Source of the DNA: Clostridium sp. AT4
GTDB lineage: Bacteria; Bacillota; Clostridia; Lachnospirales; Lachnospiraceae
Assembly (NCBI RefSeq): GCF_001517625.2
Contig: NZ_LN999828.1
Coordinates: 1,380,303 to 1,444,302, forward strand
DNA length: 64,000 bases
Reading direction: 5' to 3'
Notes under the pieces: generated by a model
Told to the model about the DNA's origin: nothing
Database searches by the model: none
The model's input: the letters and a program-made list of their open reading frames with translations, nothing else
Program-made: the position numbers and the translations under genes
Shown here: positions 1-64,000 of the stretch, piece by piece
How the letters are laid out: the number at the start of each line of letters is the position of its first letter
Numbering within the stretch: the first letter of the stretch is position 1

Positions 1-490
1 GGTTCTGCACCAGCTCCGCATCCTGTCTTCTGTGCGCTCCTGCCACGCAGGTAGTAGGGAGTCCCCTGCTTACCTCCTCTGCATGGCTGGGCCCGGAAAG
101 AACCGTAACCCTGGCAGCCGGAAGCTCTTCCTCAATGATCTCAGACAGATTTTTAAGAGTCGTATCCTCAATCCCCTTGGCTACATTGGTAATGACCTGC
201 CCTTCCTTTAAAAAGGGAGCCATCCTGTGCGCCGTTTCCCTCACATAAACCGATGGAACCGAAAGAACTAGAAGCTCCTTATCCTTCATAGCCTGCTCAA
301 GATCTCCTGTCACACGGATCTTCTCCGGGATCGGCGTATCCCCCAGATTGGGATGGCGTCTTGTGGCTGTAAGCGCTTCTACCTCCGCAGGAACCGCAGA
401 CCACAGCTCCACCTCATGGCCGTTTCCCGTAAGGAGAACCGCTAAAGCAGTTCCCCAGGTTCCTGAACCGATCACACCAATCTTAGACAT
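1..490 (-). CDS. gpsA: Glycerol-3-phosphate dehydrogenase [NAD(P)+], 3' end outside window
   Basis: Reading the minus strand from an ATG at 490 gives a protein opening MSKIGVIGSGTWGTALA, the dinucleotide-binding GxGxxG start of GpsA. It continues through VLSVPSVYVRETA, NVAKGIE and the segment LSGPSHAEEV, all typical of this enzyme. It reduces dihydroxyacetone phosphate to sn-glycerol-3-phosphate in the cytoplasm, the entry point to phospholipid synthesis. About 163 residues, roughly the N-terminal half, are visible and the gene runs off the left edge. plsY, which uses the product as acyl acceptor, lies 32 bp upstream in the same orientation, so the two are probably cotranscribed. Confidence 0.95.
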   Translation of the reverse strand, partial: MSKIGVIGSGTWGTALAVLLTGNGHEVELWSAVPAEVEALTATRRHPNLGDTPIPEKIRVTGDLEQAMKDKELLVLSVPSVYVRETAHRMAPFLKEGQVITNVAKGIEDTTLKNLSEIIEEELPAARVTVLSGPSHAEEVSRGLPTTCVAGAHRRQDAELVQN

Positions 491-522
491 ATCGTACCCC
501 TCCTGTTACTGTATTTATGTAT

Positions 523-1155
523 TTACTGCTTTTTGGCTCCCACTTTATTTTCCGTGCCCTTTAAAAGACGGCCGATATTCGCCCGGTGGCGCCAGAAGGC
601 CATGACCGTGATCACGGCTGTCACAGCTGTAAACTCCAGTCTTCCCGGTATCAGGCCATAGGCTCCGCGGAGATTCTGGACTGCGTCCCAGACAAGAAGG
701 ATCACAGATACCACTAAAGAACCTAACGATACATAGCGTGTCACTGCCACAAGCAGAATAAAGCAGGATAGGCAGATCACAGTCAGTCTCCAGTCAATGG
801 AGAAAATAATTCCCGCTGTGGCTGCAATTCCCTTTCCTCCCTTAAATCCCAGATAAAAAGGGAAATTATGTCCCAGAATCACTCCAAGGCCCGTATAGAG
901 CATATACACATACATAAGCTCCGGCTGATCCTTAAACAGCAGCCGCGTGATAAAGCAGGGGATCACGGTTTTTAAGAAATCTCCCATAAAAACCGTAAGA
1001 CCTGCTTTTTTTCCCATTACACGCAGGGCATTGGTACTGCCGGAGTTGCCGCTTCCGTAACTGCGTATATCAATGCCGTGAAGTTTTCCATAAATATATC
1101 CGGTCTGAAAGAGGCCGCACAGATAACCGGCGGCCAGACAAATGATGCGTTCCAT
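523..1155 (-). CDS. plsY: Acyl-phosphate:glycerol-3-phosphate acyltransferase PlsY
   Basis: This 210-residue multi-pass membrane protein transfers an acyl group from acyl-phosphate to glycerol-3-phosphate, making lysophosphatidic acid. Three PlsY signatures are visible: SGNSGSTNALRVMGKKAG near residues 35-52, the loop GHNFPFYLGFKGGKGIAA near 94-111, and a C-terminal arginine-rich segment WRHRANIGRLLKGTENK. Length is normal for the family. The ATG follows GGGGATATGAGAA. It sits between der (18 bp upstream) and gpsA (32 bp downstream), so enzyme and substrate supplier are adjacent. Confidence 0.95.
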   Translation of the reverse strand: MERIICLAAGYLCGLFQTGYIYGKLHGIDIRSYGSGNSGSTNALRVMGKKAGLTVFMGDFLKTVIPCFITRLLFKDQPELMYVYMLYTGLGVILGHNFPFYLGFKGGKGIAATAGIIFSIDWRLTVICLSCFILLVAVTRYVSLGSLVVSVILLVWDAVQNLRGAYGLIPGRLEFTAVTAVITVMAFWRHRANIGRLLKGTENKVGAKKQ

Positions 1156-1173
1156 TTCTCATATCCCCTTGTA

Positions 1174-2502
1174 TTACTGATCTTTTTCCTTCCGTTCCCG
1201 GATGATGAATTTTAAGGAGGTACCCTTAAATCCAAAAGCGTTTCGGATCTGATTCTCCAGATATCTCGTATAGGAGAAATGCATCAGTTCCTTATCGTTT
1301 ACAAACACCACAAAGGTCGGCGGCTTTACAGATACCTGGGTCATGTAGTAAATCTTTAAGCGCTTGCCCTTATCGGAAGGCGGCTGCTGCATGGCTACTG
1401 CCTCTGTCATGATCTCATTAAGAACACCGGTCGCTACACGGAGATTCTGGTTCTGGCGCACCATATCGATCATGTCAAACAGCTTTGGAAGACGCTGTCC
1501 GGTGGCAGCCGAAATAAAGATAAATTCCGCATAGGGCATGAATGCCAGAGTTTCCCGGATTTTATTTGTATACTGGTAAATGGTCTTGTCATTCTTCTCA
1601 ATGGCATCCCATTTATTTACAGCCACAATAATTCCCTTGCCTCTGTCATGTGCAATTCCGGCGATCTTTGCATCCTGCTCCGTAACGCCTTCCTTGGCAT
1701 CAATGACCACAACCACAATGTCCGCCCGCTCCACTGCGGTTACCGTACGGATAATACTGTAGCGCTCCAGTTCTTCTTTGATTTTATTTTTGCGGCGGAG
1801 TCCCGCTGTGTCGATAAATACATAGGGCGTACCGTTGTGGACAATCTCTGTATCCACTGCATCTCTGGTAGTTCCGGCAATATCAGATACAATGACCCTG
1901 TTTTCTCCTAAAAGCTTATTGATAATGGAAGATTTTCCCACATTAGGCTTTCCGACCACCGCAATTCTCGGACGGTCATCCTCCTCTTCCTCTGAGGCAG
2001 TTCCGTCAAAATGTTTTACCACCTCATCCAACAGATCACCGATCCCCAGACGGGATGCCGCAGAAACAGGAACAGGATCGCCGATTCCCAGATTGTAAAA
2101 CTCATATACGTCATTTCCAAATTTTGCCATGCTGTCCACTTTATTTACAGCCAGCACAACCGGTTTTCTGGATTTGCGGAGCATATCTGCCACCTTGGAA
2201 TCCGCATCTACCAGTCCCTGACGCACATCTACGATAAACACGATCACATCTGCGGTGGAAATGGCGATCTCCGCCTGCTCCCGCATCTGGGATAAAATGA
2301 TATCGCTGGTATCCGGTTCAATACCGCCTGTATCAATTAAAGTGAAATTCATATCCAGCCAGGAACAGTCCGCATAAATACGGTCTCTGGTAACGCCTGG
2401 GGTATCCTTTACAATGGAGATGGTATCTCCTGCAATTACATTAAACAGCGTAGATTTTCCCACATTGGGTCTTCCTACGATGGCTACCACTGGTTTGCTC
2501 AT
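1174..2502 (-). CDS. der: Ribosome biogenesis GTPase Der (EngA)
   Basis: Der is a double GTPase needed for maturation of the 50S ribosomal subunit. The 442-residue protein has two tandem G domains. The first has GRPNVGKST at residues 10-18, DTGG and NKVD. The second has GKPNVGKSS near residue 184, DTAG and NKWD. A C-terminal KH-like domain follows, ending in IRERKEK. Length matches the family. The start is set by AGGAGGAATAAAGATAA just before the ATG. It follows the DUF512 radical-SAM gene by 15 bp and precedes plsY by 18 bp, which suggests one transcript. Confidence 0.97.
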
Positions 2503-2517
2503 TTATCTTTATTCCTC

Positions 2518-3933
2518 CTACTTATATGACTCGTCCGACAGCTCATCAAGCTCATAGCCCTCATAGCCGTAGTCTGCTCCAAGGCCTGCTTCATCCTCCG
2601 TTTGTTCTGCTTCCAGCTCTGGATAAAGAACCGCCTTTACAAAATCGCGCCCGCTTGATTTTACTATACGCACCTTTACTTGTAAAGCCTTTTCTGCGTC
2701 CTCGGCCGTGAGATCATCCAAAAAAACGGTCTCGCCGCTGCGGAACATATTTACCGGAAGAAGAAGGTATTCTCCCAGCTCTTTGCCCTTTAGCTGGGCG
2801 ATCACATCCTGCCCGGTGAGAAGGCCGGATACAGTGATGGATTCTCCAAAAAAATCATTTCTTATGGGATAAATATGAATGGTGCGGCCGGGGAATTTTT
2901 CATTGATCCATCCGGCATATTTCTTTATATAAGGATAGGGAAGGCGGCCGGTTGCTATGGAAACGGTACGGTTTTGACCGTCATCAGAGTACCCTTTTAA
3001 CGCCTCCTCTACTTCTGAGGCCAGAAGCCTCAGCATTCCCACTCCGTTTTCCAGCTGGATATAACCGTCATATCGCTCCTCCTCCGGAAGGGGGCGCTCT
3101 GCCAGAATATACCACTCGTCGCTGGCGTGGATAAAGTGGATCCCATGCTCCGTATACAGCTTTTTCTGCCACATTTCGATCAGATCGATGACCTGGCAGG
3201 CGTCCTCCTTTGTAAACGGTTCTAAGGGGTACAGACCGTCTCTGTACTTGGAAAGCCCCACCGGCACCACAGATACGCTCTGCATACAGGGAATATACTT
3301 TGTAAGATCCTCAATGGAGCGCTTTAACTCCTCCCCGTCATTGACACCCTTGCACAAAACAATCTGTCCGTTCATGGGCGTACCTGCCTCATAAAGGCGG
3401 TCGATCAGTTTCAGGGATTGTCCTGCAAAACGGTTGTGCAGCATCTTGCAGCGAAGCTCCGGATTGGTGGTCTGGACGGAAATATTGATCGGAGCCAGTT
3501 TAAAGCGGATGATCCGCTCGATATCTTTTTCCTTCAGATTCGTAAGGGTCACATAATTTCCCTGGAGAAAGGACAGTCTGGTATCATCATCCTTAAAATA
3601 CAGTGTTTCCCGCATTCCCGGAGGCATCTGGTCAATAAAGCAGAAAATGCACTTGTTGCTGCAGGATCGGTACTCGCTCATAAGTCCGTTTTCAAACGTA
3701 AGTCCCAGATCCTCATAATCGTTTTCAATGTCAAGCTCCCACTCTTCTCCGTCAGCCTTTCTCACCGTCATAAGCATGGACGGACTGTTTACATAGTATT
3801 CATAATCGAATATATCCTCTATGGGATTTCCGTTGATCGTAAGGACACAGTCTCCCGGCTCCAGCTCCAGTTCTTCGCCAATGGAACCCGGATCTACCTT
3901 TGAAATAAGATGTCCCTTCAGTTTTTTTTCCAT
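2518..3933 (-). CDS. DUF512 family radical SAM protein with N-terminal PDZ domain
   Basis: The 471-residue protein begins with a PDZ-like domain (GHLISKVDPGSIGEELELEPGD, split here only by description, residues 7-70). It is followed by a radical-SAM core with the cluster motif CSNKCIFCFIDQMPPGM (CxxxCxxC, near residues 91-107), then a DUF512 C-terminal domain. The family is conserved in Clostridia beside der, as here; its substrate is not known to me. The cysteine motif implies a [4Fe-4S] cluster and S-adenosylmethionine chemistry. It is the first gene of a minus-strand run leading through der and plsY to gpsA, and is divergent from prs across a 234-bp gap that must hold both promoters. Confidence 0.9.
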   Translation of the reverse strand: MEKKLKGHLISKVDPGSIGEELELEPGDCVLTINGNPIEDIFDYEYYVNSPSMLMTVRKADGEEWELDIENDYEDLGLTFENGLMSEYRSCSNKCIFCFIDQMPPGMRETLYFKDDDTRLSFLQGNYVTLTNLKEKDIERIIRFKLAPINISVQTTNPELRCKMLHNRFAGQSLKLIDRLYEAGTPMNGQIVLCKGVNDGEELKRSIEDLTKYIPCMQSVSVVPVGLSKYRDGLYPLEPFTKEDACQVIDLIEMWQKKLYTEHGIHFIHASDEWYILAERPLPEEERYDGYIQLENGVGMLRLLASEVEEALKGYSDDGQNRTVSIATGRLPYPYIKKYAGWINEKFPGRTIHIYPIRNDFFGESITVSGLLTGQDVIAQLKGKELGEYLLLPVNMFRSGETVFLDDLTAEDAEKALQVKVRIVKSSGRDFVKAVLYPELEAEQTEDEAGLGADYGYEGYELDELSDESYK

Positions 3934-4050
3934 ATTATTTTAACCTCAATCTGTCTGTATTCTGATGTTCTTTTTCTATCATAACAATTTTACCTATGTT
4001 TGTAAATGGCAACTTCCCAATGTATTTTTCAGTAAAATCTCTGTAAAGCC

Positions 4051-4130
4051 TTGACCGGAATGGCGGGAAATGGTATATATCATATGTATGCCCTCAGACA
4101 GGGACGGCCTGTCCGCCTTGTTTTCTGAGG
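4051..4130 (+). promoter_or_regulatory. prs promoter and structured leader
   Basis: TTGACC at 4051-4056 and TATATA at 4074-4079 are separated by exactly 17 bp, a good vegetative promoter pointing at prs. The leader that follows can fold into a long hairpin. CCTCAGA near 4091 pairs with TCTGAGG near 4122, and an inner GC-rich stem lies between. The prs ribosome site AAAGGAG at 4152-4158 is 9 bp before the ATG and downstream of the hairpin. Regulation by the hairpin is inference. Confidence 0.7.
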
Positions 4131-4167
4131 AAAACCGTCACTACAATGGACAAAGGAGTAAGCTTTC

Positions 4168-5352
4168 ATGGCTAACAATTTCGTATTTAATGATTCCCTC
4201 CCCGTTGCACCTTTAAAGCTGGCTGCCCTGGAAAGCTGCCGGGACTTCGCCTCCAAGGTCAACGATCACATTGTGCAGTTCCGCCGCAACGATATTGAGG
4301 AACTGACCCGCCGCAAGGCAGACCTGCGCTACCGCGGATATGATGTGGATTCCTATCTGTTGGACTGCCACTGCCCGCGCTTTGGCACTGGCGAGGCAAA
4401 AGGCGTGATCAATGAATCTGTACGCGGCAACGATGTATTTGTAATGGTTGATGTAATGAACTACAGCATCCCCTACACTGTATGCGGCTACACCAACCAC
4501 ATGTCCCCGGATGACCATTATCAGGATTTAAAGCGTATTATCGGCGCCTGCTCCTCTACAGCTCACCGGATCAATGTAATTATGCCTTTCCTCTATGAAA
4601 GCCGCCAGCACAAGCGCAGCAAGCGCGAGTCCTTAGACTGTGCTATGGCACTGGAGGAGCTGGTTGCAATGGGCGTAGAAAACATCATTACCTTTGATGC
4701 TCACGACCCCAGAGTGCAGAATGCCATCCCCCTTTACGGCTTTGACAACTTCCTGCCTACGTATCAGTTTGTAAAAACACTGTTCTCCCACGATACTACC
4801 ACAAAGATCGACAAGGAGCATCTGATGGTGATCAGCCCGGATGAAGGCGCCATGAACCGCGCGGTATATCTGGCAAACAACCTGGGCGTAGATATGGGTA
4901 TGTTCTACAAGCGCCGCGACTATTCCAAGGTTGTAAACGGACGCAACCCCATCGTAGCCCATGAGTTCTTAGGTTCCTCCGTAGAAGGCAAGACCGTTCT
5001 GATCATTGACGATATGATCTCCTCCGGTGAAAGTATGCTGGATACCTGTAAAGAATTAAAGGAGAGAAAGGCTGCCAAGGCGATCGTATGCTGTACCTTC
5101 GGCCTGTTCACCAATGGACTTGAGAAGTTCGACGAGTATTTTGAGAAGGGTTATCTGGATTATGTGATCACAACCAACTTAAATTACCGTCCAAAGGAGC
5201 TCTTTGACCGCAAGTGGTATCTGGAGGCAGATATGAGCAAATACACCGCTGCTATTATCAACTCCTTAAACCATGACCGTTCCATCGGAGCAACCCTTTC
5301 TCCTACAGAGAAGATCCAGAAGCTTGTAAGAAAAAGACAGCAGATCATCTAA
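4168..5352 (+). CDS. prs: Ribose-phosphate pyrophosphokinase (PRPP synthetase)
   Basis: The enzyme makes 5-phosphoribosyl-1-diphosphate from ribose-5-phosphate and ATP for purine, pyrimidine, NAD, histidine and tryptophan synthesis. The 394-residue form is longer than the 310-residue enzyme of Bacillus or E. coli and matches the long clostridial type. Visible signatures are the catalytic/flexible-loop region YESRQHKRSKRESLDCA near residue 145, the ATP-side ITFDAHDPRVQNAI, and the PRPP-binding loop VLIIDDMISSGESMLDT near residues 277-293. It is monocistronic, with its own promoter (4051) and terminator (5364), and runs against the surrounding minus-strand genes. Confidence 0.95.
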   Translation: MANNFVFNDSLPVAPLKLAALESCRDFASKVNDHIVQFRRNDIEELTRRKADLRYRGYDVDSYLLDCHCPRFGTGEAKGVINESVRGNDVFVMVDVMNYSIPYTVCGYTNHMSPDDHYQDLKRIIGACSSTAHRINVIMPFLYESRQHKRSKRESLDCAMALEELVAMGVENIITFDAHDPRVQNAIPLYGFDNFLPTYQFVKTLFSHDTTTKIDKEHLMVISPDEGAMNRAVYLANNLGVDMGMFYKRRDYSKVVNGRNPIVAHEFLGSSVEGKTVLIIDDMISSGESMLDTCKELKERKAAKAIVCCTFGLFTNGLEKFDEYFEKGYLDYVITTNLNYRPKELFDRKWYLEADMSKYTAAIINSLNHDRSIGATLSPTEKIQKLVRKRQQII

Positions 5353-5363
5353 TGATATCATGA

Positions 5364-5410
5364 AACCCCGTCCGGGCCGCCATCAAGGGCCGTCCGAAGA
5401 CGGGGTTTTT
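5364..5410 (+). terminator. Rho-independent terminator of prs
   Basis: AACCCCGTC (5364-5372) pairs perfectly with GACGGGGTT (5399-5407) and runs into a T tract. It starts 11 bp after the prs stop. The opposing gene pgeF ends at 5421, so the hairpin also separates two converging transcripts. Confidence 0.9.
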
Positions 5411-5420
5411 CATTGCCGTA

Positions 5421-6272
5421 TCATTTCAGGCATAAAAATGCTGCCAGAGTTCCTCTTTTAGCCCCAGCCTTCCGGTGGGAAAAAAGCACCTCATGGTTGC
5501 ACATGGTACAGATATTGGCCGTGTGGATCTGCTCTTTTTTTAGTCCAGCTTCCAGAAAAAGGATTTCATTTGCCGTCCACAAATCCAGCTGATATTTGCC
5601 CGGAGCCTTTCCTTCTGTGAAAAGGGAAGAATGCCATCTGGGAGCAAAGGCTTCTTTAAATTCCTCCACCACCTCTTCTCCCACTTCAAAGCAGTCCTTA
5701 CAGATGCTGGGGCCGATGCAGACCACCAGATCCTCAGGCCGTGTTCCGAAGGCCTCCTTCATGGCCTTTATAGTTTCCTGCCCCATGGCCTTTACCGTCC
5801 CCCGCCAGCCGGAATGGCTTAAGCCGATGGCCCTATGGGTCCGATCCACAAAATACAGCGGCACACAGTCCGCATAAAAGGTCACAAGGGTCTGGCCGGG
5901 TACATCTGTGATCATCCCGTCTACATCCCTGTAATCTCTGGGAATGATCACCCCTTTTCCCTCATCTGCCTTGGTCATACGCCGGACATTGACTGTATGG
6001 GTCTGCCAGGATACGGTCATCCGGTCTCTGTCTACCCCAAGAGCCGTGGCCATTCTGGTAAAATTTTCCAATACATCCTTCGGATCGTCCCCTCTGGTAT
6101 AAGAAAAGTTCATAGATGCGCAGTCCCCTTTGCTTACGCCTCCAAGCCTGGTGGAAAAACCGTTGATCACAAGGCCGGTTTTTTCAAGAACATCAAAGGA
6201 AAGATACGGCACTCCTCCCTTTTCTCTTGTCGTAAGAACCTTCGCACTGTTTTTATACTTCCACTGAATCAT
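5421..6272 (-). CDS. pgeF: Peptidoglycan editing factor PgeF / multicopper polyphenol oxidase (YfiH, YlmD) family
   Basis: The family is a zinc- or copper-binding laccase-fold enzyme. E. coli members remove misincorporated L-Ser from peptidoglycan precursors, and purine nucleoside phosphorylase activity is reported for others. Conserved metal ligands are visible in WQTHTVNVRR, FYADCVPLYF and IGLSHSGWRGTVK. I place the start at the ATG at 6272 (MIQWKYKNS), which has GGGGAG about 7 bp upstream. A longer reading from 6329 would overlap yraN by 22 bp and has no ribosome site. The chosen form is 283 residues, near the family norm. Confidence 0.88.
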   Translation of the reverse strand: MIQWKYKNSAKVLTTREKGGVPYLSFDVLEKTGLVINGFSTRLGGVSKGDCASMNFSYTRGDDPKDVLENFTRMATALGVDRDRMTVSWQTHTVNVRRMTKADEGKGVIIPRDYRDVDGMITDVPGQTLVTFYADCVPLYFVDRTHRAIGLSHSGWRGTVKAMGQETIKAMKEAFGTRPEDLVVCIGPSICKDCFEVGEEVVEEFKEAFAPRWHSSLFTEGKAPGKYQLDLWTANEILFLEAGLKKEQIHTANICTMCNHEVLFSHRKAGAKRGTLAAFLCLK

Positions 6273-6307
6273 AGAGCATTCTCCCCTGTATCTTTTAATC
6301 AATTCTT

Positions 6308-6649
6308 TTAAAAAGCATCCTGTATCCACTGAATTGATTCTCCCATAATACCTACTGCGTCAAAGCGGCAGGGTGTATCCTGAGAAATGCGGCGGATATA
6401 CATATAATAAGCGGCCGTATGGCGGATTTTTTTCTGTTTGCGTCCATCAATGGCCTCCAGGGGAGAGCCGCAGCCCGGACCGGATCTGTATTTTACTTCT
6501 GTAAATACAAGGCAGGCGCCGTCCATCAGGATCAGGTCAATCTCCCCTTTGCGGCAGCGGAAATTCTTTTCCAGAAGCCGCAGCCCTTTACTTTGAAGAA
6601 AGGCAGCCGCTGCATCTTCATAACGGCTGCCTGTTTCTCTTTTATTCAT
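6308..6649 (-). CDS. YraN family (UPF0102) endonuclease-like protein
   Basis: A 113-residue single-domain protein with the restriction-endonuclease-like core of UPF0102. GEIDLILMDG and VFTEVKYRSG carry the expected D and ExK residues (about positions 37 and 53). The biological role of the family is unsettled. The ATG overlaps the end of rnhB by 4 bp (ATGA), a sign of translational coupling. The rnhB-yraN order is common in Clostridia. Confidence 0.9.
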   Translation of the reverse strand: MNKRETGSRYEDAAAAFLQSKGLRLLEKNFRCRKGEIDLILMDGACLVFTEVKYRSGPGCGSPLEAIDGRKQKKIRHTAAYYMYIRRISQDTPCRFDAVGIMGESIQWIQDAF

Positions 6650-7302
6650 TCTGCTTCCTCTGCAACAAAGTTTTTAATAAAGCTTCTTCTGTGGATCGGA
6701 CAGGGCCCAAGCTCCTTTAAAGCCTGAATATGGGCCGCCGTGCCGTAACCCTTGTGCTTTGCAAAGCCGTAACCGGGATAGATTTCATCATATTCTGCCA
6801 TCATGTGATCCCTTGTAACCTTTGCCAGAATACTGGCGGCAGCGATGGATACGCTCTTTGCATCTCCCTTTATAATAGATACCTGCGGGATCTCTACCTT
6901 TGGAATCTGGACCGCGTCATTGAGCAGAATCTCCGGTACCGCAGAAAGCCCCCGGATTGCTTCCCTCATGGCCTCATAGGTGGCCTGCAGAATATTGATT
7001 TCATCAATCCGGGCCGGAGAAGCAGTCCCTACGCACCAGGATACAGCCTTTTCCTTAATCTCAAGAAAAAGCTCTTCCCGCCTCTTTTCTGACAGCTTTT
7101 TAGAATCATTCAGATAGAGGATCTGACAGTCCTTTGGCAGAATCACTGCCCCTGCCGTAACCGGCCCTGCAAGGGGCCCCCTGCCGGCCTCATCAATCCC
7201 GCAGATCAACGTATAATCTTCATATCCTTTTTCATAGGCTTTCATCGCCTCCAGTCTGGCAAGCTCCTTTTCCAGACGTTCTCCCTTTAATTCACGCGCC
7301 AT
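6646..7302 (-). CDS. rnhB: Ribonuclease HII
   Basis: RNase HII cleaves the RNA strand of RNA-DNA hybrids and removes single ribonucleotides misincorporated in DNA. The 218-residue protein has an N-terminal helical extension and then GIDEAGRGPLAGPVTAG near residue 35, with the catalytic Asp-Glu pair. AAASILAKVTRD near residue 153 is the second family signature. Its ATG abuts the stop codon of ylqF with no spacer, and its end overlaps yraN. Together they form the compact operon ylqF-rnhB-yraN-pgeF. Confidence 0.96.
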   Translation of the reverse strand: MARELKGERLEKELARLEAMKAYEKGYEDYTLICGIDEAGRGPLAGPVTAGAVILPKDCQILYLNDSKKLSEKRREELFLEIKEKAVSWCVGTASPARIDEINILQATYEAMREAIRGLSAVPEILLNDAVQIPKVEIPQVSIIKGDAKSVSIAAASILAKVTRDHMMAEYDEIYPGYGFAKHKGYGTAAHIQALKELGPCPIHRRSFIKNFVAEEAE

Positions 7303-8220
7303 TTATTTCACCCTGTCTGTGTAATCCTGTGCCTGCTCCAGACTGAGCTTTCCAAGCTTTCCGGAACGGAACTCATCTAAAAGAAGGGCAGAGGCTCTGG
7401 CAAGATCCAGCTCTCCTCCCTTCATCAGGCACGCACGGTTTTTCGCAATCCGCTCCAGCATCCGGCTTGCCTTCAGATTCTGCTCCTCTTTTGACAGTTC
7501 CTTCCAGGCACTGTTGTCTTCCGTTTCTCCCTCAGCAGCATCCCCGTAGCGCTCTGTGAGCACGCCGGGATAAATCTGCTCCAAAAGCCCGATCAACTCC
7601 CAGGCCAGCTCTTCCCGGTTTAAAATCTGGTCGTTAATGGAGCCGATCAGAGCCAGATGCAGACCTACGGTCTGATCCTCAAATCTGGGCCACAAAATAC
7701 CCGGAGTATCTAAAAGCTCCAGCGTTTTATTCAGACGGATCCACTGGTTTCCCTTTGTGACACCGGGCTTATTTCCCGTTTTGGCACAGGCCTTTCCGGC
7801 AAAGGAATTGATAAAGGTGGACTTTCCAACATTGGGGATTCCCACTACCATCGTACGGATGGGACGGTTTAAAATCCCTCTTCTGCGGTCTCTTTCAATC
7901 TTTTCCTTACAAGCCTCCTGGATCACAGCCTGAACCTGCTTTAAGCTTCCTTTATTTCTGGCGTCAATCTTTGCCACATGGATGCCCCGTGATTCAAACA
8001 GAGCGGCCCAGGCTGCATTTTTCGCCTCGTCTGCCAGATCTGCCTTATTTAACAGAACCATCCGCGCCTTCCCGGCTGCCAGCTCGTCAATATCTGGATT
8101 TCGACTGGAAAAGGGCACTCTTGCGTCCACCAGCTCGATCACCAGATCAATGAGCTTCATATCCTCTTTCATTGCCCGTCTGGCCTTTGTCATATGGCCC
8201 GGGTACCACTGTATATTCAT
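7303..8220 (-). CDS. ylqF: Ribosome biogenesis GTPase YlqF (RbgA)
   Basis: RbgA drives a late step of 50S subunit assembly. The 305-residue protein shows the circular permutation of the family: the G4 motif LLNKAD (near residue 57) comes before the P-loop GIPNVGKSTFINS (near 126), with DTPG following. The N-terminus MNIQWYPGHMTKARR is diagnostic. AGGAGTTATAAGCG precedes the ATG. It is preceded 43 bp away by a signal peptidase gene and followed without a gap by rnhB. Confidence 0.95.
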   Translation of the reverse strand: MNIQWYPGHMTKARRAMKEDMKLIDLVIELVDARVPFSSRNPDIDELAAGKARMVLLNKADLADEAKNAAWAALFESRGIHVAKIDARNKGSLKQVQAVIQEACKEKIERDRRRGILNRPIRTMVVGIPNVGKSTFINSFAGKACAKTGNKPGVTKGNQWIRLNKTLELLDTPGILWPRFEDQTVGLHLALIGSINDQILNREELAWELIGLLEQIYPGVLTERYGDAAEGETEDNSAWKELSKEEQNLKASRMLERIAKNRACLMKGGELDLARASALLLDEFRSGKLGKLSLEQAQDYTDRVK

Positions 8221-8263
8221 CGCTTATAACTCCTCGTTCTTCTCATTTTTACTGCCCGGTTTT

Positions 8264-8842
8264 TCACTGTCCTCCGGGGATAAAATCAAGCTTTAACAGG
8301 GGAAGAAAACGCAGCCATACCCGGCCGAGGATCTGACTTTCCTTCACATTTCCCACATTGGAAAAACGACTGTCCTCACTGCTGTCCCTGTTGTCTCCCA
8401 GCAGAAAGTATTCATCCTCCGACAGAAGGACCGGACTTTCTGCACGTCCGGCTAAAGAAACAAGATCCAGTCCCTCAGGGGCTTTTAAGGGGCTTCCATC
8501 AATATAAACAAGGCCATTTTTAATCTGTACCGTTTCTCCGGGAAGCCCAATGACCCTTTTTACATTTTTCCTTCCATCTTCCCGTTTAAACACTACGATG
8601 TCAAAACGCCTGGGACGTCTCACCACATAAGTGATCCGGTCCGTAAGCACCACGTCGCCCCCGTCTAAAACTGGCTGCATGGAATTGCCTGAGATTTCCA
8701 CCTGGCCCCCATAACCATAGACTAAAAACCAGGCGCAGGCTAAAACTACTACAATATTCACCACCCAGCTGACTGCCCTGCGAAGCCAGGCGGTATCTTC
8801 ATTGATATAAAAATCCAAGTCTGCCCCCGATTCTGTTTTCAA
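8264..8842 (-). CDS. lepB: Signal peptidase I (first of two)
   Basis: A type I signal peptidase that releases exported proteins at the membrane. One N-terminal membrane segment (about residues 23-45) is followed by SGNSMQPVLDGGD with the nucleophilic serine, KRVIGLPGETVQI with the general-base lysine, and GDNRDSSEDSR. The only start that keeps the whole protein is a TTG at 8842 with a weak ribosome site, so the exact N-terminus is uncertain. It lies between rplS and ylqF, the usual Firmicutes order. A second paralogue is at 15954-16532; multiple type I peptidases are common in Gram-positives. Confidence 0.92.
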   Translation of the reverse strand: MKTESGADLDFYINEDTAWLRRAVSWVVNIVVVLACAWFLVYGYGGQVEISGNSMQPVLDGGDVVLTDRITYVVRRPRRFDIVVFKREDGRKNVKRVIGLPGETVQIKNGLVYIDGSPLKAPEGLDLVSLAGRAESPVLLSEDEYFLLGDNRDSSEDSRFSNVGNVKESQILGRVWLRFLPLLKLDFIPGGQ

Positions 8843-8854
8843 TCCGCAGCTACT

Positions 8855-8886
8855 AAAATGGGGACAATTTTCATTGTCCCCGTTTT
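8855..8886 (-). terminator. Terminator hairpin between rplS and lepB
   Basis: GGGGACAAT (8860-8868) and ATTGTCCCC (8873-8881) form a perfect 9-bp stem with a 4-base loop. On the minus strand the stem is followed by ATTTT. It sits 12 bp after the rplS stop and would end or attenuate transcription before lepB. Confidence 0.75.
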
Positions 8887-8897
8887 GTCTGTCTTAC

Positions 8898-9245
8898 TTA
8901 TTTAACTAACTCTTTTACCTTAGCAGCCTTACCTACTCTGTCTCTTAAGTAGTTCAGTTTTGCTCTTCTTACTTTACCCTTGCGGACAACCTCAACGTTA
9001 TCTACGCTTGGGGAATGTAATGGCCATGTCTTCTCTACGCCGATGCCGTTGGAGTTCTTTCTAACGGTGAAGGTCTCTCTTGCTCCGCCGTTCTGTCTCT
9101 TGATCACAACGCCCTCAAAGATCTGGATTCTCTCGCGGTTACCCTCTTTGATCTTGTTGTATACCTTTACGGTATCACCTACGTGGAAGCTGGGTACGCT
9201 TTCCTTTAACTGTGCTGCTTCGATATTCTTGATAATTTCGTTCAT
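8898..9245 (-). CDS. rplS: 50S ribosomal protein L19
   Basis: L19 lies at the 30S-50S interface. The 115-residue protein [20 protein letters not shown] contains [16 protein letters not shown] and [17 protein letters not shown], both characteristic. I chose the ATG at 9245 because AAGGAGG lies 8 bp upstream; a start at 9263 lies before that site. About 115 bp of untranslated leader separate it from the gene upstream. A ribosomal leader autoregulatory element is possible there but I cannot confirm one. Confidence 0.97.
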
Positions 9246-9359
9246 TGTGTGAACCTCCTTCATTTATTGGATGTTCTTAATACTCTATGCGGTAAAACGT
9301 GTTCACTGCAATTCAGTAGCAGAGGACCATCTATTCTTTGTCACAACGGAATCAGTTTA

Positions 9360-10643
9360 TCACAGATCCGCTTCATTTGCAACCGTTTTTTTTACATAAA
9401 TATGAACCTTGTCAATCCGGTTTTTATTGACTTTTTCCACTACCAGACGGACTTCTTCTGTGTCCACCTCTTCTCCTTCTGCCGGAAGATGCTCCAGACG
9501 GTCGATCATAAAACCGCCCAGTGAATCAAAATCTTCTGATACAAGCTCCAGGCCAAGCCGGTCATTGATATCGTCCAGGTTCATGGAACCGTCTGCCAGA
9601 TATTCTCCTTTGGAAATCTCCTTAAGCTCGTCTTCCTCATCTGCATCAAATTCATCCCTGATATCGCCTACGATCTCCTCCAGGATATCCTCCAGCGTGA
9701 TCAGGCCTGCGGTTGCACCATACTCATCCAGAACGATCACGATATTATTTGATGTCTTTCGCATCTCGATCATGAGTTCGGAGAGTTTCTTTGACTCAAA
9801 GGTAAACAGGGGCTGGCGCAGGTAGTCGCGGACGGAAAAAGCGGCTCTGTCCTCCAAAAGGATCAGATCCTTCATGTTGATAATGCCGATGACATTGTCG
9901 GTGTTGTCCTCATAGACAGGAAGGCGGGTATAATGATCCCTGCGGAAAATTTCCATCAGTTCCTCATAGGACGCCTCCACATCTACAAAGCTCATGTCGA
10001 TCCTGGGAACCATGATATCTCTGGCAACAGAATCTCCCAGATCGAACACATTGTTGATCATCTCTTTTTCTTCTGATTCGATCACACCCTTTTCGTGACC
10101 TACCTCTACGATCGTTCTCAGCTCATCTTCCGTAATACTGTCTGTCGGCTTGTTGGGATCCACGCCCAAAAGACGCAGAACCCCGCCGGAGAGCAGATTT
10201 ACAACAAAAATAACCGGTGTCAGTATGGTCATGAGAAGGCAGATTACTCTCGCAAAGCGAAGGGCGTTTTTTTCTGCCTCCAGAGTAGCTATGGTTTTTG
10301 GCGTAATCTCTCCAAAAAGCAGCACTAAAAGAGTCAACACTCCGGTAGCCGCTCCTACGGCCTGGCTTCCGAATACATCCGTTACCAGCACGGTAAGCAT
10401 GGAGGACGCAGAAAGATTAACCACATTGTTTCCGATCAAAATGGCTCCCAGCATTTTGCTCTGATCCCTTCTGGCCTTTAAAACCCAGGCTGCCGCCTTA
10501 TCTCCGTTGTCTGCAAGATTTCGTATACGGATCAGATTCACCGTTGTAAGGGCGGTTTCCGAAGAAGAGAAAAACGCCGAAAGCACCAGACAGACCACTA
10601 CTAACACCAAACGTATGACGACCGTATCACCTGATAGATCCAA
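9360..10643 (-). CDS. CNNM/CorC (HlyC) family membrane protein with CBS pair
   Basis: The 427-residue protein has a DUF21/CNNM membrane domain in the N-terminal 190 residues, including FFSSSETALTTVNLIRI. A CBS pair (about 205-325, with DIMVPRIDMSFVD and VLDEYGATAGLITLEDI) and a CorC_HlyC domain ending in RIDKVHIYVK follow. Relatives export or sense magnesium and other divalent cations; the old name hemolysin is misleading. The start is a TTG at 10643 with AGGAG 10 bp upstream. It sits between trmD and rplS, two genes that are usually adjacent, so it appears to be inserted in that pair. Confidence 0.88.
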   Translation of the reverse strand: MDLSGDTVVIRLVLVVVCLVLSAFFSSSETALTTVNLIRIRNLADNGDKAAAWVLKARRDQSKMLGAILIGNNVVNLSASSMLTVLVTDVFGSQAVGAATGVLTLLVLLFGEITPKTIATLEAEKNALRFARVICLLMTILTPVIFVVNLLSGGVLRLLGVDPNKPTDSITEDELRTIVEVGHEKGVIESEEKEMINNVFDLGDSVARDIMVPRIDMSFVDVEASYEELMEIFRRDHYTRLPVYEDNTDNVIGIINMKDLILLEDRAAFSVRDYLRQPLFTFESKKLSELMIEMRKTSNNIVIVLDEYGATAGLITLEDILEEIVGDIRDEFDADEEDELKEISKGEYLADGSMNLDDINDRLGLELVSEDFDSLGGFMIDRLEHLPAEGEEVDTEEVRLVVEKVNKNRIDKVHIYVKKTVANEADL

Positions 10644-10745
10644 AATTCATCAACTCCTATTTCTTTTGTTTATTTTTTATTTTTACACAGGTTTCAAGAA
10701 ATTTTACACTAGAAGCCCTTCCCTTGTCAATAAGCGTTAAAATTT

Positions 10746-11669
10746 TTACATACTTTCCTTTAAAGCCATGACCTTAAAATAGCCCTTTAATTCCTCTGCC
10801 GTGCACTGTTTTTCATTTAAAAGCTTCTTTACCAGAGCCATCTGGCGGCGCACCTGTTTTCCGGCGCTCTCTCCGCATTCCGGATCCACAAGCTTTTCAA
10901 TGTATGTTTCCAGTTCCTTTAAAATGCTCTCCTGTCCCAGTTCAGACTTAAGGCTGTCCAAAAACTTCTGCTCCTTTAAAGTCAGACTGGCTTCTGCCAG
11001 AAGATCCGGACGGCGCTCAAGGGTGCGGCGGATGGATTGCTCCCGTCTCCAGGCTTCAATATTTTTATGATGGCCTGTGAGGAGAACCTCCGGCACCGGA
11101 CGGCCTTCAAAGACCTCCGGGCGGGTATACTGGGGATACTCTAAAAGATTGTCATAAAAGGACTCTATTTCTGCAGAATCTCCGTTCCCCAGCACCCCTG
11201 GCACCAGTCGGGAAATGCAGTCGATCATCACCATTGCAGGAAGCTCCCCTCCGGTAAGGACAAAATCCCCAAGGGAAAGGTACTCTGCACCGATAGCCTC
11301 CAGAGCCCGCTCATCAATGCCCTCATAGTGGCCGCAGAGGAATACAAGCTCTTCCTCCTTAGACAGCTCCTCCGCAATCTTCTGGTTAAACCGCTGGCCC
11401 TGAGGGGTCATATAGATTACTCTGGGACGGCGGTTTAAGCGGCGGCACAGATCCTCATAGGCATCGCACACCGGACCGGGCTGCATTACCATGCCTGCTC
11501 CGCCGCCATAAGGCGCGTCATCCACATGGCGGTGCTTGTCCCTTGAATAGGTCCGAATGTCCACCGCCTCTGCCTGAATGGCCCCGCTTTCCATGGCCCG
11601 TCCTGTGATGCTGGTGCCAAGACCATCCATAACCATGTCAGGAAACAGGGTAAGAATATGAAAATTCAT
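10746..11669 (-). CDS. trmD: tRNA (guanine-N1)-methyltransferase TrmD with C-terminal extension
   Basis: TrmD methylates G37 of tRNAs next to the anticodon, preventing +1 frameshifting. The knot-forming signatures are clear: YGGGAGMVMQPGP near residue 55, CGHYEGIDERALEAIG near 110 and SLGDFVLTGGELPAMVMID near 130. The usual protein ends near residue 245, but this one has about 60 further charged residues (SELGQESILKELETYIEK to KVMALKESM) with no domain I recognise. It lies 6 bp downstream of mutS rather than in the common rpsP-rimM-trmD-rplS cluster. Confidence 0.95.
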   Translation of the reverse strand: MNFHILTLFPDMVMDGLGTSITGRAMESGAIQAEAVDIRTYSRDKHRHVDDAPYGGGAGMVMQPGPVCDAYEDLCRRLNRRPRVIYMTPQGQRFNQKIAEELSKEEELVFLCGHYEGIDERALEAIGAEYLSLGDFVLTGGELPAMVMIDCISRLVPGVLGNGDSAEIESFYDNLLEYPQYTRPEVFEGRPVPEVLLTGHHKNIEAWRREQSIRRTLERRPDLLAEASLTLKEQKFLDSLKSELGQESILKELETYIEKLVDPECGESAGKQVRRQMALVKKLLNEKQCTAEELKGYFKVMALKESM

Positions 11670-11675
11670 GTATAT

Positions 11676-14345
11676 TTACTCCTTCCATCGGTTTTTCAGC
11701 TTTGTCTGAAGCCGGTACAGGGTATTTAAGGCATCAAGCGGCGTCATAGTAGAAAGTTCCAGGCCGTCCAGCTCCTTAATAATATCATCATCCTTTACCG
11801 TATCAAAGAAGGTAAGCTGCTGCAGATCCACCTCATCCGGCTTTGGAACTGCCCTGTGCTGGGTCACATTGGCATTCGCCTGAGCGATTTCCTTTGCACG
11901 GGCCGTAATATCATTTTCACTGAGCTCTCCGGCGATCTCCCTGGCGCGGCTGATCACAGAATCCGGAACCCCGGCCAGCTTTGCCACCTGGATTCCGTAG
12001 CTCTTATCTGCGCCGCCCCGGACAATCTTCCTTAAAAATACAATATCGTCTCCCTGCTCCTTTACTGCAATACAGTAATTTTTCACGCCTGCAATGGTAC
12101 CCTCTAATTCCGTCAGCTCATGGTAATGGGTAGCAAAAAGCGTCTTTGCTCCCAAAAGCTTTGTGCTGCTGATGTGCTCGATCACGGCCCATGCGATCGA
12201 AAGGCCGTCAAAGGTGCTGGTGCCGCGGCCGATCTCATCCAGCACCAGAAGGCTGTTCCTTGTGGCGTTTCTAAGGATATTTGCCACCTCGGTCATCTCC
12301 ACCATAAAGGTACTCTGTCCGCTTGCTAGATCATCCGAAGCGCCCACACGGGTAAAAATACGGTCGCAGATACCGATATCCGCCTCCTGAGCCGGTACAA
12401 AGCTTCCTAACTGTGCCATTAGCACGATCAGAGCCACCTGGCGCATATAGGTAGATTTTCCCGCCATGTTGGGACCGGTAATTACGGAAAGACGGTTCTT
12501 TCCATTGTCTAAAAAGGTATCATTTGCCACAAAAAGATCATCCCGCATCATCTGCTCCACTACCGGATGGCGGCCGTTCTTGATGTGGATCACGCCCTTT
12601 TCATTGATAGAGGGCTTGACGTAATTGCGGCGGGTCGCCACAGAGGACAGGGAACAGAACACGTCGATTCCCGCAATGGCTCTGGCCGTCTGCTGGATCC
12701 GTACTACCTGAGAGGAAATGGAATCCCTTACCTCACAGAACAGATCGTATTCCAGGGCTGTCAGCTTTTCCTCCGCCCCCATGATCACATCCTCAAGCTG
12801 CTTTAACTCATCTGTGGTAAAGCGCTCTGCATTCGTAAGGGTCTGTTTGCGCACAAAGTAGTCCGGCACCATATCTTTAAATGAATTTGTCACTTCAAAA
12901 TAGTAGCCGAACACCTTATTGTACTTGACCTTCAGGGTTTTGATGCCCGTCTTTTCCTTTTCACGTGCTTCTAGCTCAGCTAACCAGGTCTTTCCCTCGG
13001 TTTTAGCATTGCGCAGCCGGTCGGCTTCCTCATGGAAGCCTTCCTTAATGATACCGCCTTCTCTCACAGTAATGGGCGGATCATCTACAATGGAACGGTG
13101 GATCAGATCCCAAATATCTTCCAAAGGATCCAGCTCGCTCTCAAGCTCCTTTAAAAGCCCAGTCTGAAACTCTCCAAGAAGGCGTTTGATATGGGGCAGC
13201 ATTTCCAGAGAGGTCTTAAAGGCAATGAGGTCTCTGGGACTGGCTGTCTTATAGCTGATCCGTCCGATCAGGCGCTCCAGGTCATAAATGGGATTTAAAT
13301 ACTCTCCCAGCTCCTCCCTGGAAATATAATTCATATTCAGCTCTTCCACCGCATCCTGCCGCCGGATGATCTCATCTTTGTGGATCAGCGGCTGCTCGAT
13401 ATAGCTTCGCAGCAGCCTGGCGCCCATGGCTGTCTTTGTCCGGTCAAGAACCCACAAAAGAGTGCCCCTCTTCTGTTTTTCCCGCATGGTTTCCACAAGC
13501 TCCAGATTCCTTCTGGTAGAGGTGTCGATCACCATATACTGGCCGGTGCGGTAGGGTGTGAGGGAGGTAATATGCTCTAAGGTGCTCTTCTGAGTCTCAT
13601 ACATATATTCCATCACCGCTCCTGCTGCAATGATCCCCGTAGCATAGTCCTCTAATCCCAGCCCGCTTAATGAATTTACCTTAAAATGCTCCTTTAATAC
13701 TTTTTTACAGGATTCATCCCCAAAGAAATGGCTGTCCAGAGCGGATATGATGACCTGATACCGGTTTTTCAGTTCATCCAGGTCTACCCCAGACATATAA
13801 AATGCATTGTTGCAGATGATCTCAGAGGGAGAAAATTTATTGATCTCATCAAACAGCTCCCGGTCAGAATCCACTTCTGTAACCAAAAATTCTCCCGTAC
13901 TGATATCTGCGGTGGAAATACCGTAGCGGCCGTCCACATAGACAATTCCCATCAGGTAATTATTTTTCGTCTCATCCAGAGCCTGAGCGCTGGTAATGGT
14001 GCCCGGCGTTACCACCCGGATAACCTCTCTCTTTACAAGCCCTTTTGCCTGTTTTGGGTCTTCCATCTGCTCTGCAATGGCTACCTTAAAACCCTTTTGA
14101 ACCAGACGGTACAGATAGGAATCCACTGCATGATAGGGAACTCCGCACATGGGGGCGCGTTCCTTAAGGCCACATTCCTTTCCGGTCAGCGTAATCTCCA
14201 ATGCTTTGGAAGCTGCCAGGGCATCATCGAAAAACATTTCGTAAAAATCGCCCAGACGGTAAAACAGGATACAGTCCGGATATTCTTTTTTTGTCTCCAT
14301 GTAATGCTGCATCATGGGAGACAGCTGTGAAATATCAATCTCCAC
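11676..14345 (-). CDS. mutS: DNA mismatch repair protein MutS
   Basis: MutS recognises mismatches and, as an ATPase clamp, recruits MutL. Starting at residue 1 the protein has the mismatch-reading motif GDFYEMFFDDA near residue 30, the core and clamp domains, the Walker A GPNMAGKSTYMRQ near residue 615, and the Walker B/signature LVLDEIGRGTSTFDG. The length of about 889 residues is typical of MutS1. The start is most likely the GTG at 14345 (VEIDISQLS), because GGGGAGG lies about 7 bp upstream. The upstream GTG at 14351 almost touches that site. It follows miaB directly and precedes trmD by 6 bp. Confidence 0.96.
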   Translation of the reverse strand: MEIDISQLSPMMQHYMETKKEYPDCILFYRLGDFYEMFFDDALAASKALEITLTGKECGLKERAPMCGVPYHAVDSYLYRLVQKGFKVAIAEQMEDPKQAKGLVKREVIRVVTPGTITSAQALDETKNNYLMGIVYVDGRYGISTADISTGEFLVTEVDSDRELFDEINKFSPSEIICNNAFYMSGVDLDELKNRYQVIISALDSHFFGDESCKKVLKEHFKVNSLSGLGLEDYATGIIAAGAVMEYMYETQKSTLEHITSLTPYRTGQYMVIDTSTRRNLELVETMREKQKRGTLLWVLDRTKTAMGARLLRSYIEQPLIHKDEIIRRQDAVEELNMNYISREELGEYLNPIYDLERLIGRISYKTASPRDLIAFKTSLEMLPHIKRLLGEFQTGLLKELESELDPLEDIWDLIHRSIVDDPPITVREGGIIKEGFHEEADRLRNAKTEGKTWLAELEAREKEKTGIKTLKVKYNKVFGYYFEVTNSFKDMVPDYFVRKQTLTNAERFTTDELKQLEDVIMGAEEKLTALEYDLFCEVRDSISSQVVRIQQTARAIAGIDVFCSLSSVATRRNYVKPSINEKGVIHIKNGRHPVVEQMMRDDLFVANDTFLDNGKNRLSVITGPNMAGKSTYMRQVALIVLMAQLGSFVPAQEADIGICDRIFTRVGASDDLASGQSTFMVEMTEVANILRNATRNSLLVLDEIGRGTSTFDGLSIAWAVIEHISSTKLLGAKTLFATHYHELTELEGTIAGVKNYCIAVKEQGDDIVFLRKIVRGGADKSYGIQVAKLAGVPDSVISRAREIAGELSENDITARAKEIAQANANVTQHRAVPKPDEVDLQQLTFFDTVKDDDIIKELDGLELSTMTPLDALNTLYRLQTKLKNRWKE

Positions 14346-14347
14346 GA

Positions 14348-15856
14348 TCACGCCTCCCCTGAATCCTCATGGATCCGTCCCATGTAGTAAAAGCCCCTGC
14401 TCTCTTCCAGATAAACATCTACCAGGGAACCGATCATAGACGCATCTCCCGGAAAATGTACTACGGTATTATTTGACATACGGCCCGTCATCAGCTCAGG
14501 AGAATGGTCGTTTACCTCCTCCACAAGCACCTGCTGCACCGTATGCACATCCCGTCCGCAGACCTCTGCGGAAATATCCTGTACTTCTTTTAAAAGACGG
14601 TCAAAGCGTTCCTTTACCACGTCCTCAGGCACCTGGTTTTCCATGGCCGCCGCAGGAGTTCCCGTGCGCTTGGAATAGATAAAGGTAAATGCACTGTCAA
14701 AGCGTACGTTTCTTACCACATCCAGGGTTTCCTCAAAATCCTCTTCTGTCTCTCCTGGAAAGCCCACGATAATATCCGTCGTCAGGGAAATACCCGGAAC
14801 AGCGGCCTTGATCTTTTCCGCCAGAGCCAGAAACTGCTCCTTGGTATATCTTCGGTTCATCTCCTTTAAAATGCGGGAGCTCCCGGACTGAAGGGGCAGA
14901 TGGAGATGGCGGCAGATCTTTTGGGACTCTGCCATTACCTGAATCAGTTCATCCGAAAGATCCTTTGGATGGGAGGTCATAAAGCGTATCCGCTCCAGTC
15001 CCGGAATCTTCTCAATCTCGCGAAGCAGCTCTGCAAAGGTCATGGGCGTCTCCAGATTTTTGCCATAGGAGTTTACATTCTGCCCCAAAAGCATTACCTC
15101 CACTACGCCGTCTGCCACCAGCCGCTTGATTTCCTTTATAATCTCCTCCGGCTTTCTGCTGCGCTCCCTGCCCCGGACATAGGGGACAATACAGTAGCTG
15201 CAGAAATTGTTGCAGCCAAACATAATATTGACGCCGGATTTAAAGGAATATTTGCGCTCCACCGGAAGATCCTCCACGATCATATCCGTGTCCTTCCATA
15301 CGTCCACCACCATGGTGTGTTTTGTATGGACGCCTTCCTCCTCGTTCAGAAGCTCTTCCTGGAGTTTTTCCAGGCAGATGCTGATCAGCTCTGCCAGCTT
15401 AAAAATATTGTGGGTCCCAAAGATCAGATCCACATAGCGGTAGCTCTTCCTGATCTTTTCTACCACTTCCTTTTCCTGCATCATACAGCCGCAGAGCGCG
15501 ATCATCATATGGGGATGCTTTTTCTTTCTTGCTCCAAGCTGTCCTAAACGGCCGTAAACTCTCAAATTGGCATTTTCACGAACTGTACAGGTATTATAGA
15601 GAACAAAATCCGCCTCTTCCGTGTCTGATGCCACATAGCCGATGGCTTCCAGGATCCCTAAAAGTTTCTCCGAATCTCTGGCGTTCATCTGGCAGCCAAA
15701 GGTATTGATACAGCAGGTCAGAGGACGGCCCAAACGATCCTTAAAAACCTCCAGCTGCTTCTTTGCTTTTTCCATAAAATACTGCTGGCGTTCCGGTTCA
15801 CAGGCCGGAGGAGCGCCGTGCAGCGCCTCATAAGAGATGTTTGCAGATAATTCCAT
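14348..15856 (-). CDS. miaB: tRNA-2-methylthio-N6-dimethylallyladenosine synthase MiaB
   Basis: MiaB is a radical-SAM methylthiotransferase acting on A37 of tRNAs. The 502-residue protein has an N-terminal extension of about 45 residues. The UPF0004 cluster-binding domain follows (INTFGCQMNARDSEK, then LCGCMMQEKE), then the radical-SAM motif FGCNNFCSYCIVPYVRGRE (CxxxCxxC, near residue 215) and a TRAM domain ending near FYYMGRIHED. CAGGAG precedes the ATG. It ends 2 bp before mutS; miaB-mutS linkage is widespread in Firmicutes. Confidence 0.96.
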   Translation of the reverse strand: MELSANISYEALHGAPPACEPERQQYFMEKAKKQLEVFKDRLGRPLTCCINTFGCQMNARDSEKLLGILEAIGYVASDTEEADFVLYNTCTVRENANLRVYGRLGQLGARKKKHPHMMIALCGCMMQEKEVVEKIRKSYRYVDLIFGTHNIFKLAELISICLEKLQEELLNEEEGVHTKHTMVVDVWKDTDMIVEDLPVERKYSFKSGVNIMFGCNNFCSYCIVPYVRGRERSRKPEEIIKEIKRLVADGVVEVMLLGQNVNSYGKNLETPMTFAELLREIEKIPGLERIRFMTSHPKDLSDELIQVMAESQKICRHLHLPLQSGSSRILKEMNRRYTKEQFLALAEKIKAAVPGISLTTDIIVGFPGETEEDFEETLDVVRNVRFDSAFTFIYSKRTGTPAAAMENQVPEDVVKERFDRLLKEVQDISAEVCGRDVHTVQQVLVEEVNDHSPELMTGRMSNNTVVHFPGDASMIGSLVDVYLEESRGFYYMGRIHEDSGEA

Positions 15857-15953
15857 GTATGTTTACTCCTGTTCTGATGGTATAATGTTTCTTTTCCGGC
15901 AACGTAAGGCGGCTGGGCAGATAAGCCCAGCCGGTTCCGGTGGTAATCTCTAT

Positions 15954-16532
15954 TTATTCCACAGGTCCGAATTGGGAAAGAGGATAATAACAGAATAATA
16001 CCTTTGCTATGATCTTTTCCTTTTTTACGAACTTGTTTTCCCAGTATCTGGCATCTCTGGAATTGTTGCGGTTGTCGCCCAGCATGAAATAGCTTCCCTC
16101 AGGCACTGTGTAAGGACCGTAGGAGCCCTCCATAGGCTCAGGAAGATAAGGTTCCTCTAAGGGTGTGTCAGAGCCATTAATATAAACCTTTCCGTCTACG
16201 ATCTCCACCGTTTCTCCCGGAAGGCCGATCACGCGCTTTACATAGTAAACGGATTCATCATCCGGGTAATGGAAAATCACGATATCTCCCCGCTCCGGGT
16301 CATCGGTTAAGTAGGAAAGCCTGGAGCCGATCACACGGCTTTTGGTCATAATGGTATTTTCCATAGAACCGCTGGGAACACGGCTGTTGGCAATAATGAA
16401 ATTATTCAGCACAAGGGCAATGATCACAGCTGCCGCAATAATCTGGATCCAGCTGATGATCTCCTTTTTCAGATCAAAGGGCTCCTCCTTTTCTTTCTTG
16501 CGGCTTCTGCCCTTCTTTTCTTCTTCTAACAT
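15954..16532 (-). CDS. lepB: Signal peptidase I (second of two)
   Basis: The 192-residue protein begins with a highly charged cytoplasmic tail (EEEKKGRSRKKEKEEPF) and one membrane helix near residues 28-48. SRVPSGSMENTI carries the catalytic serine, YVKRVIGLPGETVEI the lysine, and GDNRNNSRDARYWENKFV the third signature. It is clearly a paralogue of the gene at 8264-8842, with a longer tail and a proper ATG preceded by AGAGGA. It lies between proA and miaB, with 97 bp to miaB. Confidence 0.93.
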   Translation of the reverse strand: MLEEEKKGRSRKKEKEEPFDLKKEIISWIQIIAAAVIIALVLNNFIIANSRVPSGSMENTIMTKSRVIGSRLSYLTDDPERGDIVIFHYPDDESVYYVKRVIGLPGETVEIVDGKVYINGSDTPLEEPYLPEPMEGSYGPYTVPEGSYFMLGDNRNNSRDARYWENKFVKKEKIIAKVLFCYYPLSQFGPVE

Positions 16533-16552
16533 ATAAATAAGTTCCTCTCTTC

Positions 16553-17797
16553 TCAGCTGCGGATCTGGCCGTCTCCGTAGATGATATACTTGGTTGTAGT
16601 CAGCTCCTTTAAGCCCATAGGGCCTCTGGCGTGAAGCTTCTGGGTGCTGATCCCGATCTCCGCTCCAAAACCGAATTCCTCTCCGTCGGTAAAACGGGTG
16701 GAGGCATTTACGTACACAGCTGCCGCATCCACCTCATCCAAAAACTTCTGTGCGTTAAAATAATCAGAGGTGATAATGGCCTCAGAATGACCGGTATTGT
16801 ATGTATTGATATGCCGGATGGCTTCATCCAGAGAATCCACCAGCTTTAAGGATAGAATGTAATCCAGATATTCCGTTCCCCAGTCCTCCGGCTCTGCCGG
16901 CTTAAAGGACGGTTCAATGACTCTGGCTGCCTCATCCGCCCGGATCTCCACCTGCTTTTCTTCCAGTTTTTTCCTTAATAATGGAAGGAAGTCCGCTGCA
17001 ATTTTTCTGTGGATCACCAATGATTCACAGGCATTGCAGACCCCGATCCTCTGGGTCTTTGCATTGAAGATAATATCCAGAGCCATATGGAAATCCGCGG
17101 ACTCGTCTACAAAAATATGGCAGTTTCCTGTTCCTGTCTGGATCACAGGCACGGTACTGTTTTCCACAACGGTGCGGATCAGTCCGGCGCCGCCTCTGGG
17201 AATCAGCACATCCACATACTGATTTAAGCGCATCAGCTCTCTTGTTGTTTCCCGGCTGGCATCCTCAATGAGCTGCACGGCGTCCTCCGGCAGTCCCGCA
17301 CGGACAAGACCGGTGCGGATCCATCTTACAATAGCCTTATTGGACTCTCCGGCATCGCTTCCTCCCTTTAAGATCACAGCATTTCCGGACTTAAAACACA
17401 GACCGAAGGCGTCAGCTGTCACATTGGGACGCGCCTCGTAGATCATGCCGATCACGCCTAAAGGCACCCGTTTCTGGCCAATTTTTAAACCATTGGGACG
17501 AAGCTTCATGGAGATGACTTCTCCCACAGGATCCTCCAGAGAAGCGACCTTTAAAAGTCCGTCTGCCATGGATTGAACTCTGGCCGGAGTCAAACGCAGA
17601 CGGTCTAAAAGTCCCTGGCTCATGCCCTTTTGCCGTGCCGTCTCATAATCTGCCTCATTTGCAGCAAGGATCTCATCCTCGCCCTCAAGCAGCGCTCTGG
17701 CTGCTTCCTCCAATCCAATATTTTTTTCTCTGGAGCCCAGGCTGTTCAGTATTCTGGAAACTGCCCTGGCCTGACCGCCGATCTCATTTAATGTCAT
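16553..17797 (-). CDS. proA: Gamma-glutamyl phosphate reductase
   Basis: ProA reduces gamma-glutamyl phosphate with NADPH, the second step of proline synthesis. The aldehyde-dehydrogenase fold shows [32 protein letters not shown] and the catalytic cysteine in [14 protein letters not shown] (near residue 260). The C-terminal [19 protein letters not shown] is diagnostic. I chose the ATG at 17797 (MTLNEIGG) with AGAGGG upstream. A start at 17824 has its purine-rich site too close. It is downstream of proB with a DUF896 gene in between. Confidence 0.95.
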
Positions 17798-17835
17798 ATT
17801 CCCTCTGCGCTCCTTTTCGCTCATTCTCCGGGCTG

Positions 17836-18057
17836 CTACACCTCTTTGATACCGCCGTATTTCTTTCCAAGATCTGTAACAGATCCGTCCTTTTCTACGA
17901 TAGAAATATTATTTAAATTATTTCTCAGGCTTCCTCTGATTGCTGCAAGATACTCCCTGCGCAGAGCCGCCTGCTCACTTTTTTCTTTCTCCGTCAGTCC
18001 TACAGACTGGGATTTATGGTAAAGTTCGTTGATCCGATCTATCTTTTTTGCGTCCAT
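17836..18057 (-). CDS. DUF896 family small protein
   Basis: A 73-residue protein, [20 protein letters not shown], with the DUF896 pattern of two N-terminal helices ([20 protein letters not shown], then [11 protein letters not shown]). B. subtilis relatives such as YnzC are small cytoplasmic proteins of unclear function. GGAGGAGAAA precedes the ATG. It sits between proB (15 bp) and proA (38 bp), so it is probably cotranscribed with the proline genes; a functional link is not shown. Confidence 0.85.
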
Positions 18058-18072
18058 TTTCTCCTCCTGTCC

Positions 18073-18936
18073 TTAATACTCGTTATTTAAGTAATGCATC
18101 AGGTCAAAATCCAGATTAGTATGGGCTAAAAACAGGGTTCCTGTTTCTTTCCCTCCTACAATTTCCATTACTGCCTCTACATGGTCTCCATTGGCAATTA
18201 CCATATCCGCTCCGCTGTCTGTGGCGATCCGGGCTGCTGCCAGCTTGGCAGACATACCCCCTGTGCCCACATCGCTTCCTGAGGTTCCCTTTCCCATGAA
18301 AAGAAGCTCCTTCGTGATTTCCGGCACAAAACTGATAAAGCGGGCTTCCTTATTAGTTCTGGGATCATCTGTATAAAGACCGTCAATATCCGATAAAAGG
18401 ATCAGAAGATCTGCTCCGATCAAAGCAGCTACGATCGCGGAGAGGCGGTCATTGTCTCCAAAGCTGTCCACATAAGGAATCTCAGAGGTGGAAACGGTAT
18501 CGTTTTCATTTACAATGGGAATCGTTCCCAGATTTAAAAGCTCCTCAAAGGTATTCTGGGCATTGTAGCGGGAAGCGTCATTTACCATGGTATCCTTTGT
18601 AAGAAGCACCTGAGCGGCTGTCTGGTTGTATTCCGCGCAGAGCTTCTGATACACCATCATCAGCCGGGCCTGTCCCACAGCGGCAAAGGCCTGTTTTTCC
18701 GCCAGGGAGTCCGGGCGCTTGTGATGGCCCAGAGCCTGTCTTCCTGCGGCAATGGCGCCGGAAGATACCAAAACCACGTCCTTTCCCTGTCCTCTTAAAT
18801 CGCTTAAGGTGCGGATCAGCTTCTCTATTTTCATAAGATTTAACTCCCCTGTTTCCGGATGGGTTAGAGAGGAGGAACCAATCTTAATGACGATTCTTTT
18901 TTTATCCTTCAGGTTCTTTCGTTCCTGTGCTTCCAT
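18073..18936 (-). CDS. proB: Glutamate 5-kinase
   Basis: ProB phosphorylates glutamate to gamma-glutamyl phosphate, the feedback-controlled first step of proline synthesis. The amino-acid-kinase fold is shown by RIVIKIGSSSLT near residue 14, VSSGAIAAGRQALG, VNENDTVSTSEI and GTGGMSAKLAAARIATDSG. At 287 residues it lacks the C-terminal PUA domain found in E. coli ProB, as in many clostridial enzymes. AAAGGAG precedes the ATG. It is first in the proB-DUF896-proA cluster. Confidence 0.95.
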   Translation of the reverse strand: MEAQERKNLKDKKRIVIKIGSSSLTHPETGELNLMKIEKLIRTLSDLRGQGKDVVLVSSGAIAAGRQALGHHKRPDSLAEKQAFAAVGQARLMMVYQKLCAEYNQTAAQVLLTKDTMVNDASRYNAQNTFEELLNLGTIPIVNENDTVSTSEIPYVDSFGDNDRLSAIVAALIGADLLILLSDIDGLYTDDPRTNKEARFISFVPEITKELLFMGKGTSGSDVGTGGMSAKLAAARIATDSGADMVIANGDHVEAVMEIVGGKETGTLFLAHTNLDFDLMHYLNNEY

Positions 18937-19021
18937 GATACTGCTCCTTTTTCTTCTGCTTTCAGGCGCTGAAACGCCATGTTTTTTATCTTACACCAAA
19001 TTTGATAGCCCGTCAATTTTT

Positions 19022-20665
19022 TTATCCCTCAAGTTCTCCCGTTTTCTCCTTAAGAGGCCGGTATCTGCGGATCAGCTCCTCCGCTACCTTGATGCCGTCC
19101 ATGGCCGCGGAGGTGATCCCCCCTGCATAGCCTGCCCCTTCCCCACATGGAAAAAGGCCGCGGATCGCACTTTCAAGCGTTTCATCTCTGGGAATCCGAA
19201 CAGGAGATGAAGTGCGGCTTTCAATTCCTGCCAGAATCGCATCCAGACAGTCAAAGCCCTTTATCATATGGCCGAAGCCTTCCATAGCCTCTATAAAAGA
19301 AGCAGACAATGCCTCCGGCAAGATCCGGCGCAGGTTTGCAAACCCATACTGCCCCCTGAAAGCCGGCTGAACCTTGCCAAAGTGATCTGAAGTGCAGTCC
19401 GAGATAAAATCTCCATAAAGCTGTACCGGAATGTTTCCTCCGGCTGCCTGATACGCCTTTTCCTCCAGTTCTCTCTGGAAGTAAATTCCGCTTAGAGGAT
19501 TTTTCTCATCATTATCGTGAGAAAAATCCTCTGGGGTCACAGACACAATGATCGCGCTGTTGGCATTCTCTCCTGCCCTGTCATGGTAGCTCATACCGTT
19601 TACGGCCAGTCTTCCAGGCTCAGAGGACGCATTTACCACATATCCGCCTGGGCACATGCAGAAGGAATAGACCCCTCTGCCTGCTGTAGTCTGCCGGGTC
19701 AGCTTATAACTGGCAGGTCCTAACGCGCTGCACTCCTCCATGCCGTACTGGCTCATATTGATCATGGCCTGAGGATGCTGGATACGCAGTCCCACGGCAA
19801 AGGCTTTCGCCTCCATAGGAACGCTGTGGCGGTAAAGTGTCTCAAACGTATCCCTGGCGCTGTGTCCTACTGCCAGTACAGCGGCATCTGTATACAGGAG
19901 TTCTTTTCCATTAATCTCCAAAGCATACAGCTTTCCATCCTTTATCCTAAAATCCGTAACCTGACTTAAAAAACGCACAGTTCCGCCCAGAGACTCGATC
20001 TCCTGGCGGATGGATTTTACGATCCGGCTTAAAACATCCGTTCCAATATGAGGCTTATTCTGATAGCAGATGGAAGGGTCTGCACCGAACTGAGAAAGAA
20101 TTTTAAGAACCTCTCTGTTTCGTCCAAAGGTATCCTTTACCAGCGTATTCAGCTTTCCATCTGAAAAAGTGCCTGCTCCGCCTTCACCAAACTGTACATT
20201 GGATGCTGGATTTAATACCCCGTTCTTCCAGAAAGCTTCCACCCGTCTGGTTCTGGCGTCTACGTCCTCACCCCGCTCTAAAAGAATGGGGCAGTATCCT
20301 TTTCTTGCCAGCATCAGACCGCAGAACAGTCCGGCCGGACCAGTCCCGATAATAACCGGAGGGTATGCCAGAGGGGAAGTTCCGCACTCCGGCAGGCAGT
20401 ATGGCTTCTCATGGCTGATCGATAAATTACGGTCCTTTTTTTTTCTGACAATGGATTCTTCCCTCTTTGAGCCTCCGGATTTTAAAGTCACATCCACAAT
20501 ATAGCTGTAAAAAATTTCCGGTTTCTTTCTGGCGTCAATGGACTCTTTTATAATATCGATTTTCAAAATATCAGTAGGAGAAATCCCCAGTATCTTTGCC
20601 GCTTTCTGCAAAAGTTTTTCTTTTTCGTACTCCAGAGGCAGCTTCAGCTGATTGATCCGTATCAT
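19022..20665 (-). CDS. FAD-dependent oxidoreductase, COG2509 type
   Basis: A 547-residue flavoprotein. After an N-terminal domain of about 100 residues (INQLKLPLEYEKEKLLQKAA) comes the Rossmann motif VIIGTGPAGLFCGLMLARKG near residue 107. FGEGGAGTFSDGKLNT, AVLAVGHSARDTFETL and the C-terminal CGEGAGYAGGITSAAMDG follow. This combination marks the COG2509 group of uncharacterised dehydrogenases; the substrate is unknown. It is 22 bp downstream of a second flavoprotein gene of a different family. Confidence 0.85.
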   Translation of the reverse strand: MIRINQLKLPLEYEKEKLLQKAAKILGISPTDILKIDIIKESIDARKKPEIFYSYIVDVTLKSGGSKREESIVRKKKDRNLSISHEKPYCLPECGTSPLAYPPVIIGTGPAGLFCGLMLARKGYCPILLERGEDVDARTRRVEAFWKNGVLNPASNVQFGEGGAGTFSDGKLNTLVKDTFGRNREVLKILSQFGADPSICYQNKPHIGTDVLSRIVKSIRQEIESLGGTVRFLSQVTDFRIKDGKLYALEINGKELLYTDAAVLAVGHSARDTFETLYRHSVPMEAKAFAVGLRIQHPQAMINMSQYGMEECSALGPASYKLTRQTTAGRGVYSFCMCPGGYVVNASSEPGRLAVNGMSYHDRAGENANSAIIVSVTPEDFSHDNDEKNPLSGIYFQRELEEKAYQAAGGNIPVQLYGDFISDCTSDHFGKVQPAFRGQYGFANLRRILPEALSASFIEAMEGFGHMIKGFDCLDAILAGIESRTSSPVRIPRDETLESAIRGLFPCGEGAGYAGGITSAAMDGIKVAEELIRRYRPLKEKTGELEG

Positions 20666-20687
20666 ATGTATTTATTTTCCTCTTTCT

Positions 20688-21932
20688 TTATTTTCTGTGC
20701 GGCTTCTCTATTCCGGCTGCCGACTGTCCGGCGATCCATCCGCTGGACCATGCAAACTGTAGATTATATCCGCCGCAGATCCCGTCTACATCCAGAAGCT
20801 CTCCGGCCAGATAAAGCCCCGTCCTTATTCTGGACTCCATGGTATCCGGATCTACCTCTCTTGTATCAACTCCTCCGCAGCACACCTGAGCATTGGAAAA
20901 TGGATTTACGGACATAACAATGGCCTCATAGCTTTTAAGCTGATACAGGATCCGTTCCAGCTGGCGGTTTCCAAGACGTTCACAGAGAGCAGATGGATCC
21001 ATACCGGACAGTTTGATCAGCACCTGCGCAAGTTTTCTGTTTAACATTCCCGTAAAAAGCTCTCCCACTGGCTTTTCCTTCAGCATGACTGCCCGTTTTT
21101 TAAGAAGACGGAACGCCTCATCTTCCTTCCAAGATGGCATAAAGTCAATACTGGCTCTTACTCTGGAACCCTTGTCCAATGCCCTTGAAGCGTAACGGCT
21201 GATCTGAAATACCGGAATCCCGGACAGGCCGTAATCGGTCAGCTGCAGCTCCCCTTTATCCTCTGCCATGCATATACCGTCCGCCAGAAGACGGATCCTG
21301 GCCTCTGTGCGGATTCCTGCCAGCTGTTTATAAAGCGTTCCCTGGCACCGAAGCTGCACCAGCGCCGGAAGAGGCTTAATTACCTTATGGCCTAAAGCTT
21401 TCGCAAGTTCATAACCGCTTCCGTCCGAACCGGTAGAAGGAGCGGCCTTGCTTCCTGCCGCCAGAATCAGGGTATCTGTATGAAGCGTTCCCTGGCTGCT
21501 CCGGATCAGAAATCCCCCGTCCCTCTGGGGCTTTATGACAGATACCTGACAGGAAAGAAGCACCCTGATCCCAAGCCGCTCCGTCTCCCACCGAAGGACA
21601 TCAAGAACAGACGCTGCCTGATCGGAATTAGGATACACATATCCGTTCCTGTCTTTTGGCACGATTCCCAGATACTTAAAAAACTCCAGCGTTTCCTCCA
21701 CGCCAAAGCCCTGAATTACCTTCATGGGAAAATCCTTCTGGCTGCAGCGGTAGCATTCCGGCTCCATCCTGTAGTTCGTCAGATTGCATCTTCCGTTCCC
21801 GGTAGAAAGGATTTTCTTTCCAACCCGGTCCATATGTTCGATTAGAGTCACCTGCGCTCCCGCTCTTGCAGCCGAAATTGCTGCCATCAGCCCGGAAGCC
21901 CCTCCTCCTATAATTCCAACTGTTCTGTTTTT
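20688..21932 (-). CDS. HI0933/BaiN-like NAD(P)/FAD-dependent flavoprotein
   Basis: The protein opens MKNRTVGIIGGGASGLMAA with the FAD-binding GxGxxG and has HI0933 family signatures GNGRCNLTN, CQVSVIKP, LAAGSKAAPSTGSDG, VCCGGVDTREVD and the C-terminal DVDGICGGYNLQFAWSSG. Some relatives (BaiN) act in bile-acid reduction, but the family is broad, so no substrate is claimed. The start at 21932 has GGAG about 13 bp upstream, which is loose. A start at 21992 would add 20 residues without a ribosome site. Confidence 0.85.
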   Translation of the reverse strand, partial: KNRTVGIIGGGASGLMAAISAARAGAQVTLIEHMDRVGKKILSTGNGRCNLTNYRMEPECYRCSQKDFPMKVIQGFGVEETLEFFKYLGIVPKDRNGYVYPNSDQAASVLDVLRWETERLGIRVLLSCQVSVIKPQRDGGFLIRSSQGTLHTDTLILAAGSKAAPSTGSDGSGYELAKALGHKVIKPLPALVQLRCQGTLYKQLAGIRTEARIRLLADGICMAEDKGELQLTDYGLSGIPVFQISRYASRALDKGSRVRASIDFMPSWKEDEAFRLLKKRAVMLKEKPVGELFTGMLNRKLAQVLIKLSGMDPSALCERLGNRQLERILYQLKSYEAIVMSVNPFSNAQVCCGGVDTREVDPDTMESRIRTGLYLAGELLDVDGICGGYNLQFAWSSGWIAGQSAAGIEKPHRK

Positions 21933-21998
21933 CATCTGTTTTGTTTTACTCCTGACTGCAACAGGGGCGGCAGATTCCGCCCGCTGAAACATTTTCTT

Positions 21999-22403
21999 TT
22001 AACTTGTATACGATTCCAGATAATGGTATACATCCATCATAGAGGGAAACCAGATTCCCTCCATCAGCCGCGCTCTCTCCCTTTCCGGAAAATCAGTGAC
22101 CGGAATATGGGTATACAGACAGATAGTGCTTTTATCGCTGCAGAATACCAGTAAAAATCCTGCCTCAGATACCAGAAAGTATTCCTCCTTCGGCTCTTCT
22201 TGTGTCATTTTTGCTGCCGGAAGAACCCCGCTCTGATTTACAGCCTCCCGTCCCTCCATATCCCGCACCGTCTCTGTTTCCAGTATGGTATTGGGAATCG
22301 GCTCTTCCTGACGGATGCGGTATCTGGTAAGCCCGTAGATAAGAACCAGACACAAAAAAGCGGTTCCCAAAAACAGCAGCGCATAGCAATACATTCGTTT
22401 CAT
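21999..22403 (-). CDS. BofC-like membrane-anchored protein
   Basis: The 134-residue protein MKRMYCYALLFLGTAFLCLV has one N-terminal membrane helix (about residues 5-24), a variable linker and a C-terminal domain. That domain (FLVSEAGFLLVFCSDKS, ending YHYLESYTS) resembles the BofC C-terminal domain. BofC controls the SpoIVB signalling protease during sporulation in Bacillus; whether this protein does so is inference. AGGAGG lies 8 bp before the ATG at 22403, which decides the start. Confidence 0.6.
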   Translation of the reverse strand: MKRMYCYALLFLGTAFLCLVLIYGLTRYRIRQEEPIPNTILETETVRDMEGREAVNQSGVLPAAKMTQEEPKEEYFLVSEAGFLLVFCSDKSTICLYTHIPVTDFPERERARLMEGIWFPSMMDVYHYLESYTS

Positions 22404-22484
22404 GATCCTGACCTCCTGTAAAGCTAGTATCTGCGTTCTGCTGATTTTTAAACACAACTGTCCAGCCCGAAAATCTCTTTCTTT

Positions 22485-24191
22485 CTACATCAGGCGTACC
22501 CGTTTGCACAGGCGTACCAGACGGGTTCCCATAGGCATCTCCTTAAGTTCCTTTTCATCTATTGCCTTAAGCTTCACGAGAAGCACCCCATATACAGCCA
22601 TAGAAACAGCCACCGGGGGAAATACCAGCACAGCCATTCCCAAACGACCTCCGCTTAAAAGGGCCGGGCATAAAAAAACAAGTCCTTTATATATGCTCCA
22701 GGCGGCTGTTCCCATGAGCAGGGAACAGACAGAAGGAAGGATCACGGTCTTTTTGTATTCCTGGCGATATCCCGCATATCTGGCAATGCTGCGTCCATTT
22801 AACAGACACATCATAAATGCAAAAAGGATATTGGCAAATACCACGCTGAAAATCCCCATATGGAATATCATAAGGAACACCTCTACCAATATAATATGAA
22901 CTGCCAGAGACAAAAACGCATGGCGCACCGGCACATCCAGCCGGTTTAAGCCCTGAAGCACCGCATTCGTCACCGTAGAAAGTGAAAAAAACACCACGGC
23001 CAATGCTCCTGCCATGGTAAGCCGGATCAGCAGACTGTTATCCTCTCCTGCAAACAAAAGATTGCTCACCGGCTCTGCCAGCACACCGATCCCCACAGCC
23101 GCCGGAATGGCGATCAGCATGGAAAAACGCACGGCAGCAGCGATCCTCTGATTCGTTTCCTCCTGATTTCCGCTGGATACGGCCCGCGTCAGGGATGGGA
23201 TCAAAGAAGAGGAAAGCGCATTTGAAACCGCCACCGGAATATTAAAAAGAAGCTGGTATTGGCCCAGCGCTCCCCAGAATACTGCAATCTCCTCACCGGT
23301 ATAACCCAGACGGTCCATCCCCTGTCCGAACAAGAAGTTGTCCACCACATTGGAACAGTTATAGACTGCGCTGCTTACAATGATCGGAAGAACTGTGATC
23401 GTCAGCACATACATAAGACGGCCGTAGCTTTCCGCCTTTGCCCTGCCTGAGCCATCCGCGGTGTGCACCGGATCCGTTTCCTCTCCCAGTACTTCCCGCC
23501 CTTTTGAAAGAGTCAGCATCACAAAAAAAATAAGGGCCGTAGCTGCTCCTGCTCCTGTTCCTATAGTTCCTCCTGCAGCTCCTAACGCATAGGAATAATT
23601 CTGCGCCCCTCTCGCTGCATTCATAGCTGCTCCTGTCTGAAACAAAAGGCCGGCGGCCACTACGCTTACCACTGCATTGACAATCTGTTCCAGAATCTGA
23701 GACACCGCCGTTGGCACCATGGTGCCTGTTCCCTGAAAATAACCTCTTAAAACTCCCAGATAGGCCATAATCCAGATCGTCGGCGCCAGGGTTTTTAAGG
23801 CATAGCTGGAAAAAGGCGTTTTCATCAGCCCTGCAAATAAATCTGCTCCAAACCACAGTGCACAGCCTGCAATTCCGCCCGCAATGGTGGCATACAAAAG
23901 ACCCGCCCGCAGGATTCTGCGGCAGTTCTCATACTCTCCCCTTGCAAGGCGTGAAGAAATCATCTTGGAAATAGCCACCGGCATACTGTAGGAAGAAAGG
24001 ATAAGCAGAATATTGTATACATTATACGCTGAGGTATAATATCCATTTCCCTGCTTTCCAATAATATCATTTAAGGGCATACGGTAAAGCATCCCGATGA
24101 TCCGCACCAGGATGCCTGCCATAGCCAGAATACTGCCCTGAACCACAAAATCTGCAGCTCTTTTGGCTCCCTTTTTATTCATTGTTTTCAT
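22485..24191 (-). CDS. SpoVB/MurJ-like polysaccharide flippase (MOP superfamily)
   Basis: A large membrane protein of about 568 residues with 12 to 14 hydrophobic segments. Characteristic sequences are GSILAMAGILVRIIGMLYR near the start, PVAISKMISSRLARGEYEN, YFQGTGTMVPTAVSQILEQ and NIPVAVSNALSSSLIPSLT. SpoVB-type proteins move lipid-linked precursors for spore cortex or cell wall. The ATG at 24191 has AAAGGAG 10 bp upstream. It lies 82 bp after a BofC-like gene's upstream end, in a sporulation-rich stretch. MATE drug exporters are distant relatives but the length and motifs favour the polysaccharide family. Confidence 0.85.
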   Translation of the reverse strand: MKTMNKKGAKRAADFVVQGSILAMAGILVRIIGMLYRMPLNDIIGKQGNGYYTSAYNVYNILLILSSYSMPVAISKMISSRLARGEYENCRRILRAGLLYATIAGGIAGCALWFGADLFAGLMKTPFSSYALKTLAPTIWIMAYLGVLRGYFQGTGTMVPTAVSQILEQIVNAVVSVVAAGLLFQTGAAMNAARGAQNYSYALGAAGGTIGTGAGAATALIFFVMLTLSKGREVLGEETDPVHTADGSGRAKAESYGRLMYVLTITVLPIIVSSAVYNCSNVVDNFLFGQGMDRLGYTGEEIAVFWGALGQYQLLFNIPVAVSNALSSSLIPSLTRAVSSGNQEETNQRIAAAVRFSMLIAIPAAVGIGVLAEPVSNLLFAGEDNSLLIRLTMAGALAVVFFSLSTVTNAVLQGLNRLDVPVRHAFLSLAVHIILVEVFLMIFHMGIFSVVFANILFAFMMCLLNGRSIARYAGYRQEYKKTVILPSVCSLLMGTAAWSIYKGLVFLCPALLSGGRLGMAVLVFPPVAVSMAVYGVLLVKLKAIDEKELKEMPMGTRLVRLCKRVRLM

Positions 24192-24310
24192 CTGTTTTTT
24201 GCTCCTTTTTCGTATCTCACTTAAGCACGATCCGATCAAAGTCCCTGGTATCTGTGATAGAGACCGTCAGAAGCGTCATAGATAAAACAGGCACATTCCT
24301 GCTTTCTGCA

Positions 24311-24808
24311 TCAGCGGGTATACCCCCTGGTTTCCAGGATCGCTCTCTGGCGTTCCTCCATCAGCAGACGTTCCTCTTCCTCCATATGATCGTAACCGCA
24401 GAGGTGAAGCATGCTGTGAGCCACTAAAAATGCCAGCTCCCTGGTCTGGGAATGGCCGTACTTTTCAGCCTGCTCTTCTACCTTCTCTACGGAGATCACA
24501 ATATCTCCCAGCATCAGTTCTCCTGTCTCCGGATTAAAATAATCCTCCACCGCATCCTCTACATGGTCAAAATCTGAAGGAGCCTCATAGTCTACCATAG
24601 GAAAGGACAGCACATCCGTAGCCGAATCAATCTGCCTGTGATCCCGGTTGATCTCCCGGATGGTCTCATTATCCGTAAGGATTACATTTACCTCTGCCTC
24701 ATAAGGGCATTTTTCATAGTCCAGTGACGCTTCCACCACATCCTTTATAATGGTTTCATAGGGAAGCTCCAGCTTCTTTTCTGCCTCATATTCAATGGAA
24801 ATGGTCAT
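24311..24808 (-). CDS. ybeY: rRNA maturation endoribonuclease YbeY
   Basis: YbeY is a zinc-dependent RNase involved in 16S rRNA 3'-end maturation and ribosome quality control. The metal site HSMLHLCGYDH (H3xH5xH) is near residues 130-140, and TDVLSFPM and LGDIVIS are also family motifs. Length, 165 residues, is normal. AAGGAAGG precedes the ATG. It follows phoH by 5 bp, a near-universal pair. Confidence 0.96.
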   Translation of the reverse strand: MTISIEYEAEKKLELPYETIIKDVVEASLDYEKCPYEAEVNVILTDNETIREINRDHRQIDSATDVLSFPMVDYEAPSDFDHVEDAVEDYFNPETGELMLGDIVISVEKVEEQAEKYGHSQTRELAFLVAHSMLHLCGYDHMEEEERLLMEERQRAILETRGYTR

Positions 24809-24813
24809 CGTAT

Positions 24814-25809
24814 TTACCTTCCTTTATCTCTGGGAGTCCTCTTTTTAGGCTCCGCTTTCTTCTCATAGTCATCATAAGCCTGTACAATCTTCTGAACCAG
24901 CGGATGGCGCACCACATCCGAACTGGTAAGATAGCAAAAGCCGATGTCATCAATGCGTTTTAATACTTTTAAGGCCGTATCCAGTCCGGACACAGCTCCT
25001 GACGGCAGATCCTTCTGGGTCTGATCACCTGTGATAATAACCTTGGAGCCGAAGCCGATACGGGTCAGGAACATTTTCATCTGGGCCGGAGTGGTATTTT
25101 GGGCTTCATCCAGGATAATATAGGCATTATCCAGGGTGCGTCCTCTCATATAAGCTAATGGCGCCACCTCAATCAGCCCCTTTTCTGAATTGTGCAGATA
25201 ACTCTCCGCTCCCATAATCTGATACAGAGCATCATAAAGAGGCCTCAGATAGGGATCGATCTTGCTCTGAAGATCTCCCGGCAAAAATCCCAGCTTCTCC
25301 CCCGCCTCAATCGCCGGACGTGTAAGGATGATCCGCCCAACCTCTCCGTTTTTAAAGGCCTGGATCGCCATAGCCATAGCAAGATACGTCTTTCCCGTTC
25401 CCGCCGGGCCGATTCCAAAGACGATCATCTTTTTGCGTATGGCATCCACGTAATGCTTCTGTCCAAGCGTTTTGGGCTTTACCGGCTTTCCCGTAATGGT
25501 TCGGCAGATGATATCCTTATCAATCTCCAAAATCTGTCCGTCTTCTTCTGTAAATGATAATGACAGAGCGTAATCTACATTCTGCTCTGTAATGGCATTT
25601 TGACGCATGGAAAGCTGGATCAGATTGTTAAATACACTTCTCGCCTGGGATACCGCCTTTTCCGGCCCGATGATCTTAATCTCGCCGTTCCTTGCGATCA
25701 TCGTCACATGAAGGGTGCGCTCTATTTTCTTTAAGTACGCATCGAACTGACCGCAGACATTCTGTTCATGTTCTGCGGGAATATCGATCATTGTTTCAAT
25801 TACACTCAT
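24814..25809 (-). CDS. PhoH family ATPase (PhoH/YbeZ)
   Basis: A 331-residue P-loop ATPase. An N-terminal KH-like region (INGEIKIIGPEKAV-type segment) is followed by VFGIGPAGTGKTYLAMAMA (Walker A, near residue 131), the Walker B YIILDEAQNTTPAQMKMFLTR and ITGDQTQKDLP. PhoH proteins partner with YbeY and are linked to RNA metabolism. GAGGAG precedes the ATG. The order yqfC-yqfD-phoH-ybeY is conserved in endospore formers. Confidence 0.94.
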   Translation of the reverse strand: MSVIETMIDIPAEHEQNVCGQFDAYLKKIERTLHVTMIARNGEIKIIGPEKAVSQARSVFNNLIQLSMRQNAITEQNVDYALSLSFTEEDGQILEIDKDIICRTITGKPVKPKTLGQKHYVDAIRKKMIVFGIGPAGTGKTYLAMAMAIQAFKNGEVGRIILTRPAIEAGEKLGFLPGDLQSKIDPYLRPLYDALYQIMGAESYLHNSEKGLIEVAPLAYMRGRTLDNAYIILDEAQNTTPAQMKMFLTRIGFGSKVIITGDQTQKDLPSGAVSGLDTALKVLKRIDDIGFCYLTSSDVVRHPLVQKIVQAYDDYEKKAEPKKRTPRDKGR

Positions 25810-25816
25810 TCGGTCT

Positions 25817-27040
25817 TCACTCCTCTGACTCTTTAGAGATTTCCTCCACCGGCCGGCATTGACTGATAGGCCCTAACGCCACCATCTCCCCCTTGATCCG
25901 GTATCCGGATACACTCTTTTCTATTCTATCATTATTTTCAAGAATTTGTACCCCCTTTTCCTCTAATTTTTCCGCTTCCTCCTTTTCTTTTCGTTCAGCC
26001 AGAAGAGCCAATTCCTGTTTCGTATAGGCTTTTTCATAGGAAATCATCCTTTTTCCCTCTATCACTCCCAGATAAAGCGGAAGACAGTAATCAGAAAACA
26101 GTACTGCCTGGTGCTCCTCCATATAATAATCCCACTCCTCTTTTTTCCCTAAAGCAGGAAAAAGCGCAGCAGCAGACCATGGGCCCGCCTTTACGTAAAT
26201 CCCCTTTCTCGTGTGTCCGGTGGGAATCCGCAGCATTCTTGAAAATGGGATCTCTTTTTCATACTCAATCACTGTTTCCGCTTCGATATCTGCATCTGCC
26301 CGAACCAGATGGGATGTTATCTCATCTCCGTTATCTCCCGTAACAGGAACACGGCCGCTGACTAATATCTGTCCTTTCTCTACCGTATCTCCTACAGATA
26401 CCTGAGCAATACCGCTTCTGACTACCATAGAGCGAATCACTCCGGACGTCCCTGCCACCAGATCACAGGGTGTTTCATCTATCTGGGGCACAGCGGATAA
26501 AACCTGATTTTCCCTGATCTTTACTACCAGACGGGTTCCTGTCACACTGGCCGATACCCAGGTAACCTCTGGAAGATCCGTTCGTATAAATGTCTCCACT
26601 TCCTCACAGTTTATCTTCTTCTTTAAAATACCGCAATGCAGATCCATCTTTTCCAGACAGATCCTGAGATTATCCTCTGTGTACCTGTAATTCCCTTCAA
26701 ATTCAATATCCCAGATAAAAAGAGTCATACCATACAACAGTATGAAAAAAGTTCCCAGTCCGGCTGCATAATACCAGCGTTTCCTGTTTCTGAAAATAAA
26801 AAAAGGAAAACCGAAGCGCCCTGTGATCCTTAAGCGGACACCGGATTTTCTCACAAGAGGCTTTACCCTCCTGACATCCGCCACAGTCATATATGCTTCG
26901 TATTCTCCCTTATCACGGCAGACGATGTTCCAGATTTTAAACCCTCTTGCACTGCAAAGATTCAAAAAACGTTCCGGCGAGCCGTCTTTTAAACAGATCC
27001 GTACATATCCCTTTATGCTGCGAAACAGCCACAAAAGCAA
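25817..27040 (-). CDS. yqfD: Sporulation protein YqfD
   Basis: A 407-residue membrane protein needed at stage IV of sporulation in B. subtilis. It shows the N-terminal cytoplasmic domain (FLNLCSARGFKIWNIVCRDK), a membrane helix near residues 92-110 and a large outer part with LPEVTWVSASVTGTRLVVKI and the phosphate-like loop VRSGIAQVSVGDTVEKGQIL. The start is a TTG at 27040 with GGAGGG about 9 bp upstream. It follows yqfC by 26 bp and precedes phoH by 7 bp. Confidence 0.93.
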   Translation of the reverse strand: MLLWLFRSIKGYVRICLKDGSPERFLNLCSARGFKIWNIVCRDKGEYEAYMTVADVRRVKPLVRKSGVRLRITGRFGFPFFIFRNRKRWYYAAGLGTFFILLYGMTLFIWDIEFEGNYRYTEDNLRICLEKMDLHCGILKKKINCEEVETFIRTDLPEVTWVSASVTGTRLVVKIRENQVLSAVPQIDETPCDLVAGTSGVIRSMVVRSGIAQVSVGDTVEKGQILVSGRVPVTGDNGDEITSHLVRADADIEAETVIEYEKEIPFSRMLRIPTGHTRKGIYVKAGPWSAAALFPALGKKEEWDYYMEEHQAVLFSDYCLPLYLGVIEGKRMISYEKAYTKQELALLAERKEKEEAEKLEEKGVQILENNDRIEKSVSGYRIKGEMVALGPISQCRPVEEISKESEE

Positions 27041-27066
27041 AGGCTCTCCCTCCTTTTATATGTTTC

Positions 27067-27342
27067 CTACAGGAGCGGTTCAAATTCCATCGATTGGATC
27101 TGACCGCATACCCCCATTGCATCCTGATTGTAATACCGGATCCTCAGTTCCCGGCCGTGGAGAGTTACACGGCAATTTCTTGCCTGGATCCTCACCAAAG
27201 TATCTGTATACATAAGGATGCTTCTGTAATTTTCAATACAAACTTCGTGAAAACCGGTAAAACGAACCAGTACATCTCCCAAAACCACATCCTTGGGAAG
27301 CCCCAGAGCCGTTGCTGCCATGCGCTTTTTTTCTTCATTCAT
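27067..27342 (-). CDS. yqfC: YabP/YqfC family sporulation protein
   Basis: A 91-residue protein containing LGLPKDVVLGDVLVRFTGF and IENYRSILMYTDTLVRI, the YqfC core. The partner YqfD lies immediately downstream. I chose the ATG at 27342, with AGGAGG about 11 bp upstream. The earlier GTG at 27369 lies before that site. A candidate mother-cell promoter precedes it (see 27376-27404). Confidence 0.92.
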   Translation of the reverse strand: MNEEKKRMAATALGLPKDVVLGDVLVRFTGFHEVCIENYRSILMYTDTLVRIQARNCRVTLHGRELRIRYYNQDAMGVCGQIQSMEFEPLL

Positions 27343-27375
27343 GCTCTGTTCTCCCTCCTGATCGTTCACTGTAAC

Positions 27376-27448
27376 AGTATATGGCTTTCAGCATCCGAAA
27401 ATACCTCCGGCAGCCCTTTGCACACCAGGCAGCAGCACAGCATACACT
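27376..27448. promoter_or_regulatory. Candidate divergent sporulation (sigma-E/K type) promoters
   Basis: On the minus strand, CATATACT (27376-27383) is preceded 14 bp away by GTATTTT (27398-27404), resembling a sigma-E promoter for yqfC. On the plus strand, CATACACT (27441-27448) resembles the -10 of mother-cell sigma factors and lies 28 bp before the DUF4397 start. The matches are short, so this is a hypothesis supported mainly by the known sigma-E control of yqfC in Bacillus. Confidence 0.4.
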
Positions 27449-27476
27449 GTAATGAACAATCAACCGGGAGGTATCC

Positions 27477-28439
27477 ATGAATAACCATCCCATTTACCCA
27501 TACCCTGACACCCTGGTAAGCGCTGCTGAAACCCGTCAGGAACATACACCTGTAACGCCTCTGCCAAATCCCGGCGAGGGAGGCCCGGTTTATGACGGCT
27601 CAGAACCAGCCATTCCCCTGCCAAATCCCGGCGAAGGAGGCCCGGTCTTTGATGGCGCAGAGCCTGTTATCCCTTTGCCAAATCCCGGAGAAGGAGGACC
27701 GGTCTTTGACGGACCGGGCTGGAATACCAATGGTCATTTCCATACCCATTTCCACCCTCCTGTATTCCGTCCCATCTTTCCTGCTTTCGGCTCCTCCATT
27801 ACCGTAATTCCCGGCATCAGCTTCCCCTGCTACAACTGTACTGCTTCCGGCAATTTCGGACGGGTGCGGGTACTTAACGCCTCAACCGGATATCAGCCCT
27901 TTAATGTATCCCTGGGCGGCTGGATGATCGCAGGACAGCTGGCCAACGGAGATATCACCAGTTACGTTCAGGCAGCCTCCGGACGGCGCACCATGACCAT
28001 TTCTGGTGCCAACGGATATGTTTATATCCAAAAATCTATTACCATCCGTCCCGGAGCCTCTATGACGGTTGCCATTATCAACACTGCTTCCGGACTGGAT
28101 CTCAAGGAAATCTCCGATGCTTCCTGCAGCGCACCATCCGGTTCCGCCTGCCTCAGGACCTGCAATCTGTCCCTGAATCTGGGACCCTTTGACGTGACCC
28201 TTGAAAACAGCAGCGGCTCTTATACACCATTTACGAATGTTGCTTATAAAAATGTGACCTCATATGCTACCGTTTATCCCAACTGGTACCAAATCTATAT
28301 CTCCCGTACCGGTTCTTTCCCCGGAAATGCGATAGCAGCTGCTTCTGCCACCCTGGAAGCCAATGTTTCCTATACGCTTTATCTTTTCAATGCTCCTACA
28401 GCTACAGAAGGCCTGCGGGCTATGATCGTATCAAACTGA
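27477..28439 (+). CDS. DUF4397 domain protein with N-terminal proline/glycine repeats
   Basis: A 320-residue protein without a signal peptide. Residues 28-80 hold three tandem copies of a 19-residue unit, PLPNPGEGGPVYDGSEPAI and variants. A His-rich bridge (HFHTHFHPP) follows. Two DUF4397-like beta domains come next, at about 120-205 (VRVLNASTGYQPFNVSLGG) and 225-315 (FDVTLENSSGSYTPFTNVA). Function is unknown to me. The absence of a signal peptide, the repeats, and the divergent arrangement with yqfC suggest a spore-surface or mother-cell protein, but that is inference. GGGAGGT precedes the ATG. Confidence 0.8.
   Translation: MNNHPIYPYPDTLVSAAETRQEHTPVTPLPNPGEGGPVYDGSEPAIPLPNPGEGGPVFDGAEPVIPLPNPGEGGPVFDGPGWNTNGHFHTHFHPPVFRPIFPAFGSSITVIPGISFPCYNCTASGNFGRVRVLNASTGYQPFNVSLGGWMIAGQLANGDITSYVQAASGRRTMTISGANGYVYIQKSITIRPGASMTVAIINTASGLDLKEISDASCSAPSGSACLRTCNLSLNLGPFDVTLENSSGSYTPFTNVAYKNVTSYATVYPNWYQIYISRTGSFPGNAIAAASATLEANVSYTLYLFNAPTATEGLRAMIVSN
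27558..27716 (+). repeat. Tandem 57-bp coding repeats
   Basis: Just under three units of 57 bp (27558-27614, 27615-27671, 27672-27716) encode PLPNPGEGGPV-(Y/F)-DG. Copies differ mostly at third codon positions, so they are under protein-level selection or are old duplications. Unit number could vary between strains. Confidence 0.85.
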
Positions 28440-28449
28440 CCGCTGAAAG

Positions 28450-28573
28450 GGCTGCCGCACTTAAATTGGTGTGCAGCCCATACTCCTTTTAATCACCGTA
28501 ATACCGCCGGCAGCTGATGATAAAAAAAGACCTCCTTTTGTCTGTCAATTACGATAAACAAAAAGAGGTCTTT
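28450..28573. terminator. Two hairpins between converging genes
   Basis: The first hairpin, GGGCTGC near 28450 with GCAGCCC near 28474, ends the DUF4397 gene. The second pairs AAAGACCTC (28526-28534) with GAGGTCTTT (28565-28573), extended by an A/T arm with one mismatch. It has an A tract on the left and T tract on the right, so it can act in both directions, for the DUF4397 gene and for yebC. Confidence 0.8.
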
Positions 28574-28717
28574 GCACACCCATCTCGAAGGGTTTAAAAA
28601 TTTGCCCGTATATCATCACTGATACGGATTTTATGCAATCTCTTATGCATTTTCTTGAATCCCTTACCCTAAAAGCTGGATTTTAAGCCTTTTTCAGGAA
28701 ATAAGTCATTCGCATAA

Positions 28718-29446
28718 TTATTCATCCCAGTTGTGGTACACCGCCTGAACGTCATCATCCTCATCAAGCAGATCCAGAATACGGTTCATCTTCTTAATGG
28801 AATCCTCATCTGTAAGCTCTACCCAGGTCTGAGGGATCATGGTTACATCGGCTTCCATCATGGGGATATTCTGAGCCTCCAGCGCCTCACGGACAGCAGA
28901 AAAATCATCCGGGGCTGTAATCACCTCATAACTGTCCTCCTCTTCGGAAAAATCCTCTGCGCCTGCATCCAGAGCAATCATCATCAATTCATCCGGATCC
29001 ATCTCACATTCTTCCTTATCAATAATGATCTGACCCTTTTTATCAAACATATAGGACACGCTTCCAGGAGTACCTACATTTCCGCTTCCCTTTGTAAAAG
29101 CACTTCTTACATTTGCTGCTGTACGATTTTTATTGTCGGTCAGAGTATCTACGATAATTGCAACGCCATTGGGACCATAGCCCTCATAGGTCAGAGTTTC
29201 ATAGTTTACAGAGTTGGCATCACCGGCAGCCTTTTTGATACCGCGGTCAATGGTATCATTTGGCATATTGTTTGCCTTTGCCTTTGCAATTACATCACGC
29301 AGCTTACTGTTATTGGCAGGATCAGGACCGCCTTCCTTTACAGCAACCGCAATTTCACGGCCGATAACTGTAAAGATTTTCCCCTTTGCAGCATCATTGC
29401 GCTCCTTTTTATGCTTAATGTTGGCAAATTTTGAATGTCCTGACAT
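28718..29446 (-). CDS. YebC/PmpR family protein
   Basis: A 242-residue YebC-type protein starting [20 protein letters not shown], with the family segments [23 protein letters not shown] and [13 protein letters not shown]. The family was long annotated as transcriptional regulators; some members help ribosomes at polyproline stretches. Length is normal. It is the last intact core gene of ordinary type before the small genes that border the mobile region. Confidence 0.93.
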
Positions 29447-29554
29447 TGGTATAACACCCTTTCTTTTATCTTCTTTTTCAGTACTAATATCTTTTCTATC
29501 CTATCACGATTCATTTCATCTTGCAAGCAGAAAATTGTGCTCAGATTTTCAATT

Positions 29555-29803
29555 TCATTCCTCTTTCGTTCTGGCTTTCCTGCAGTCATTGATTTCACTG
29601 ATCAAAATCAGAATTTCAGATATGAAGATACAGAACAGCCCTGCTCTAATGAGTGTTTTTCCTTCCCCATCGCCCTTTTCCTTTGCCTCCGCAGCAAGGT
29701 TTCCAAGCACTCCCATAAGTCCAATATTGGCCAGATGCTGAAAATTTCTTTTAATTTCTCTGTTGTCTCTGTGAATTTGCTGTAGTAATTCTTTGTTTGT
29801 CAT
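29555..29803 (-). CDS. Small membrane protein, unrecognised
   Basis: An 82-residue protein MTNKELLQQIHRDNREIKRN with a charged N-terminal helix and one C-terminal hydrophobic segment (IRAGLFCIFISEILILISEI). AAAGGTGA lies just before the ATG at 29803; a longer reading begins inside that ribosome site. No family recognised. It is followed by yebC and preceded 34 bp upstream by a small HTH gene, with which it may form an operon. Confidence 0.55.
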   Translation of the reverse strand: MTNKELLQQIHRDNREIKRNFQHLANIGLMGVLGNLAAEAKEKGDGEGKTLIRAGLFCIFISEILILISEINDCRKARTKEE

Positions 29804-29837
29804 ATCTATCACCTTTCTTTTTTAACCTCTGATCCAA

Positions 29838-30044
29838 TTACTCATCTAAAATAACCTCACAGATATCTCCAATATCACAATGAAATACCTCACAGATTCG
29901 CATCAGCACCCCAAGAGAAACCGGTTCATTTTTATTTAATTTTGTTGCCGCATACGGCGAAAATTCCGCAACTCTCATTAAATCGGATCGTTTCATTTGA
30001 TTATCTGCCATCAATTTTTGAAGCTTATTATAACTTATCTTCAT
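29838..30044 (-). CDS. Small Cro/CI-type HTH regulator
   Basis: A 68-residue protein MKISYNKLQKLMADNQMKRS with a compact helix-turn-helix (KRSDLMRVAEFSPYAATKLN) followed by SLGVLMRICEVFHCDIGDI, the pattern of YozG-like XRE regulators. Start chosen at 30044, as it matches the family N-terminus and has GGGG upstream. It may regulate itself and the small membrane protein downstream. Confidence 0.75.
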   Translation of the reverse strand: MKISYNKLQKLMADNQMKRSDLMRVAEFSPYAATKLNKNEPVSLGVLMRICEVFHCDIGDICEVILDE

Positions 30045-30185
30045 CTTCCGTACCCCTTTTTCACTTTTTGTCCCAATACCAAGCCAAAATAGCATATTTA
30101 ACATTGTATATAGAAATTGTTAAATTTTCAATGAATATAGCCGATTTATTTCACTTTTTACCATAATATCCGCTGCTATCCGTAA

Positions 30186-30260
30186 AATGGGTAACTCGGG
30201 ACACGGGCTCTAAGCCCGGCCTTCTTGGCCACACCTCAAAGCGCTAATCCATGCGCTTTT
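30186..30260 (+). other. Structured GC-rich segment ending in a terminator
   Basis: Within AT-rich sequence, 30186-30236 is GC-rich and folds into two adjacent hairpins, CGGGC-N5-GCCCG and GGCC-N4-GGCC. A terminator-like stem follows, AAAGCGC-N8-GCGCTTT then TT. It could be a small RNA, the tail of a lost RNA gene, or a recombination scar. It does not complete a tRNA cloverleaf that I can find. Confidence 0.35.
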
Positions 30261-30319
30261 TCCCTTCAGATACCCCATAAAACTCAATATACTTATATCG
30301 GCGGGATGCTCACTAACAT

Positions 30320-30595
30320 ATGGACATGAGCCAGCATCAGCTGCCCTTCTATTATCTCCCCCACCTATACCTACTTTTTCAGTTCCCTCCTTGGAAAAAG
30401 GGGGTGAAAAAACGAGCTATTTTGTCAAAACAATGGCAGGAAGTTTTAGTATTGTATTTCTTTTTCAGATATACAGACAAGAAAATCGTGAAAAACTATG
30501 GACGAAGTCGTACAACTGTAAACGATTGGAAACTAGCGGCACTGAAACAGTTAAGAAAAGAATGGGCGAGGTTGGAACATAAAGAACAAAAATAG
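30320..30595 (+). pseudogene. Sigma-like HTH protein of an ICE, isolated remnant
   Basis: This 91-residue reading frame, with YLPHLYLLFQFPPWKKGV and the helix-turn-helix VKNYGRSRTTVNDWKLAALK, looks like the small sigma-70-region-4-like regulators carried by Tn1549/Tn916-type elements. It stands alone here, next to other fragments of the same kind of element, so I treat it as debris. A complete gene of this short length cannot be excluded. Confidence 0.5.
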
Positions 30596-30780
30596 AATAC
30601 CTTTTGAAATCATTGAAAATGTGGTTGAAGGAGAACCGGAAGCAACATACAATGTCATATGTCATTACAGGAATTAGCAATAGCGTTAAGCCGTAAACTT
30701 GATTTTACGAAGGTATTATCAGCTAAAGTTAGAGCATTAGCAGAAGAAGGCGATTATAATAAATCTATTTTAAGTTTATG
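30579..30780 (+). pseudogene. Fragments of ICE helix-turn-helix protein and an unknown C-terminus
   Basis: In one frame 30594-30677 encodes RIPFEIIENVVEGEPEATYN followed by VICHYRN and a stop, the N-terminus of small ICE proteins that normally continue well beyond this. It is followed in another frame, without its own start, by ELAIALSRKLDFTKVLSAKV ending at 30780. I do not recognise the second piece. The join looks like a deletion scar. Confidence 0.4.
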
Positions 30781-30980
30781 AAAATATGGAAAGCTTCACT
30801 TGCAATTCTATAACCAAGGAGCCAATTTCTCTGTATAAGCGCTGTATTGACCGTCCGATATGCAACTTTTTGTAAGGACTCAGTAATCCCACACATATCT
30901 TTTAAGATGTCATCGGTTTTAACAAAATTATCCATAAAACTATTTTGACTGATTTTTTCTAATTTATTCTCCATAGCCAT
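30765..30980 (-). pseudogene. DUF1016 (YhcG-type nuclease) N-terminal fragment
   Basis: The frame contains YRTVNTALIQRNWLLGYRIA, the N-terminal signature of DUF1016/YhcG proteins that usually exceed 330 residues. After that point the sequence diverges and stops (SEAFHIFINLK), so the gene has lost most of its length, including the nuclease domain. Confidence 0.6.
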
Positions 30981-31000
30981 CGCTTCTTGAAATTTTCTAA

Positions 31001-31327
31001 CTACTTCTTGAATTTATATTTTCCTTTTCCATGACCGGATACTGATTCAATAATATCTGCCTGCACCAAATTGGAAAGAAGTTTTGAAACACCTGAAGCT
31101 TTCAACTCAAGAACTTCCATAGCTGCACTTCTTCCAAACACCTCATCAAAACCAAACTTCTCAAAAAGTCTCTGAATATGAACTGTCGTTTTTACTGAGA
31201 AATCGCTACCCTTTTCGGAAAGTACACTTTCAACATCCACTTTTTGTCTTGAATGTCCACTTTTTCTTCGTTCAAACGTCCACTTATATGCTACCATACG
31301 GATAATCATCAAAAAATCTTTTTTCAA
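31001..31327 (-). pseudogene. C-terminal winged-helix fragment
   Basis: A 108-residue frame whose C-terminal part (FEKFGFDEVFGRSAAMEVLE, then SGVSKLLSNLVQADIIESVS) resembles the winged-helix tail of Fic-family or AlbA_2/ATP-binding proteins. The catalytic N-terminal domains are missing, so it is probably a remnant. It lies directly upstream of the DUF1016 fragment in the same direction. Confidence 0.45.
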
Positions 31328-31386
31328 TTTCTTGCGTTTATCTATGGCAAGGCTGAACTGTTACTCTGTACCAGCTTATCTGCCAC

Positions 31387-31474
31387 CTAATCTACGCCCG
31401 CATCAGATTTCTCATCTTCCATTCCAATCTCATCATCTCCCTTTTCATCCATATTGAACAGCGCATTTAAGGCA
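31387..31474 (-). pseudogene. Tail fragment of an ICE SNF2 helicase/methylase gene
   Basis: The minus strand encodes ALNALFNMDEKGDDEIGMED followed by EKSDAGVD and a stop. This matches the C-terminal region of the large ICE protein at 62307-64000 (LNALLNMDEKGNDGIDMDDE). Only about 28 codons remain, and they run without a gap into the metG fragment at 31475. It shows that a second, related element once recombined here. Confidence 0.6.
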
Positions 31475-31717
31475 ATATTCATACACTGCACTAATCAGCA
31501 TGCCGCAGGAATCAATGCCCATCATCTTACGAGGAAGCGGATTGGTAATCGCCACACAGGTCTTACCTACCCGCTGTTCCGGTTCATAATACTCATGAAT
31601 TCCGCTTAAAATCGTGCGGTCTGTACCAGTTCCGTCATCCAGAGTGAACTGCAGCAGCTTCTTTGGCTTCTTTACTGCCTCGCAGGCCTTTACCTTAACG
31701 ACACGGAAATCAGACTT
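31475..31717 (-). pseudogene. Duplicated fragment of metG 3' region
   Basis: These 243 bp align without gaps to 33841-34083 at a constant offset of 2,366 bp, with about eight mismatches by eye. They encode the middle of the C-terminal tRNA-binding domain of methionyl-tRNA synthetase (VVKVKACEAVKK to MLISAVYE), with neither start nor stop. The fragment is flanked by an ICE helicase tail on one side and a PIN-domain pseudogene on the other. Confidence 0.85.
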
Positions 31718-31753
31718 CTTTGGGGCGTAAATCAGGCGTAGAGTGGGCGTATG

Positions 31754-32157
31754 CTATTCTGAAAGCATTTTGCAGAACTCTGCTGGCTCTATACAGGGTG
31801 TTCCGCTGCTCTTAAAGTCTGCACAGTTCCTTGTAACAATATAATCCGCCTGAAATGCAGCCGCACACTCCTTTTGCAGACAATCCTCAAAATCTGAAAA
31901 TGTTTCATCTGCCAGGGCATTGAGAATCTTTGCCTTGTCGATTCCTTCAACCTCAAATAATTCGCATATGCTTAACAACAGTTTACGTCTTTACGCAAAA
32001 TAAAGAACATATTCTAAATGGAATGTGCCGCAATACATCCTGATACCCGTCTCTGCTTACAAGCAACGACGATCTGCTCTGCGGCCCGATCATAGGGACT
32101 GCGGCAAAGCAGATAATCAAGAAGAACATTTGTATCAACCAAAATTCGCAGTCCCAT
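31754..32157 (-). pseudogene. PIN-domain (VapC-like) toxin, broken
   Basis: From an ATG at 32157 the minus strand reads MGLRILVDTNVLLDYLLCRS, a PIN-domain start with its first acidic residue. It then meets an in-frame stop after CIAAHSI and a shift or deletion near 31985. The remainder, ICELFEVEGIDKAKILNALA to NCADFKSSGTPCIEP, is an intact PIN C-terminal half in another frame. PIN toxins are RNases paired with antitoxins; this one cannot be made full length. Confidence 0.75.
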
Positions 32158-32373
32158 ATTTCTCCTCTCTGTAACTAGCTAATTCTCTTTCATAATCTAT
32201 CTGCGGTGCTTTCCGTCTGAGACTCTCTAACTGCTCAAATGCCTGTTCTCTTACTTTTTCTGATTCTGAGCCATAAAGACCAGTCACACATTCCATAATC
32301 TGAATGATAAATACAGCTTATCTTCCGGCATCCGTTCCAGTAAATCCATCGCATCTTTTCTCAGTGCTGTCAT
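32135..32373 (-). pseudogene. Antitoxin partner of the PIN toxin, frameshifted
   Basis: From an ATG at 32373 with AGAGGTGATAAGTA upstream, the sequence MTALRKDAMDLLERMPEDKL shifts frame near residue 21. It then continues as IIQIMECVTGLYGSESEKVR to YEREL, ending inside the toxin gene at 32135. The end-overlapping arrangement is typical of type II toxin-antitoxin operons. Both members of the pair are disrupted. Confidence 0.65.
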
Positions 32374-32454
32374 TACTTATCACCTCTTCCATTCTATAGC
32401 ATCCCAAAATAATACTGCACCCACTTGACAAAGGGTTTATGATAAAGTCAAGAG

Positions 32455-33391
32455 GTGATTATTATGTTACACAATGAAGCACGTAAATTACTCATCGAAG
32501 CCTGGAACAAGACACACAATGCAAAAGAAATTGCAGAATGCTTTTCTGTCAATACCAGCACAGTTTACCGGCTTGAAAAAAGAATGCGTGAAACCGGATC
32601 TGTGGAAACCAGAACCTCTCAGCGGGGCCGTAAACCAGCCCTGAGCCAGAATGACATCCAAAACATAGACCGGTTAATCCAGTAGCAACCAGTTATTACA
32701 ATCAATGAAGTACTGGAAAAATTACAACTCCATGTCAGCGATGAAACGGTTCGCAAAGCCATCCTGAAACTCGGGTATGTTTATAAAAAGAAATCTCTGC
32801 ATGCATCAGAACAGGAGCGTCCCCTATGTCCAGGCCAAACGGAAGAGCTGGAGAGAACATATATCGGAGAACGATGCAAATCATCTGGTATTTCTTGATG
32901 AAAGCGGTACAAATACGAATATGACAAGGCATTATGCTCGTTCCAAAAAGAATGAACGGGCTGTAGACAGTACTCCTGTTAATACACCATGCAGCACTAC
33001 TATTTTGTCCTCTGTACGGCTAAATGGAAAAACATCCTATACGGTTTATTGCGGCGGAACGACTGGGGAGCGGTTTGCAGAATATTTGAAAACAAAACTG
33101 ATACCGACCTTGTCTAAAACTGACGTTATTGTTATGGATAATATGCGCTCCCATCATGCAAAAATCGTGAAACAAGTATTGGATGAATCAGAGATAAAAT
33201 ATGCGTATTTGCCGCCATATAGCCCGGACTTAAATCCGATAGAAAAAATGTGGTCAAAACTCAAAGCATATTTAAGGAAAGAAAAAGTCCGAGTCGCATC
33301 AGAACTTCCAGCAGCAATCGAAAGGGCATTTTCGACCGTTCGAGTTTCAGATTGTTTAGGGTGGTTTTGTTCGTGCAATTATGTGCGGTAA
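32455..33391 (+). mobile_element. IS630-family transposase gene, disrupted
   Basis: A first frame (32455-32685) encodes an HTH domain, EARKLLIEAWNKTHNAKEIA to RGRKPALSQ, and ends in TAG. Translation past that stop gives QPVITINEVLEKLQLHVSDE, expected of the same protein, until a frameshift near 32820. A second frame then carries the catalytic DDE part: VFLDESGTNTNMTRHYARS, VIVMDNMRSHHAKIV and LPPYSPDLNPIEKMWSKLK. One stop and one frameshift make it inactive unless both are read through. I could not identify convincing terminal inverted repeats. Confidence 0.8.
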
Positions 33392-33771
33392 TTTGATGGA
33401 TTGCTATAATAGATGATCCTCTTGTTACCTTTATTATACCCATTCTATCGGGCTTTGTATAGAAATATTTTTCAACATGCTCTGTCACGCTCTCCATTTT
33501 GCCATATATTCATCAAACACGCCTATTTCTCTGATTCGTTTTTCGGTGATGTTACCGAACAATAGCACTTACCTTCATCTCTCCGGTAACAAACCATAGT
33601 TTCAATTCTTTTTTGACCATAACACAAAAGGACATCTTCCTAAAATTTCTTTTAGAAAAATGTCCTTCTTAGTACAAAATATTTACATCGCTTATTAAAA
33701 CCCGTTAAGCCACTTTAAAATGTCGCACCGCTGTCGTACGCTGCTCAAAAAGCACGCTTTTTCTCTAAGCC
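33392..33771. other. Intergenic stretch with one hairpin
   Basis: No gene seen. At 33628-33667, AAGGACAT pairs with ATGTCCTT and an inner CTAAAA pairs with TTTTAG, a plausible terminator between the IS and the metG fragment. The rest is AT-rich sequence without recognisable content. Confidence 0.4.
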
Positions 33772-34257
33772 TTAGTACAGCTTCGCCCCCGCGGGAATGC
33801 TGTCATCCAGCATTAAAAGATTCAATCCTTCCTGTCCATCATATTCATACACTGCACTAATCAGCATACCGCAGGAATCAATGCCCATCATCTTACGAGG
33901 AGGCAGATTGGTAATCGCCACACAGGTCTTGCCTACCAGCTCTTCCGGTTCATAATACTCATGAATTCCGCTTAAAATCGTGCGGTCTGTACCAGTTCCG
34001 TCATCCAGAGTGAACTGCAGCAGCTTCTTTGACTTCTTTACTGCCTCGCAGGCCTTTACCTTAACGACACGGAAGTCAGACTTGCTGAAGGTCTCAAAGT
34101 CTACGTCATCTGCAAACAGAGGCTCGATCTTTACCTTAGAAAGGTCAAGCTGTACACTTGGTGCGGACACGCTTACAGCCGCAGCCGGTGCTTCCGCTGC
34201 AGCAGAAGAAGCTTTCTCTGCCTTGTTCTCGCCCTTCTTTGCGTCTAATGACTTCAT
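33772..34257 (-). pseudogene. metG: Methionyl-tRNA synthetase C-terminal tRNA-binding domain, gene interrupted
   Basis: The frame encodes KIEPLFADDVDFETFSKSDF, then RVVKVKACEAVKKSKKLLQF and PRKMMGIDSCGMLISAVYEY to the natural end PAGAKLY, the dimerising EMAP/Trbp111-like domain of MetRS. An alanine-rich linker precedes it (EKASSAAAEAPAAAVS). The catalytic part of about 500 residues is absent: homology stops near 34257 and ICE sequence begins. The rest of metG probably lies beyond the far end of the element. A free Trbp111-like protein could still be translated from the ATG at 34257, but no ribosome site is evident. Confidence 0.8.
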
Positions 34258-34443
34258 TGTCGGGAATACCCAAGAAGAAGAGGTATTGTTCCCTATTATG
34301 AAGTATTACCACGTATTTGCTAACTCTCTGCAACGTATTATCATGTATTATTCATTACCATGCAAGCAAAATTCGTAGTAACTAAGTAGTAAATCAATGA
34401 TTTTGTAGTTGTAATTCACACATTCAATTTTAAGGACTCTTCC
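34258..34443. other. Candidate ICE end (attachment region)
   Basis: This AT-rich stretch lies between the broken metG and the integrase. GGGAATA near 34262 faces TATTGTTCCC near 34284. Short related repeats, ACGTATT near 34313, ACGTATT near 34335 and ATGTATT near 34343, could be integrase arm-binding sites. The exact junction cannot be set without the other end. Confidence 0.45.
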
Positions 34444-35682
34444 CTAAAATATATCAAGATTGTGTGATAAGTTTTCAATTGCTTCTTTTTTCTTTGCGTC
34501 TGTGACCTCCGCATAAATATCCATCGTCGTTTCGATGTTAGCGTGTCCCATGACAGCCTGAATGACTTTTATGTTTGTTTCCTTTTCGCAGAACCTCGTA
34601 CAAAAGGTATGCCGTAAATGATGACAGGAAAAATGTGGAATAATAACAGGCTGCCGTCTCTCCTTTTTGGCATTGACTACTTCCTCAGCATTATAGTTCT
34701 CCAAGATCCTCTTAATCGTCCGATTAACAGTCTGTGGATTATGAATATTACCGAAGCGGTTACAAAAAATGAAGCCTGTCATACCATCAATCACGGTACT
34801 GTTGAAACCATTTTCTTTCTGCACCTCATATTCCTCTTTGAATGCATTGTAAACCGCATCCATCATCGGAACAGTCCGGATACCCGCTTCTGTCTTTGGA
34901 AGTGACACCGCAAATTCTGACTTGCGTGTTTTACTGCCCTCTCTGGCATAATAGGTCACGCTATGATTGATATTGATAAGACGGTTTTCAAAGTCCAAAT
35001 CTTCCCACCTTAAACCAATCACTTCTCCAATTCTGCATCCGGTTCCCAATAAAACTGTGAATAATGGATGCCAATGATAAAAGATTGGATTGTTTGCGGT
35101 ATAATTCATAAAAGCCCTCTGCTGCTCTACCGTCAAAGCGTGTCTAATGCCTTTGTTCTTCCCTGCTTTTCTTTTGATTTCTGCCATGACACCATCAGAA
35201 GGATTTGTGCGGATTATTCCGTCACGCACTGCCAACTGAAATGTAGGGTGAAGCACCGTATGAATCGTATCGACTGTATTTGCCTGCAAGTCTTTCTCAT
35301 TCAACAGATAGTAATAAAAATACATTACATCGGAATACTTTATCTCTCCGATTTTTCTCTGTCCAAATCCGTCCCTTACAAAATGGTCATACATATAATT
35401 GTAATTGGAACGTGTTGTCTTGCGTAAGTCATACTTCGTTGACATATACCTGTCAAATACAAAATTCAAAGTCGCACTACCAGCTACATAAACATCTAAT
35501 CCATCAAGCTGATTTTTTATCAAATCTTCTTCTTTTTGTCTTAGTGTCTGCAAATCTTTGGCATATACAAATCTGCGTTTCTTGAACGGATCAGTGTAAG
35601 TATATACATATGTATTATCCGTTCTCTGGGATTCCCCCTTCCGTAATGCTCTGCCTTTGTTGTCTTTTCTTGCTTTTGCCAT
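34444..35682 (-). CDS. int: Tyrosine recombinase/integrase of the ICE
   Basis: The integrase cuts and rejoins the element at its attachment site. The 412-residue protein MAKARKDNKGRALRKGESQR has a Tn916-type N-terminal arm-binding domain. A SAM-like core-binding domain follows (about 60-160), then the catalytic domain with GTGCRIGEVIGLRWEDL, HHLRHTFCTRF and MGHANIETTMDIYAEV, giving R, HxxR, H and the nucleophilic Y. The ATG at 35682 has GAAAGGAG just upstream; a start at 35700 precedes that site. It is the outermost gene of the element and points toward the metG junction. Confidence 0.95.
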   Translation of the reverse strand: MAKARKDNKGRALRKGESQRTDNTYVYTYTDPFKKRRFVYAKDLQTLRQKEEDLIKNQLDGLDVYVAGSATLNFVFDRYMSTKYDLRKTTRSNYNYMYDHFVRDGFGQRKIGEIKYSDVMYFYYYLLNEKDLQANTVDTIHTVLHPTFQLAVRDGIIRTNPSDGVMAEIKRKAGKNKGIRHALTVEQQRAFMNYTANNPIFYHWHPLFTVLLGTGCRIGEVIGLRWEDLDFENRLININHSVTYYAREGSKTRKSEFAVSLPKTEAGIRTVPMMDAVYNAFKEEYEVQKENGFNSTVIDGMTGFIFCNRFGNIHNPQTVNRTIKRILENYNAEEVVNAKKERRQPVIIPHFSCHHLRHTFCTRFCEKETNIKVIQAVMGHANIETTMDIYAEVTDAKKKEAIENLSHNLDIF

Positions 35683-35696
35683 CTCTACTCCTTTCT

Positions 35697-35891
35697 TCAA
35701 GGAAAGAGATTTTGCACCTCTGCATCCGGTGTCCTAAGTAATAAATCAACACCTGTATGCAATAATTGAGTTATGGTCATTCCGTGACTGTCCGCATATT
35801 CCTTTAGCTTTTGCAGCTCGCTATCTGTTACCCTTACACTTAATGTATTCAGCTTTGGGGCATCAGATTTTGGTCTACCCATTTTAGCCAT
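35697..35891 (-). CDS. Small ribbon-helix-helix DNA-binding protein
   Basis: A 64-residue protein MAKMGRPKSDAPKLNTLSVR whose VRVTDSELQKLKEYADSHGM is the strand-helix-helix of Arc/CopG-type proteins. GGAGGTG lies 8 bp before the ATG at 35891. Its end lies 14 bp before the integrase ATG. It may act as a recombination directionality factor or repress int; that is inference. Confidence 0.75.
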   Translation of the reverse strand: MAKMGRPKSDAPKLNTLSVRVTDSELQKLKEYADSHGMTITQLLHTGVDLLLRTPDAEVQNLFP

Positions 35892-35986
35892 CCGTATGCA
35901 CCTCCAATCACTTCTATATACCATTATACTTTTCGTATACGAAAAGTCAAGTGTTTTCTACTGCAAAATCCCTTGAATAAAAATCA

Positions 35987-36175
35987 TCACACATACAATC
36001 TGAATGTTTCCAAATATTCCTCAAAAATATCGCAATTTACAAGCACCAGCTTGTCTACCTTATAGATTGCCTTTGCATCCTTTGCCATCTGCTCAAACTT
36101 GCTCTGGCACATACTATACATTTCTGCTCCCTCTTTGTAGCGAACAAACCTCTTTCCATTTTTCATTCGCTCCAC
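35987..36175 (-). CDS. Small excisionase-like protein
   Basis: About 62 residues, with KRFVRYKEGAEMYSMCQSKF and FEQMAKDAKAIYKVDKLVLV, the winged-helix pattern of excisionase-like proteins next to ICE integrases. The start is uncertain: GTG at 36175 follows GAGGTG at a usable distance, while ATG at 36166 has GGAG only 3 bp away. It probably assists excision together with the integrase. Confidence 0.65.
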   Translation of the reverse strand: MERMKNGKRFVRYKEGAEMYSMCQSKFEQMAKDAKAIYKVDKLVLVNCDIFEEYLETFRLYV

Positions 36176-36699
36176 AACTATCACCTCTTTCCTAATAAAA
36201 TAGGCAGCACTTTATCTGCCCATGACAAACAGGAACCCATGCTCCTATCTCTCATCAACAGATAACAAAAAAATCCATACAGGTGACAGGTCATTACTCT
36301 GCCCACATCGGTCTTGCACCGTCATCCATATTGACCGGATTTCTCCGGAAGTATCATTATCAAAAATATGTATCTTTGCCCCGTGCAACTGCTGCACATT
36401 TTGCCAGACATCCCTCGCTACTTACCTTAACTTCAATACCAGATTTCAGTATTCCTTCGTATGAACCTTCTCTTATAAAAGAAAGCAGGTATCTCTTGGC
36501 GTGTCCGCATAGTGGCTCCACATATTCCACACGTCCTGTACGCATTTTTATATGAAATTGTCAAGGTACATTCTCAGGCTCCTGCCTGCATTTTGGATAA
36601 AATCAACTCTGGACTTATCAGCCCAAAAAGCACATAAGCACACTCCCGTCTGCTATGAACGGTGTTGTAAAAATTATGTGCTTTAGCGGAATGACAAGA
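36176..36699. other. Mostly noncoding ICE segment with one doubtful small ORF
   Basis: On the minus strand 36360-36545 encodes MRTGRVEYVEPLCGHAKRYL and 41 further residues with a cysteine-rich end; I do not recognise it. TTGACA lies on the minus strand near 36563. Otherwise I see no gene, repeat or clear regulatory site here. Confidence 0.3.
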
Positions 36700-37029
36700 T
36701 TAGAGTTCCAGCCTATCGGGTCCATACTTGCAGATAACCTGAAATAAAACTTTCTTATGTATCCCCTCTGCCAGTTCATACATTTCCTGCAAAACTTTCA
36801 GTTCAAGAGTAGTCAGCGTATTCATGTACGGCTTATAATTCTCTCCCACAAAAATTCCTCCATCGCCTCCCTGTTTCGTATAGATTGGAAAACCAAGAGA
36901 TAAAGCCTGAATATCATTTTGTATTGTGCGAACCGTAACATTAAATTCGTCTGCCAGTTCTTTCGCCGTAATGCGACGTCTGACAAGCAGAATATTTATT
37001 ATTTCAGCTCTTCGATCTGCTGTATTCAT
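36700..37029 (-). CDS. HTH (DeoR/HTH_11-type) regulator of the ICE
   Basis: A 109-residue protein MNTADRRAEIINILLVRRRI with a winged HTH, TAKELADEFNVTVRTIQNDI, typical of the short regulators of Tn1549-like elements. No ligand-binding domain follows. AGAAAGGAGG precedes the ATG. It is divergent from mobC and probably tunes mobilisation or excision genes. Confidence 0.8.
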   Translation of the reverse strand: MNTADRRAEIINILLVRRRITAKELADEFNVTVRTIQNDIQALSLGFPIYTKQGGDGGIFVGENYKPYMNTLTTLELKVLQEMYELAEGIHKKVLFQVICKYGPDRLEL

Positions 37030-37256
37030 GCTTTACCTCCTTTCTGTAAATTCTCCAATCTCATTGTAAAAAACGAACCGGAAAAAACCTTTCATATTAA
37101 AACACGCTTTTTCCCGCAACCGCTTTTGACACAATCAACTCATCTTATTCCAAAATAAATACTCTTTTCTCTCCTGTTTCCTCTTATTGACTTTGCAGCT
37201 TCTGGTTGCTAAAATCTTTTATGGATAAAATCACAAATTCATAAAAAGACACACAA

Positions 37257-37313
37257 ACTGCTATGGAGCTTCACGGGCATCTGATGCCTGCTGTGAGCTG
37301 TGGCAGTTTTTTT
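37257..37313 (+). terminator. Long imperfect hairpin with T tract
   Basis: CTGC/GCAG, AGCT/AGCT, TCAC/GTGA and GGCA/TGCC pair in nested order across 37258-37306, followed by seven T residues (37307-37313). It could stop transcription entering the mobilisation genes, or attenuate it. Confidence 0.6.
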
Positions 37314-37319
37314 ATTACC

Positions 37320-37678
37320 TATGCCGTTCTACGGAACTGAACAGCCGGACGCTGTCCATAAATGGGCGGTAACGCTCGTATGAGTTTTGGACAGGCTGCC
37401 TATGCAGCCTAAAACTCGCAAATTCCCTTCGGGCAATTTGCCAAAGATAGCAAGCACTGCCTGTGTTCCCTCACAGGCACCATTTCCCCAAGTTTCTTCC
37501 AAGTAGAAACTTGAAAAAATTGGCTTGCATGGGGCATATCCCCCTGACCCCCTTTGCACTCCAAAACCCAGCAATTACTCCACGGGAATTTCTGAATTTT
37601 TACGTTCAAAAACCACACCGCCGGATACGGCATATCACAAAATTTTCTTCATAAATAAGAAAGGGAAAGGGCAAAGCA
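37320..37678 (+). other. Candidate origin of transfer (oriT)
   Basis: No gene lies here, but the sequence is dense in stable inverted repeats directly upstream of mobC and the relaxase. AGGCTGC-N4-GCAGCCT lies inside GAGTTTT/AAAACTC near 37380-37420. GCCTGTG-N6-CACAGGC is near 37460-37480. CAAGTTTCT-N7-AGAAACTTG is near 37492-37516. This layout is what one expects for the oriT of a MobC/relaxase pair. The nick site is not identified. Confidence 0.5.
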
Positions 37679-38020
37679 ATGGCAAAAAGAGAAAGACAAA
37701 ATGAATTGAAAATATATCTGAGCGATGATGAACAGTACATCCTAGAACAGAAGTGGAAAGCCTCCAATATGAAAAGCAAATCCGCCTTTATCCGGCATCT
37801 GATTTTGTACGGATATGTCTATGATGTAAACTACGAACACCTACGGGAATACAACACAATCCTCTCTCGCATCGGGAACAATTTAAACCAGATTGCCAAG
37901 CGTATGAACGCCACGGGCAACGTCTATGAAGCCGATGTAAAAGAAGTAAAGGAGCTGATGAAACAGGTATGGCAATCACAAAAATCCATGCTATCCAAGC
38001 AACCGTCAATAAAGCAGTAG
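37679..38020 (+). CDS. mobC: Mobilisation accessory protein MobC
   Basis: A 113-residue protein with a ribbon-helix-helix N-terminus (LKIYLSDDEQYILEQKWKAS) and the MobC signature YNTILSRIGNNLNQIAKRMN. It helps the relaxase open oriT DNA. AAGGGAAAGG precedes the ATG. Its 3' end overlaps the relaxase gene by 52 bp in another frame. Confidence 0.88.
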   Translation: MAKRERQNELKIYLSDDEQYILEQKWKASNMKSKSAFIRHLILYGYVYDVNYEHLREYNTILSRIGNNLNQIAKRMNATGNVYEADVKEVKELMKQVWQSQKSMLSKQPSIKQ

Positions 38021-39372
38021 ATTACATCTGCAACCCAGCAAAGACAGATGAAAGCATCCTCATTTCTTCCTTTGGATGCAGTCCGGAAACTGCTGCTTTT
38101 GATTTCAAGTTTGCCCTGTCAAAAACCAATCAGGTAGACCCAAACAAAGCATTTCATCTGATACAGGCATTTATGCCCGGAGAAGTATCTTATAAGGAAG
38201 CTCATCAAATCGGCATAGAGCTTGCCGATAAACTTCTGGAAGGAAAATACTCTTACATTGTGGCTACCCACATTGACAAAGGACACGTTCATAACCACAT
38301 CATTTTCTGTGCTGCAGATAACATCAATCATGAGAAATACCATGACTGTAAAAAGACCTACTATCACATCCGGCATATGAATGATGAGCTGTGTTCCGAG
38401 TATCAGTTATCCGTTCTGCCACCAACTGACCAGCGTGGAAAAACATACAAGGAATGGCTCTCCAATAAAAGCAATTCCTCATGGAAAACCAGGCTCAATA
38501 ATGACATTGACGAAGCCATCCAAACTGCTGATACTTATGAGGACTTTCTTGACCTTATCCGTGCCAAAGGATATGAGATAAAAGGCGAAACCTTTGATGC
38601 AAAATCTTTAAAATATATCTCATTCCGACCACTTGACTGTGAGCATTTTATCCGTGGCAGAGCCAACTCTTTAGGTTCGGAATACACCAAAGAACGAATT
38701 AAGGAACGGATCGAAGAAAAGGCATTGATACAGCCTAAAAAGCGTATTCCATTTCCTACAAAAAAGAAGCAGCTTGTCAAAGATTATTCTTCCAAAAAGC
38801 TCATTGACACATCGGAAGAAAAGTTTGAACAAAGTCCTGGTCTGAAGCACTGGGCGGACATCCAAAACCTTAAAATTGCTGCCAGCAGTTACAGTGAAAC
38901 AGGCTCCATTGCCGAGTTGGAAAAACAGCTTGCAGCTAAGTCGGTTCTTGCCAAAACTGCACGAAACAGTCTTGTGGAAACCGAGCATCAATTAAAGGAT
39001 TTAGGGCAGATATTAAAATATGCTGAGCAATATCAGACCAATCATATCTATCAGGTCCGGTACCAAAAATCCAAAAATCCGGATGCTTACCTGCGAAGTC
39101 ACGAAACAGAACTTCTACTCCATGACGGTGCAAAAAATATGTTGAAACGCCTTGGAGTGAACCCTAAAACTCTAGATATTGAAAAGCTCCGTAACGAATA
39201 CAAATCTTTGTATTTGAAGAAAGGAACCTTACAGAAAACCTATAAATCTGCTGAGAAAGAAATCAATGCTCTCAACAGAAAATTAGATAATCTGAATCAA
39301 TATCTTACCCGTAATTCGTCAGTTCAGAAGATTAGCGACAGGAAAACAGAAAAGAACCAAACTACTCTCTGA
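37969..39372 (+). CDS. mobA: MOBP-type relaxase
   Basis: The relaxase nicks oriT and stays bound to the transferred strand. The N-terminus MAITKIHAIQATVNKAVDYI carries the candidate catalytic tyrosine. The three-histidine metal motif is THIDKGHVHNHIIFC near residue 105. The rest is a helical, charged C-terminal region ending in a coiled coil (AEKEINALNRKLDNLNQYLT). Length of 467 residues suits Tn1549-type relaxases. The start overlaps mobC, implying coupled translation. Confidence 0.9.
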   Translation: MAITKIHAIQATVNKAVDYICNPAKTDESILISSFGCSPETAAFDFKFALSKTNQVDPNKAFHLIQAFMPGEVSYKEAHQIGIELADKLLEGKYSYIVATHIDKGHVHNHIIFCAADNINHEKYHDCKKTYYHIRHMNDELCSEYQLSVLPPTDQRGKTYKEWLSNKSNSSWKTRLNNDIDEAIQTADTYEDFLDLIRAKGYEIKGETFDAKSLKYISFRPLDCEHFIRGRANSLGSEYTKERIKERIEEKALIQPKKRIPFPTKKKQLVKDYSSKKLIDTSEEKFEQSPGLKHWADIQNLKIAASSYSETGSIAELEKQLAAKSVLAKTARNSLVETEHQLKDLGQILKYAEQYQTNHIYQVRYQKSKNPDAYLRSHETELLLHDGAKNMLKRLGVNPKTLDIEKLRNEYKSLYLKKGTLQKTYKSAEKEINALNRKLDNLNQYLTRNSSVQKISDRKTEKNQTTL

Positions 39373-39593
39373 TTTTTTCCATCAAAAAAGATGTATCGCA
39401 TTGAAGTTTTTCACTTCGCTGCGATACACCTTGATGTGTGTAGTAAACTCTTGCTGCTTTTTCTACTAATATTCCGTTTTTTCGTATTTTCCACTTTCGT
39501 TCCACCATGTACTGTACTCCATATCTGTCATGTATTCTAACGCAATTCACTCCTGCCGATGTGTAATGTAAACTACAATCGAGGTGAATTACA

Positions 39594-39941
39594 ATGCAGG
39601 ATATAAAACAAAATCTTGCCAACGCAGTACGTGAATACCGCACAGAACTCGGTCTTTCACAGGAAAAGCTGGCAGAAATTCTTAATCTTGATCAACGTAC
39701 CATATTAAACATAGAAGCCGGACGTGGAAATCCTAAATTCGAGGTACTATATCCATTAATTACATACCTGAAAATACCAGCCGATAGGATATTCTATCCG
39801 GATAATAGCGAGCAAAAACCAAACCTTCAGAAGCTCTTTACCTTATTAAGTGATTGCACAGAACATGAAGCTAATGATTTGTTACCCATGGTTCGCTATC
39901 TGCTTGAATTACTGCGAAAACAAGATAATCCTACTCTTTGA
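39594..39941 (+). CDS. XRE-family HTH regulator
   Basis: A 115-residue protein with YRTELGLSQEKLAEILNLDQ and RTILNIEAGRGNPKFEVLYP, a classic Cro/CI helix-turn-helix, plus a short C-terminal helical domain. GAGGTG precedes the ATG. It lies between the relaxase and the beta-lactam island. It may belong to the ICE or act on the island; nothing in the sequence decides this. No gene is convincing in the 220 bp before it. Confidence 0.85.
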   Translation: MQDIKQNLANAVREYRTELGLSQEKLAEILNLDQRTILNIEAGRGNPKFEVLYPLITYLKIPADRIFYPDNSEQKPNLQKLFTLLSDCTEHEANDLLPMVRYLLELLRKQDNPTL

Positions 39942-40020
39942 TAAACCAATAGAATCTATTCGAAGCTATTGGTTTTCTTATTTTCAATTATTTTTGCTTA
40001 TATTTTTCTCCTCTCTCAAA

Positions 40021-40059
40021 TCTTACTTGTGTAATATTTTAATTATTACACAAGTAAGA
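40021..40059. promoter_or_regulatory. Perfect 16-bp inverted repeat holding two BlaI-type dyads
   Basis: TCTTACTTGTGTAATA (40021-40036) and its exact reverse complement (40044-40059) are separated by 7 bp. Each arm contains the dyad TTAC-N4-GTAA (40023-40034 and 40046-40057). It lies 93 bp before blaI. It may be a paired BlaI operator, a weak terminator of the XRE gene (the right arm is followed by TTTT), or both. Confidence 0.7.
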
Positions 40060-40084
40060 TTTTAAACCAACCTGTTTGTTTGAA

Positions 40085-40132
40085 TTGACAGCAGAAAAAA
40101 TAGAACTTATAATATTTTTATTACAACCGTAA
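40085..40132 (+). promoter_or_regulatory. blaI-blaR1 promoter with BlaI-type operator
   Basis: TTGACA (40085-40090), a 17-bp spacer and TATAAT (40108-40113) form a perfect sigma-A promoter. The dyad TTACAACCGTAA (40121-40132) covers the expected transcription start, so a bound dimer would block initiation. The ribosome site AGGAGGG follows and blaI begins at 40153. The same dyad occurs before the PBP operon and upstream of the class A beta-lactamase. Confidence 0.85.
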
Positions 40133-40152
40133 GATTTTAGGAGGGATTTTAA

Positions 40153-40539
40153 ATGAGTGACTTGCCGCAGATTTCCGAAGCTGAATATGAAGTTATGAAA
40201 ATCGTATGGAAACATGCTCCAATTAACACCAATGAAATAACAGAAAAATTACTGCAGTCCACAAACTGGAGTCCTAAAACGATACAAACACTTATTAAAC
40301 GTCTTGTTACTAAAGGTGCACTCACTTATGAAAAACAAAGTCGTGTTTTCGTTTATACTCCATTAGTAAAAGAAAGTGAATATATTTGCCAAGAAAGTAA
40401 TTCCTTTCTTAATCGTTATTATGACGGGGATATTACAGCTATGTTATCTGCATACATAGAAAATGACAAACTGACAGAACCAGAAATAGAAACGCTTCGC
40501 TCTCTTCTATCCAAGAGAGGAAAAAAAGGAGGCGATTAA
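40153..40539 (+). CDS. blaI: BlaI/MecI-family repressor
   Basis: A 128-residue winged-helix repressor of beta-lactam resistance genes. The HTH is EITEKLLQSTNWSPKTIQTL, with IKRLVTKGALTYEKQSRVFV as the wing, and a C-terminal dimerisation region. In staphylococci BlaI/MecI is cut near an Asn-Phe in the dimer domain; here SNSFLNRYY offers a comparable place, which is inference. The gene is 1 bp from blaR1 and directly downstream of a promoter-operator. It is the only intact blaI in the window. Confidence 0.93.
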   Translation: MSDLPQISEAEYEVMKIVWKHAPINTNEITEKLLQSTNWSPKTIQTLIKRLVTKGALTYEKQSRVFVYTPLVKESEYICQESNSFLNRYYDGDITAMLSAYIENDKLTEPEIETLRSLLSKRGKKGGD

Positions 40540-40540
40540 C

Positions 40541-42337
40541 ATGGCTAATTTCATGATACGCTTTTTATTATGCAATGTATTGATCAGCGGTATCATCGGA
40601 ATTCTTTTGATAGCCAAATGGGTATTCAGAAACAACTTGTCCAGCCGGATGCAGTATAATCTGTGGTTGCTGTTACTCGGACTTTTAGCAGTACCTTTTA
40701 TACCCTTCCGTCCAGTTTGTTTCCCGCAAATTTTCTCATGGCTCAGTAGCGTACAAAACTCCACCACTTCTCATGCAGATGTTGGTACAAATAATGTTAT
40801 GAATACCGATTTATCCGGTACTACAAATTGGATGAATGACTTTGCCCTTTCTGTAAACCATGACACATCATCCGTTACCGGGTACATTTTATTGAGTATA
40901 TGGATTGTGGGAATGCTTATGATGATGATATTGGTAATCAAATCTTCTCTTCGTTTACGCACTATAAAGAGATCTGCACTTCCCCTTCAGAATCCGAAAG
41001 TTCGCAGACTGTATAACAGATGCTTGAATGAGATGAAAATAATAAGGAATATTCCTGTGTACAGTACCGCTTTTTTGAAATCCCCTATTATCGTAGGATT
41101 TTTGAAGCCATGTATTTATCTGCCAATTCATTTAATCTCAGATTATCATGAATCTGATATGAGATATATGCTATTGCATGAACTACAACACTACAGACAT
41201 AAGGATGCCATTGCCAATTATCTTATGAACTTTGCCGGAGTGCTTTATTGGTTTAACCCCTTTGTCTGGTTTGCACTAAGAGAAATGCGTAACGACAGAG
41301 AAGTTGCCTGTGACACTTCTGTTCTAAAAATGCTTGAAGAGGACGATTATGAGAATTACGGAAATACGCTGATTAACTTTATAGAAAAGGTCTCCTTTTC
41401 TCCTTTTCCTTTTGCCGCCAACCTTAGCGGAAACATGAAACAAATGAAGCGTCGCATTATCAACATTGCCTCTTATGAGAAACCAACGTTTTGCAAGAAA
41501 TTAAAAGGCATGACTGCTTTTATACTGACCACAGTTCTAATAATGGGACTTACACCTTTTATTTCTACATATGCAGCGGACGAAAGTCGCTACCAATGGG
41601 AATCTTCCTCAGAAAATATTTCATATGTAGATTTTTCTAAATACTTTGGAAAATACGAAGGAAGCTTTGTTTTATACGATCTTAGAAATGATGTCTGGAG
41701 CATACATGATATAGAACATGCTACGCTACGAGTTGCACCGGATTCCACTTACAAGATATATGATGCTTTATTTGGATTGGAAGAAGGTGTCATTACACCA
41801 CAGGATTCTTTTATTGCATGGAATGGAGAAAACTACCCGTTTGAAGCATGGAACGCTGATCAGACCTTGCAGTCTGCTATGGCTTCATCTGTGAACTGGT
41901 ACTTCCAATCAGTGGACGAACAACTTGGTACTACTTCCGTTTACGATTATATCAAGGAAATCGGATATGGAAATAAGAACATGAGCGGTGATTTCTCCAC
42001 TTATTGGATGGAATCTTCCTTGAAGATTTCCCCAATAGAGCAGGTCGAACTTCTAACCAGGCTGCAGAATAACAGCCTTGGCTTCGCCCCTGAAAATATC
42101 AATGCAGTAAAAGATGCCATCTGCCTTTCCTCTTCCGATGCCGGAACATTCTACGGAAAGACCGGAACCGGACGAGTAAACGGACAAGATGTGAACGGTT
42201 GGTTTATAGGCTATATCGAAACTGCAGATAATACATACTTTTTTGCTACCAACATTGGTGCAGACAGCGATGCTACCGGAGGCAACGCAACTGAAATAAC
42301 CATGTCTATCTTGTCAGACATGAATATCTGGAAATAA
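40541..42337 (+). CDS. blaR1: BlaR1-type sensor-protease (first)
   Basis: BlaR1 binds beta-lactams outside the cell and activates a membrane zinc protease that relieves BlaI repression. The 598-residue protein has an N-terminal M56 membrane domain with the zinc motif HELQHYRHKD at residue 213 and a further membrane helix near 325-345. A class-D-like penicillin-binding sensor completes it: STYK with the acylated serine near residue 402, SSVNW, YGN and YGKTGTG. Length equals staphylococcal BlaR1. It is cotranscribed with blaI and followed by a strong terminator. Confidence 0.94.
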   Translation: MANFMIRFLLCNVLISGIIGILLIAKWVFRNNLSSRMQYNLWLLLLGLLAVPFIPFRPVCFPQIFSWLSSVQNSTTSHADVGTNNVMNTDLSGTTNWMNDFALSVNHDTSSVTGYILLSIWIVGMLMMMILVIKSSLRLRTIKRSALPLQNPKVRRLYNRCLNEMKIIRNIPVYSTAFLKSPIIVGFLKPCIYLPIHLISDYHESDMRYMLLHELQHYRHKDAIANYLMNFAGVLYWFNPFVWFALREMRNDREVACDTSVLKMLEEDDYENYGNTLINFIEKVSFSPFPFAANLSGNMKQMKRRIINIASYEKPTFCKKLKGMTAFILTTVLIMGLTPFISTYAADESRYQWESSSENISYVDFSKYFGKYEGSFVLYDLRNDVWSIHDIEHATLRVAPDSTYKIYDALFGLEEGVITPQDSFIAWNGENYPFEAWNADQTLQSAMASSVNWYFQSVDEQLGTTSVYDYIKEIGYGNKNMSGDFSTYWMESSLKISPIEQVELLTRLQNNSLGFAPENINAVKDAICLSSSDAGTFYGKTGTGRVNGQDVNGWFIGYIETADNTYFFATNIGADSDATGGNATEITMSILSDMNIWK

Positions 42338-42343
42338 AAATAT

Positions 42344-42384
42344 CGGGTAAAGGTCATAGTTATAATCCTTTGCCCGTTTTTTTT
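42344..42384. terminator. Bidirectional terminator after blaR1
   Basis: CGGGTAAAGG (42344-42353) and CCTTTGCCCG (42367-42376) form a 10-bp stem with one mismatch, followed by eight T residues. On the opposite strand the stem is also followed by a T-rich tract, so it can serve the converging gene at 42432-42866. Confidence 0.88.
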
Positions 42385-42431
42385 ATTTTCACTTTATGCA
42401 TAAAAGCGTTTCAACTATCCAGTTCTATACG

Positions 42432-42866
42432 TCAAGAATTAGATTTATTATTGATGTATTCTACAATTTCTCCAATAAAAAAAGATATCAATGTCCCAAT
42501 TGAAACAAACAAACTATCTCTATCACCTAATGATTCAATGAAGATTGAAAATGTAAACGTAAAGTTACTATACATATAATCATAAAAAACGTATTTCAGA
42601 GTACCTATCAAGAGCATCAACCCGAAAGAAATTAGTGCATATATTAGGCACAGCAAAAAGCTAATGTCAATGCTGCGTTTGACAATGATTTTTCCCATAA
42701 AAAAACCTAAAATAAAAACCCCAATATCAATATATGTATATATAATTAAAAAACCCAAATAGGCTAAGGCCGCATTATATTTGGGAAATAAATAAAAACA
42801 AAGAAAATAAGCCAAAGCCACACATACAAAATATACTAAAAAGAATATATTCAACAAAAACGTCAT
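42432..42866 (-). CDS. Four-helix membrane protein, unrecognised
   Basis: A 144-residue protein with about four hydrophobic segments (FLLNIFFLVYFVCVALAYFL, LGFLIIYTYIDIGVFILGFF, SFLLCLIYALISFGLMLLIG, SLFVSIGTLISFFIGEIV). No family recognised. It is very AT-rich and runs against its neighbours. Its start abuts the truncated blaI copy at 42870, so its arrival or a deletion probably removed the 5' part of that gene. Confidence 0.6.
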   Translation of the reverse strand: MTFLLNIFFLVYFVCVALAYFLCFYLFPKYNAALAYLGFLIIYTYIDIGVFILGFFMGKIIVKRSIDISFLLCLIYALISFGLMLLIGTLKYVFYDYMYSNFTFTFSIFIESLGDRDSLFVSIGTLISFFIGEIVEYINNKSNS

Positions 42867-42869
42867 TCT

Positions 42870-43004
42870 TTTTTAAATCGTTATTATAATGGTAAAATAA
42901 CAGCTATGATATCCTCTTATCTCGAAGATGATGCATTACCTACAACAGAAATAGAGGAACTCCGTTCCATTCTCACAAAAATGTCACAAAAAGGAGGAAA
43001 GTAA
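42870..43004 (+). pseudogene. Second blaI, only the last 44 codons left
   Basis: The frame reads FLNRYYNGKITAMISSYLED followed by DALPTTEIEELRSILTKMSQKGGK in two parts, closely parallel to the C-terminus of the intact BlaI (FLNRYYDGDITAMLSAYIEN). It ends 1 bp before the second blaR1, the same spacing as the intact pair. The DNA-binding domain and promoter are gone. Confidence 0.9.
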
Positions 43005-43005
43005 T

Positions 43006-44802
43006 ATGAGTGATTTTATGATACGCTTTCTCATTTGTAATTTATGGATTAGCTGTATCATTGGAATCCTTTTAGTAGTTAAAAAATTATTCAAAAAAAT
43101 TTTAACTAGCCGTATGCAATATAATTTATGGTTCTTATTATTTATATTGTTGTTAATCCCTTTTGTACCATCAAAGCCAACAAAATTTTTTTCCATATTT
43201 GCGTTATTTAGTAACATTCCACAATCAGAATTACCAAATAATGATATTGTATCACATACAACCAATGAAACAATTTTTGAAAATAATATGAATTGGATGA
43301 ATGACTTTACACTTTCTATCACTCAAGATACATCATCAATATTTGGATTGATTTTAGGAGCTGTTTGGATTATAGGTGTACTAACAATGATTATTTTGGT
43401 TACAAAATCAGTTTTACGCTTACATATGTTAAAAAAATCCGCTCTATCTTTGCAAAATGTTGAAGTACGAAAAATTTATTATAGTTGTTTAGATGAGATG
43501 AATTTAAAAAAGGATATCCCCATTTACAGTACTGCTTTTTTAAAATCTCCCATCATCGTTGGTATTTGGAAACCATGCATTTATTTGCCGATACATTTGA
43601 TTTCTGATTATAATACTTCTGATTTACGATATATGTTGCTACACGAGTTACAACATTACAAATATAGGGATAATATTACTAACTATTTTATGATTCTTAT
43701 TAGAATTATTTATTGGTTTAATCCTATTGTATTGGTTGCGCTAAAAGAAATGTGTCATGATAGGGAAATTGCTTGTGATAGTTCTGTATTAAAAATGCTT
43801 GAATATAAGGACTATATTAACTATGGAAATACATTGATTAATTTTGCTGAAAAAATTTCTACCACTCCATTTCCATTTGTAGCTGGACTTGGCGGAAATA
43901 TGAAGCAAATTAAACGCCGTATTCTTAACATTGCTTCTTATGAAAATCCTACCTATTGGAAACGAATAAAAGGATTGATTGCTTTTTTAATGACAGCTAT
44001 TTTACTTTTTGGTTGCTCTCCTATGTTGTCCACATATGCATCGGAGGAATGCTATACTTGGGATACTTCCTCAAAAAAGATTACGCTTGTAGATCTCTCA
44101 TCATATTTTGATGGGTACAAAGGAAGTTTTGTGCTTTACGATTTACAGAAAGATAATTGGAATATATACGATATAGAACAGGCAACTATACGAATATCTC
44201 CCAACTCTACTTATAAAATATATGATGCTCTATTTGCTTTAGAAGAAAATATTATTACTTCAGAAAATTCTTTTATTTCCTGTCCTCAACAGAATTATCC
44301 ATTTGAATCATGGAATGAAGACCAAACTCTGTTTTCTGCAATGAATTCTTCTGTTACTTGGTATTTTCAAGCTTTGGATGCAAAGTTAGGTAAATCTAAT
44401 TTGCAATCTTATATTGAACAAATTGGATATGGAAATCAAAACATAAATGGAGAACTTTCTTCATATTGGATGGAATCCTCCTTAAAAATCTCTCCTATAG
44501 AACAGGTAGAACTTTTAACGTCATTATACTTTAATGATTTTGGATTTACGCCAGAAAACATTCAAACTACAAAAGAAAGTATCCAGCTATTTTCAGATGT
44601 TAATTGCACAATTTATGGTAAAACTGGTACTGGATGTATTGAAGAAAAAAATGTAAACGGTTGGTTTATAGGTTTCGTGGAATCTAAAAATCATACATAT
44701 TTTTTTGCAACAAATATTCAAGCTATAGATAATGCAACTGGCAGTATTGCATCTGAAATTACACTTTCTATATTATCTGATATGAATATTTATAAATTAT
44801 AA
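43006..44802 (+). CDS. blaR1: BlaR1-type sensor-protease (second)
   Basis: Also 598 residues, clearly paralogous to the first BlaR1 (19 of the first 30 residues identical). It keeps all functional motifs: HELQHYKYRD at residue 213, STYK near 401, SSVTW, YGN and YGKTGTG. Its DNA is visibly more AT-rich than the first copy, so it was probably acquired separately rather than duplicated in place. Its own blaI is truncated and no promoter is obvious, since the old one is lost. If expressed it would have to act on the intact BlaI. AAAGGAGG precedes the ATG. Confidence 0.92.
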   Translation: MSDFMIRFLICNLWISCIIGILLVVKKLFKKILTSRMQYNLWFLLFILLLIPFVPSKPTKFFSIFALFSNIPQSELPNNDIVSHTTNETIFENNMNWMNDFTLSITQDTSSIFGLILGAVWIIGVLTMIILVTKSVLRLHMLKKSALSLQNVEVRKIYYSCLDEMNLKKDIPIYSTAFLKSPIIVGIWKPCIYLPIHLISDYNTSDLRYMLLHELQHYKYRDNITNYFMILIRIIYWFNPIVLVALKEMCHDREIACDSSVLKMLEYKDYINYGNTLINFAEKISTTPFPFVAGLGGNMKQIKRRILNIASYENPTYWKRIKGLIAFLMTAILLFGCSPMLSTYASEECYTWDTSSKKITLVDLSSYFDGYKGSFVLYDLQKDNWNIYDIEQATIRISPNSTYKIYDALFALEENIITSENSFISCPQQNYPFESWNEDQTLFSAMNSSVTWYFQALDAKLGKSNLQSYIEQIGYGNQNINGELSSYWMESSLKISPIEQVELLTSLYFNDFGFTPENIQTTKESIQLFSDVNCTIYGKTGTGCIEEKNVNGWFIGFVESKNHTYFFATNIQAIDNATGSIASEITLSILSDMNIYKL

Positions 44803-45717
44803 AAGTAACAATCATATAGATAGGAAAAAACAACATAACTCAATCAGTTTAGTTCAACACAATTCTTTAAATTGATAAAAGGATGGTACACAAAAAGATA
44901 AACTACCCATATTGTGTGGACAGCATATAAAAAACATTCTTGTTAAGATAATAATATTTGAGTTAAAAACAGGAGTGGCAATGCCACTCCTGTTTTTAAC
45001 TGGACATACTTATGGTTATAAAAAATGACTAACAGATATAAAATATCCTGTTATATATACATATAAGAAATATCTATTACCCATTTTCTGTGTCAGCAAC
45101 TTTCTATCCATATTTCTTCATAAATTGCATGATTGTTTTCGAAAATCATAATATCCACAGCAAGATACCTAAAAGAAATGATACATCATTGATAATGTAT
45201 CGCATACTCTGTGTCTGTATATAACCTCATATTGCACCTGTACTCTCACATCCGTTCTTCTAATCGCAGAAAATTCCGTAAAAGTTCATTTTTCATCTTC
45301 AGGCACTCAATTTCTTACTGATATTCTCTGATACTAGCTGGTTCTGTCTGTTTTTTAGGACGTCCTCTGTATTTTAGCAGAAGCCCAGCAATAAGACGAG
45401 TCTATTCCCGATTATAGTAATTGATTCAGTTTTCAATTTGTCGAATCTCTAATTAAAAGTATTTTACAAGCTTACGGATTGGTTTTTCCTACTTTACACA
45501 TAGCAATCAGCTTTGGTTCAATTATTTGATATGCGTGTATTTACTTTTTGCTATAACAAAACCTGCTCATATAATCAAGTGTTTTTTGTTGAAACCACAG
45601 GCTCCTTATGTGATTCTATTATTTTAAATAAGGGGGCTTTTTGTCATTGTCCGTTTTTATTGGTTCAGTTCACTTTTTATGCTCAGATACAATAGGAAAA
45701 ATTATTTTAAATTTTGC
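44803..45717. other. AT-rich intergenic region with transposase debris
   Basis: No intact gene. A perfect hairpin at 44961-45001 ends the second blaR1. Around 45250-45400 the minus strand encodes KYRGRPKKQTEPASIREYQ and a leucine-rich stretch, interrupted by a stop, like the first protein of an IS3-type element. A terminator-like hairpin (GCTCCTTAT near 45601 with ATAAGGGGGC near 45632, then TTTTT) precedes the regulated promoter at 45718. Confidence 0.5.
44961..45001. terminator. Perfect 19-bp hairpin
   Basis: AGTTAAAAACAGGAGTGGC (44961-44979) is followed by a 3-base loop and its exact complement (44983-45001). The outer part of each arm is A- or T-rich, which makes it a bidirectional terminator for the second blaR1, 160 bp upstream. 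Confidence 0.75.
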
Positions 45718-45746
45718 TTGACTTTTAAATATTACTATTGTAATAT
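45718..45746 (+). promoter_or_regulatory. BlaI-regulated promoter upstream of class A beta-lactamase
   Basis: TTGACT (45718-45723), a 17-bp spacer and TAATAT (45741-45746) form a promoter. The dyad TTACTATTGTAA (45732-45743) overlaps the -10 exactly as at the PBP promoter. The first gene downstream on this strand is the class A beta-lactamase, more than 400 bp away, so the leader is unusually long. Confidence 0.75.
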
Positions 45747-46159
45747 TTAAAGCGTGCTTCACACAATAGACTTATTGCTATATTTTCTCAACTAAAATTT
45801 TATATTGACAAATACATATAGAATTCATTTTATTTATAAAGAGAGGTGACAAAACATTTTCAAAATCTTAATACAAATATGTTGAGAAAAGATAAACTAT
45901 GTTGGATTATAGTTCGTAAGCACAACTAAAATGAATGGTTTACTAAATTTAACCTAAATAAAGAATTATATATTGTGACAAATACAACTCTCATATCCTT
46001 TAAAATGTAAATACTACTATTTTATTATGGATTTGCAATGAAAAACTTGAAAGGTGGAGATAATATATTACAAATGCATAAGTTAGCTATATGAAATGAT
46101 ATAAATGCTTCAAAAATTCAAAATTCTATGTATAATCTATATTTTAGGAGGATAAAGTT
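45747..46159 (+). other. Long AT-rich leader before the beta-lactamase
   Basis: About 400 bp without a gene. A ribosome-site-like GAGAGGTGA at 45841 is followed by no start codon and only a short frame, perhaps a decayed leader gene. TATAAT near 46130 could be a nearer, weaker promoter. AGGAGG at 46147 serves the beta-lactamase. Confidence 0.4.
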
Positions 46160-47053
46160 ATGAAACACAACAAAATTACCATAAGTATTTTAATGATCTT
46201 TGTCATATTATTATCTGTTGGATGTAGTAATAATCAAGAAAACATTTCTGATGGCAATGAAAATGTTAATGCAGATTATGATTTTCTATTTCAAGAACTG
46301 GAAGAAAAATATGATGCTACATTAGGAATTTATGCACTTGATACAGAAACTAATAAAGAAATTTCTTATAATGCAGATGAAAGATTTGCATACTGTTCAA
46401 CATATAAAGCTTTAGCTGCCGGTGCCATTTTAGAAAAATACTCTATTGAAGAACTTGATAATGTAATATATTTTGAAGAAGAAGATGTTTTATCTTATGC
46501 ACCAGTTGCAAAAGATAAAGTAGATACTGGAATGACTATTAGAGAAATATGTGATGCTGCAGTTAGACAAAGCGATAATACTGCTGGAAATCTACAATTT
46601 ACTCTTCTTGATGGACCTAATGGTTTTAAACAATCATTAAGTAAAATTGGTGATACTGTAAGTGAGCCTTCTAGAATAGAAACTGAATTGAATGATGCTG
46701 TACCTGGCGATATAAGAGATACTAGTACTCCTAAACAATTGGCTTTAAATTTAAAAGAATATGCAACTGGAGATATATTGTCAGATGATAAAAAAGAGAT
46801 TTTTATAGATTGGATGTCAAATAATGCAACTGGTGATGAATTAATTCGCGCTGGTGTACCAAGTGATTGGATTGTGGCAGATAAAAGTGGTGCTGGTTCT
46901 TACGGAACACGAAATGATATCGCTATTGTAACACCCCCAAATAAAAAACCTATATTTGTAGCTGTACTTTCAAAAAAAGCAGAACAAGATGCAGAATATG
47001 ACAATAAACTGATAGCAGATGCCACAAAAATCATCTTTGATTTAATATCATAA
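46160..47053 (+). CDS. bla: Class A beta-lactamase, lipoprotein form
   Basis: The enzyme hydrolyses beta-lactams by a serine mechanism. All class A motifs are present: STYK at residue 80 (S70-x-x-K73), SDN at 138, E-x-x-x-N as ELND at 176 (E166/N170 region) and KSG at 242 in place of the common KTG. The N-terminus has a lipobox, LLSVGCSNNQ, so it is probably anchored to the outer face of the membrane. Codons are strongly AT-biased compared with core genes, indicating transfer from a low-GC donor. It lies downstream of a BlaI-type promoter-operator. Confidence 0.95.
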   Translation: MKHNKITISILMIFVILLSVGCSNNQENISDGNENVNADYDFLFQELEEKYDATLGIYALDTETNKEISYNADERFAYCSTYKALAAGAILEKYSIEELDNVIYFEEEDVLSYAPVAKDKVDTGMTIREICDAAVRQSDNTAGNLQFTLLDGPNGFKQSLSKIGDTVSEPSRIETELNDAVPGDIRDTSTPKQLALNLKEYATGDILSDDKKEIFIDWMSNNATGDELIRAGVPSDWIVADKSGAGSYGTRNDIAIVTPPNKKPIFVAVLSKKAEQDAEYDNKLIADATKIIFDLIS

Positions 47054-47789
47054 AAATTGATTCACTCAAAAATAAATTAATATACCAAAATACAATTACA
47101 AAAGTTTTATCTTAGAAACTCTCAAAAAGAACCATAGATAAGATTCTTCTATGACGATATAGGTGAAATACTTGAATTCAAGCATTTCACCTTTTTTGTA
47201 AGGATATGTAGAAAAGTCTATAAATAAGGATGCTTCTATAACAATTTGGAATACTTAAAATTAGAGATTTGAACCTTATGTTATAAATACTATCTATCTA
47301 ACGGGTATCGATAACAGGCGGCTTTTCAAACATTTTAACCAAGATATTGATTTACTCTGAAATCCTATTTCATATATAATACTCAGTTTATCATAGTTCT
47401 GCGCTCAGTTCCGAATGGTATTAGTTTACCTTTTGCTTGCTTCGAAAGTAAAGCAATATAGTATCTTTAGCAAGGCAGTATTGATTTGAAGTACACTCCT
47501 TTGCTTATTTAGCTTTCTATAGGTCGCATTCAAATATTCCACCTTGTTTGACGACAGATTTCGGCATAATAGGTTTGATGAAAAAGCCTTTAAACACATT
47601 TTAAGAGGTCTAAAAATTCAAGTCGTTAAAAAAGTGATAGTGATAATAGATAACACCAATTAAAATGCAAAAAAACTTTATCTTTCTTTCGTTTTTTATG
47701 TTTTTTATTCAACCGGAGAAATTGATAAAGCTGGATATTACTACAAATTAGAAATATAAATCTAATCTATCAAATATGGAGGAATGACT
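47054..47789. mobile_element. Degenerate IS256-family remnant in intergenic DNA
   Basis: The sequence ATAAGATTCTTCTATGA near 47140 matches the left end of the intact IS256-type element at 49598-49616. It is followed by a hairpin terminator at 47161-47197 (GGTGAAAT-N-CTTG with its complement, then TTTTTT), just as in the intact copy. From about 47320 to 47530 the DNA parallels the 3' end of that transposase gene (TATATAATACTCAGTT against TACATAATGCTCAGTT) with many differences. No reading frame survives. Nothing else is recognised up to the next gene. Confidence 0.6.
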
Positions 47790-48448
47790 ATGAAAAAAAT
47801 ATTTGCACTTGCTTTTTGTTTTGTAATGAGTAGCTTTGTTTTGGCGGGCTGCTCGGGAAAAGCGAACCTTTTGAGAAAAAAAGTTTTACGCCGGATACAA
47901 AGGTCAACGAAATAAATCTTGATGTGAGGGACAGAGAAATTGAAGTAACACTATCTGACGACGAACAGGTGCATATCCAATATTCTGAAAACAGCAAAGA
48001 GTATTATGATATTTCTGTTTCCGATGGAAATGTGCTGACTATGGTAAATGCCAACAACAAAGAATGGACGGATTATATCGGGGGAAAACCCTCTACCAAA
48101 GATCGGAAAATCGTATTACAAATGCCGACTACACTTCTGGATACTGTTACGCTATCTACGACAAATGAAGATATATCACTTCCAGTATTGGCTGTTACGG
48201 GAAGCATTGATATTTCGACTAACGACGGAAACATCACTTTTGAGAGCTTAGATGTAGGAAATACCTTGACTTTGACCGTTAAAAATGGGGATATTTCTGG
48301 CATGATTGGAGGCAGGTATGAGGATTTCGTCATTCAATCAGAAGTCAAAAAAGGTGATAGCAGTTTGCCAAAACATAAAGATATTGGTAAAAAAACACTA
48401 AAAGTACTTTGCAATAACGGTGATGTTGATGTTACGTTTGTGGTATAA
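47790..48448 (+). pseudogene. DUF4097-like lipoprotein, frameshifted
   Basis: From an ATG at 47790, with GGAGGA upstream, MKKIFALAFCFVMSSFVLAG is followed by a lipobox cysteine, and a shift just after it sends translation to an early stop. In the next frame GKSEPFEKKSFTPDTKVNEI and NLDVRDREIEVTLSDDEQVH continue through repeated beta-strand units (VTLSTTNEDISLPVLAVTGS, LTVKNGDISGMIGG) to 48448. This is the DUF4097 beta-repeat type. One base change would restore about 218 residues. Confidence 0.75.
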
Positions 48449-48482
48449 ATAAAAAAATATAAAGACAGGAGAAAAGATAATA

Positions 48483-49460
48483 ATGATAACAAAGAATAAA
48501 TTTTATTTGAAAATGATATTTACAGCATGTATATGTGCAATTATTTTAACTGGCTGTGGTAGTAAGTATACTGTAGAGGAAAAAAGCTTGGTTGAAAACC
48601 AAAAAGAAAATCAAGAAACACTGGAAAATGGAGTAAACAGAACTTCTATGGAAAAAAGTATGGAATTTTCCGATGAAAGCACAGAGAAAATACCAGAAAT
48701 AGTAGAGGTAGACTGGTCAGAGTATTTTAATGGATTGAATGGAACAGCAGTTATATATGATGCATCCAATAAAAAATATACAATTTATAATCGTGATCTT
48801 GCAATTACAAGAAGTTCACCATGTTCGACATTTAAAATTATTTCTTCTTTGATTGCCTTAGAAAACGGAATTATTGAAACGGAAAACTCTACTAAAACAT
48901 GGAGTGGTGAAATATTTTGGAATGAAGATTGGAATAAAGATATTGATTTTCAAGAAGCTTTTCGTACTTCTTGTGTATGGTATTTCAGACAGGTCATTGA
49001 TGATATTGGAGAAGATTTAATGCAGAAGGAATTAGATAAGCTCCAATATGGTAATTGTGATATTTCTGATTGGGAGGGACGATTAAATACAAATAATAGT
49101 AATAGAGCTTTGACGGGCTTTTGGATTGAATCTTCTTTAATGATTTCACCCAAAGAACAAGTGGAAGTAATGGAGCATATCTTTGGAAAAGAATCGAATT
49201 ATTCAGAAGAAACACAGAATACATTAAAGCAAGTTATGCTTTTATCAGAGGTTGATAGTACTGACATTTCTATATATGGAAAAACCGGAATGGGAAAAGT
49301 CGATGGTATTGTTGTTGACGCTTGGTTTACAGGGGTTGCGGAAAGTAAAACAGGAGATGTGTATTTTTGTGTGCGTCTTGGAAGAACTGATGGTATGAAT
49401 GTATCCAGCACATTGGCAAAAGAAATAGCAATCGATTTGGTTCAAATAACATTACAATAA
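48483..49460 (+). CDS. Class D beta-lactamase-like lipoprotein
   Basis: A 325-residue lipoprotein (lipobox ILTGCGSK) with a linker of about 60 residues and a class D serine beta-lactamase domain. It has STFK at residue 115, SCVW at 163 (S-x-V), YGN at 189, FWIESSLMISPKEQ near 215 and KTG at 267. It resembles the C. difficile CDD type and the sensor half of BlaR1, but lacks the BlaR1 membrane protease. It could be a true enzyme or a drug-binding decoy; the SxV and YGN motifs favour the enzyme. GGAGAAAAG precedes the ATG. No BlaI-type dyad lies directly in front. Confidence 0.85.
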   Translation: MITKNKFYLKMIFTACICAIILTGCGSKYTVEEKSLVENQKENQETLENGVNRTSMEKSMEFSDESTEKIPEIVEVDWSEYFNGLNGTAVIYDASNKKYTIYNRDLAITRSSPCSTFKIISSLIALENGIIETENSTKTWSGEIFWNEDWNKDIDFQEAFRTSCVWYFRQVIDDIGEDLMQKELDKLQYGNCDISDWEGRLNTNNSNRALTGFWIESSLMISPKEQVEVMEHIFGKESNYSEETQNTLKQVMLLSEVDSTDISIYGKTGMGKVDGIVVDAWFTGVAESKTGDVYFCVRLGRTDGMNVSSTLAKEIAIDLVQITLQ

Positions 49461-49597
49461 ATACAAAATGAAATATAGTTAACTAGATAGTGTCTACACG
49501 AGTTTATGCCAAAATTGCACACCAATGGCAATGCAATAAATTTGCACTACTGCTAGAAATAATACTGTGCTTTGAGAGTATGAGAAAATCTCTGTAA

Positions 49598-51024
49598 ATA
49601 AGATTCTTCTATGATAATTAAGAGCGATAAGCTTGTGAATCAGGCTTGTCGTTCTTGTTTTATATATAACAGTTGCTTACGGGCATGTCAAGAGCAGGCG
49701 GTTTCCCGCCTGTCTTCTTAACCCTTCTTTTGCTTACTCGGGTAAGCGTCCCTCGTACATAATGCTCAGTTCTCCATAAACCTGAGCCCAATCACGGATG
49801 GTGGTAGTCCATTTTTTCGTAGCCTCAAAAGTAGCCAGATACAAGGCCTTTAACAGGGCGGTATCGCTTGGAAATACGCTTCTCTGACGGTTCAGCTTCC
49901 GGTATGTGGAGTTCAGTGATTCGATCGCATTGGTTGTATAAATGACCTTCCGGACAGTGGTTGAAAATTTAAAAATTGGAGAAACAGCATCCCAGTTGTC
50001 TTTCCAGCGTTTCATGGAATTCGGGTATTTCGGAGTCCATTTTTCAGTTACACGTTCCAAGGTAGCCAGAGCCTTCTGCTCATCAGCGGCCTGATAGATG
50101 GTTTTTAAATCTGCAGCAAAGGCTTTTCTGTCCTTGTCCGGAACGTATTTCAGGGTGTTTCTTACCTGATGGACAATACACCTCTGGTATTCTGTTTTGG
50201 GAAACGCAGCTGAAATCGCTTCTTTAATGCCTGTAAGGCCATCGGCACAGATGATCAGGATATCTTTTACTCCGCGATTTTTCAGTTCGTTCAGGACTGA
50301 CAGCCAGTATTTCGCACTTTCATTGTCACCAATCGTAATCGTCAGGACTTCCTTTTTCCCCTCCGCATTAATGCCAAGAATAACATAGGCTGCAAGCTTA
50401 CGAATGACTCCATTATCCCGCACAGAATAGTGGATCGCATCGATGTAAAGGATTGGATATACCTCATCCAATGGGCGGTTCTGCCAATCTTCAATCTGAG
50501 GAAGTATCTTATCCGTCACATCGGATATGAAACTTTCTGATGTTTCAAAACCATAGATATCTTCAATCGTTTCCGAGATCTGGCGAGTGGTCATTCCTTT
50601 GGCATACATAGAGATGATCTTCTGATCAATATCAGAAATATCTTTCTGACGCTTTTTCACCACCTGTGGTTCAAAGGTCGATTTCCGATCCTGTGGGACC
50701 TCGATTTCCATAGAGCCATATCGACTGTTTACCTGCTTGCGTTTATAACCGTTACGATAATCGTCATTGTCAGAACGCTGGGATTTCTCATATCCAAGAT
50801 GGTCATCCATTTCAGCCTCCATCATTTCTTTAATGGTGCCGCCCAGAAGATCTTTGAGTGCATCCTGGATATCTTCTGCGGTCTCGATATCGTATTCTTC
50901 GAGAAGCTGGCGGATGATGTTCCTTTTTCCTTCAGTCATTTCAACTCTGTGAACTGGTTTCTTTTGTTTTGCCATAGTAAAAGGCCCTCCTAATGATATT
51001 TATTGTATCATAGAAGGACCTTAC
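49598..51024 (-). mobile_element. IS256-family insertion sequence
   Basis: The ends form an imperfect inverted repeat, ATAAGATTCTTCTATGATA at 49598-49616 and the complement of GTAAGGTCCTTCTATGATA at 51006-51024, 15 of 19 positions identical. Internally, a hairpin with T tract lies near 49620-49660, followed by the transposase. True ends may extend a few bases, since TCTGTAAA is found outside both. The element sits between the class D gene and the lipoprotein/PBP operon. Confidence 0.75.
49734..50975 (-). CDS. IS256-family (Mutator-type) transposase
   Basis: An intact 413-residue transposase with EVPQDRKSTFEPQVVKKRQK, MYAKGMTTRQISETIEDIYG, the catalytic-domain start VYPILYIDAIHYSVRDNGVI, LIICADGLTGIKEAISAAFP and YTTNAIESLNSTYRKLN, all hallmarks of the IS256 group (DDE catalytic residues). 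Its GC content is higher than that of the AT-rich genes to its left. AGGAGGGCC precedes the ATG. It appears functional. Confidence 0.95.
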   Translation of the reverse strand: MAKQKKPVHRVEMTEGKRNIIRQLLEEYDIETAEDIQDALKDLLGGTIKEMMEAEMDDHLGYEKSQRSDNDDYRNGYKRKQVNSRYGSMEIEVPQDRKSTFEPQVVKKRQKDISDIDQKIISMYAKGMTTRQISETIEDIYGFETSESFISDVTDKILPQIEDWQNRPLDEVYPILYIDAIHYSVRDNGVIRKLAAYVILGINAEGKKEVLTITIGDNESAKYWLSVLNELKNRGVKDILIICADGLTGIKEAISAAFPKTEYQRCIVHQVRNTLKYVPDKDRKAFAADLKTIYQAADEQKALATLERVTEKWTPKYPNSMKRWKDNWDAVSPIFKFSTTVRKVIYTTNAIESLNSTYRKLNRQRSVFPSDTALLKALYLATFEATKKWTTTIRDWAQVYGELSIMYEGRLPE

Positions 51025-51126
51025 TTAGGTTATTTTACAGAAAAAGTTTCATAGGCTCACTAAAAATGGAGAATACGTTCTAACAAACTTTCTCATAAAA
51101 ACACCTCACTCCACCAATATTATCAA

Positions 51127-52383
51127 TCATTCTTTAATTCGGTACTGATAGGCTGGTATCTCCTTAATTCCATCATCAAGGATTTTATTCCCCAAATATT
51201 GAAAGCTACCATCATCAGCAAACTTTACTGTAAGTTCATGGGTTATGACTGCATCATCACAAATGACCATATCACACACCGCATCCACCGTTAATGTCAC
51301 TGTTCCATCCTCATTTTCTTTGATATCAATAACCTCCGGCAACGAAGTTCCAAAAAAAGTTGGTGCATAGTTAAGGCAGCCTAGTCGTACCCATACATAA
51401 GTCTGATTTTTTTCATCAAATACCGCATATTCCTGAATTTGCTCTGCTGTTACCGGAAGATATTCCATGATCAAACTCTCAAATTCTTCTTTTGGTATTC
51501 CATTTGGATAATCCTCGGCATCAAACGCTTTCTGATGTTTCATGGCATACAGATATTCATATATTCCATTATAGTCCAGTTTTTCCATATGGTCGGTATC
51601 CCAATTCGAGCATAAAAGATTATTTCCCTGATACCCCAGACCTTGTACGCATTTTTCTGACATTTCCCTTTGTTCCTTAGTCAATGGTTTTATTCTTACC
51701 AAACAACTTCCATCAACAATCTCCGTAACTTCCGGTGGTTCTGGAACACATAATTCATAACAAAACCATCCTTTATCCGTATATTTCCACTCTTTTATTC
51801 TGGTATAGGAAATATAGGACAGTCCAGGAGCATCTTTCATATTCCATGTAGCACTTGCACCCATTAGATACATATTTTCCCCATCAAAAATAAATTTATC
51901 TCTCCCAATACCACCATCGGAATGAAGTTCGTAAACTACTACTGATCCACTTTTTCCTTTCAGACACTCCTTAAGAAAATTATCAACTTTTTCGTAATTT
52001 TCCATATTTGAATACGTTTCCATTGCTGTAACCGGATATCCTTTTTCTTTTATCCTGTCCTGCATCTCATGAATCGTTTCGTCATTTAGAACAACATTGG
52101 AGGCATCTCCCTTATCTGCACGATGATAAATATCAGAAATAAGCCCCATCACTTTTTTACAGTCACTCTCAGCTTCTTCCCTTTCCTGCTCATCTACTGG
52201 AAGGTCATAGCCCTTTTCCCACTGTTCTGCGGCTTCTTGCTTCTCACTCTTTGCCTCTTCCGCAGAAGCAACTTCTTCTTTACCTTCTGCAAATTGTCTA
52301 TCTGATGCCACATCATGCTTTTCGCAAGCACACAATAAGCAACCAATCAGCAGTATCATAATTAACAAACTACATTTTTTCAT
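51127..52383 (-). CDS. PBP-operon lipoprotein 3, unknown function
   Basis: About 418 residues. The signal sequence MKKCSLLIMILLIGCLLCAC carries a lipobox, so the protein is surface-anchored. A charged linker follows. The C-terminal part contains CLVRIKPLTKEQREMSEKCV, IPKEEFESLIMEYLPVTAEQ and ENEDGTVTLTVDAV, shared with the two genes upstream. The ATG at 52383 has AAAGGA 8 bp before it. Last gene of the operon, 27 bp after its neighbour. I do not recognise the family. Its place suggests help to the PBP or a cell-wall stress role, but that is inference. Confidence 0.75.
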   Translation of the reverse strand: MKKCSLLIMILLIGCLLCACEKHDVASDRQFAEGKEEVASAEEAKSEKQEAAEQWEKGYDLPVDEQEREEAESDCKKVMGLISDIYHRADKGDASNVVLNDETIHEMQDRIKEKGYPVTAMETYSNMENYEKVDNFLKECLKGKSGSVVVYELHSDGGIGRDKFIFDGENMYLMGASATWNMKDAPGLSYISYTRIKEWKYTDKGWFCYELCVPEPPEVTEIVDGSCLVRIKPLTKEQREMSEKCVQGLGYQGNNLLCSNWDTDHMEKLDYNGIYEYLYAMKHQKAFDAEDYPNGIPKEEFESLIMEYLPVTAEQIQEYAVFDEKNQTYVWVRLGCLNYAPTFFGTSLPEVIDIKENEDGTVTLTVDAVCDMVICDDAVITHELTVKFADDGSFQYLGNKILDDGIKEIPAYQYRIKE

Positions 52384-52410
52384 GAACATCATCCTTTCGT
52401 TTAGGGCACA

Positions 52411-53691
52411 TCATGGATATGTCCTTGCTATTGGTGGCAAATCCAATTCCTTTTGTTCAATAGAATTGGATAGATACCTGAAAGTTCCATCCTCAAATGG
52501 CTGGACTACTATTTGATTCGTAAACGCACAATCTGAATTATAATCCGCCCATACTCCGTCTACGATCAGTGTAATCGTCCCATCAGAGTTTTCTGTATAA
52601 TCAATAACTTCTCCAAATGGTGGATATGGACTGGCATAAATCATTTCATATTCGTAACTGTTGCTTCCCTCATCATATCCACAATGCTCTCTTAGCTGTT
52701 CTACGGACACTGGGAAATAGGTGGTCATAATCTTCTCATATTCTTCTGCCGGAATTCTCCAGTCTTGCGTTTTCAAATTTTCGCCCGTATAAATACGATA
52801 GATATCTTCAAACATGCAGGGCATCAATATGTCTTCCACATTGCTGCTATCCCAGTTTACAACAAGCATATTATAATTCACATAGCTTAATCCTGATATG
52901 TACTTTTTCGTAAGTTCTCTGCATTTATCTGAAAGTGGTTTTATTCTCCAATACTCCCGTAAACCTGCATGAGCCATTACTTCTTCATACGCATAGATAA
53001 AATAACCCTTTTCTGTCAGTTTGATCTCCGCCACATCACTAACGGAAGTACCCTGTATCTCCGGCACCCCACCTTCTTTCCATCGCACTCCTATGTAATA
53101 AGTCTGCAATTTATTTTTACGATAGATAAAAGTTACTGCACCCAACAACCCATCTCTATGTACATCAAATACTGTTACCATTGAATCATGACCATCCAAA
53201 TATTCAGCATAGAATGTCTCTATTTTTTCATAATTCTGCATATTGGTATCTTCTTCTACACTCACCAATCCTTTACTGCCCAAGTGTTCTACAACAACTT
53301 TTCGCTGTTCGCTAGTGAAGTCACTAATACCAGAAGAATAGTTTGGTGCATCTGAAATTACTATATCCACATATATTTCACTGACTGATTCGGCTGCTGA
53401 TAATACCATACTTTGTAATTCTTTCTTTTCCTCATCTGTAACTAAGCACTCCTCAGATTGAGGCACGAACCAATATACAGACTCCATAGAAGATTCCGTA
53501 TCTGTTTCCTCTACCGATACCTCTTCGCTGTTCTCGATTTCTACAGGAGGTTCCCATACTTCCTCTGCTACACTTTGAGGTTTCTCCGTTTTCAATTTTT
53601 CCCAACAGACCGTACCAACTATAACAACAAACAAGAATATCAAAATTGGAAATTCGCACTTTCTAAACATCCATTTCACATCTTCCATCAT
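52411..53691 (-). CDS. PBP-operon membrane-anchored protein 2, unknown function
   Basis: A 426-residue paralogue of the neighbours. It has an N-terminal membrane helix (FPILIFLFVVIVGTVCW) without a convincing lipobox, so it is probably anchored by the helix. Shared C-terminal blocks are YWRIKPLSDKCRELTKKYIS, IPAEEYEKIMTTYFPVSVEQ and ENSDGTITLIVDGVW. The ATG overlaps the stop of the preceding gene by 4 bp, so translation is coupled. Function unknown. Confidence 0.75.
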   Translation of the reverse strand: MMEDVKWMFRKCEFPILIFLFVVIVGTVCWEKLKTEKPQSVAEEVWEPPVEIENSEEVSVEETDTESSMESVYWFVPQSEECLVTDEEKKELQSMVLSAAESVSEIYVDIVISDAPNYSSGISDFTSEQRKVVVEHLGSKGLVSVEEDTNMQNYEKIETFYAEYLDGHDSMVTVFDVHRDGLLGAVTFIYRKNKLQTYYIGVRWKEGGVPEIQGTSVSDVAEIKLTEKGYFIYAYEEVMAHAGLREYWRIKPLSDKCRELTKKYISGLSYVNYNMLVVNWDSSNVEDILMPCMFEDIYRIYTGENLKTQDWRIPAEEYEKIMTTYFPVSVEQLREHCGYDEGSNSYEYEMIYASPYPPFGEVIDYTENSDGTITLIVDGVWADYNSDCAFTNQIVVQPFEDGTFRYLSNSIEQKELDLPPIARTYP

Positions 53692-54929
53692 TTACCTCCA
53701 TATATTTCATCCCATTCCTTCGCTGTCAGGCGAGGTGTATGCCATGTTTCCTCACAATTATCCTCGGATGGTATAATTCGGTTAGACACATACTGTACTC
53801 CTCCATTCTCTAAAGGACGAACTACAACCTCGTGGGCAAATACTTTGGAATTATCCGCATAAGGGAACACCACGTTGGCTGTCAATGTAAGTGTTCCATC
53901 GCTGTTTTCTGTAAATCCAACTACCTCTGAATATGGGTATTCCGGATACTCTACTTCCTCAAATCCTCTCGGTTTATATTCATAGGTTTCATCCTCTGCA
54001 TAATAGATAGTTTTGGACTGTAATGTTTCACTATCGATATTGAAATATGCCATGATAACGCTTTCAAAGTCATCCTTGGGAATTCGATAAACAGCACCAA
54101 CTCCTAAATTATCATCTGCAACATAAGGGGTGTATGTCCCATTTACTTTTGGATAAAGAAGATCATACATATCATAGAAATTCAAATCCCCAAAATCATC
54201 CTCACTCCAATCTACAATGAACATATTATTCTGTTCAAAGCCGATTGGAAGAAGATACTTCCGACTCAACTCTCTGTATGTTTCATCCAAAGGCTGTACC
54301 CGTAATGCGGTATGCTCCTCCGCTCCGCTCAATGTCAGTACATATAATTCTTCCGAAAACCAAACTCCTGAAAACATAAGATAACCGTCTTCTGTATAAT
54401 TCCAATACTCCGCCTGATAACTTCCTGTCACCTCTCGTTTCATGTTTCCGTTTTCGTACTTATAATAGCTTCTGACCACATCCACATTTCCGTCTTTTGT
54501 TTCCAAATCATATTTTACAAATCCGCCCAAGTAACTGACCTCAATAATTGTTATTTCAGCCTCTTCCTGCGTATCCACCATTTCACAGAACCGTTCTACC
54601 TGCTCTGCCTCAGTCATATCAATCTGATTTCTGCTGTCAACAGCCGGATACCCATTTTCTCCAAACTGATTTACAATAATACGAACCGTTTCTAAATCTG
54701 CTATTTTATTCTCCTCTGAAGCTTTTTTATACAGCTGCGAACATATTTCTATAATCTCATCTTCATTGTCCTTCACATTTTGTTGTTGATCTTGTACTGC
54801 AATTTCACTTTCTACTACTTGCTCATCTTCCAAATGTGTATCACTACACCCAGAAACGCTAAGCAACATCATAATACTAATTGCTATGAAACCAATCCTC
54901 CAATACTGCACTGTCCTTTTTAACGACAT
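53688..54929 (-). CDS. PBP-operon lipoprotein 1, unknown function
   Basis: A 413-residue protein with a signal peptide and lipobox (MMLLSVSGCSD). Shared blocks with the other two are ALRVQPLDETYRELSRKYLL, IPKDDFESVIMAYFNIDSET and ENSDGTLTLTANVV. GAGGAGG lies 7 bp before the ATG, inside the PBP coding sequence, and the two genes overlap by 53 bp. The overlap strongly ties its expression to the PBP. No enzymatic motif is visible; a binding or scaffold role outside the membrane is a reasonable guess. Confidence 0.75.
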   Translation of the reverse strand: MSLKRTVQYWRIGFIAISIMMLLSVSGCSDTHLEDEQVVESEIAVQDQQQNVKDNEDEIIEICSQLYKKASEENKIADLETVRIIVNQFGENGYPAVDSRNQIDMTEAEQVERFCEMVDTQEEAEITIIEVSYLGGFVKYDLETKDGNVDVVRSYYKYENGNMKREVTGSYQAEYWNYTEDGYLMFSGVWFSEELYVLTLSGAEEHTALRVQPLDETYRELSRKYLLPIGFEQNNMFIVDWSEDDFGDLNFYDMYDLLYPKVNGTYTPYVADDNLGVGAVYRIPKDDFESVIMAYFNIDSETLQSKTIYYAEDETYEYKPRGFEEVEYPEYPYSEVVGFTENSDGTLTLTANVVFPYADNSKVFAHEVVVRPLENGGVQYVSNRIIPSEDNCEETWHTPRLTAKEWDEIYGGK

Positions 54930-56988
54930 AGCCGCTTCCTCCTCTTCCTTTTACATCTTCAACCATGCTGATAATCAATATAGGATGTTCCACTGTTTCC
55001 TCCGTCGAATAGATAGCAAACCATCCCAGTTCCGTACCTGAAGTATCATCCTTCGATGCCTTAATCTCTGCGGTACCAGTTTTTCCTGCCAAAACAACAT
55101 CATCACGATGAGCTGCATATCCGGTTCCATGAGAATCATTCACAACTTTTTTTGTGCCTTCTAATACTTGGTTTGCTGTTTCCTTAGAAAATGCTCTCGG
55201 CATCCAAAACGTAACAGTCGCTTCAGCCTGATATACCAGATAAGGTTTTATAATATTTCCCTCATTACAGAAAGCAGAATAGATACATGCCATATGTAAA
55301 GGATTTACCAAAACCTGTCCTTGTCCATAACCACTGTCTGCTAATTGTATTTCCGTTTCAATGTTTTCTGTATTAGAGTATTGTGATTTTGCCATCTTAA
55401 TATCAAATGGAATCTCTTCATTAAATCCCAGTTCCGTCAATGAGCTTTCCATCTCTTCTGTACCAATTTTTAATGCAGCTTTTGCAAAATAAATATTATC
55501 TGAATAAATTAATGCATTCTCTAAAATGACAGGTTCATATGTATGAAGTGTAGTCACACAATAAGAACCCCATGAAGAATCTTTTTGCCAACTTAACCCC
55601 TCATTTCCATAGTCCTCCATCGGATCAATTGCTTCTGATTCCAACCCAATTGCTGCAATTATCGGTTTGAAAGTCGATCCAGGACACCATACCTGTCGAA
55701 AGCGATTATACATCGGCTTATTCTCGTCCTCGTTCAGTGCAGTCCACTGTTCATTAGATAACCCCATGATGAAATCATTATTATCATAGGACGGTGTACT
55801 GACCAAAGCCAAAACTTCTCCTGTATACGGGTTCATTGCTACAGAACAACTTTTATCTTCTTTAAACTGCTCATATAATGACCTCTGAAGTTCAGCATCT
55901 ATAGTTAGTTGTATGTCCTTTCCATCCTGTACAAATATGCTCGCAAGTTCCGCTTTCTTGTTCCCATCAGAATCTACAATATAAATGTCGCAGCCGTTTT
56001 GTCCTTTCAGTTCTTTTTCAAATAAACCTTCCATTCCGCTTTTACCCATTACGCTATTGGCTGTATATCCCTCTCCCGCATGGTTCTCTAAATCTTCTGC
56101 GGTAACACTCTGTACATAACCTACTAAATGCGCAGCTGCCTCACCTAATGGATACTCTCGCACCTCAGTGTCAGATATCATCACTCCCGGAATTTCAAGC
56201 AATTTTTTTTGTCTTTCATTCTCTTTCAACACCTCTTCATCCGGCTCGATTTTCATTAACTCAATTTCTGCCACTTTAGGAATCGTTTTAATTGGTACAA
56301 AGGAATCTTCTTTTACCCACTTTGCAGACAGTTTCTTTTCAATCACTTCTGGTTCAATTTCCAACAACTCTGCTATTTGCTGAATAGCTTCATCTCTATC
56401 TTCCAATTTTCCCGGTACAATTCCAACCGAAGATGCAACGCCTTTTCCGGCAAGAACCCGCCCATTTCTATCCAAAATATCCCCTCGATTTGCCTGCGTG
56501 GTAGAAATCTTTACCTTGTCTGTTGAACCTAATTCTGGAAAGATCAGTGAATCGTCCCATACCAACTCATATCCATCTTCCCCCTTCAGAAAAATTGCCT
56601 CATTCTCAAAACTGATATTACCTGCTACCGTATCAAAAGAAGTTTGATAAGTTACTGCTTTTCGTTCCTCATCATATGCTGTAACTTCAATCTCCATATT
56701 GTCCACTTCAATACCTTCATAAATAGCCGAATTTCGCTTTACAAAAACATCCTGACTTATATTTCTTGATGCTTCAATATTTAACATCGCATACATTTCT
56801 TCATACTCCTGCTTTGGAATATGATTCATATATTCAACTAAAAGTTCTTCTGGAGAAACCAATGTATTTTGCTTTCTATACAAAATGCCAATACATACAA
56901 TAGCTCCAATAAACGTTATTCCCAACACAAATACCGTCAAACAAATTGTCGTTCTTTGTTTCTTTTTCCTTCTTACTCTACGCTTCAC
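54877..56988 (-). CDS. MecA/PBP5-like class B penicillin-binding protein
   Basis: A 703-residue transpeptidase that crosslinks peptidoglycan. After a basic tail and membrane helix (residues 14-34) comes an NTF2-like MecA_N domain (about 45-155, EELLVEYMNHIPKQEYEEMY). A PBP dimerisation region follows (RGDILDRNGRVLAGKG near 190, VREYPLGEAAAHLVGYVQ). The transpeptidase domain has STFK near residue 438, SDN near 493 and KTGTAE near 634. This architecture is that of staphylococcal PBP2a and enterococcal PBP5, which bind beta-lactams poorly. Low affinity here is inference. It starts at a GTG with GGAGG upstream, under a BlaI-type promoter-operator, and leads a four-gene operon. Confidence 0.9.
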   Translation of the reverse strand: MKRRVRRKKKQRTTICLTVFVLGITFIGAIVCIGILYRKQNTLVSPEELLVEYMNHIPKQEYEEMYAMLNIEASRNISQDVFVKRNSAIYEGIEVDNMEIEVTAYDEERKAVTYQTSFDTVAGNISFENEAIFLKGEDGYELVWDDSLIFPELGSTDKVKISTTQANRGDILDRNGRVLAGKGVASSVGIVPGKLEDRDEAIQQIAELLEIEPEVIEKKLSAKWVKEDSFVPIKTIPKVAEIELMKIEPDEEVLKENERQKKLLEIPGVMISDTEVREYPLGEAAAHLVGYVQSVTAEDLENHAGEGYTANSVMGKSGMEGLFEKELKGQNGCDIYIVDSDGNKKAELASIFVQDGKDIQLTIDAELQRSLYEQFKEDKSCSVAMNPYTGEVLALVSTPSYDNNDFIMGLSNEQWTALNEDENKPMYNRFRQVWCPGSTFKPIIAAIGLESEAIDPMEDYGNEGLSWQKDSSWGSYCVTTLHTYEPVILENALIYSDNIYFAKAALKIGTEEMESSLTELGFNEEIPFDIKMAKSQYSNTENIETEIQLADSGYGQGQVLVNPLHMACIYSAFCNEGNIIKPYLVYQAEATVTFWMPRAFSKETANQVLEGTKKVVNDSHGTGYAAHRDDVVLAGKTGTAEIKASKDDTSGTELGWFAIYSTEETVEHPILIISMVEDVKGRGGSGYVVKKDSAVLEDWFHSN

Positions 56989-57040
56989 CTTTGTCTAACC
57001 TCCGTTCTTTACAAAATATATTTCCTACTCGCCTTTAATA

Positions 57041-57114
57041 TTACACTTGTAAGATTTTAAACTAAAAAAAATTCTCTCGTGTTAAATATTACACCCGTAA
57101 TATTTTTGTGTCAA
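57041..57114 (-). promoter_or_regulatory. BlaI-regulated promoter of the PBP operon
   Basis: On the minus strand TTGACA (57109-57114), a 17-bp spacer and TAATAT (57086-57091) form a near-consensus promoter. The dyad TTACGGGTGTAA (57089-57100) overlaps the -10. A second dyad, TTACAAGTGTAA (57041-57052), lies about 34 bp further into the transcribed leader. Two operators suggest tight repression, as in the staphylococcal bla and mec regions. The start codon is 53 bp beyond the second dyad. Confidence 0.87.
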
Positions 57115-57175
57115 GCTAATATAATTTATGCTGGCAAAACACATGCATTTCCATGCTCTGCCAGCAAAACTATTT

Positions 57176-57382
57176 CTATTCCGTTACTACAAACTCCATC
57201 ACTGCGAATTCTTTATCTGTCATATTATTCAACTTGGCAACTACCCGATTTGACAATTCTACCATTTCACTATCATCCAAATGCTTAATTGCTTTTTTAA
57301 TATCACTTATAACCTTTGTCCTGCTTTTACACTCAAAAATGCAGATTAAATTGACTTCTTCTACTGTAAATTTATCATTCAT
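57176..57382 (-). CDS. TnpW-like small ICE protein
   Basis: A 68-residue protein MNDKFTVEEVNLICIFECKS ending in NNMTDKEFAVMEFVVTE, matching the short transposon-encoded TnpW-type proteins of Tn1549-like elements as I remember them. Function unknown. It starts 3 bp after the stop of the large polyvalent protein, whose last codons contain its ribosome site (GAGGGAG). Confidence 0.6.
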   Translation of the reverse strand: MNDKFTVEEVNLICIFECKSRTKVISDIKKAIKHLDDSEMVELSNRVVAKLNNMTDKEFAVMEFVVTE

Positions 57383-57385
57383 CGC

Positions 57386-60300
57386 TTATATCTCCCTCTG
57401 ATTTTTCTTTGTATTTTCCTGTACTTCATGTTCCTGTCCAGAACCAGCTATCTGTGCTTTTTTCTCAGCCAATCGAGCTTTTAAGGAAACTTTTACCGCA
57501 GGTTGTTCCTGATCCTTTTTGTTTGCTTCCCTCTGTGCTTTCTCTGCACCATTATTCAGCACATTGTCAATCATGTTATAATTTTGTTCTTCCATTTCTT
57601 CAATCTTGGCAAGAGGCTTGTATTCAGCCAATTTTTCCAGCAATACTTTTGCCCTTTGCATTTCGTCCGGCAAAGCTCCCTCGGAAATAACCTCGTTCAA
57701 CCAGTCTGTAATAGGCTCCGTATTCCCTTGAACTATCATCTTGGAAATCTCTGACACGCTTTCCGTCATATTTGGGTTGTTGTTGCGGTAGGAATAAATA
57801 TCATAATCATGGCTGAAACGGTCAATTTCCACAGCAAGCTGTTCTGCAGGTTCTAAATCCGGCATACGCTTCTCCCACACCATTGCTTCCATATCTTCAG
57901 ACATAACTCCATCTATATCCATTTCAGGCAGTTTTGCCACAAGTTCTGCAATGACTTCCATAGCCTTCGGTTCACAGGTTATGCTTGGAATATGCTCTAA
58001 TATCTCCAAATCAATCCGGTTGCCTGATAACAGGTCAACTTCATCATCCATATAGCTTTCTTCGCCCGGTCTGTGAACATTGATACCGATTGCATGAATG
58101 CCATGCATCCGCTCCGGTGGTATCTGCTTCCAGATGGCGATTGCTTCTTCTACTGTGGGAATATTCTCATAAAACTCACCCATATTGTGAAATTCGCTAC
58201 ACTCAGATACCATTAACGTTACTTCTACTTCATCTTTTTCTGCTTCAACATGAGCCCGCATCTGTTGACTCAATTCCTGCTCTCTTTCCTGCCGGATGCT
58301 TTCCAGATACGACTCAGCCTGTGGCAGATAGTTCTCCAATTTTCCGGTATGTTGGGCAGTAATCGGGTTGATATCAACTTTTACATCACCAATATGTAAT
58401 CCATCCTCATTAAAGGCATTGTATAAATCATCCTCTTTTTCATTCGTGGAAAACTCCACCACAACATCAAGATCAGAGCTGTCTCGTTCCAAACCTCGGC
58501 ATCTGCTTCCTATGATAACAGCATCAACAATTGTGGCATCTATACCATACTCATCAATCTTTGCCTGCACATGGCATTTTACGGTTTCCTCAATTTCTGC
58601 CGGATTCATTTCACTAATGTCATGAAACAGTTCATTGGTCTTTGCTCTAAAATCCGTTATGATGTTGCTCTCTTGATTTTTTTGTACAACTTCATTGGCT
58701 TCCTCAACCTTTTCCATCAATCCATCATAATCAATGGGTATCAATTCATCATCGTTCTTAATATTCCCTTTTGCCCCGTTATGGTCTGGAGCAGCTTTCA
58801 AATCATTTATGATGTCAGTCAGTGCTTCCCTGATTGTCACATCCGGATTGTCATAAACTCCACCGTCAATCTCCTTATAATCAGCTCCCATAATGGAATA
58901 ATCATAGCCTCCATCCACCTCTTGGATACTGATATAGCGGTCTGCAATCTGAAAGGCAAGTTCGGTTTCTTCCCCAATCTCCAAGGACTTTTTCATATCT
59001 GCAAGCACCTGTTCCTTTTCATCACCAAGGTCAATGATTTCATCCCCATCTTCCAACGTGTTGTCCGAAGTTTCCTTCTCCTGTTTCTCTGGCTCTGACT
59101 TCTGGACATCGTGTCCAGAGGTGTCTATCTTCTCTTCCTGCTCTTTTACTCCCTCCAAAGTCTGCATAAAATCAGGAAGTCGGGTAAATCCAAAGGAATC
59201 CACAAAATGGGCACTCTTTCCCCCATTCTGATGCAGGATCACAATATCACTGACAGACAGGGAATGCCCTCTGTAATCTTCCGGGTGATCTATATTGAAT
59301 TTCTCATAGATTACTTCCAGTGTTTCGCCCTGTGTCTGCTCTTGCAGTTCAGACAGCTCTCCTACATAAATTAATTCATAGTTTTCCGGTTTGATTGCAT
59401 CAAAATTGTCCTTCGTAATACCCATACGCTTTAAAGACTCTGTACCCTCAAATCGCAGATGATTCAACTCCGGATTATGCTTCAATTGATAAATACCGTA
59501 CTTGTCAGAGCTGCCGTACAAAAGCTGTGCTTCTTTATTTATTTGATTGTCCGAAAGTTCAGCCTGCATGGAACGAAGTTTTCTTTCATTTTCCCAATCA
59601 CCTTTTTCAATGCCAAAAATTCCATCATGCTCCGTAATCTGTTTTCTATCTTCTACCGTGGTTTCCGAACCATCATTGTGTAACAGATACACGGGCAAAT
59701 CGTGAACAAATAATTCCAATGCTTTCTCCTGCGTCAGTGGCAGCATTTCATTCCATGTATAACCGTACTCACGCATTTCAGACAAACCAATCATCAAGTC
59801 TGGAAGTGATTCAATCTCTGTCTGTGCATCTATGATAGTCAGACCCACATCCTGCTGTGCATACTCAAGCTGATATGCCAGTTTTTCTGCAAGATCCCTT
59901 GTCTTATTCATATCATCGAGCTTATAAGCATAATTTACAATCAAGTTACGCTCATCTGATGTAAATATGGTTTTCTCCGCTTCCAACTGATTGATAAGCT
60001 GCTCTGCCTGTTCCATAACCGAAAGATTACTGTCAATCTGCTCTGCAATTTTTGCTTTCACATCAATAATCTCATCTGTATCAAGATTGTAACGAACATC
60101 AAGATGATACTCCTCAAATTCTCTTGATTTCTCATTGCCAAGCTCTGTAGTCCATGCACCTTTACTTTCCAAGTATGCCTGTATGCTGAGTTTATCATCC
60201 TCACTCATGTTAGATAAAGTAGCCACAAGTTCCTGCTTATCCATTCCACGAACATTGACAAGGCTGAACTCCGTCAGATCTTCATTCTGTATCAGCAGGA

Positions 60301-61249
60301 TACACTCTTTACTCTGTTCCTGTTCCATCTCACGATTTAGTTGCAATTCCCTTAATGCTCCCTCAATTCCTGTAATAAGTTCCGATGCCGTCTTTCGTAT
60401 AGTATCTAGGGAAGATTTCAGTTCCTTCATATCCTTACCACTACTCCACCCTGCAATATAACCAAAGGAATAATCCGAGGTATCTATGCCAAAATGCTGG
60501 CATACCGTATAGGCAACGCTTTCTGCTTCTACTTCTTTTGTATTTCTGTCCTTTGCAGGTTCTTCTATCAAATCATCCCGATTGATTTCCTTATTATGCA
60601 GCATGGAATGAGCTACTTCATGCACCATTGTCTTTAATGTCTGGCTCTCACTCATATTCTCCTGCACTGCAATCCGCTTTTCCTCGGTATGGAAATATCC
60701 TTTGGAATCGCTGGGAATATCCTCAAAACCAATAGGAACCGGGGCAACATTCATAAGTGCCTGCACAAAGTCCTCATATCCCTCCACTGTTGATAAAAGT
60801 TCCTGTGCTTCCAGTTCCGGAATTGGCTTTCCGTCTGTCTGCGATACATCAAATACAGACACGGCACGAAATGCTGGAATCGTGACCTCTACCTGTTCCT
60901 TTTGAGGCATACCGTTTTCATCAAACATCATTTCTCCTGTGACAGGGTCTAATTTATCCCGTTCCTCTTTAATTTTGTAAGGTGCAGGGGCAAGAATACG
61001 GATTGCCTTTTCTCCTTTGTTAACGTGTCTTTCAAAATTCTTCTGCCATGCCTTATATCCGGCTACAAGTGTTGCTTCCGGCTTTTGCATGGCGATAAGT
61101 AAAGTGTTGTTAAAGCTGTAATTATGAAATTTTGACATGGTGGAAAGATAAGTCTTGTACTTTTCACTCTCAAAAAGTTCCTTTAATCCTTCCTCCAGCT
61201 TGTCTGTAATTTCCTGTACTTTTTGTTTTTCTGTTCTTTCGTCTGCCAT
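57386..61249 (-). CDS. Polyvalent ICE protein: ArdC-like, HExxH peptidase, YodL and nucleotidyltransferase domains
   Basis: A 1,287-residue multidomain protein. The N-terminus (about 1-140) resembles the ArdC single-strand DNA-binding domain (FHNYSFNNTLLIAMQKPEAT). HEVAHSMLH near residue 211 is a zinc-peptidase motif. A YodL-like domain follows at about 596-700 (FNIDHPEDYRGHSLSVSDIV). A nucleotidyltransferase motif, IGSRCRGLERDSSDLDVVVE, lies near 912. A further conserved region (FYENIPTVEEAIAIWKQIPP) is near 1,030. Such proteins are thought to protect incoming element DNA from host defences. The ATG at 61249 has AAAAGGAG 7 bp upstream; the longer reading from 61273 lacks a site. Confidence 0.8.
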   Translation of the reverse strand: MADERTEKQKVQEITDKLEEGLKELFESEKYKTYLSTMSKFHNYSFNNTLLIAMQKPEATLVAGYKAWQKNFERHVNKGEKAIRILAPAPYKIKEERDKLDPVTGEMMFDENGMPQKEQVEVTIPAFRAVSVFDVSQTDGKPIPELEAQELLSTVEGYEDFVQALMNVAPVPIGFEDIPSDSKGYFHTEEKRIAVQENMSESQTLKTMVHEVAHSMLHNKEINRDDLIEEPAKDRNTKEVEAESVAYTVCQHFGIDTSDYSFGYIAGWSSGKDMKELKSSLDTIRKTASELITGIEGALRELQLNREMEQEQSKECILLIQNEDLTEFSLVNVRGMDKQELVATLSNMSEDDKLSIQAYLESKGAWTTELGNEKSREFEEYHLDVRYNLDTDEIIDVKAKIAEQIDSNLSVMEQAEQLINQLEAEKTIFTSDERNLIVNYAYKLDDMNKTRDLAEKLAYQLEYAQQDVGLTIIDAQTEIESLPDLMIGLSEMREYGYTWNEMLPLTQEKALELFVHDLPVYLLHNDGSETTVEDRKQITEHDGIFGIEKGDWENERKLRSMQAELSDNQINKEAQLLYGSSDKYGIYQLKHNPELNHLRFEGTESLKRMGITKDNFDAIKPENYELIYVGELSELQEQTQGETLEVIYEKFNIDHPEDYRGHSLSVSDIVILHQNGGKSAHFVDSFGFTRLPDFMQTLEGVKEQEEKIDTSGHDVQKSEPEKQEKETSDNTLEDGDEIIDLGDEKEQVLADMKKSLEIGEETELAFQIADRYISIQEVDGGYDYSIMGADYKEIDGGVYDNPDVTIREALTDIINDLKAAPDHNGAKGNIKNDDELIPIDYDGLMEKVEEANEVVQKNQESNIITDFRAKTNELFHDISEMNPAEIEETVKCHVQAKIDEYGIDATIVDAVIIGSRCRGLERDSSDLDVVVEFSTNEKEDDLYNAFNEDGLHIGDVKVDINPITAQHTGKLENYLPQAESYLESIRQEREQELSQQMRAHVEAEKDEVEVTLMVSECSEFHNMGEFYENIPTVEEAIAIWKQIPPERMHGIHAIGINVHRPGEESYMDDEVDLLSGNRIDLEILEHIPSITCEPKAMEVIAELVAKLPEMDIDGVMSEDMEAMVWEKRMPDLEPAEQLAVEIDRFSHDYDIYSYRNNNPNMTESVSEISKMIVQGNTEPITDWLNEVISEGALPDEMQRAKVLLEKLAEYKPLAKIEEMEEQNYNMIDNVLNNGAEKAQREANKKDQEQPAVKVSLKARLAEKKAQIAGSGQEHEVQENTKKNQREI

Positions 61250-61316
61250 AATTTTTCTCCTTTTCAAACGCAAAAATACCGCCCTGCAAATTCACAAGAC
61301 GGTATCCCAAAATAAA

Positions 61317-61357
61317 AAAGGTGTATGGACTTGATTTCTCTTTTTCCATACACCTTT
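61317..61357 (-). terminator. Terminator of the GNAT toxin-antitoxin pair
   Basis: AAAGGTGTATGGA (61317-61329) and its exact complement (61345-61357) make a 13-bp stem. On the minus strand it runs into TTTTTTATTTT. It isolates the toxin-antitoxin unit from the large gene downstream. Confidence 0.88.
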
Positions 61358-61392
61358 CCGGTTACTATTAAATTGTTACCAAAAAATTGATA

Positions 61393-62004
61393 TTAAAGTA
61401 ATCGCAATAACTGAATAAGTTCATGTGGCTCTGCTACATCTGATATTGTCTGTCTTGTATCAAAACGCTTAAAACCATAGTTTTCATAAAAAGAAAGCAG
61501 TTTTTCCTTGTTATCTGCTTCCACAAATGCCACCATACCTCCAGCCTGATATTGCAAAATCTGTGTCTGTCTGATAGCAGCTTCTAATAACTCCTGCCCT
61601 GTTATTCTTTCCTTTACCTTGTCATTAAAATTCTTTCCAAGCTGGGCAATCAGATAAGCAGCTAAATTATAAGTCTGCTCATTTTTATCTATCTCACTAA
61701 ACCTTGCAAGTTTTCTCTTAACTGTATTGCTGAAAGGCTCAGCCTTTACAACAAGTGGCTTGATTGTAATAGAAAAATAACCCAATAACTCTGCATCTTC
61801 CAATGATAATACCAGATATGTAACTGCCTGATGTTTCTTTGCAAATTCGATTGCCTGTTGCTTTAGGAAACGCTCAACATCCGGATTCAATGGACATGAA
61901 AACTCGGAAAGGAGCTGTACTAATTTGTCCTCTCCGAGCCTTTTGTCTTCACTAGCTAAATACTCACGAATGTTCAGCACAATAAAATTATTTGCTGGCT
62001 GCAT
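61393..62004 (-). CDS. GNAT-family acetyltransferase, probable toxin
   Basis: A 203-residue protein with an acetyl-CoA-binding GNAT fold: AVTYLVLSLEDAELLGYFSI is the central strand pair and GMVAFVEADNKEKLLSFYEN, then YGFKRFD, is the typical end of the fold. It overlaps the preceding small gene by 17 bp, the layout of AtaT/TacT-type toxin-antitoxin systems, where the GNAT acetylates aminoacyl-tRNA and blocks translation. The toxin role is inferred from layout. In an ICE it would favour maintenance. Confidence 0.75.
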   Translation of the reverse strand: MQPANNFIVLNIREYLASEDKRLGEDKLVQLLSEFSCPLNPDVERFLKQQAIEFAKKHQAVTYLVLSLEDAELLGYFSITIKPLVVKAEPFSNTVKRKLARFSEIDKNEQTYNLAAYLIAQLGKNFNDKVKERITGQELLEAAIRQTQILQYQAGGMVAFVEADNKEKLLSFYENYGFKRFDTRQTISDVAEPHELIQLLRLL

Positions 62005-62182
62005 CCGTTTTCTTCCTTTTCTCCATGAATTTTATGATATCATCTGCTCCCTGTAAGTAGGTAACATTGATTGGTACACGAGGTGTTCTGTCGTTGGCAG
62101 ATGCTTCAATCGCATCGGCAAACATCTCCACCTGTTTCTGACCGGATATGATAAAATTCTTAGTGATACTTGAAGTTGCCAT
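61988..62182 (-). CDS. Probable antitoxin of the GNAT toxin
   Basis: A 64-residue protein MATSSITKNFIISGQKQVEM, with ADAIEASANDRTPRVPINVT and a basic tail. The N-terminal strand followed by helices suggests a ribbon-helix-helix DNA-binding antitoxin. AAAGGAGG lies 8 bp before the ATG. Its 3' end overlaps the GNAT gene, so they are coupled. Confidence 0.7.
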   Translation of the reverse strand: MATSSITKNFIISGQKQVEMFADAIEASANDRTPRVPINVTYLQGADDIIKFMEKRKKTDAASK

Positions 62183-62240
62183 AAAAACACCTCCTTTATT
62201 AGTGTGGCTTATCTTCTCTTATTCATACTTCTTCAACTAT

Positions 62241-62269
62241 ATTTTATGATGTTATCCCAGCTTTTGCAA
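62241..62269 (-). promoter_or_regulatory. Promoter of the GNAT toxin-antitoxin pair
   Basis: On the minus strand TTGCAA (62264-62269), a 17-bp spacer and TAAAAT (62241-62246) form a good promoter 60 bp before the antitoxin start. It gives the pair expression independent of the large gene upstream. Confidence 0.65.
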
Positions 62270-62306
62270 CAAAATTTTTGTGAATTTTTTGTAGTATGCT
62301 TTTCAG

Positions 62307-64000
62307 TTATATAGTCACCTCTTTTCCTTTGTCCATCTGTTTGCCCGGCTTTTCAGCTCCTGCAACCTTTGCTTTCATCACCTCCAACTTCGCCTTCAGA
62401 GACACTCTTTCTGCAGGTGCATCTGCATACTGCCTGATGCCCTTATCCTGCTCTGTACCCACTGCTTTCTCTGCAATCGGAATATTCTTCGCCGGACGGT
62501 CTGCAACCTCTTTTTCACTCTTTGGAGCTTCCGGCTCATCATCCATATCAATCCCATCATTGCCCTTTTCATCCATGTTAAGCAGGGCATTTAATGCCGA
62601 CAGACGCTCTAACTTCTCCGCAAGCTCCGCTTCCTGTGCAAAAGGCTTGGTTACTTCCACCTTTGCGGTTTCAAGCTGATGCTCCACCGTTTCAAGTTTT
62701 GTCTGTGCTTCCATGAGTTGCTTTGGCATGGACTCCAGTGCATGGTTGATACGGGAGATATTGCCGAGTGGGTCTGAACCGACTTCCAGATTGTGTGAAA
62801 GCTGACCTTTCAGGTTCATCACAAATTTGTGGTTGAATGCATCAAAGGATACTGCCATCTTAAAACCTGCATATTCGCCAATGACCGCAGGGGCATTGAC
62901 TGTTTTTATTTCTTTGCACATCTCCACAAGGGCTGTTCCGGCTTCTTTCTTATCCGTATAGAGCTTATCCCCCACTTTCATGGAAAACTGCTCTTTGTCC
63001 ACCGGAAGATTTGCTTTTGCAGTCTGAATGTCCGCCTGCATCCCGCTGATACGCTCCTTTAAAATCGTGATCTGCTGAGGATAATGCTTTGCAATGTTGT
63101 CCTCCAGTCGGTATTTCTGACTGGTATGGTTTGCTTTCATAAGTTTCAGTTTTGAAACCTGAATATCGAGGTCCATCTTTTCCTTAATGTAAGGATTTCC
63201 TGTTGCCAGAGCCTTGACCTCCGCATAAGTAAGTGCCGCCTCATCCACATCCTCACAGGAACGTACCGGTGATTTACTTGTCATGATCTGACCGATGAAT
63301 TTCTGCTTGTTCTCAATGAGCTGCCACGAATAACTGTCAAAGGTTCCTTCTGTCACATAGCGGAAAATCTTTACCTTGGGATTAAGATTGCCCTGTCGTA
63401 AAATACGCCCCTCCTGCTGTTCAATGTCAGAAGGACGCCAAGGCACATCAAGGTGGTGCAGTGCGATAAGTCTGTCCTGCACATTGGTTCCGGCTCCCAT
63501 CTTCTGTGTGGAACCAAGCAAAAAACGGACCTGTCCGCTTCTTACTTTTCCGAACAGCTCCGCTTTCCTAAGCTCCGTATTTGCTTCATGTATAAATGCG
63601 ATTTCTTCCGGTGGGACACCTTTTTCTATCAGCTTGTTTCGGATGTCCTCATAAACATTAAATGTACCATCTCCTTTCGGTGTTGACAGGTCACAGAAAA
63701 TAAGCTGCGTTGATTTCTGCTCCTTTGTCTGCTCCCATATTTCAAATGCCTTTTCCACACAGGTGCTTGCCTTTGAATTTTCATCATCCGGCAGCATATC
63801 ATTGATAAGCCTCTGGTCTAATGCCAGCTTTCTTCCGTCATTGGTAATCTTTAGCATATTGTCCTCATAAGGCTGTACCTGTCTGTCACGCACGGCTTCT
63901 GCCCTTTCTGCCAAAGATGCCACCATGTCCTGCTGGTATTCACTTGGCTTTAGCACCACATTTTCATACTCTGCTTCCGGCACAGGAAGATTTAGCATAT
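62307..64000 (-). CDS. SNF2-type helicase/DNA methylase of the ICE, C-terminal part only
   Basis: The open frame runs off the right edge, so only about 564 C-terminal residues are seen. It contains the helicase C-terminal half: RFLLGSTQKMGAGTNVQDRL and HHLDVPWRPSDIEQQEGRIL with motif VI (QxxGRxxRQG). A long helical, coiled-coil region follows, ending in VSLKAKLEVMKAKVAGAEKP. Tn1549-like ICEs carry proteins of over 2,000 residues that join an N6-adenine methylase and SNF2 helicase; this tail fits. A copy of part of its end is found at 31387-31474. The tail motif VSLKA(K/R)L also ends the polyvalent protein. Confidence 0.85.
   Translation of the reverse strand, partial: MLNLPVPEAEYENVVLKPSEYQQDMVASLAERAEAVRDRQVQPYEDNMLKITNDGRKLALDQRLINDMLPDDENSKASTCVEKAFEIWEQTKEQKSTQLIFCDLSTPKGDGTFNVYEDIRNKLIEKGVPPEEIAFIHEANTELRKAELFGKVRSGQVRFLLGSTQKMGAGTNVQDRLIALHHLDVPWRPSDIEQQEGRILRQGNLNPKVKIFRYVTEGTFDSYSWQLIENKQKFIGQIMTSKSPVRSCEDVDEAALTYAEVKALATGNPYIKEKMDLDIQVSKLKLMKANHTSQKYRLEDNIAKHYPQQITILKERISGMQADIQTAKANLPVDKEQFSMKVGDKLYTDKKEAGTALVEMCKEIKTVNAPAVIGEYAGFKMAVSFDAFNHKFVMNLKGQLSHNLEVGSDPLGNISRINHALESMPKQLMEAQTKLETVEHQLETAKVEVTKPFAQEAELAEKLERLSALNALLNMDEKGNDGIDMDDEPEAPKSEKEVADRPAKNIPIAEKAVGTEQDKGIRQYADAPAERVSLKAKLEVMKAKVAGAEKPGKQMDKGKEVTI

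Follow-up and report, generated by a model that had tools for sequence, protein, structure and literature searches.

The window, by which we mean the whole 64-kb stretch of DNA analysed here, probably carries an inducible regulon for defence against beta-lactams, borne on a conjugative element, and control of a class A beta-lactamase gene, a replacement PBP and three DUF6070 proteins by one repressor is the best-supported reading of its sequence. The original prediction had one repressor coordinate drug hydrolysis with a replacement transpeptidase and three uncharacterised proteins, and this is supported by a single intact BlaI, an OP1-like operator and fixed operator positions in dozens of relatives. 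Carriage on a conjugative element, also predicted, was supported by an integrase and a relaxase and, further right than the window reaches, by a coupling protein, a TraG-type ATPase and TrbL; every gene type sought for an integrative conjugative element, from integrase and relaxase to coupling protein and transfer ATPase, is present.

Table 1 Positions of genes, promoters and predicted operators in the window
Feature	Position	Strand	Basis
Distal BlaI-type dyad upstream of blaI, left arm of inverted pair	40023..40034	.	exact match, pair in relatives
Distal BlaI-type dyad upstream of blaI, right arm	40046..40057	.	exact match, pair in relatives
blaI promoter TTGACA-17-TATAAT	40085..40113	+	promoter scan
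BlaI-type operator near expected blaI-blaR1 start site	40121..40132	.	similar offset in relatives
blaI, penicillinase repressor, 128 aa	40153..40539	+	profile match, sole intact copy found in genome
blaR1a, M56 peptidase and penicillin-sensor domain, 598 aa	40541..42337	+	profile matches
Terminator-like hairpin and T run after blaR1a	42344..42384	+	z -5.0
Membrane protein gene, 144 aa	42432..42866	-	relative of L103 gene 13614-14054
blaI remnant, C-terminal part only	42865..43005	+	sequence comparison
blaR1b, second full-length sensor	43006..44802	+	60% identical to blaR1a
Promoter TTGACT-17-TAATAT overlapping operator, before class A gene	45718..45746	+	promoter scan
BlaI-type operator upstream of class A gene	45732..45743	.	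exact match, longer form
Class A beta-lactamase, 297 aa, lipobox-like signal (by eye)	46160..47053	+	profile match
Class D/BlaR1-sensor-like protein, without TTAC-N4-GTAA in front	48483..49460	+	profile search
Mutator-family transposase	49734..50975	-	profile match
DUF6070 paralogue D3, lipobox-like signal (by eye)	51127..52392	-	profile match
DUF6070 paralogue D2, hydrophobic N-terminus without lipobox (by eye)	52411..53691	-	profile match
DUF6070 paralogue D1, lipobox-like signal (by eye), 53-nt overlap with PBP gene	53688..54929	-	profile match
MecA_N-type PBP, 703 aa	54877..56988	-	profile matches
BlaI-type operator in PBP leader	57041..57052	.	exact match, longer form
PBP promoter TTGACA-17-TAATAT overlapping operator	57086..57114	-	promoter scan
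BlaI-type operator over part of PBP promoter spacer and -10	57089..57100	.	exact match, longer form

Operators and promoters

All six TTAC-N4-GTAA dyads were found as exact matches where the original prediction had placed them (Table 1). The window held eight exact matches to this 12-bp core compared to 0.62 expected, with a maximum of three over 100 shuffles; the two additional matches (6493 and 49734) lie inside listed ORFs, and neither fits the longer 18-letter form ATNTTACNNNNGTAANAT. Across the 3.41-Mb genome the core was not enriched (84 places vs. 90 for the reversed control), while ATNTTACNNNNGTAANAT occurred at four places and its control at none, all four being predicted sites (pattern starts 40020, 45729, 57038 and 57086); the dyads at 40046 and 40121 are one letter off. 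ATNTTACNNNNGTAANAT was picked post hoc from the flanks of these sites, such that the informative part is the zero other matches in the genome. Commonness of the dyad, named in the original prediction as evidence against it, therefore holds for the core but not for the longer form. The core counts are what favors the dyads being chance matches in AT-rich DNA, which we regard as extremely improbable given the confinement of the longer form and the recurrence of the core in relatives at fixed promoter offsets.

The predicted operator letters are those of the Bacillus licheniformis BlaI operator OP1, and the TACA/TGTA dyad class originally proposed was right in kind, with AAATCTTACATATGTAATA as the nearest printed match. 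An OP1 oligonucleotide of B. licheniformis was used in binding assays (PMC3305447, excerpt). The dyads at 40023 and 40046 form an inverted pair with 22-nt arms that are 95% complementary, upstream of the blaI -35, and a dyad pair 23-25 bp apart is also present in several relatives.

The three promoters with 17-bp spacers were present as predicted (40085, 45718 and, on the minus strand, 57114), but the predicted overlap with an operator held only at 45718 and 57114, where the operators cover part of the spacer and the -10. Counting from the first -10 base, the blaI operator begins 13 nt further on, close to where transcription should start, and the dyad at 57041 lies downstream of the PBP -10. 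Similar placement was seen in relatives, where 48 PBP promoters overlap an operator, 45 of them at offset -9 from the -10, and the blaI operator offset is alike. The leader between the 45718 promoter and the class A gene is about 400 nt long, a length that counts against the proposed regulation.

Among PBP-seeded relatives, the core occurred in 53 of 69 PBP upstreams (1.83 in random windows) and in 34 of 39 blaI upstreams (random 1.02), with the exact core absent from the other 16 and 5, and 5 more upstreams of each kind left out as too short. The DUF6070-seeded set gave 16/19 PBP upstreams (random 0.74) and 22/27 blaI upstreams (random 0.62); many loci are near relatives of one another, so that none of these counts represents independent events. 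Commensals with a related locus include Roseburia inulinivorans (L047) and Coprococcus catus (L087).

In the proposed mechanism, a BlaI dimer would recognise the palindrome AAATMTTAC-N4-GTAAKATTT. Because this palindrome covers the -10 and a stretch of the spacer in front of both the class A gene and the PBP-DUF6070 operon, the repressor may compete there with polymerase; blaI-blaR1, where it falls close to the point at which transcription from a consensus promoter should begin, would be autoregulated. Acylation of BlaR1 by a beta-lactam and inactivation of BlaI would then cause the class A enzyme to be made together with the MecA_N-type transpeptidase and the three DUF6070 envelope proteins. 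We infer BlaI binding and induction at these operators from sequence; a point against this reading is that, according to an excerpt of PMC8146736, a strain of Blautia producta with annotated blaI and blaR1 genes was not ampicillin-resistant.

Repressor, sensors and beta-lactamases

The genome encodes one intact BlaI, which passed the Penicillinase_R domain model (118.8 bits, cut-off 22.6). It scored below the cut-offs of the NCBIfam exception models for Bacillus BlaI (119.4 of 180), MRSA BlaI (72.5 of 250) and MecI (91.8 of 250), and is thus a BlaI-family repressor that is none of those named proteins. Its best solved relative is penicillinase repressor 1p6r, which we take to be the B. licheniformis repressor, with the stretch WSPKTIQT identical in both. 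BlaR1a and BlaR1b passed NCBIfam NF000326 (700.8 and 667.9 bits, cut-off 400) and both keep the M56 peptidase and penicillin-sensor domains. We infer that an 8.25-kb insert split an ancestral convergent locus, and that blaR1b and the blaI remnant sit inside it. The 144-aa membrane protein has a 146-aa relative in locus L103, encoded by the gene immediately preceding blaR1.

Two full-length sensors, 60% identical and with no copy more than 63% identical to BlaR1b in other genomes of the 299-genome search, could imply that BlaR1a and BlaR1b differ in drug range and both act on one BlaI. We consider this doubtful, since a terminator-like hairpin follows blaR1a, the blaI before blaR1b is only a remnant and no exact TTAC-N4-GTAA was found between 40132 and 45732, which together indicate that blaR1b may be silent. 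The hairpin has a 13-nt loop and was not listed by a scan that allowed loops up to 8 nt.

The class A gene passed the general class A model NF033103 (305.1 bits, cut-off 200), and STYK, SDN, ETELN and KSG, read by eye, are presumably class A motifs by role. The gene at 48483 missed the cut-offs for a class D beta-lactamase (NF012161, 176.7 of 250; CDD model, 250.4 of 600). This class D-like gene, blaR1b, the blaI remnant and the DUF6070 identity were absent from the original prediction.

Within the fetched stretches of 77 related loci the class A gene was matched in L051 only, as would be expected if the switch answered general wall damage or peptidoglycan fragments and the PBP operon were a commensal wall-stress programme instead of drug resistance. 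A peptidoglycan dipeptide is reported to free B. licheniformis BlaI from its operator (excerpt of PMC3305447), which would also fit. Such a programme is nonetheless quite improbable, as the penicillin-sensor domain is retained in BlaR1a and BlaR1b, each of which scores above the NCBIfam BlaR1 cut-off, and the class A gene of the window is preceded by the same operator.

The putative replacement PBP and DUF6070

The PBP contains MecA_N, PBP_dimer and Transpeptidase domains. It did not qualify as MecA/PBP2a (NCBIfam MECA_PBP2A, 450.1 bits, cut-off 750) and is thus a MecA_N-type PBP, not MecA; its best NCBIfam model, Enterococcus PBP4(5) NF051842, gave 597.7 bits, below the cut-off of 700.

The three unknown proteins of the original prediction are DUF6070 paralogues (PF19546; 428.3, 235.4 and 469.2 bits, cut-off 27), a family whose Pfam entry gives no function and whose name appeared in no paper in the literature searched. 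Across 299 genomes of the family Lachnospiraceae, MecA_N PBPs occurred in 36/54 genomes with DUF6070 vs. 23/245 without (odds ratio 19, P = 7e-18). In 40 of 71 loci a DUF6070 gene immediately follows the PBP gene, and in 28 none was detected within the fetched stretches; of the 32 D1-type genes examined, 30 start inside the PBP gene. Where DUF6070 regions lack a PBP, the core operator stood in front in 11/37 (random mean 1.18), and in L166 these operators also face a divergent blaI. One GH25-DUF6070 fusion was found. Neither PBP, BlaI, BlaR1 nor the core was found near 22 of 58 DUF6070 regions, indicating that the family extends beyond BlaI targets, and the neighbors of 15 of these were varied, mostly unrelated genes.

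These unlinked regions would fit DUF6070 genes being passengers, transcribed with the PBP by position and serving general envelope upkeep unrelated to beta-lactams. We find this unlikely in light of the core before DUF6070 in PBP-less regions, the co-occurrence with MecA_N PBPs and the conserved gene overlap. The recurrent layout across relatives points to a role of DUF6070 in penicillin defence, in which the proteins, held at the membrane, would assist the replacement PBP or help to repair the cell wall when beta-lactams are present. New here is DUF6070 as a recurrent predicted BlaI target and, perhaps, an envelope helper of the PBP. More tentatively, and with somewhat less than even confidence, the family may be a dedicated envelope class, largely of Lachnospiraceae, that aids the replacement transpeptidase or wall repair under beta-lactams, a resistance component undescribed in staphylococcal and Bacillus models that conjugative elements may have spread along with the switch. 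The predicted joint expression with a replacement PBP under BlaI control gives this family a testable context, and the operator pattern could be used for reading beta-lactam regulons from commensal genomes. Our results also suggest that mec-like logic, in which one repressor governs both drug hydrolysis and target replacement, is widespread among gut anaerobes and that a conjugative element can carry it.

Comparison with known systems

The B. licheniformis blaP-blaI-blaR1 system (OP1-OP3) shares the OP1 operator letters, a related BlaI and an operator at the repressor's own gene. It forms a divergon with the beta-lactamase (PMC3305447, excerpt), whereas in 41 of the 60 loci judged here blaR1 and the PBP operon converge, and the regulon here adds the PBP and DUF6070.

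In the bla/mec systems of Staphylococcus aureus, where repressor exchange is described (PMC3305447, excerpt), BlaI/MecI act over blaZ and mecA. Control of a beta-lactamase and of a protein with MecA_N, PBP_dimer and transpeptidase domains by a single repressor type is thus already known from Staphylococcus, though the PBP here scores below MecA cut-offs. The reported BlaI cleavage site, N101-F102 (PMC3305447, excerpt), corresponds by MecI alignment to S-F in the BlaI of the window. We know of no DUF6070 in S. aureus bla/mec systems. The low-affinity PBP4/PBP5 of Enterococcus are similar in giving the best NCBIfam model and in that PBP5 is among the solved relatives, but the PBP here stays below that model's cut-off and stands under predicted BlaI-type operators. 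The three DUF6070 proteins all lie far above the Pfam cut-off.

Operator and promoter architecture

Exact TTAC-N4-GTAA dyads, the predicted BlaI operator, occurred at all six positions originally proposed (40023, 40046, 40121, 45732, 57041 and 57089), and the window contained eight in total compared to 0.62 expected, the other two (6493 and 49734) both lying within ORFs. Across the whole genome (3,412,755 bases) this 12-bp core was found at 84 places and its reversed control at 90, so that the core alone says little. More telling for the original prediction, that one BlaI-type operator links blaI, a class A beta-lactamase and a MecA-like PBP operon, was the longer form ATNTTACNNNNGTAANAT, which fixes two additional letters at either end; we chose it after inspecting the flanks of the proposed sites themselves, and it occurred at four genome places, all among those sites (control, 0). 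The blaI of the window is the sole intact Penicillinase_R gene in the genome; a remnant lies ahead of the sensor gene blaR1b.

A promoter scan recovered three promoters with 17-bp spacers (TTGACA-17-TATAAT at 40085, TTGACT-17-TAATAT at 45718 and TTGACA-17-TAATAT at 57114, minus strand) but showed little excess across the region (87 pairs, shuffle mean 76.8). These three count because operators lie on them and their geometry recurs in relatives, whose offset rules for PBP-type and blaI-type promoters they all obey. Ahead of the blaI promoter, at 40023-40057, two operators stand as a pair with a spacing of 23 bp, an arrangement also seen in several relatives; no divergent promoter was visible there by eye, and the pair could perhaps serve as auxiliary or looping sites. 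About 400 nt separate the BlaI-type promoter from the class A start (45747-46160), a leader with ~97% identity in C. fessum and, by eye, a short reading frame near 45846 after a ribosome-binding-like site.

Features of the locus and its carrier in window coordinates
Feature	Position	Strand
blaI	40153-40539
blaR1a (full-length BlaR1 sensor)	start 40541
blaR1b (full-length BlaR1 sensor)	start 43006
Class A beta-lactamase	start 46160
MecA_N-type PBP	54877-56988	minus
Three DUF6070 proteins (D1, D2, D3)	behind PBP gene	minus
ArdC/YodL protein	57386

Conservation among relatives

The closest solved relatives of the PBP were PBP3 (7bn9), PBP2a entries and PBP4/PBP5 entries; assignment to MecA or PBP4(5) was rejected on scores under both curated cut-offs, hence the name MecA_N-type. 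Searching with this protein returned 77 loci, most titled as Lachnospiraceae or as genera that we place there; the core was absent in two of the exceptions, Priestia taiwanensis (L106) and Listeria aquatica (L109). In all, 74 PBP starts were located, and of the 69 with 400 bp of sequence before them 53 carried the core, whereas random windows drawn from these loci averaged 1.83 and shuffles 0.43. The core also stood in 34 of 39 blaI upstreams (1.02 and 0.20), five further ones being too short to include. The 16 core-less PBP upstreams belonged to proteins with 34-69% identity to the query, save L048 (81%); those of blaI were L048, L053, L061, L085 and L086. A DUF6070-seeded set gave 16/19 for PBP (random 0.74) and 22/27 for blaI (random 0.62), though loci in the two sets are mutually related and partly shared, and the counts are not independent events.

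Promoter-like pairs overlapped the operator in 48 of 53 operator-bearing PBP upstreams and 32 of 34 for blaI, an overlap partly by construction since the script sought such pairs. The fixed offset is not: the operator started 9 nt before the -10 in 45 of the 48, and 8 to 13 nt past the first -10 base in each of the 32 at blaI. Orientation was judged in 60 loci, those that had a blaR1 match or no less than 6 kb on each side: blaR1 was convergent with PBP in 41, lay upstream and pointed away from it in 3, took some other position in 2 and was absent from 14.

The best solved relative of BlaI was the penicillinase repressor 1p6r, presumably from B. licheniformis, with an identical WSPKTIQT stretch, which we take to be part of the recognition helix. 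The 169 core sites upstream of relatives' PBP and blaI genes gave the consensus AAATMTTAC-N4-GTAAKATTT, with T at -2 in 166 and A at +13 in 167, although flanks played no part in finding them. The B. licheniformis operator oligonucleotide OP1 used for EMSA (PMC3305447) includes AAATCTTACATATGTAATA. By MecI alignment, the window's BlaI has S-F where S. aureus BlaI is reported to be cleaved at N-F, such that release of the window's repressor may differ.

A further site, TAATCTTAC-N4-GTAAGA, lies directly behind D3, ahead of unknown genes, in L038-L041, L047, L087, L093, L102, L103 and L107, possibly an extra regulon branch lost or displaced in the window. Long single frames seemingly contain two or three tandem DUF6070 copies (L048:3002-5317, L049:10021-12372, L067:10057-12303 and others), and L156:8372-10225 is a GH25 muramidase-DUF6070 fusion, both parts of which were covered, among matches listed, only in its own genome.

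A putative insert and the probable carrier of the locus

The C. fessum locus L103 is compact: after PBP come a partial D1 and D3, then a pair of unknown genes and one membrane gene, and finally convergent blaR1-blaI. Its alignment with the window runs at 84% over 40012-42858, stops there and is taken up again at 51112, and this break points to an 8.25-kb insert (42859-51111) that would comprise blaR1b preceded by the blaI remnant, the class A and class D-like genes and a Mutator transposase; insertion here, rather than loss in L103, is suggested by the compact layout of other relatives. A terminator-like hairpin lies between blaR1a and the insert. The class D-like gene (48483) resembles CDD-type class D enzymes and BlaR1 sensor domains, under cut-offs, and the stretch from 45743 up to its first codon showed no exact dyad. 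Elsewhere in C. fessum, a second locus holds a copy of 44751-47173, operator included, at 94-97% identity with flanks at 75-78%, suggesting that recombination has added a cassette that brought its own operator.

As proposed, predicted conjugative-element genes surround the locus (Tn916-type integrase, 34444; relaxase, 37969), continuing right of the window with a TraG-type ATPase, TrbL, a CD1107-like protein, topoisomerase and coupling protein. A resolvase and second relaxase interspersed there may belong to a nested element; a reverse transcriptase gene also lies there (L186:865-2760).

Proposed regulation

BlaI would repress at the promoter until BlaR1 releases repression upon beta-lactam contact, and hydrolase, replacement transpeptidase and DUF6070 proteins would then be expressed jointly. 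Strong sequence evidence favors the regulatory part, while we infer a role for DUF6070 in the beta-lactam response. The same outline is already known in Staphylococcus, compared to which the targets, layout and spread are new.
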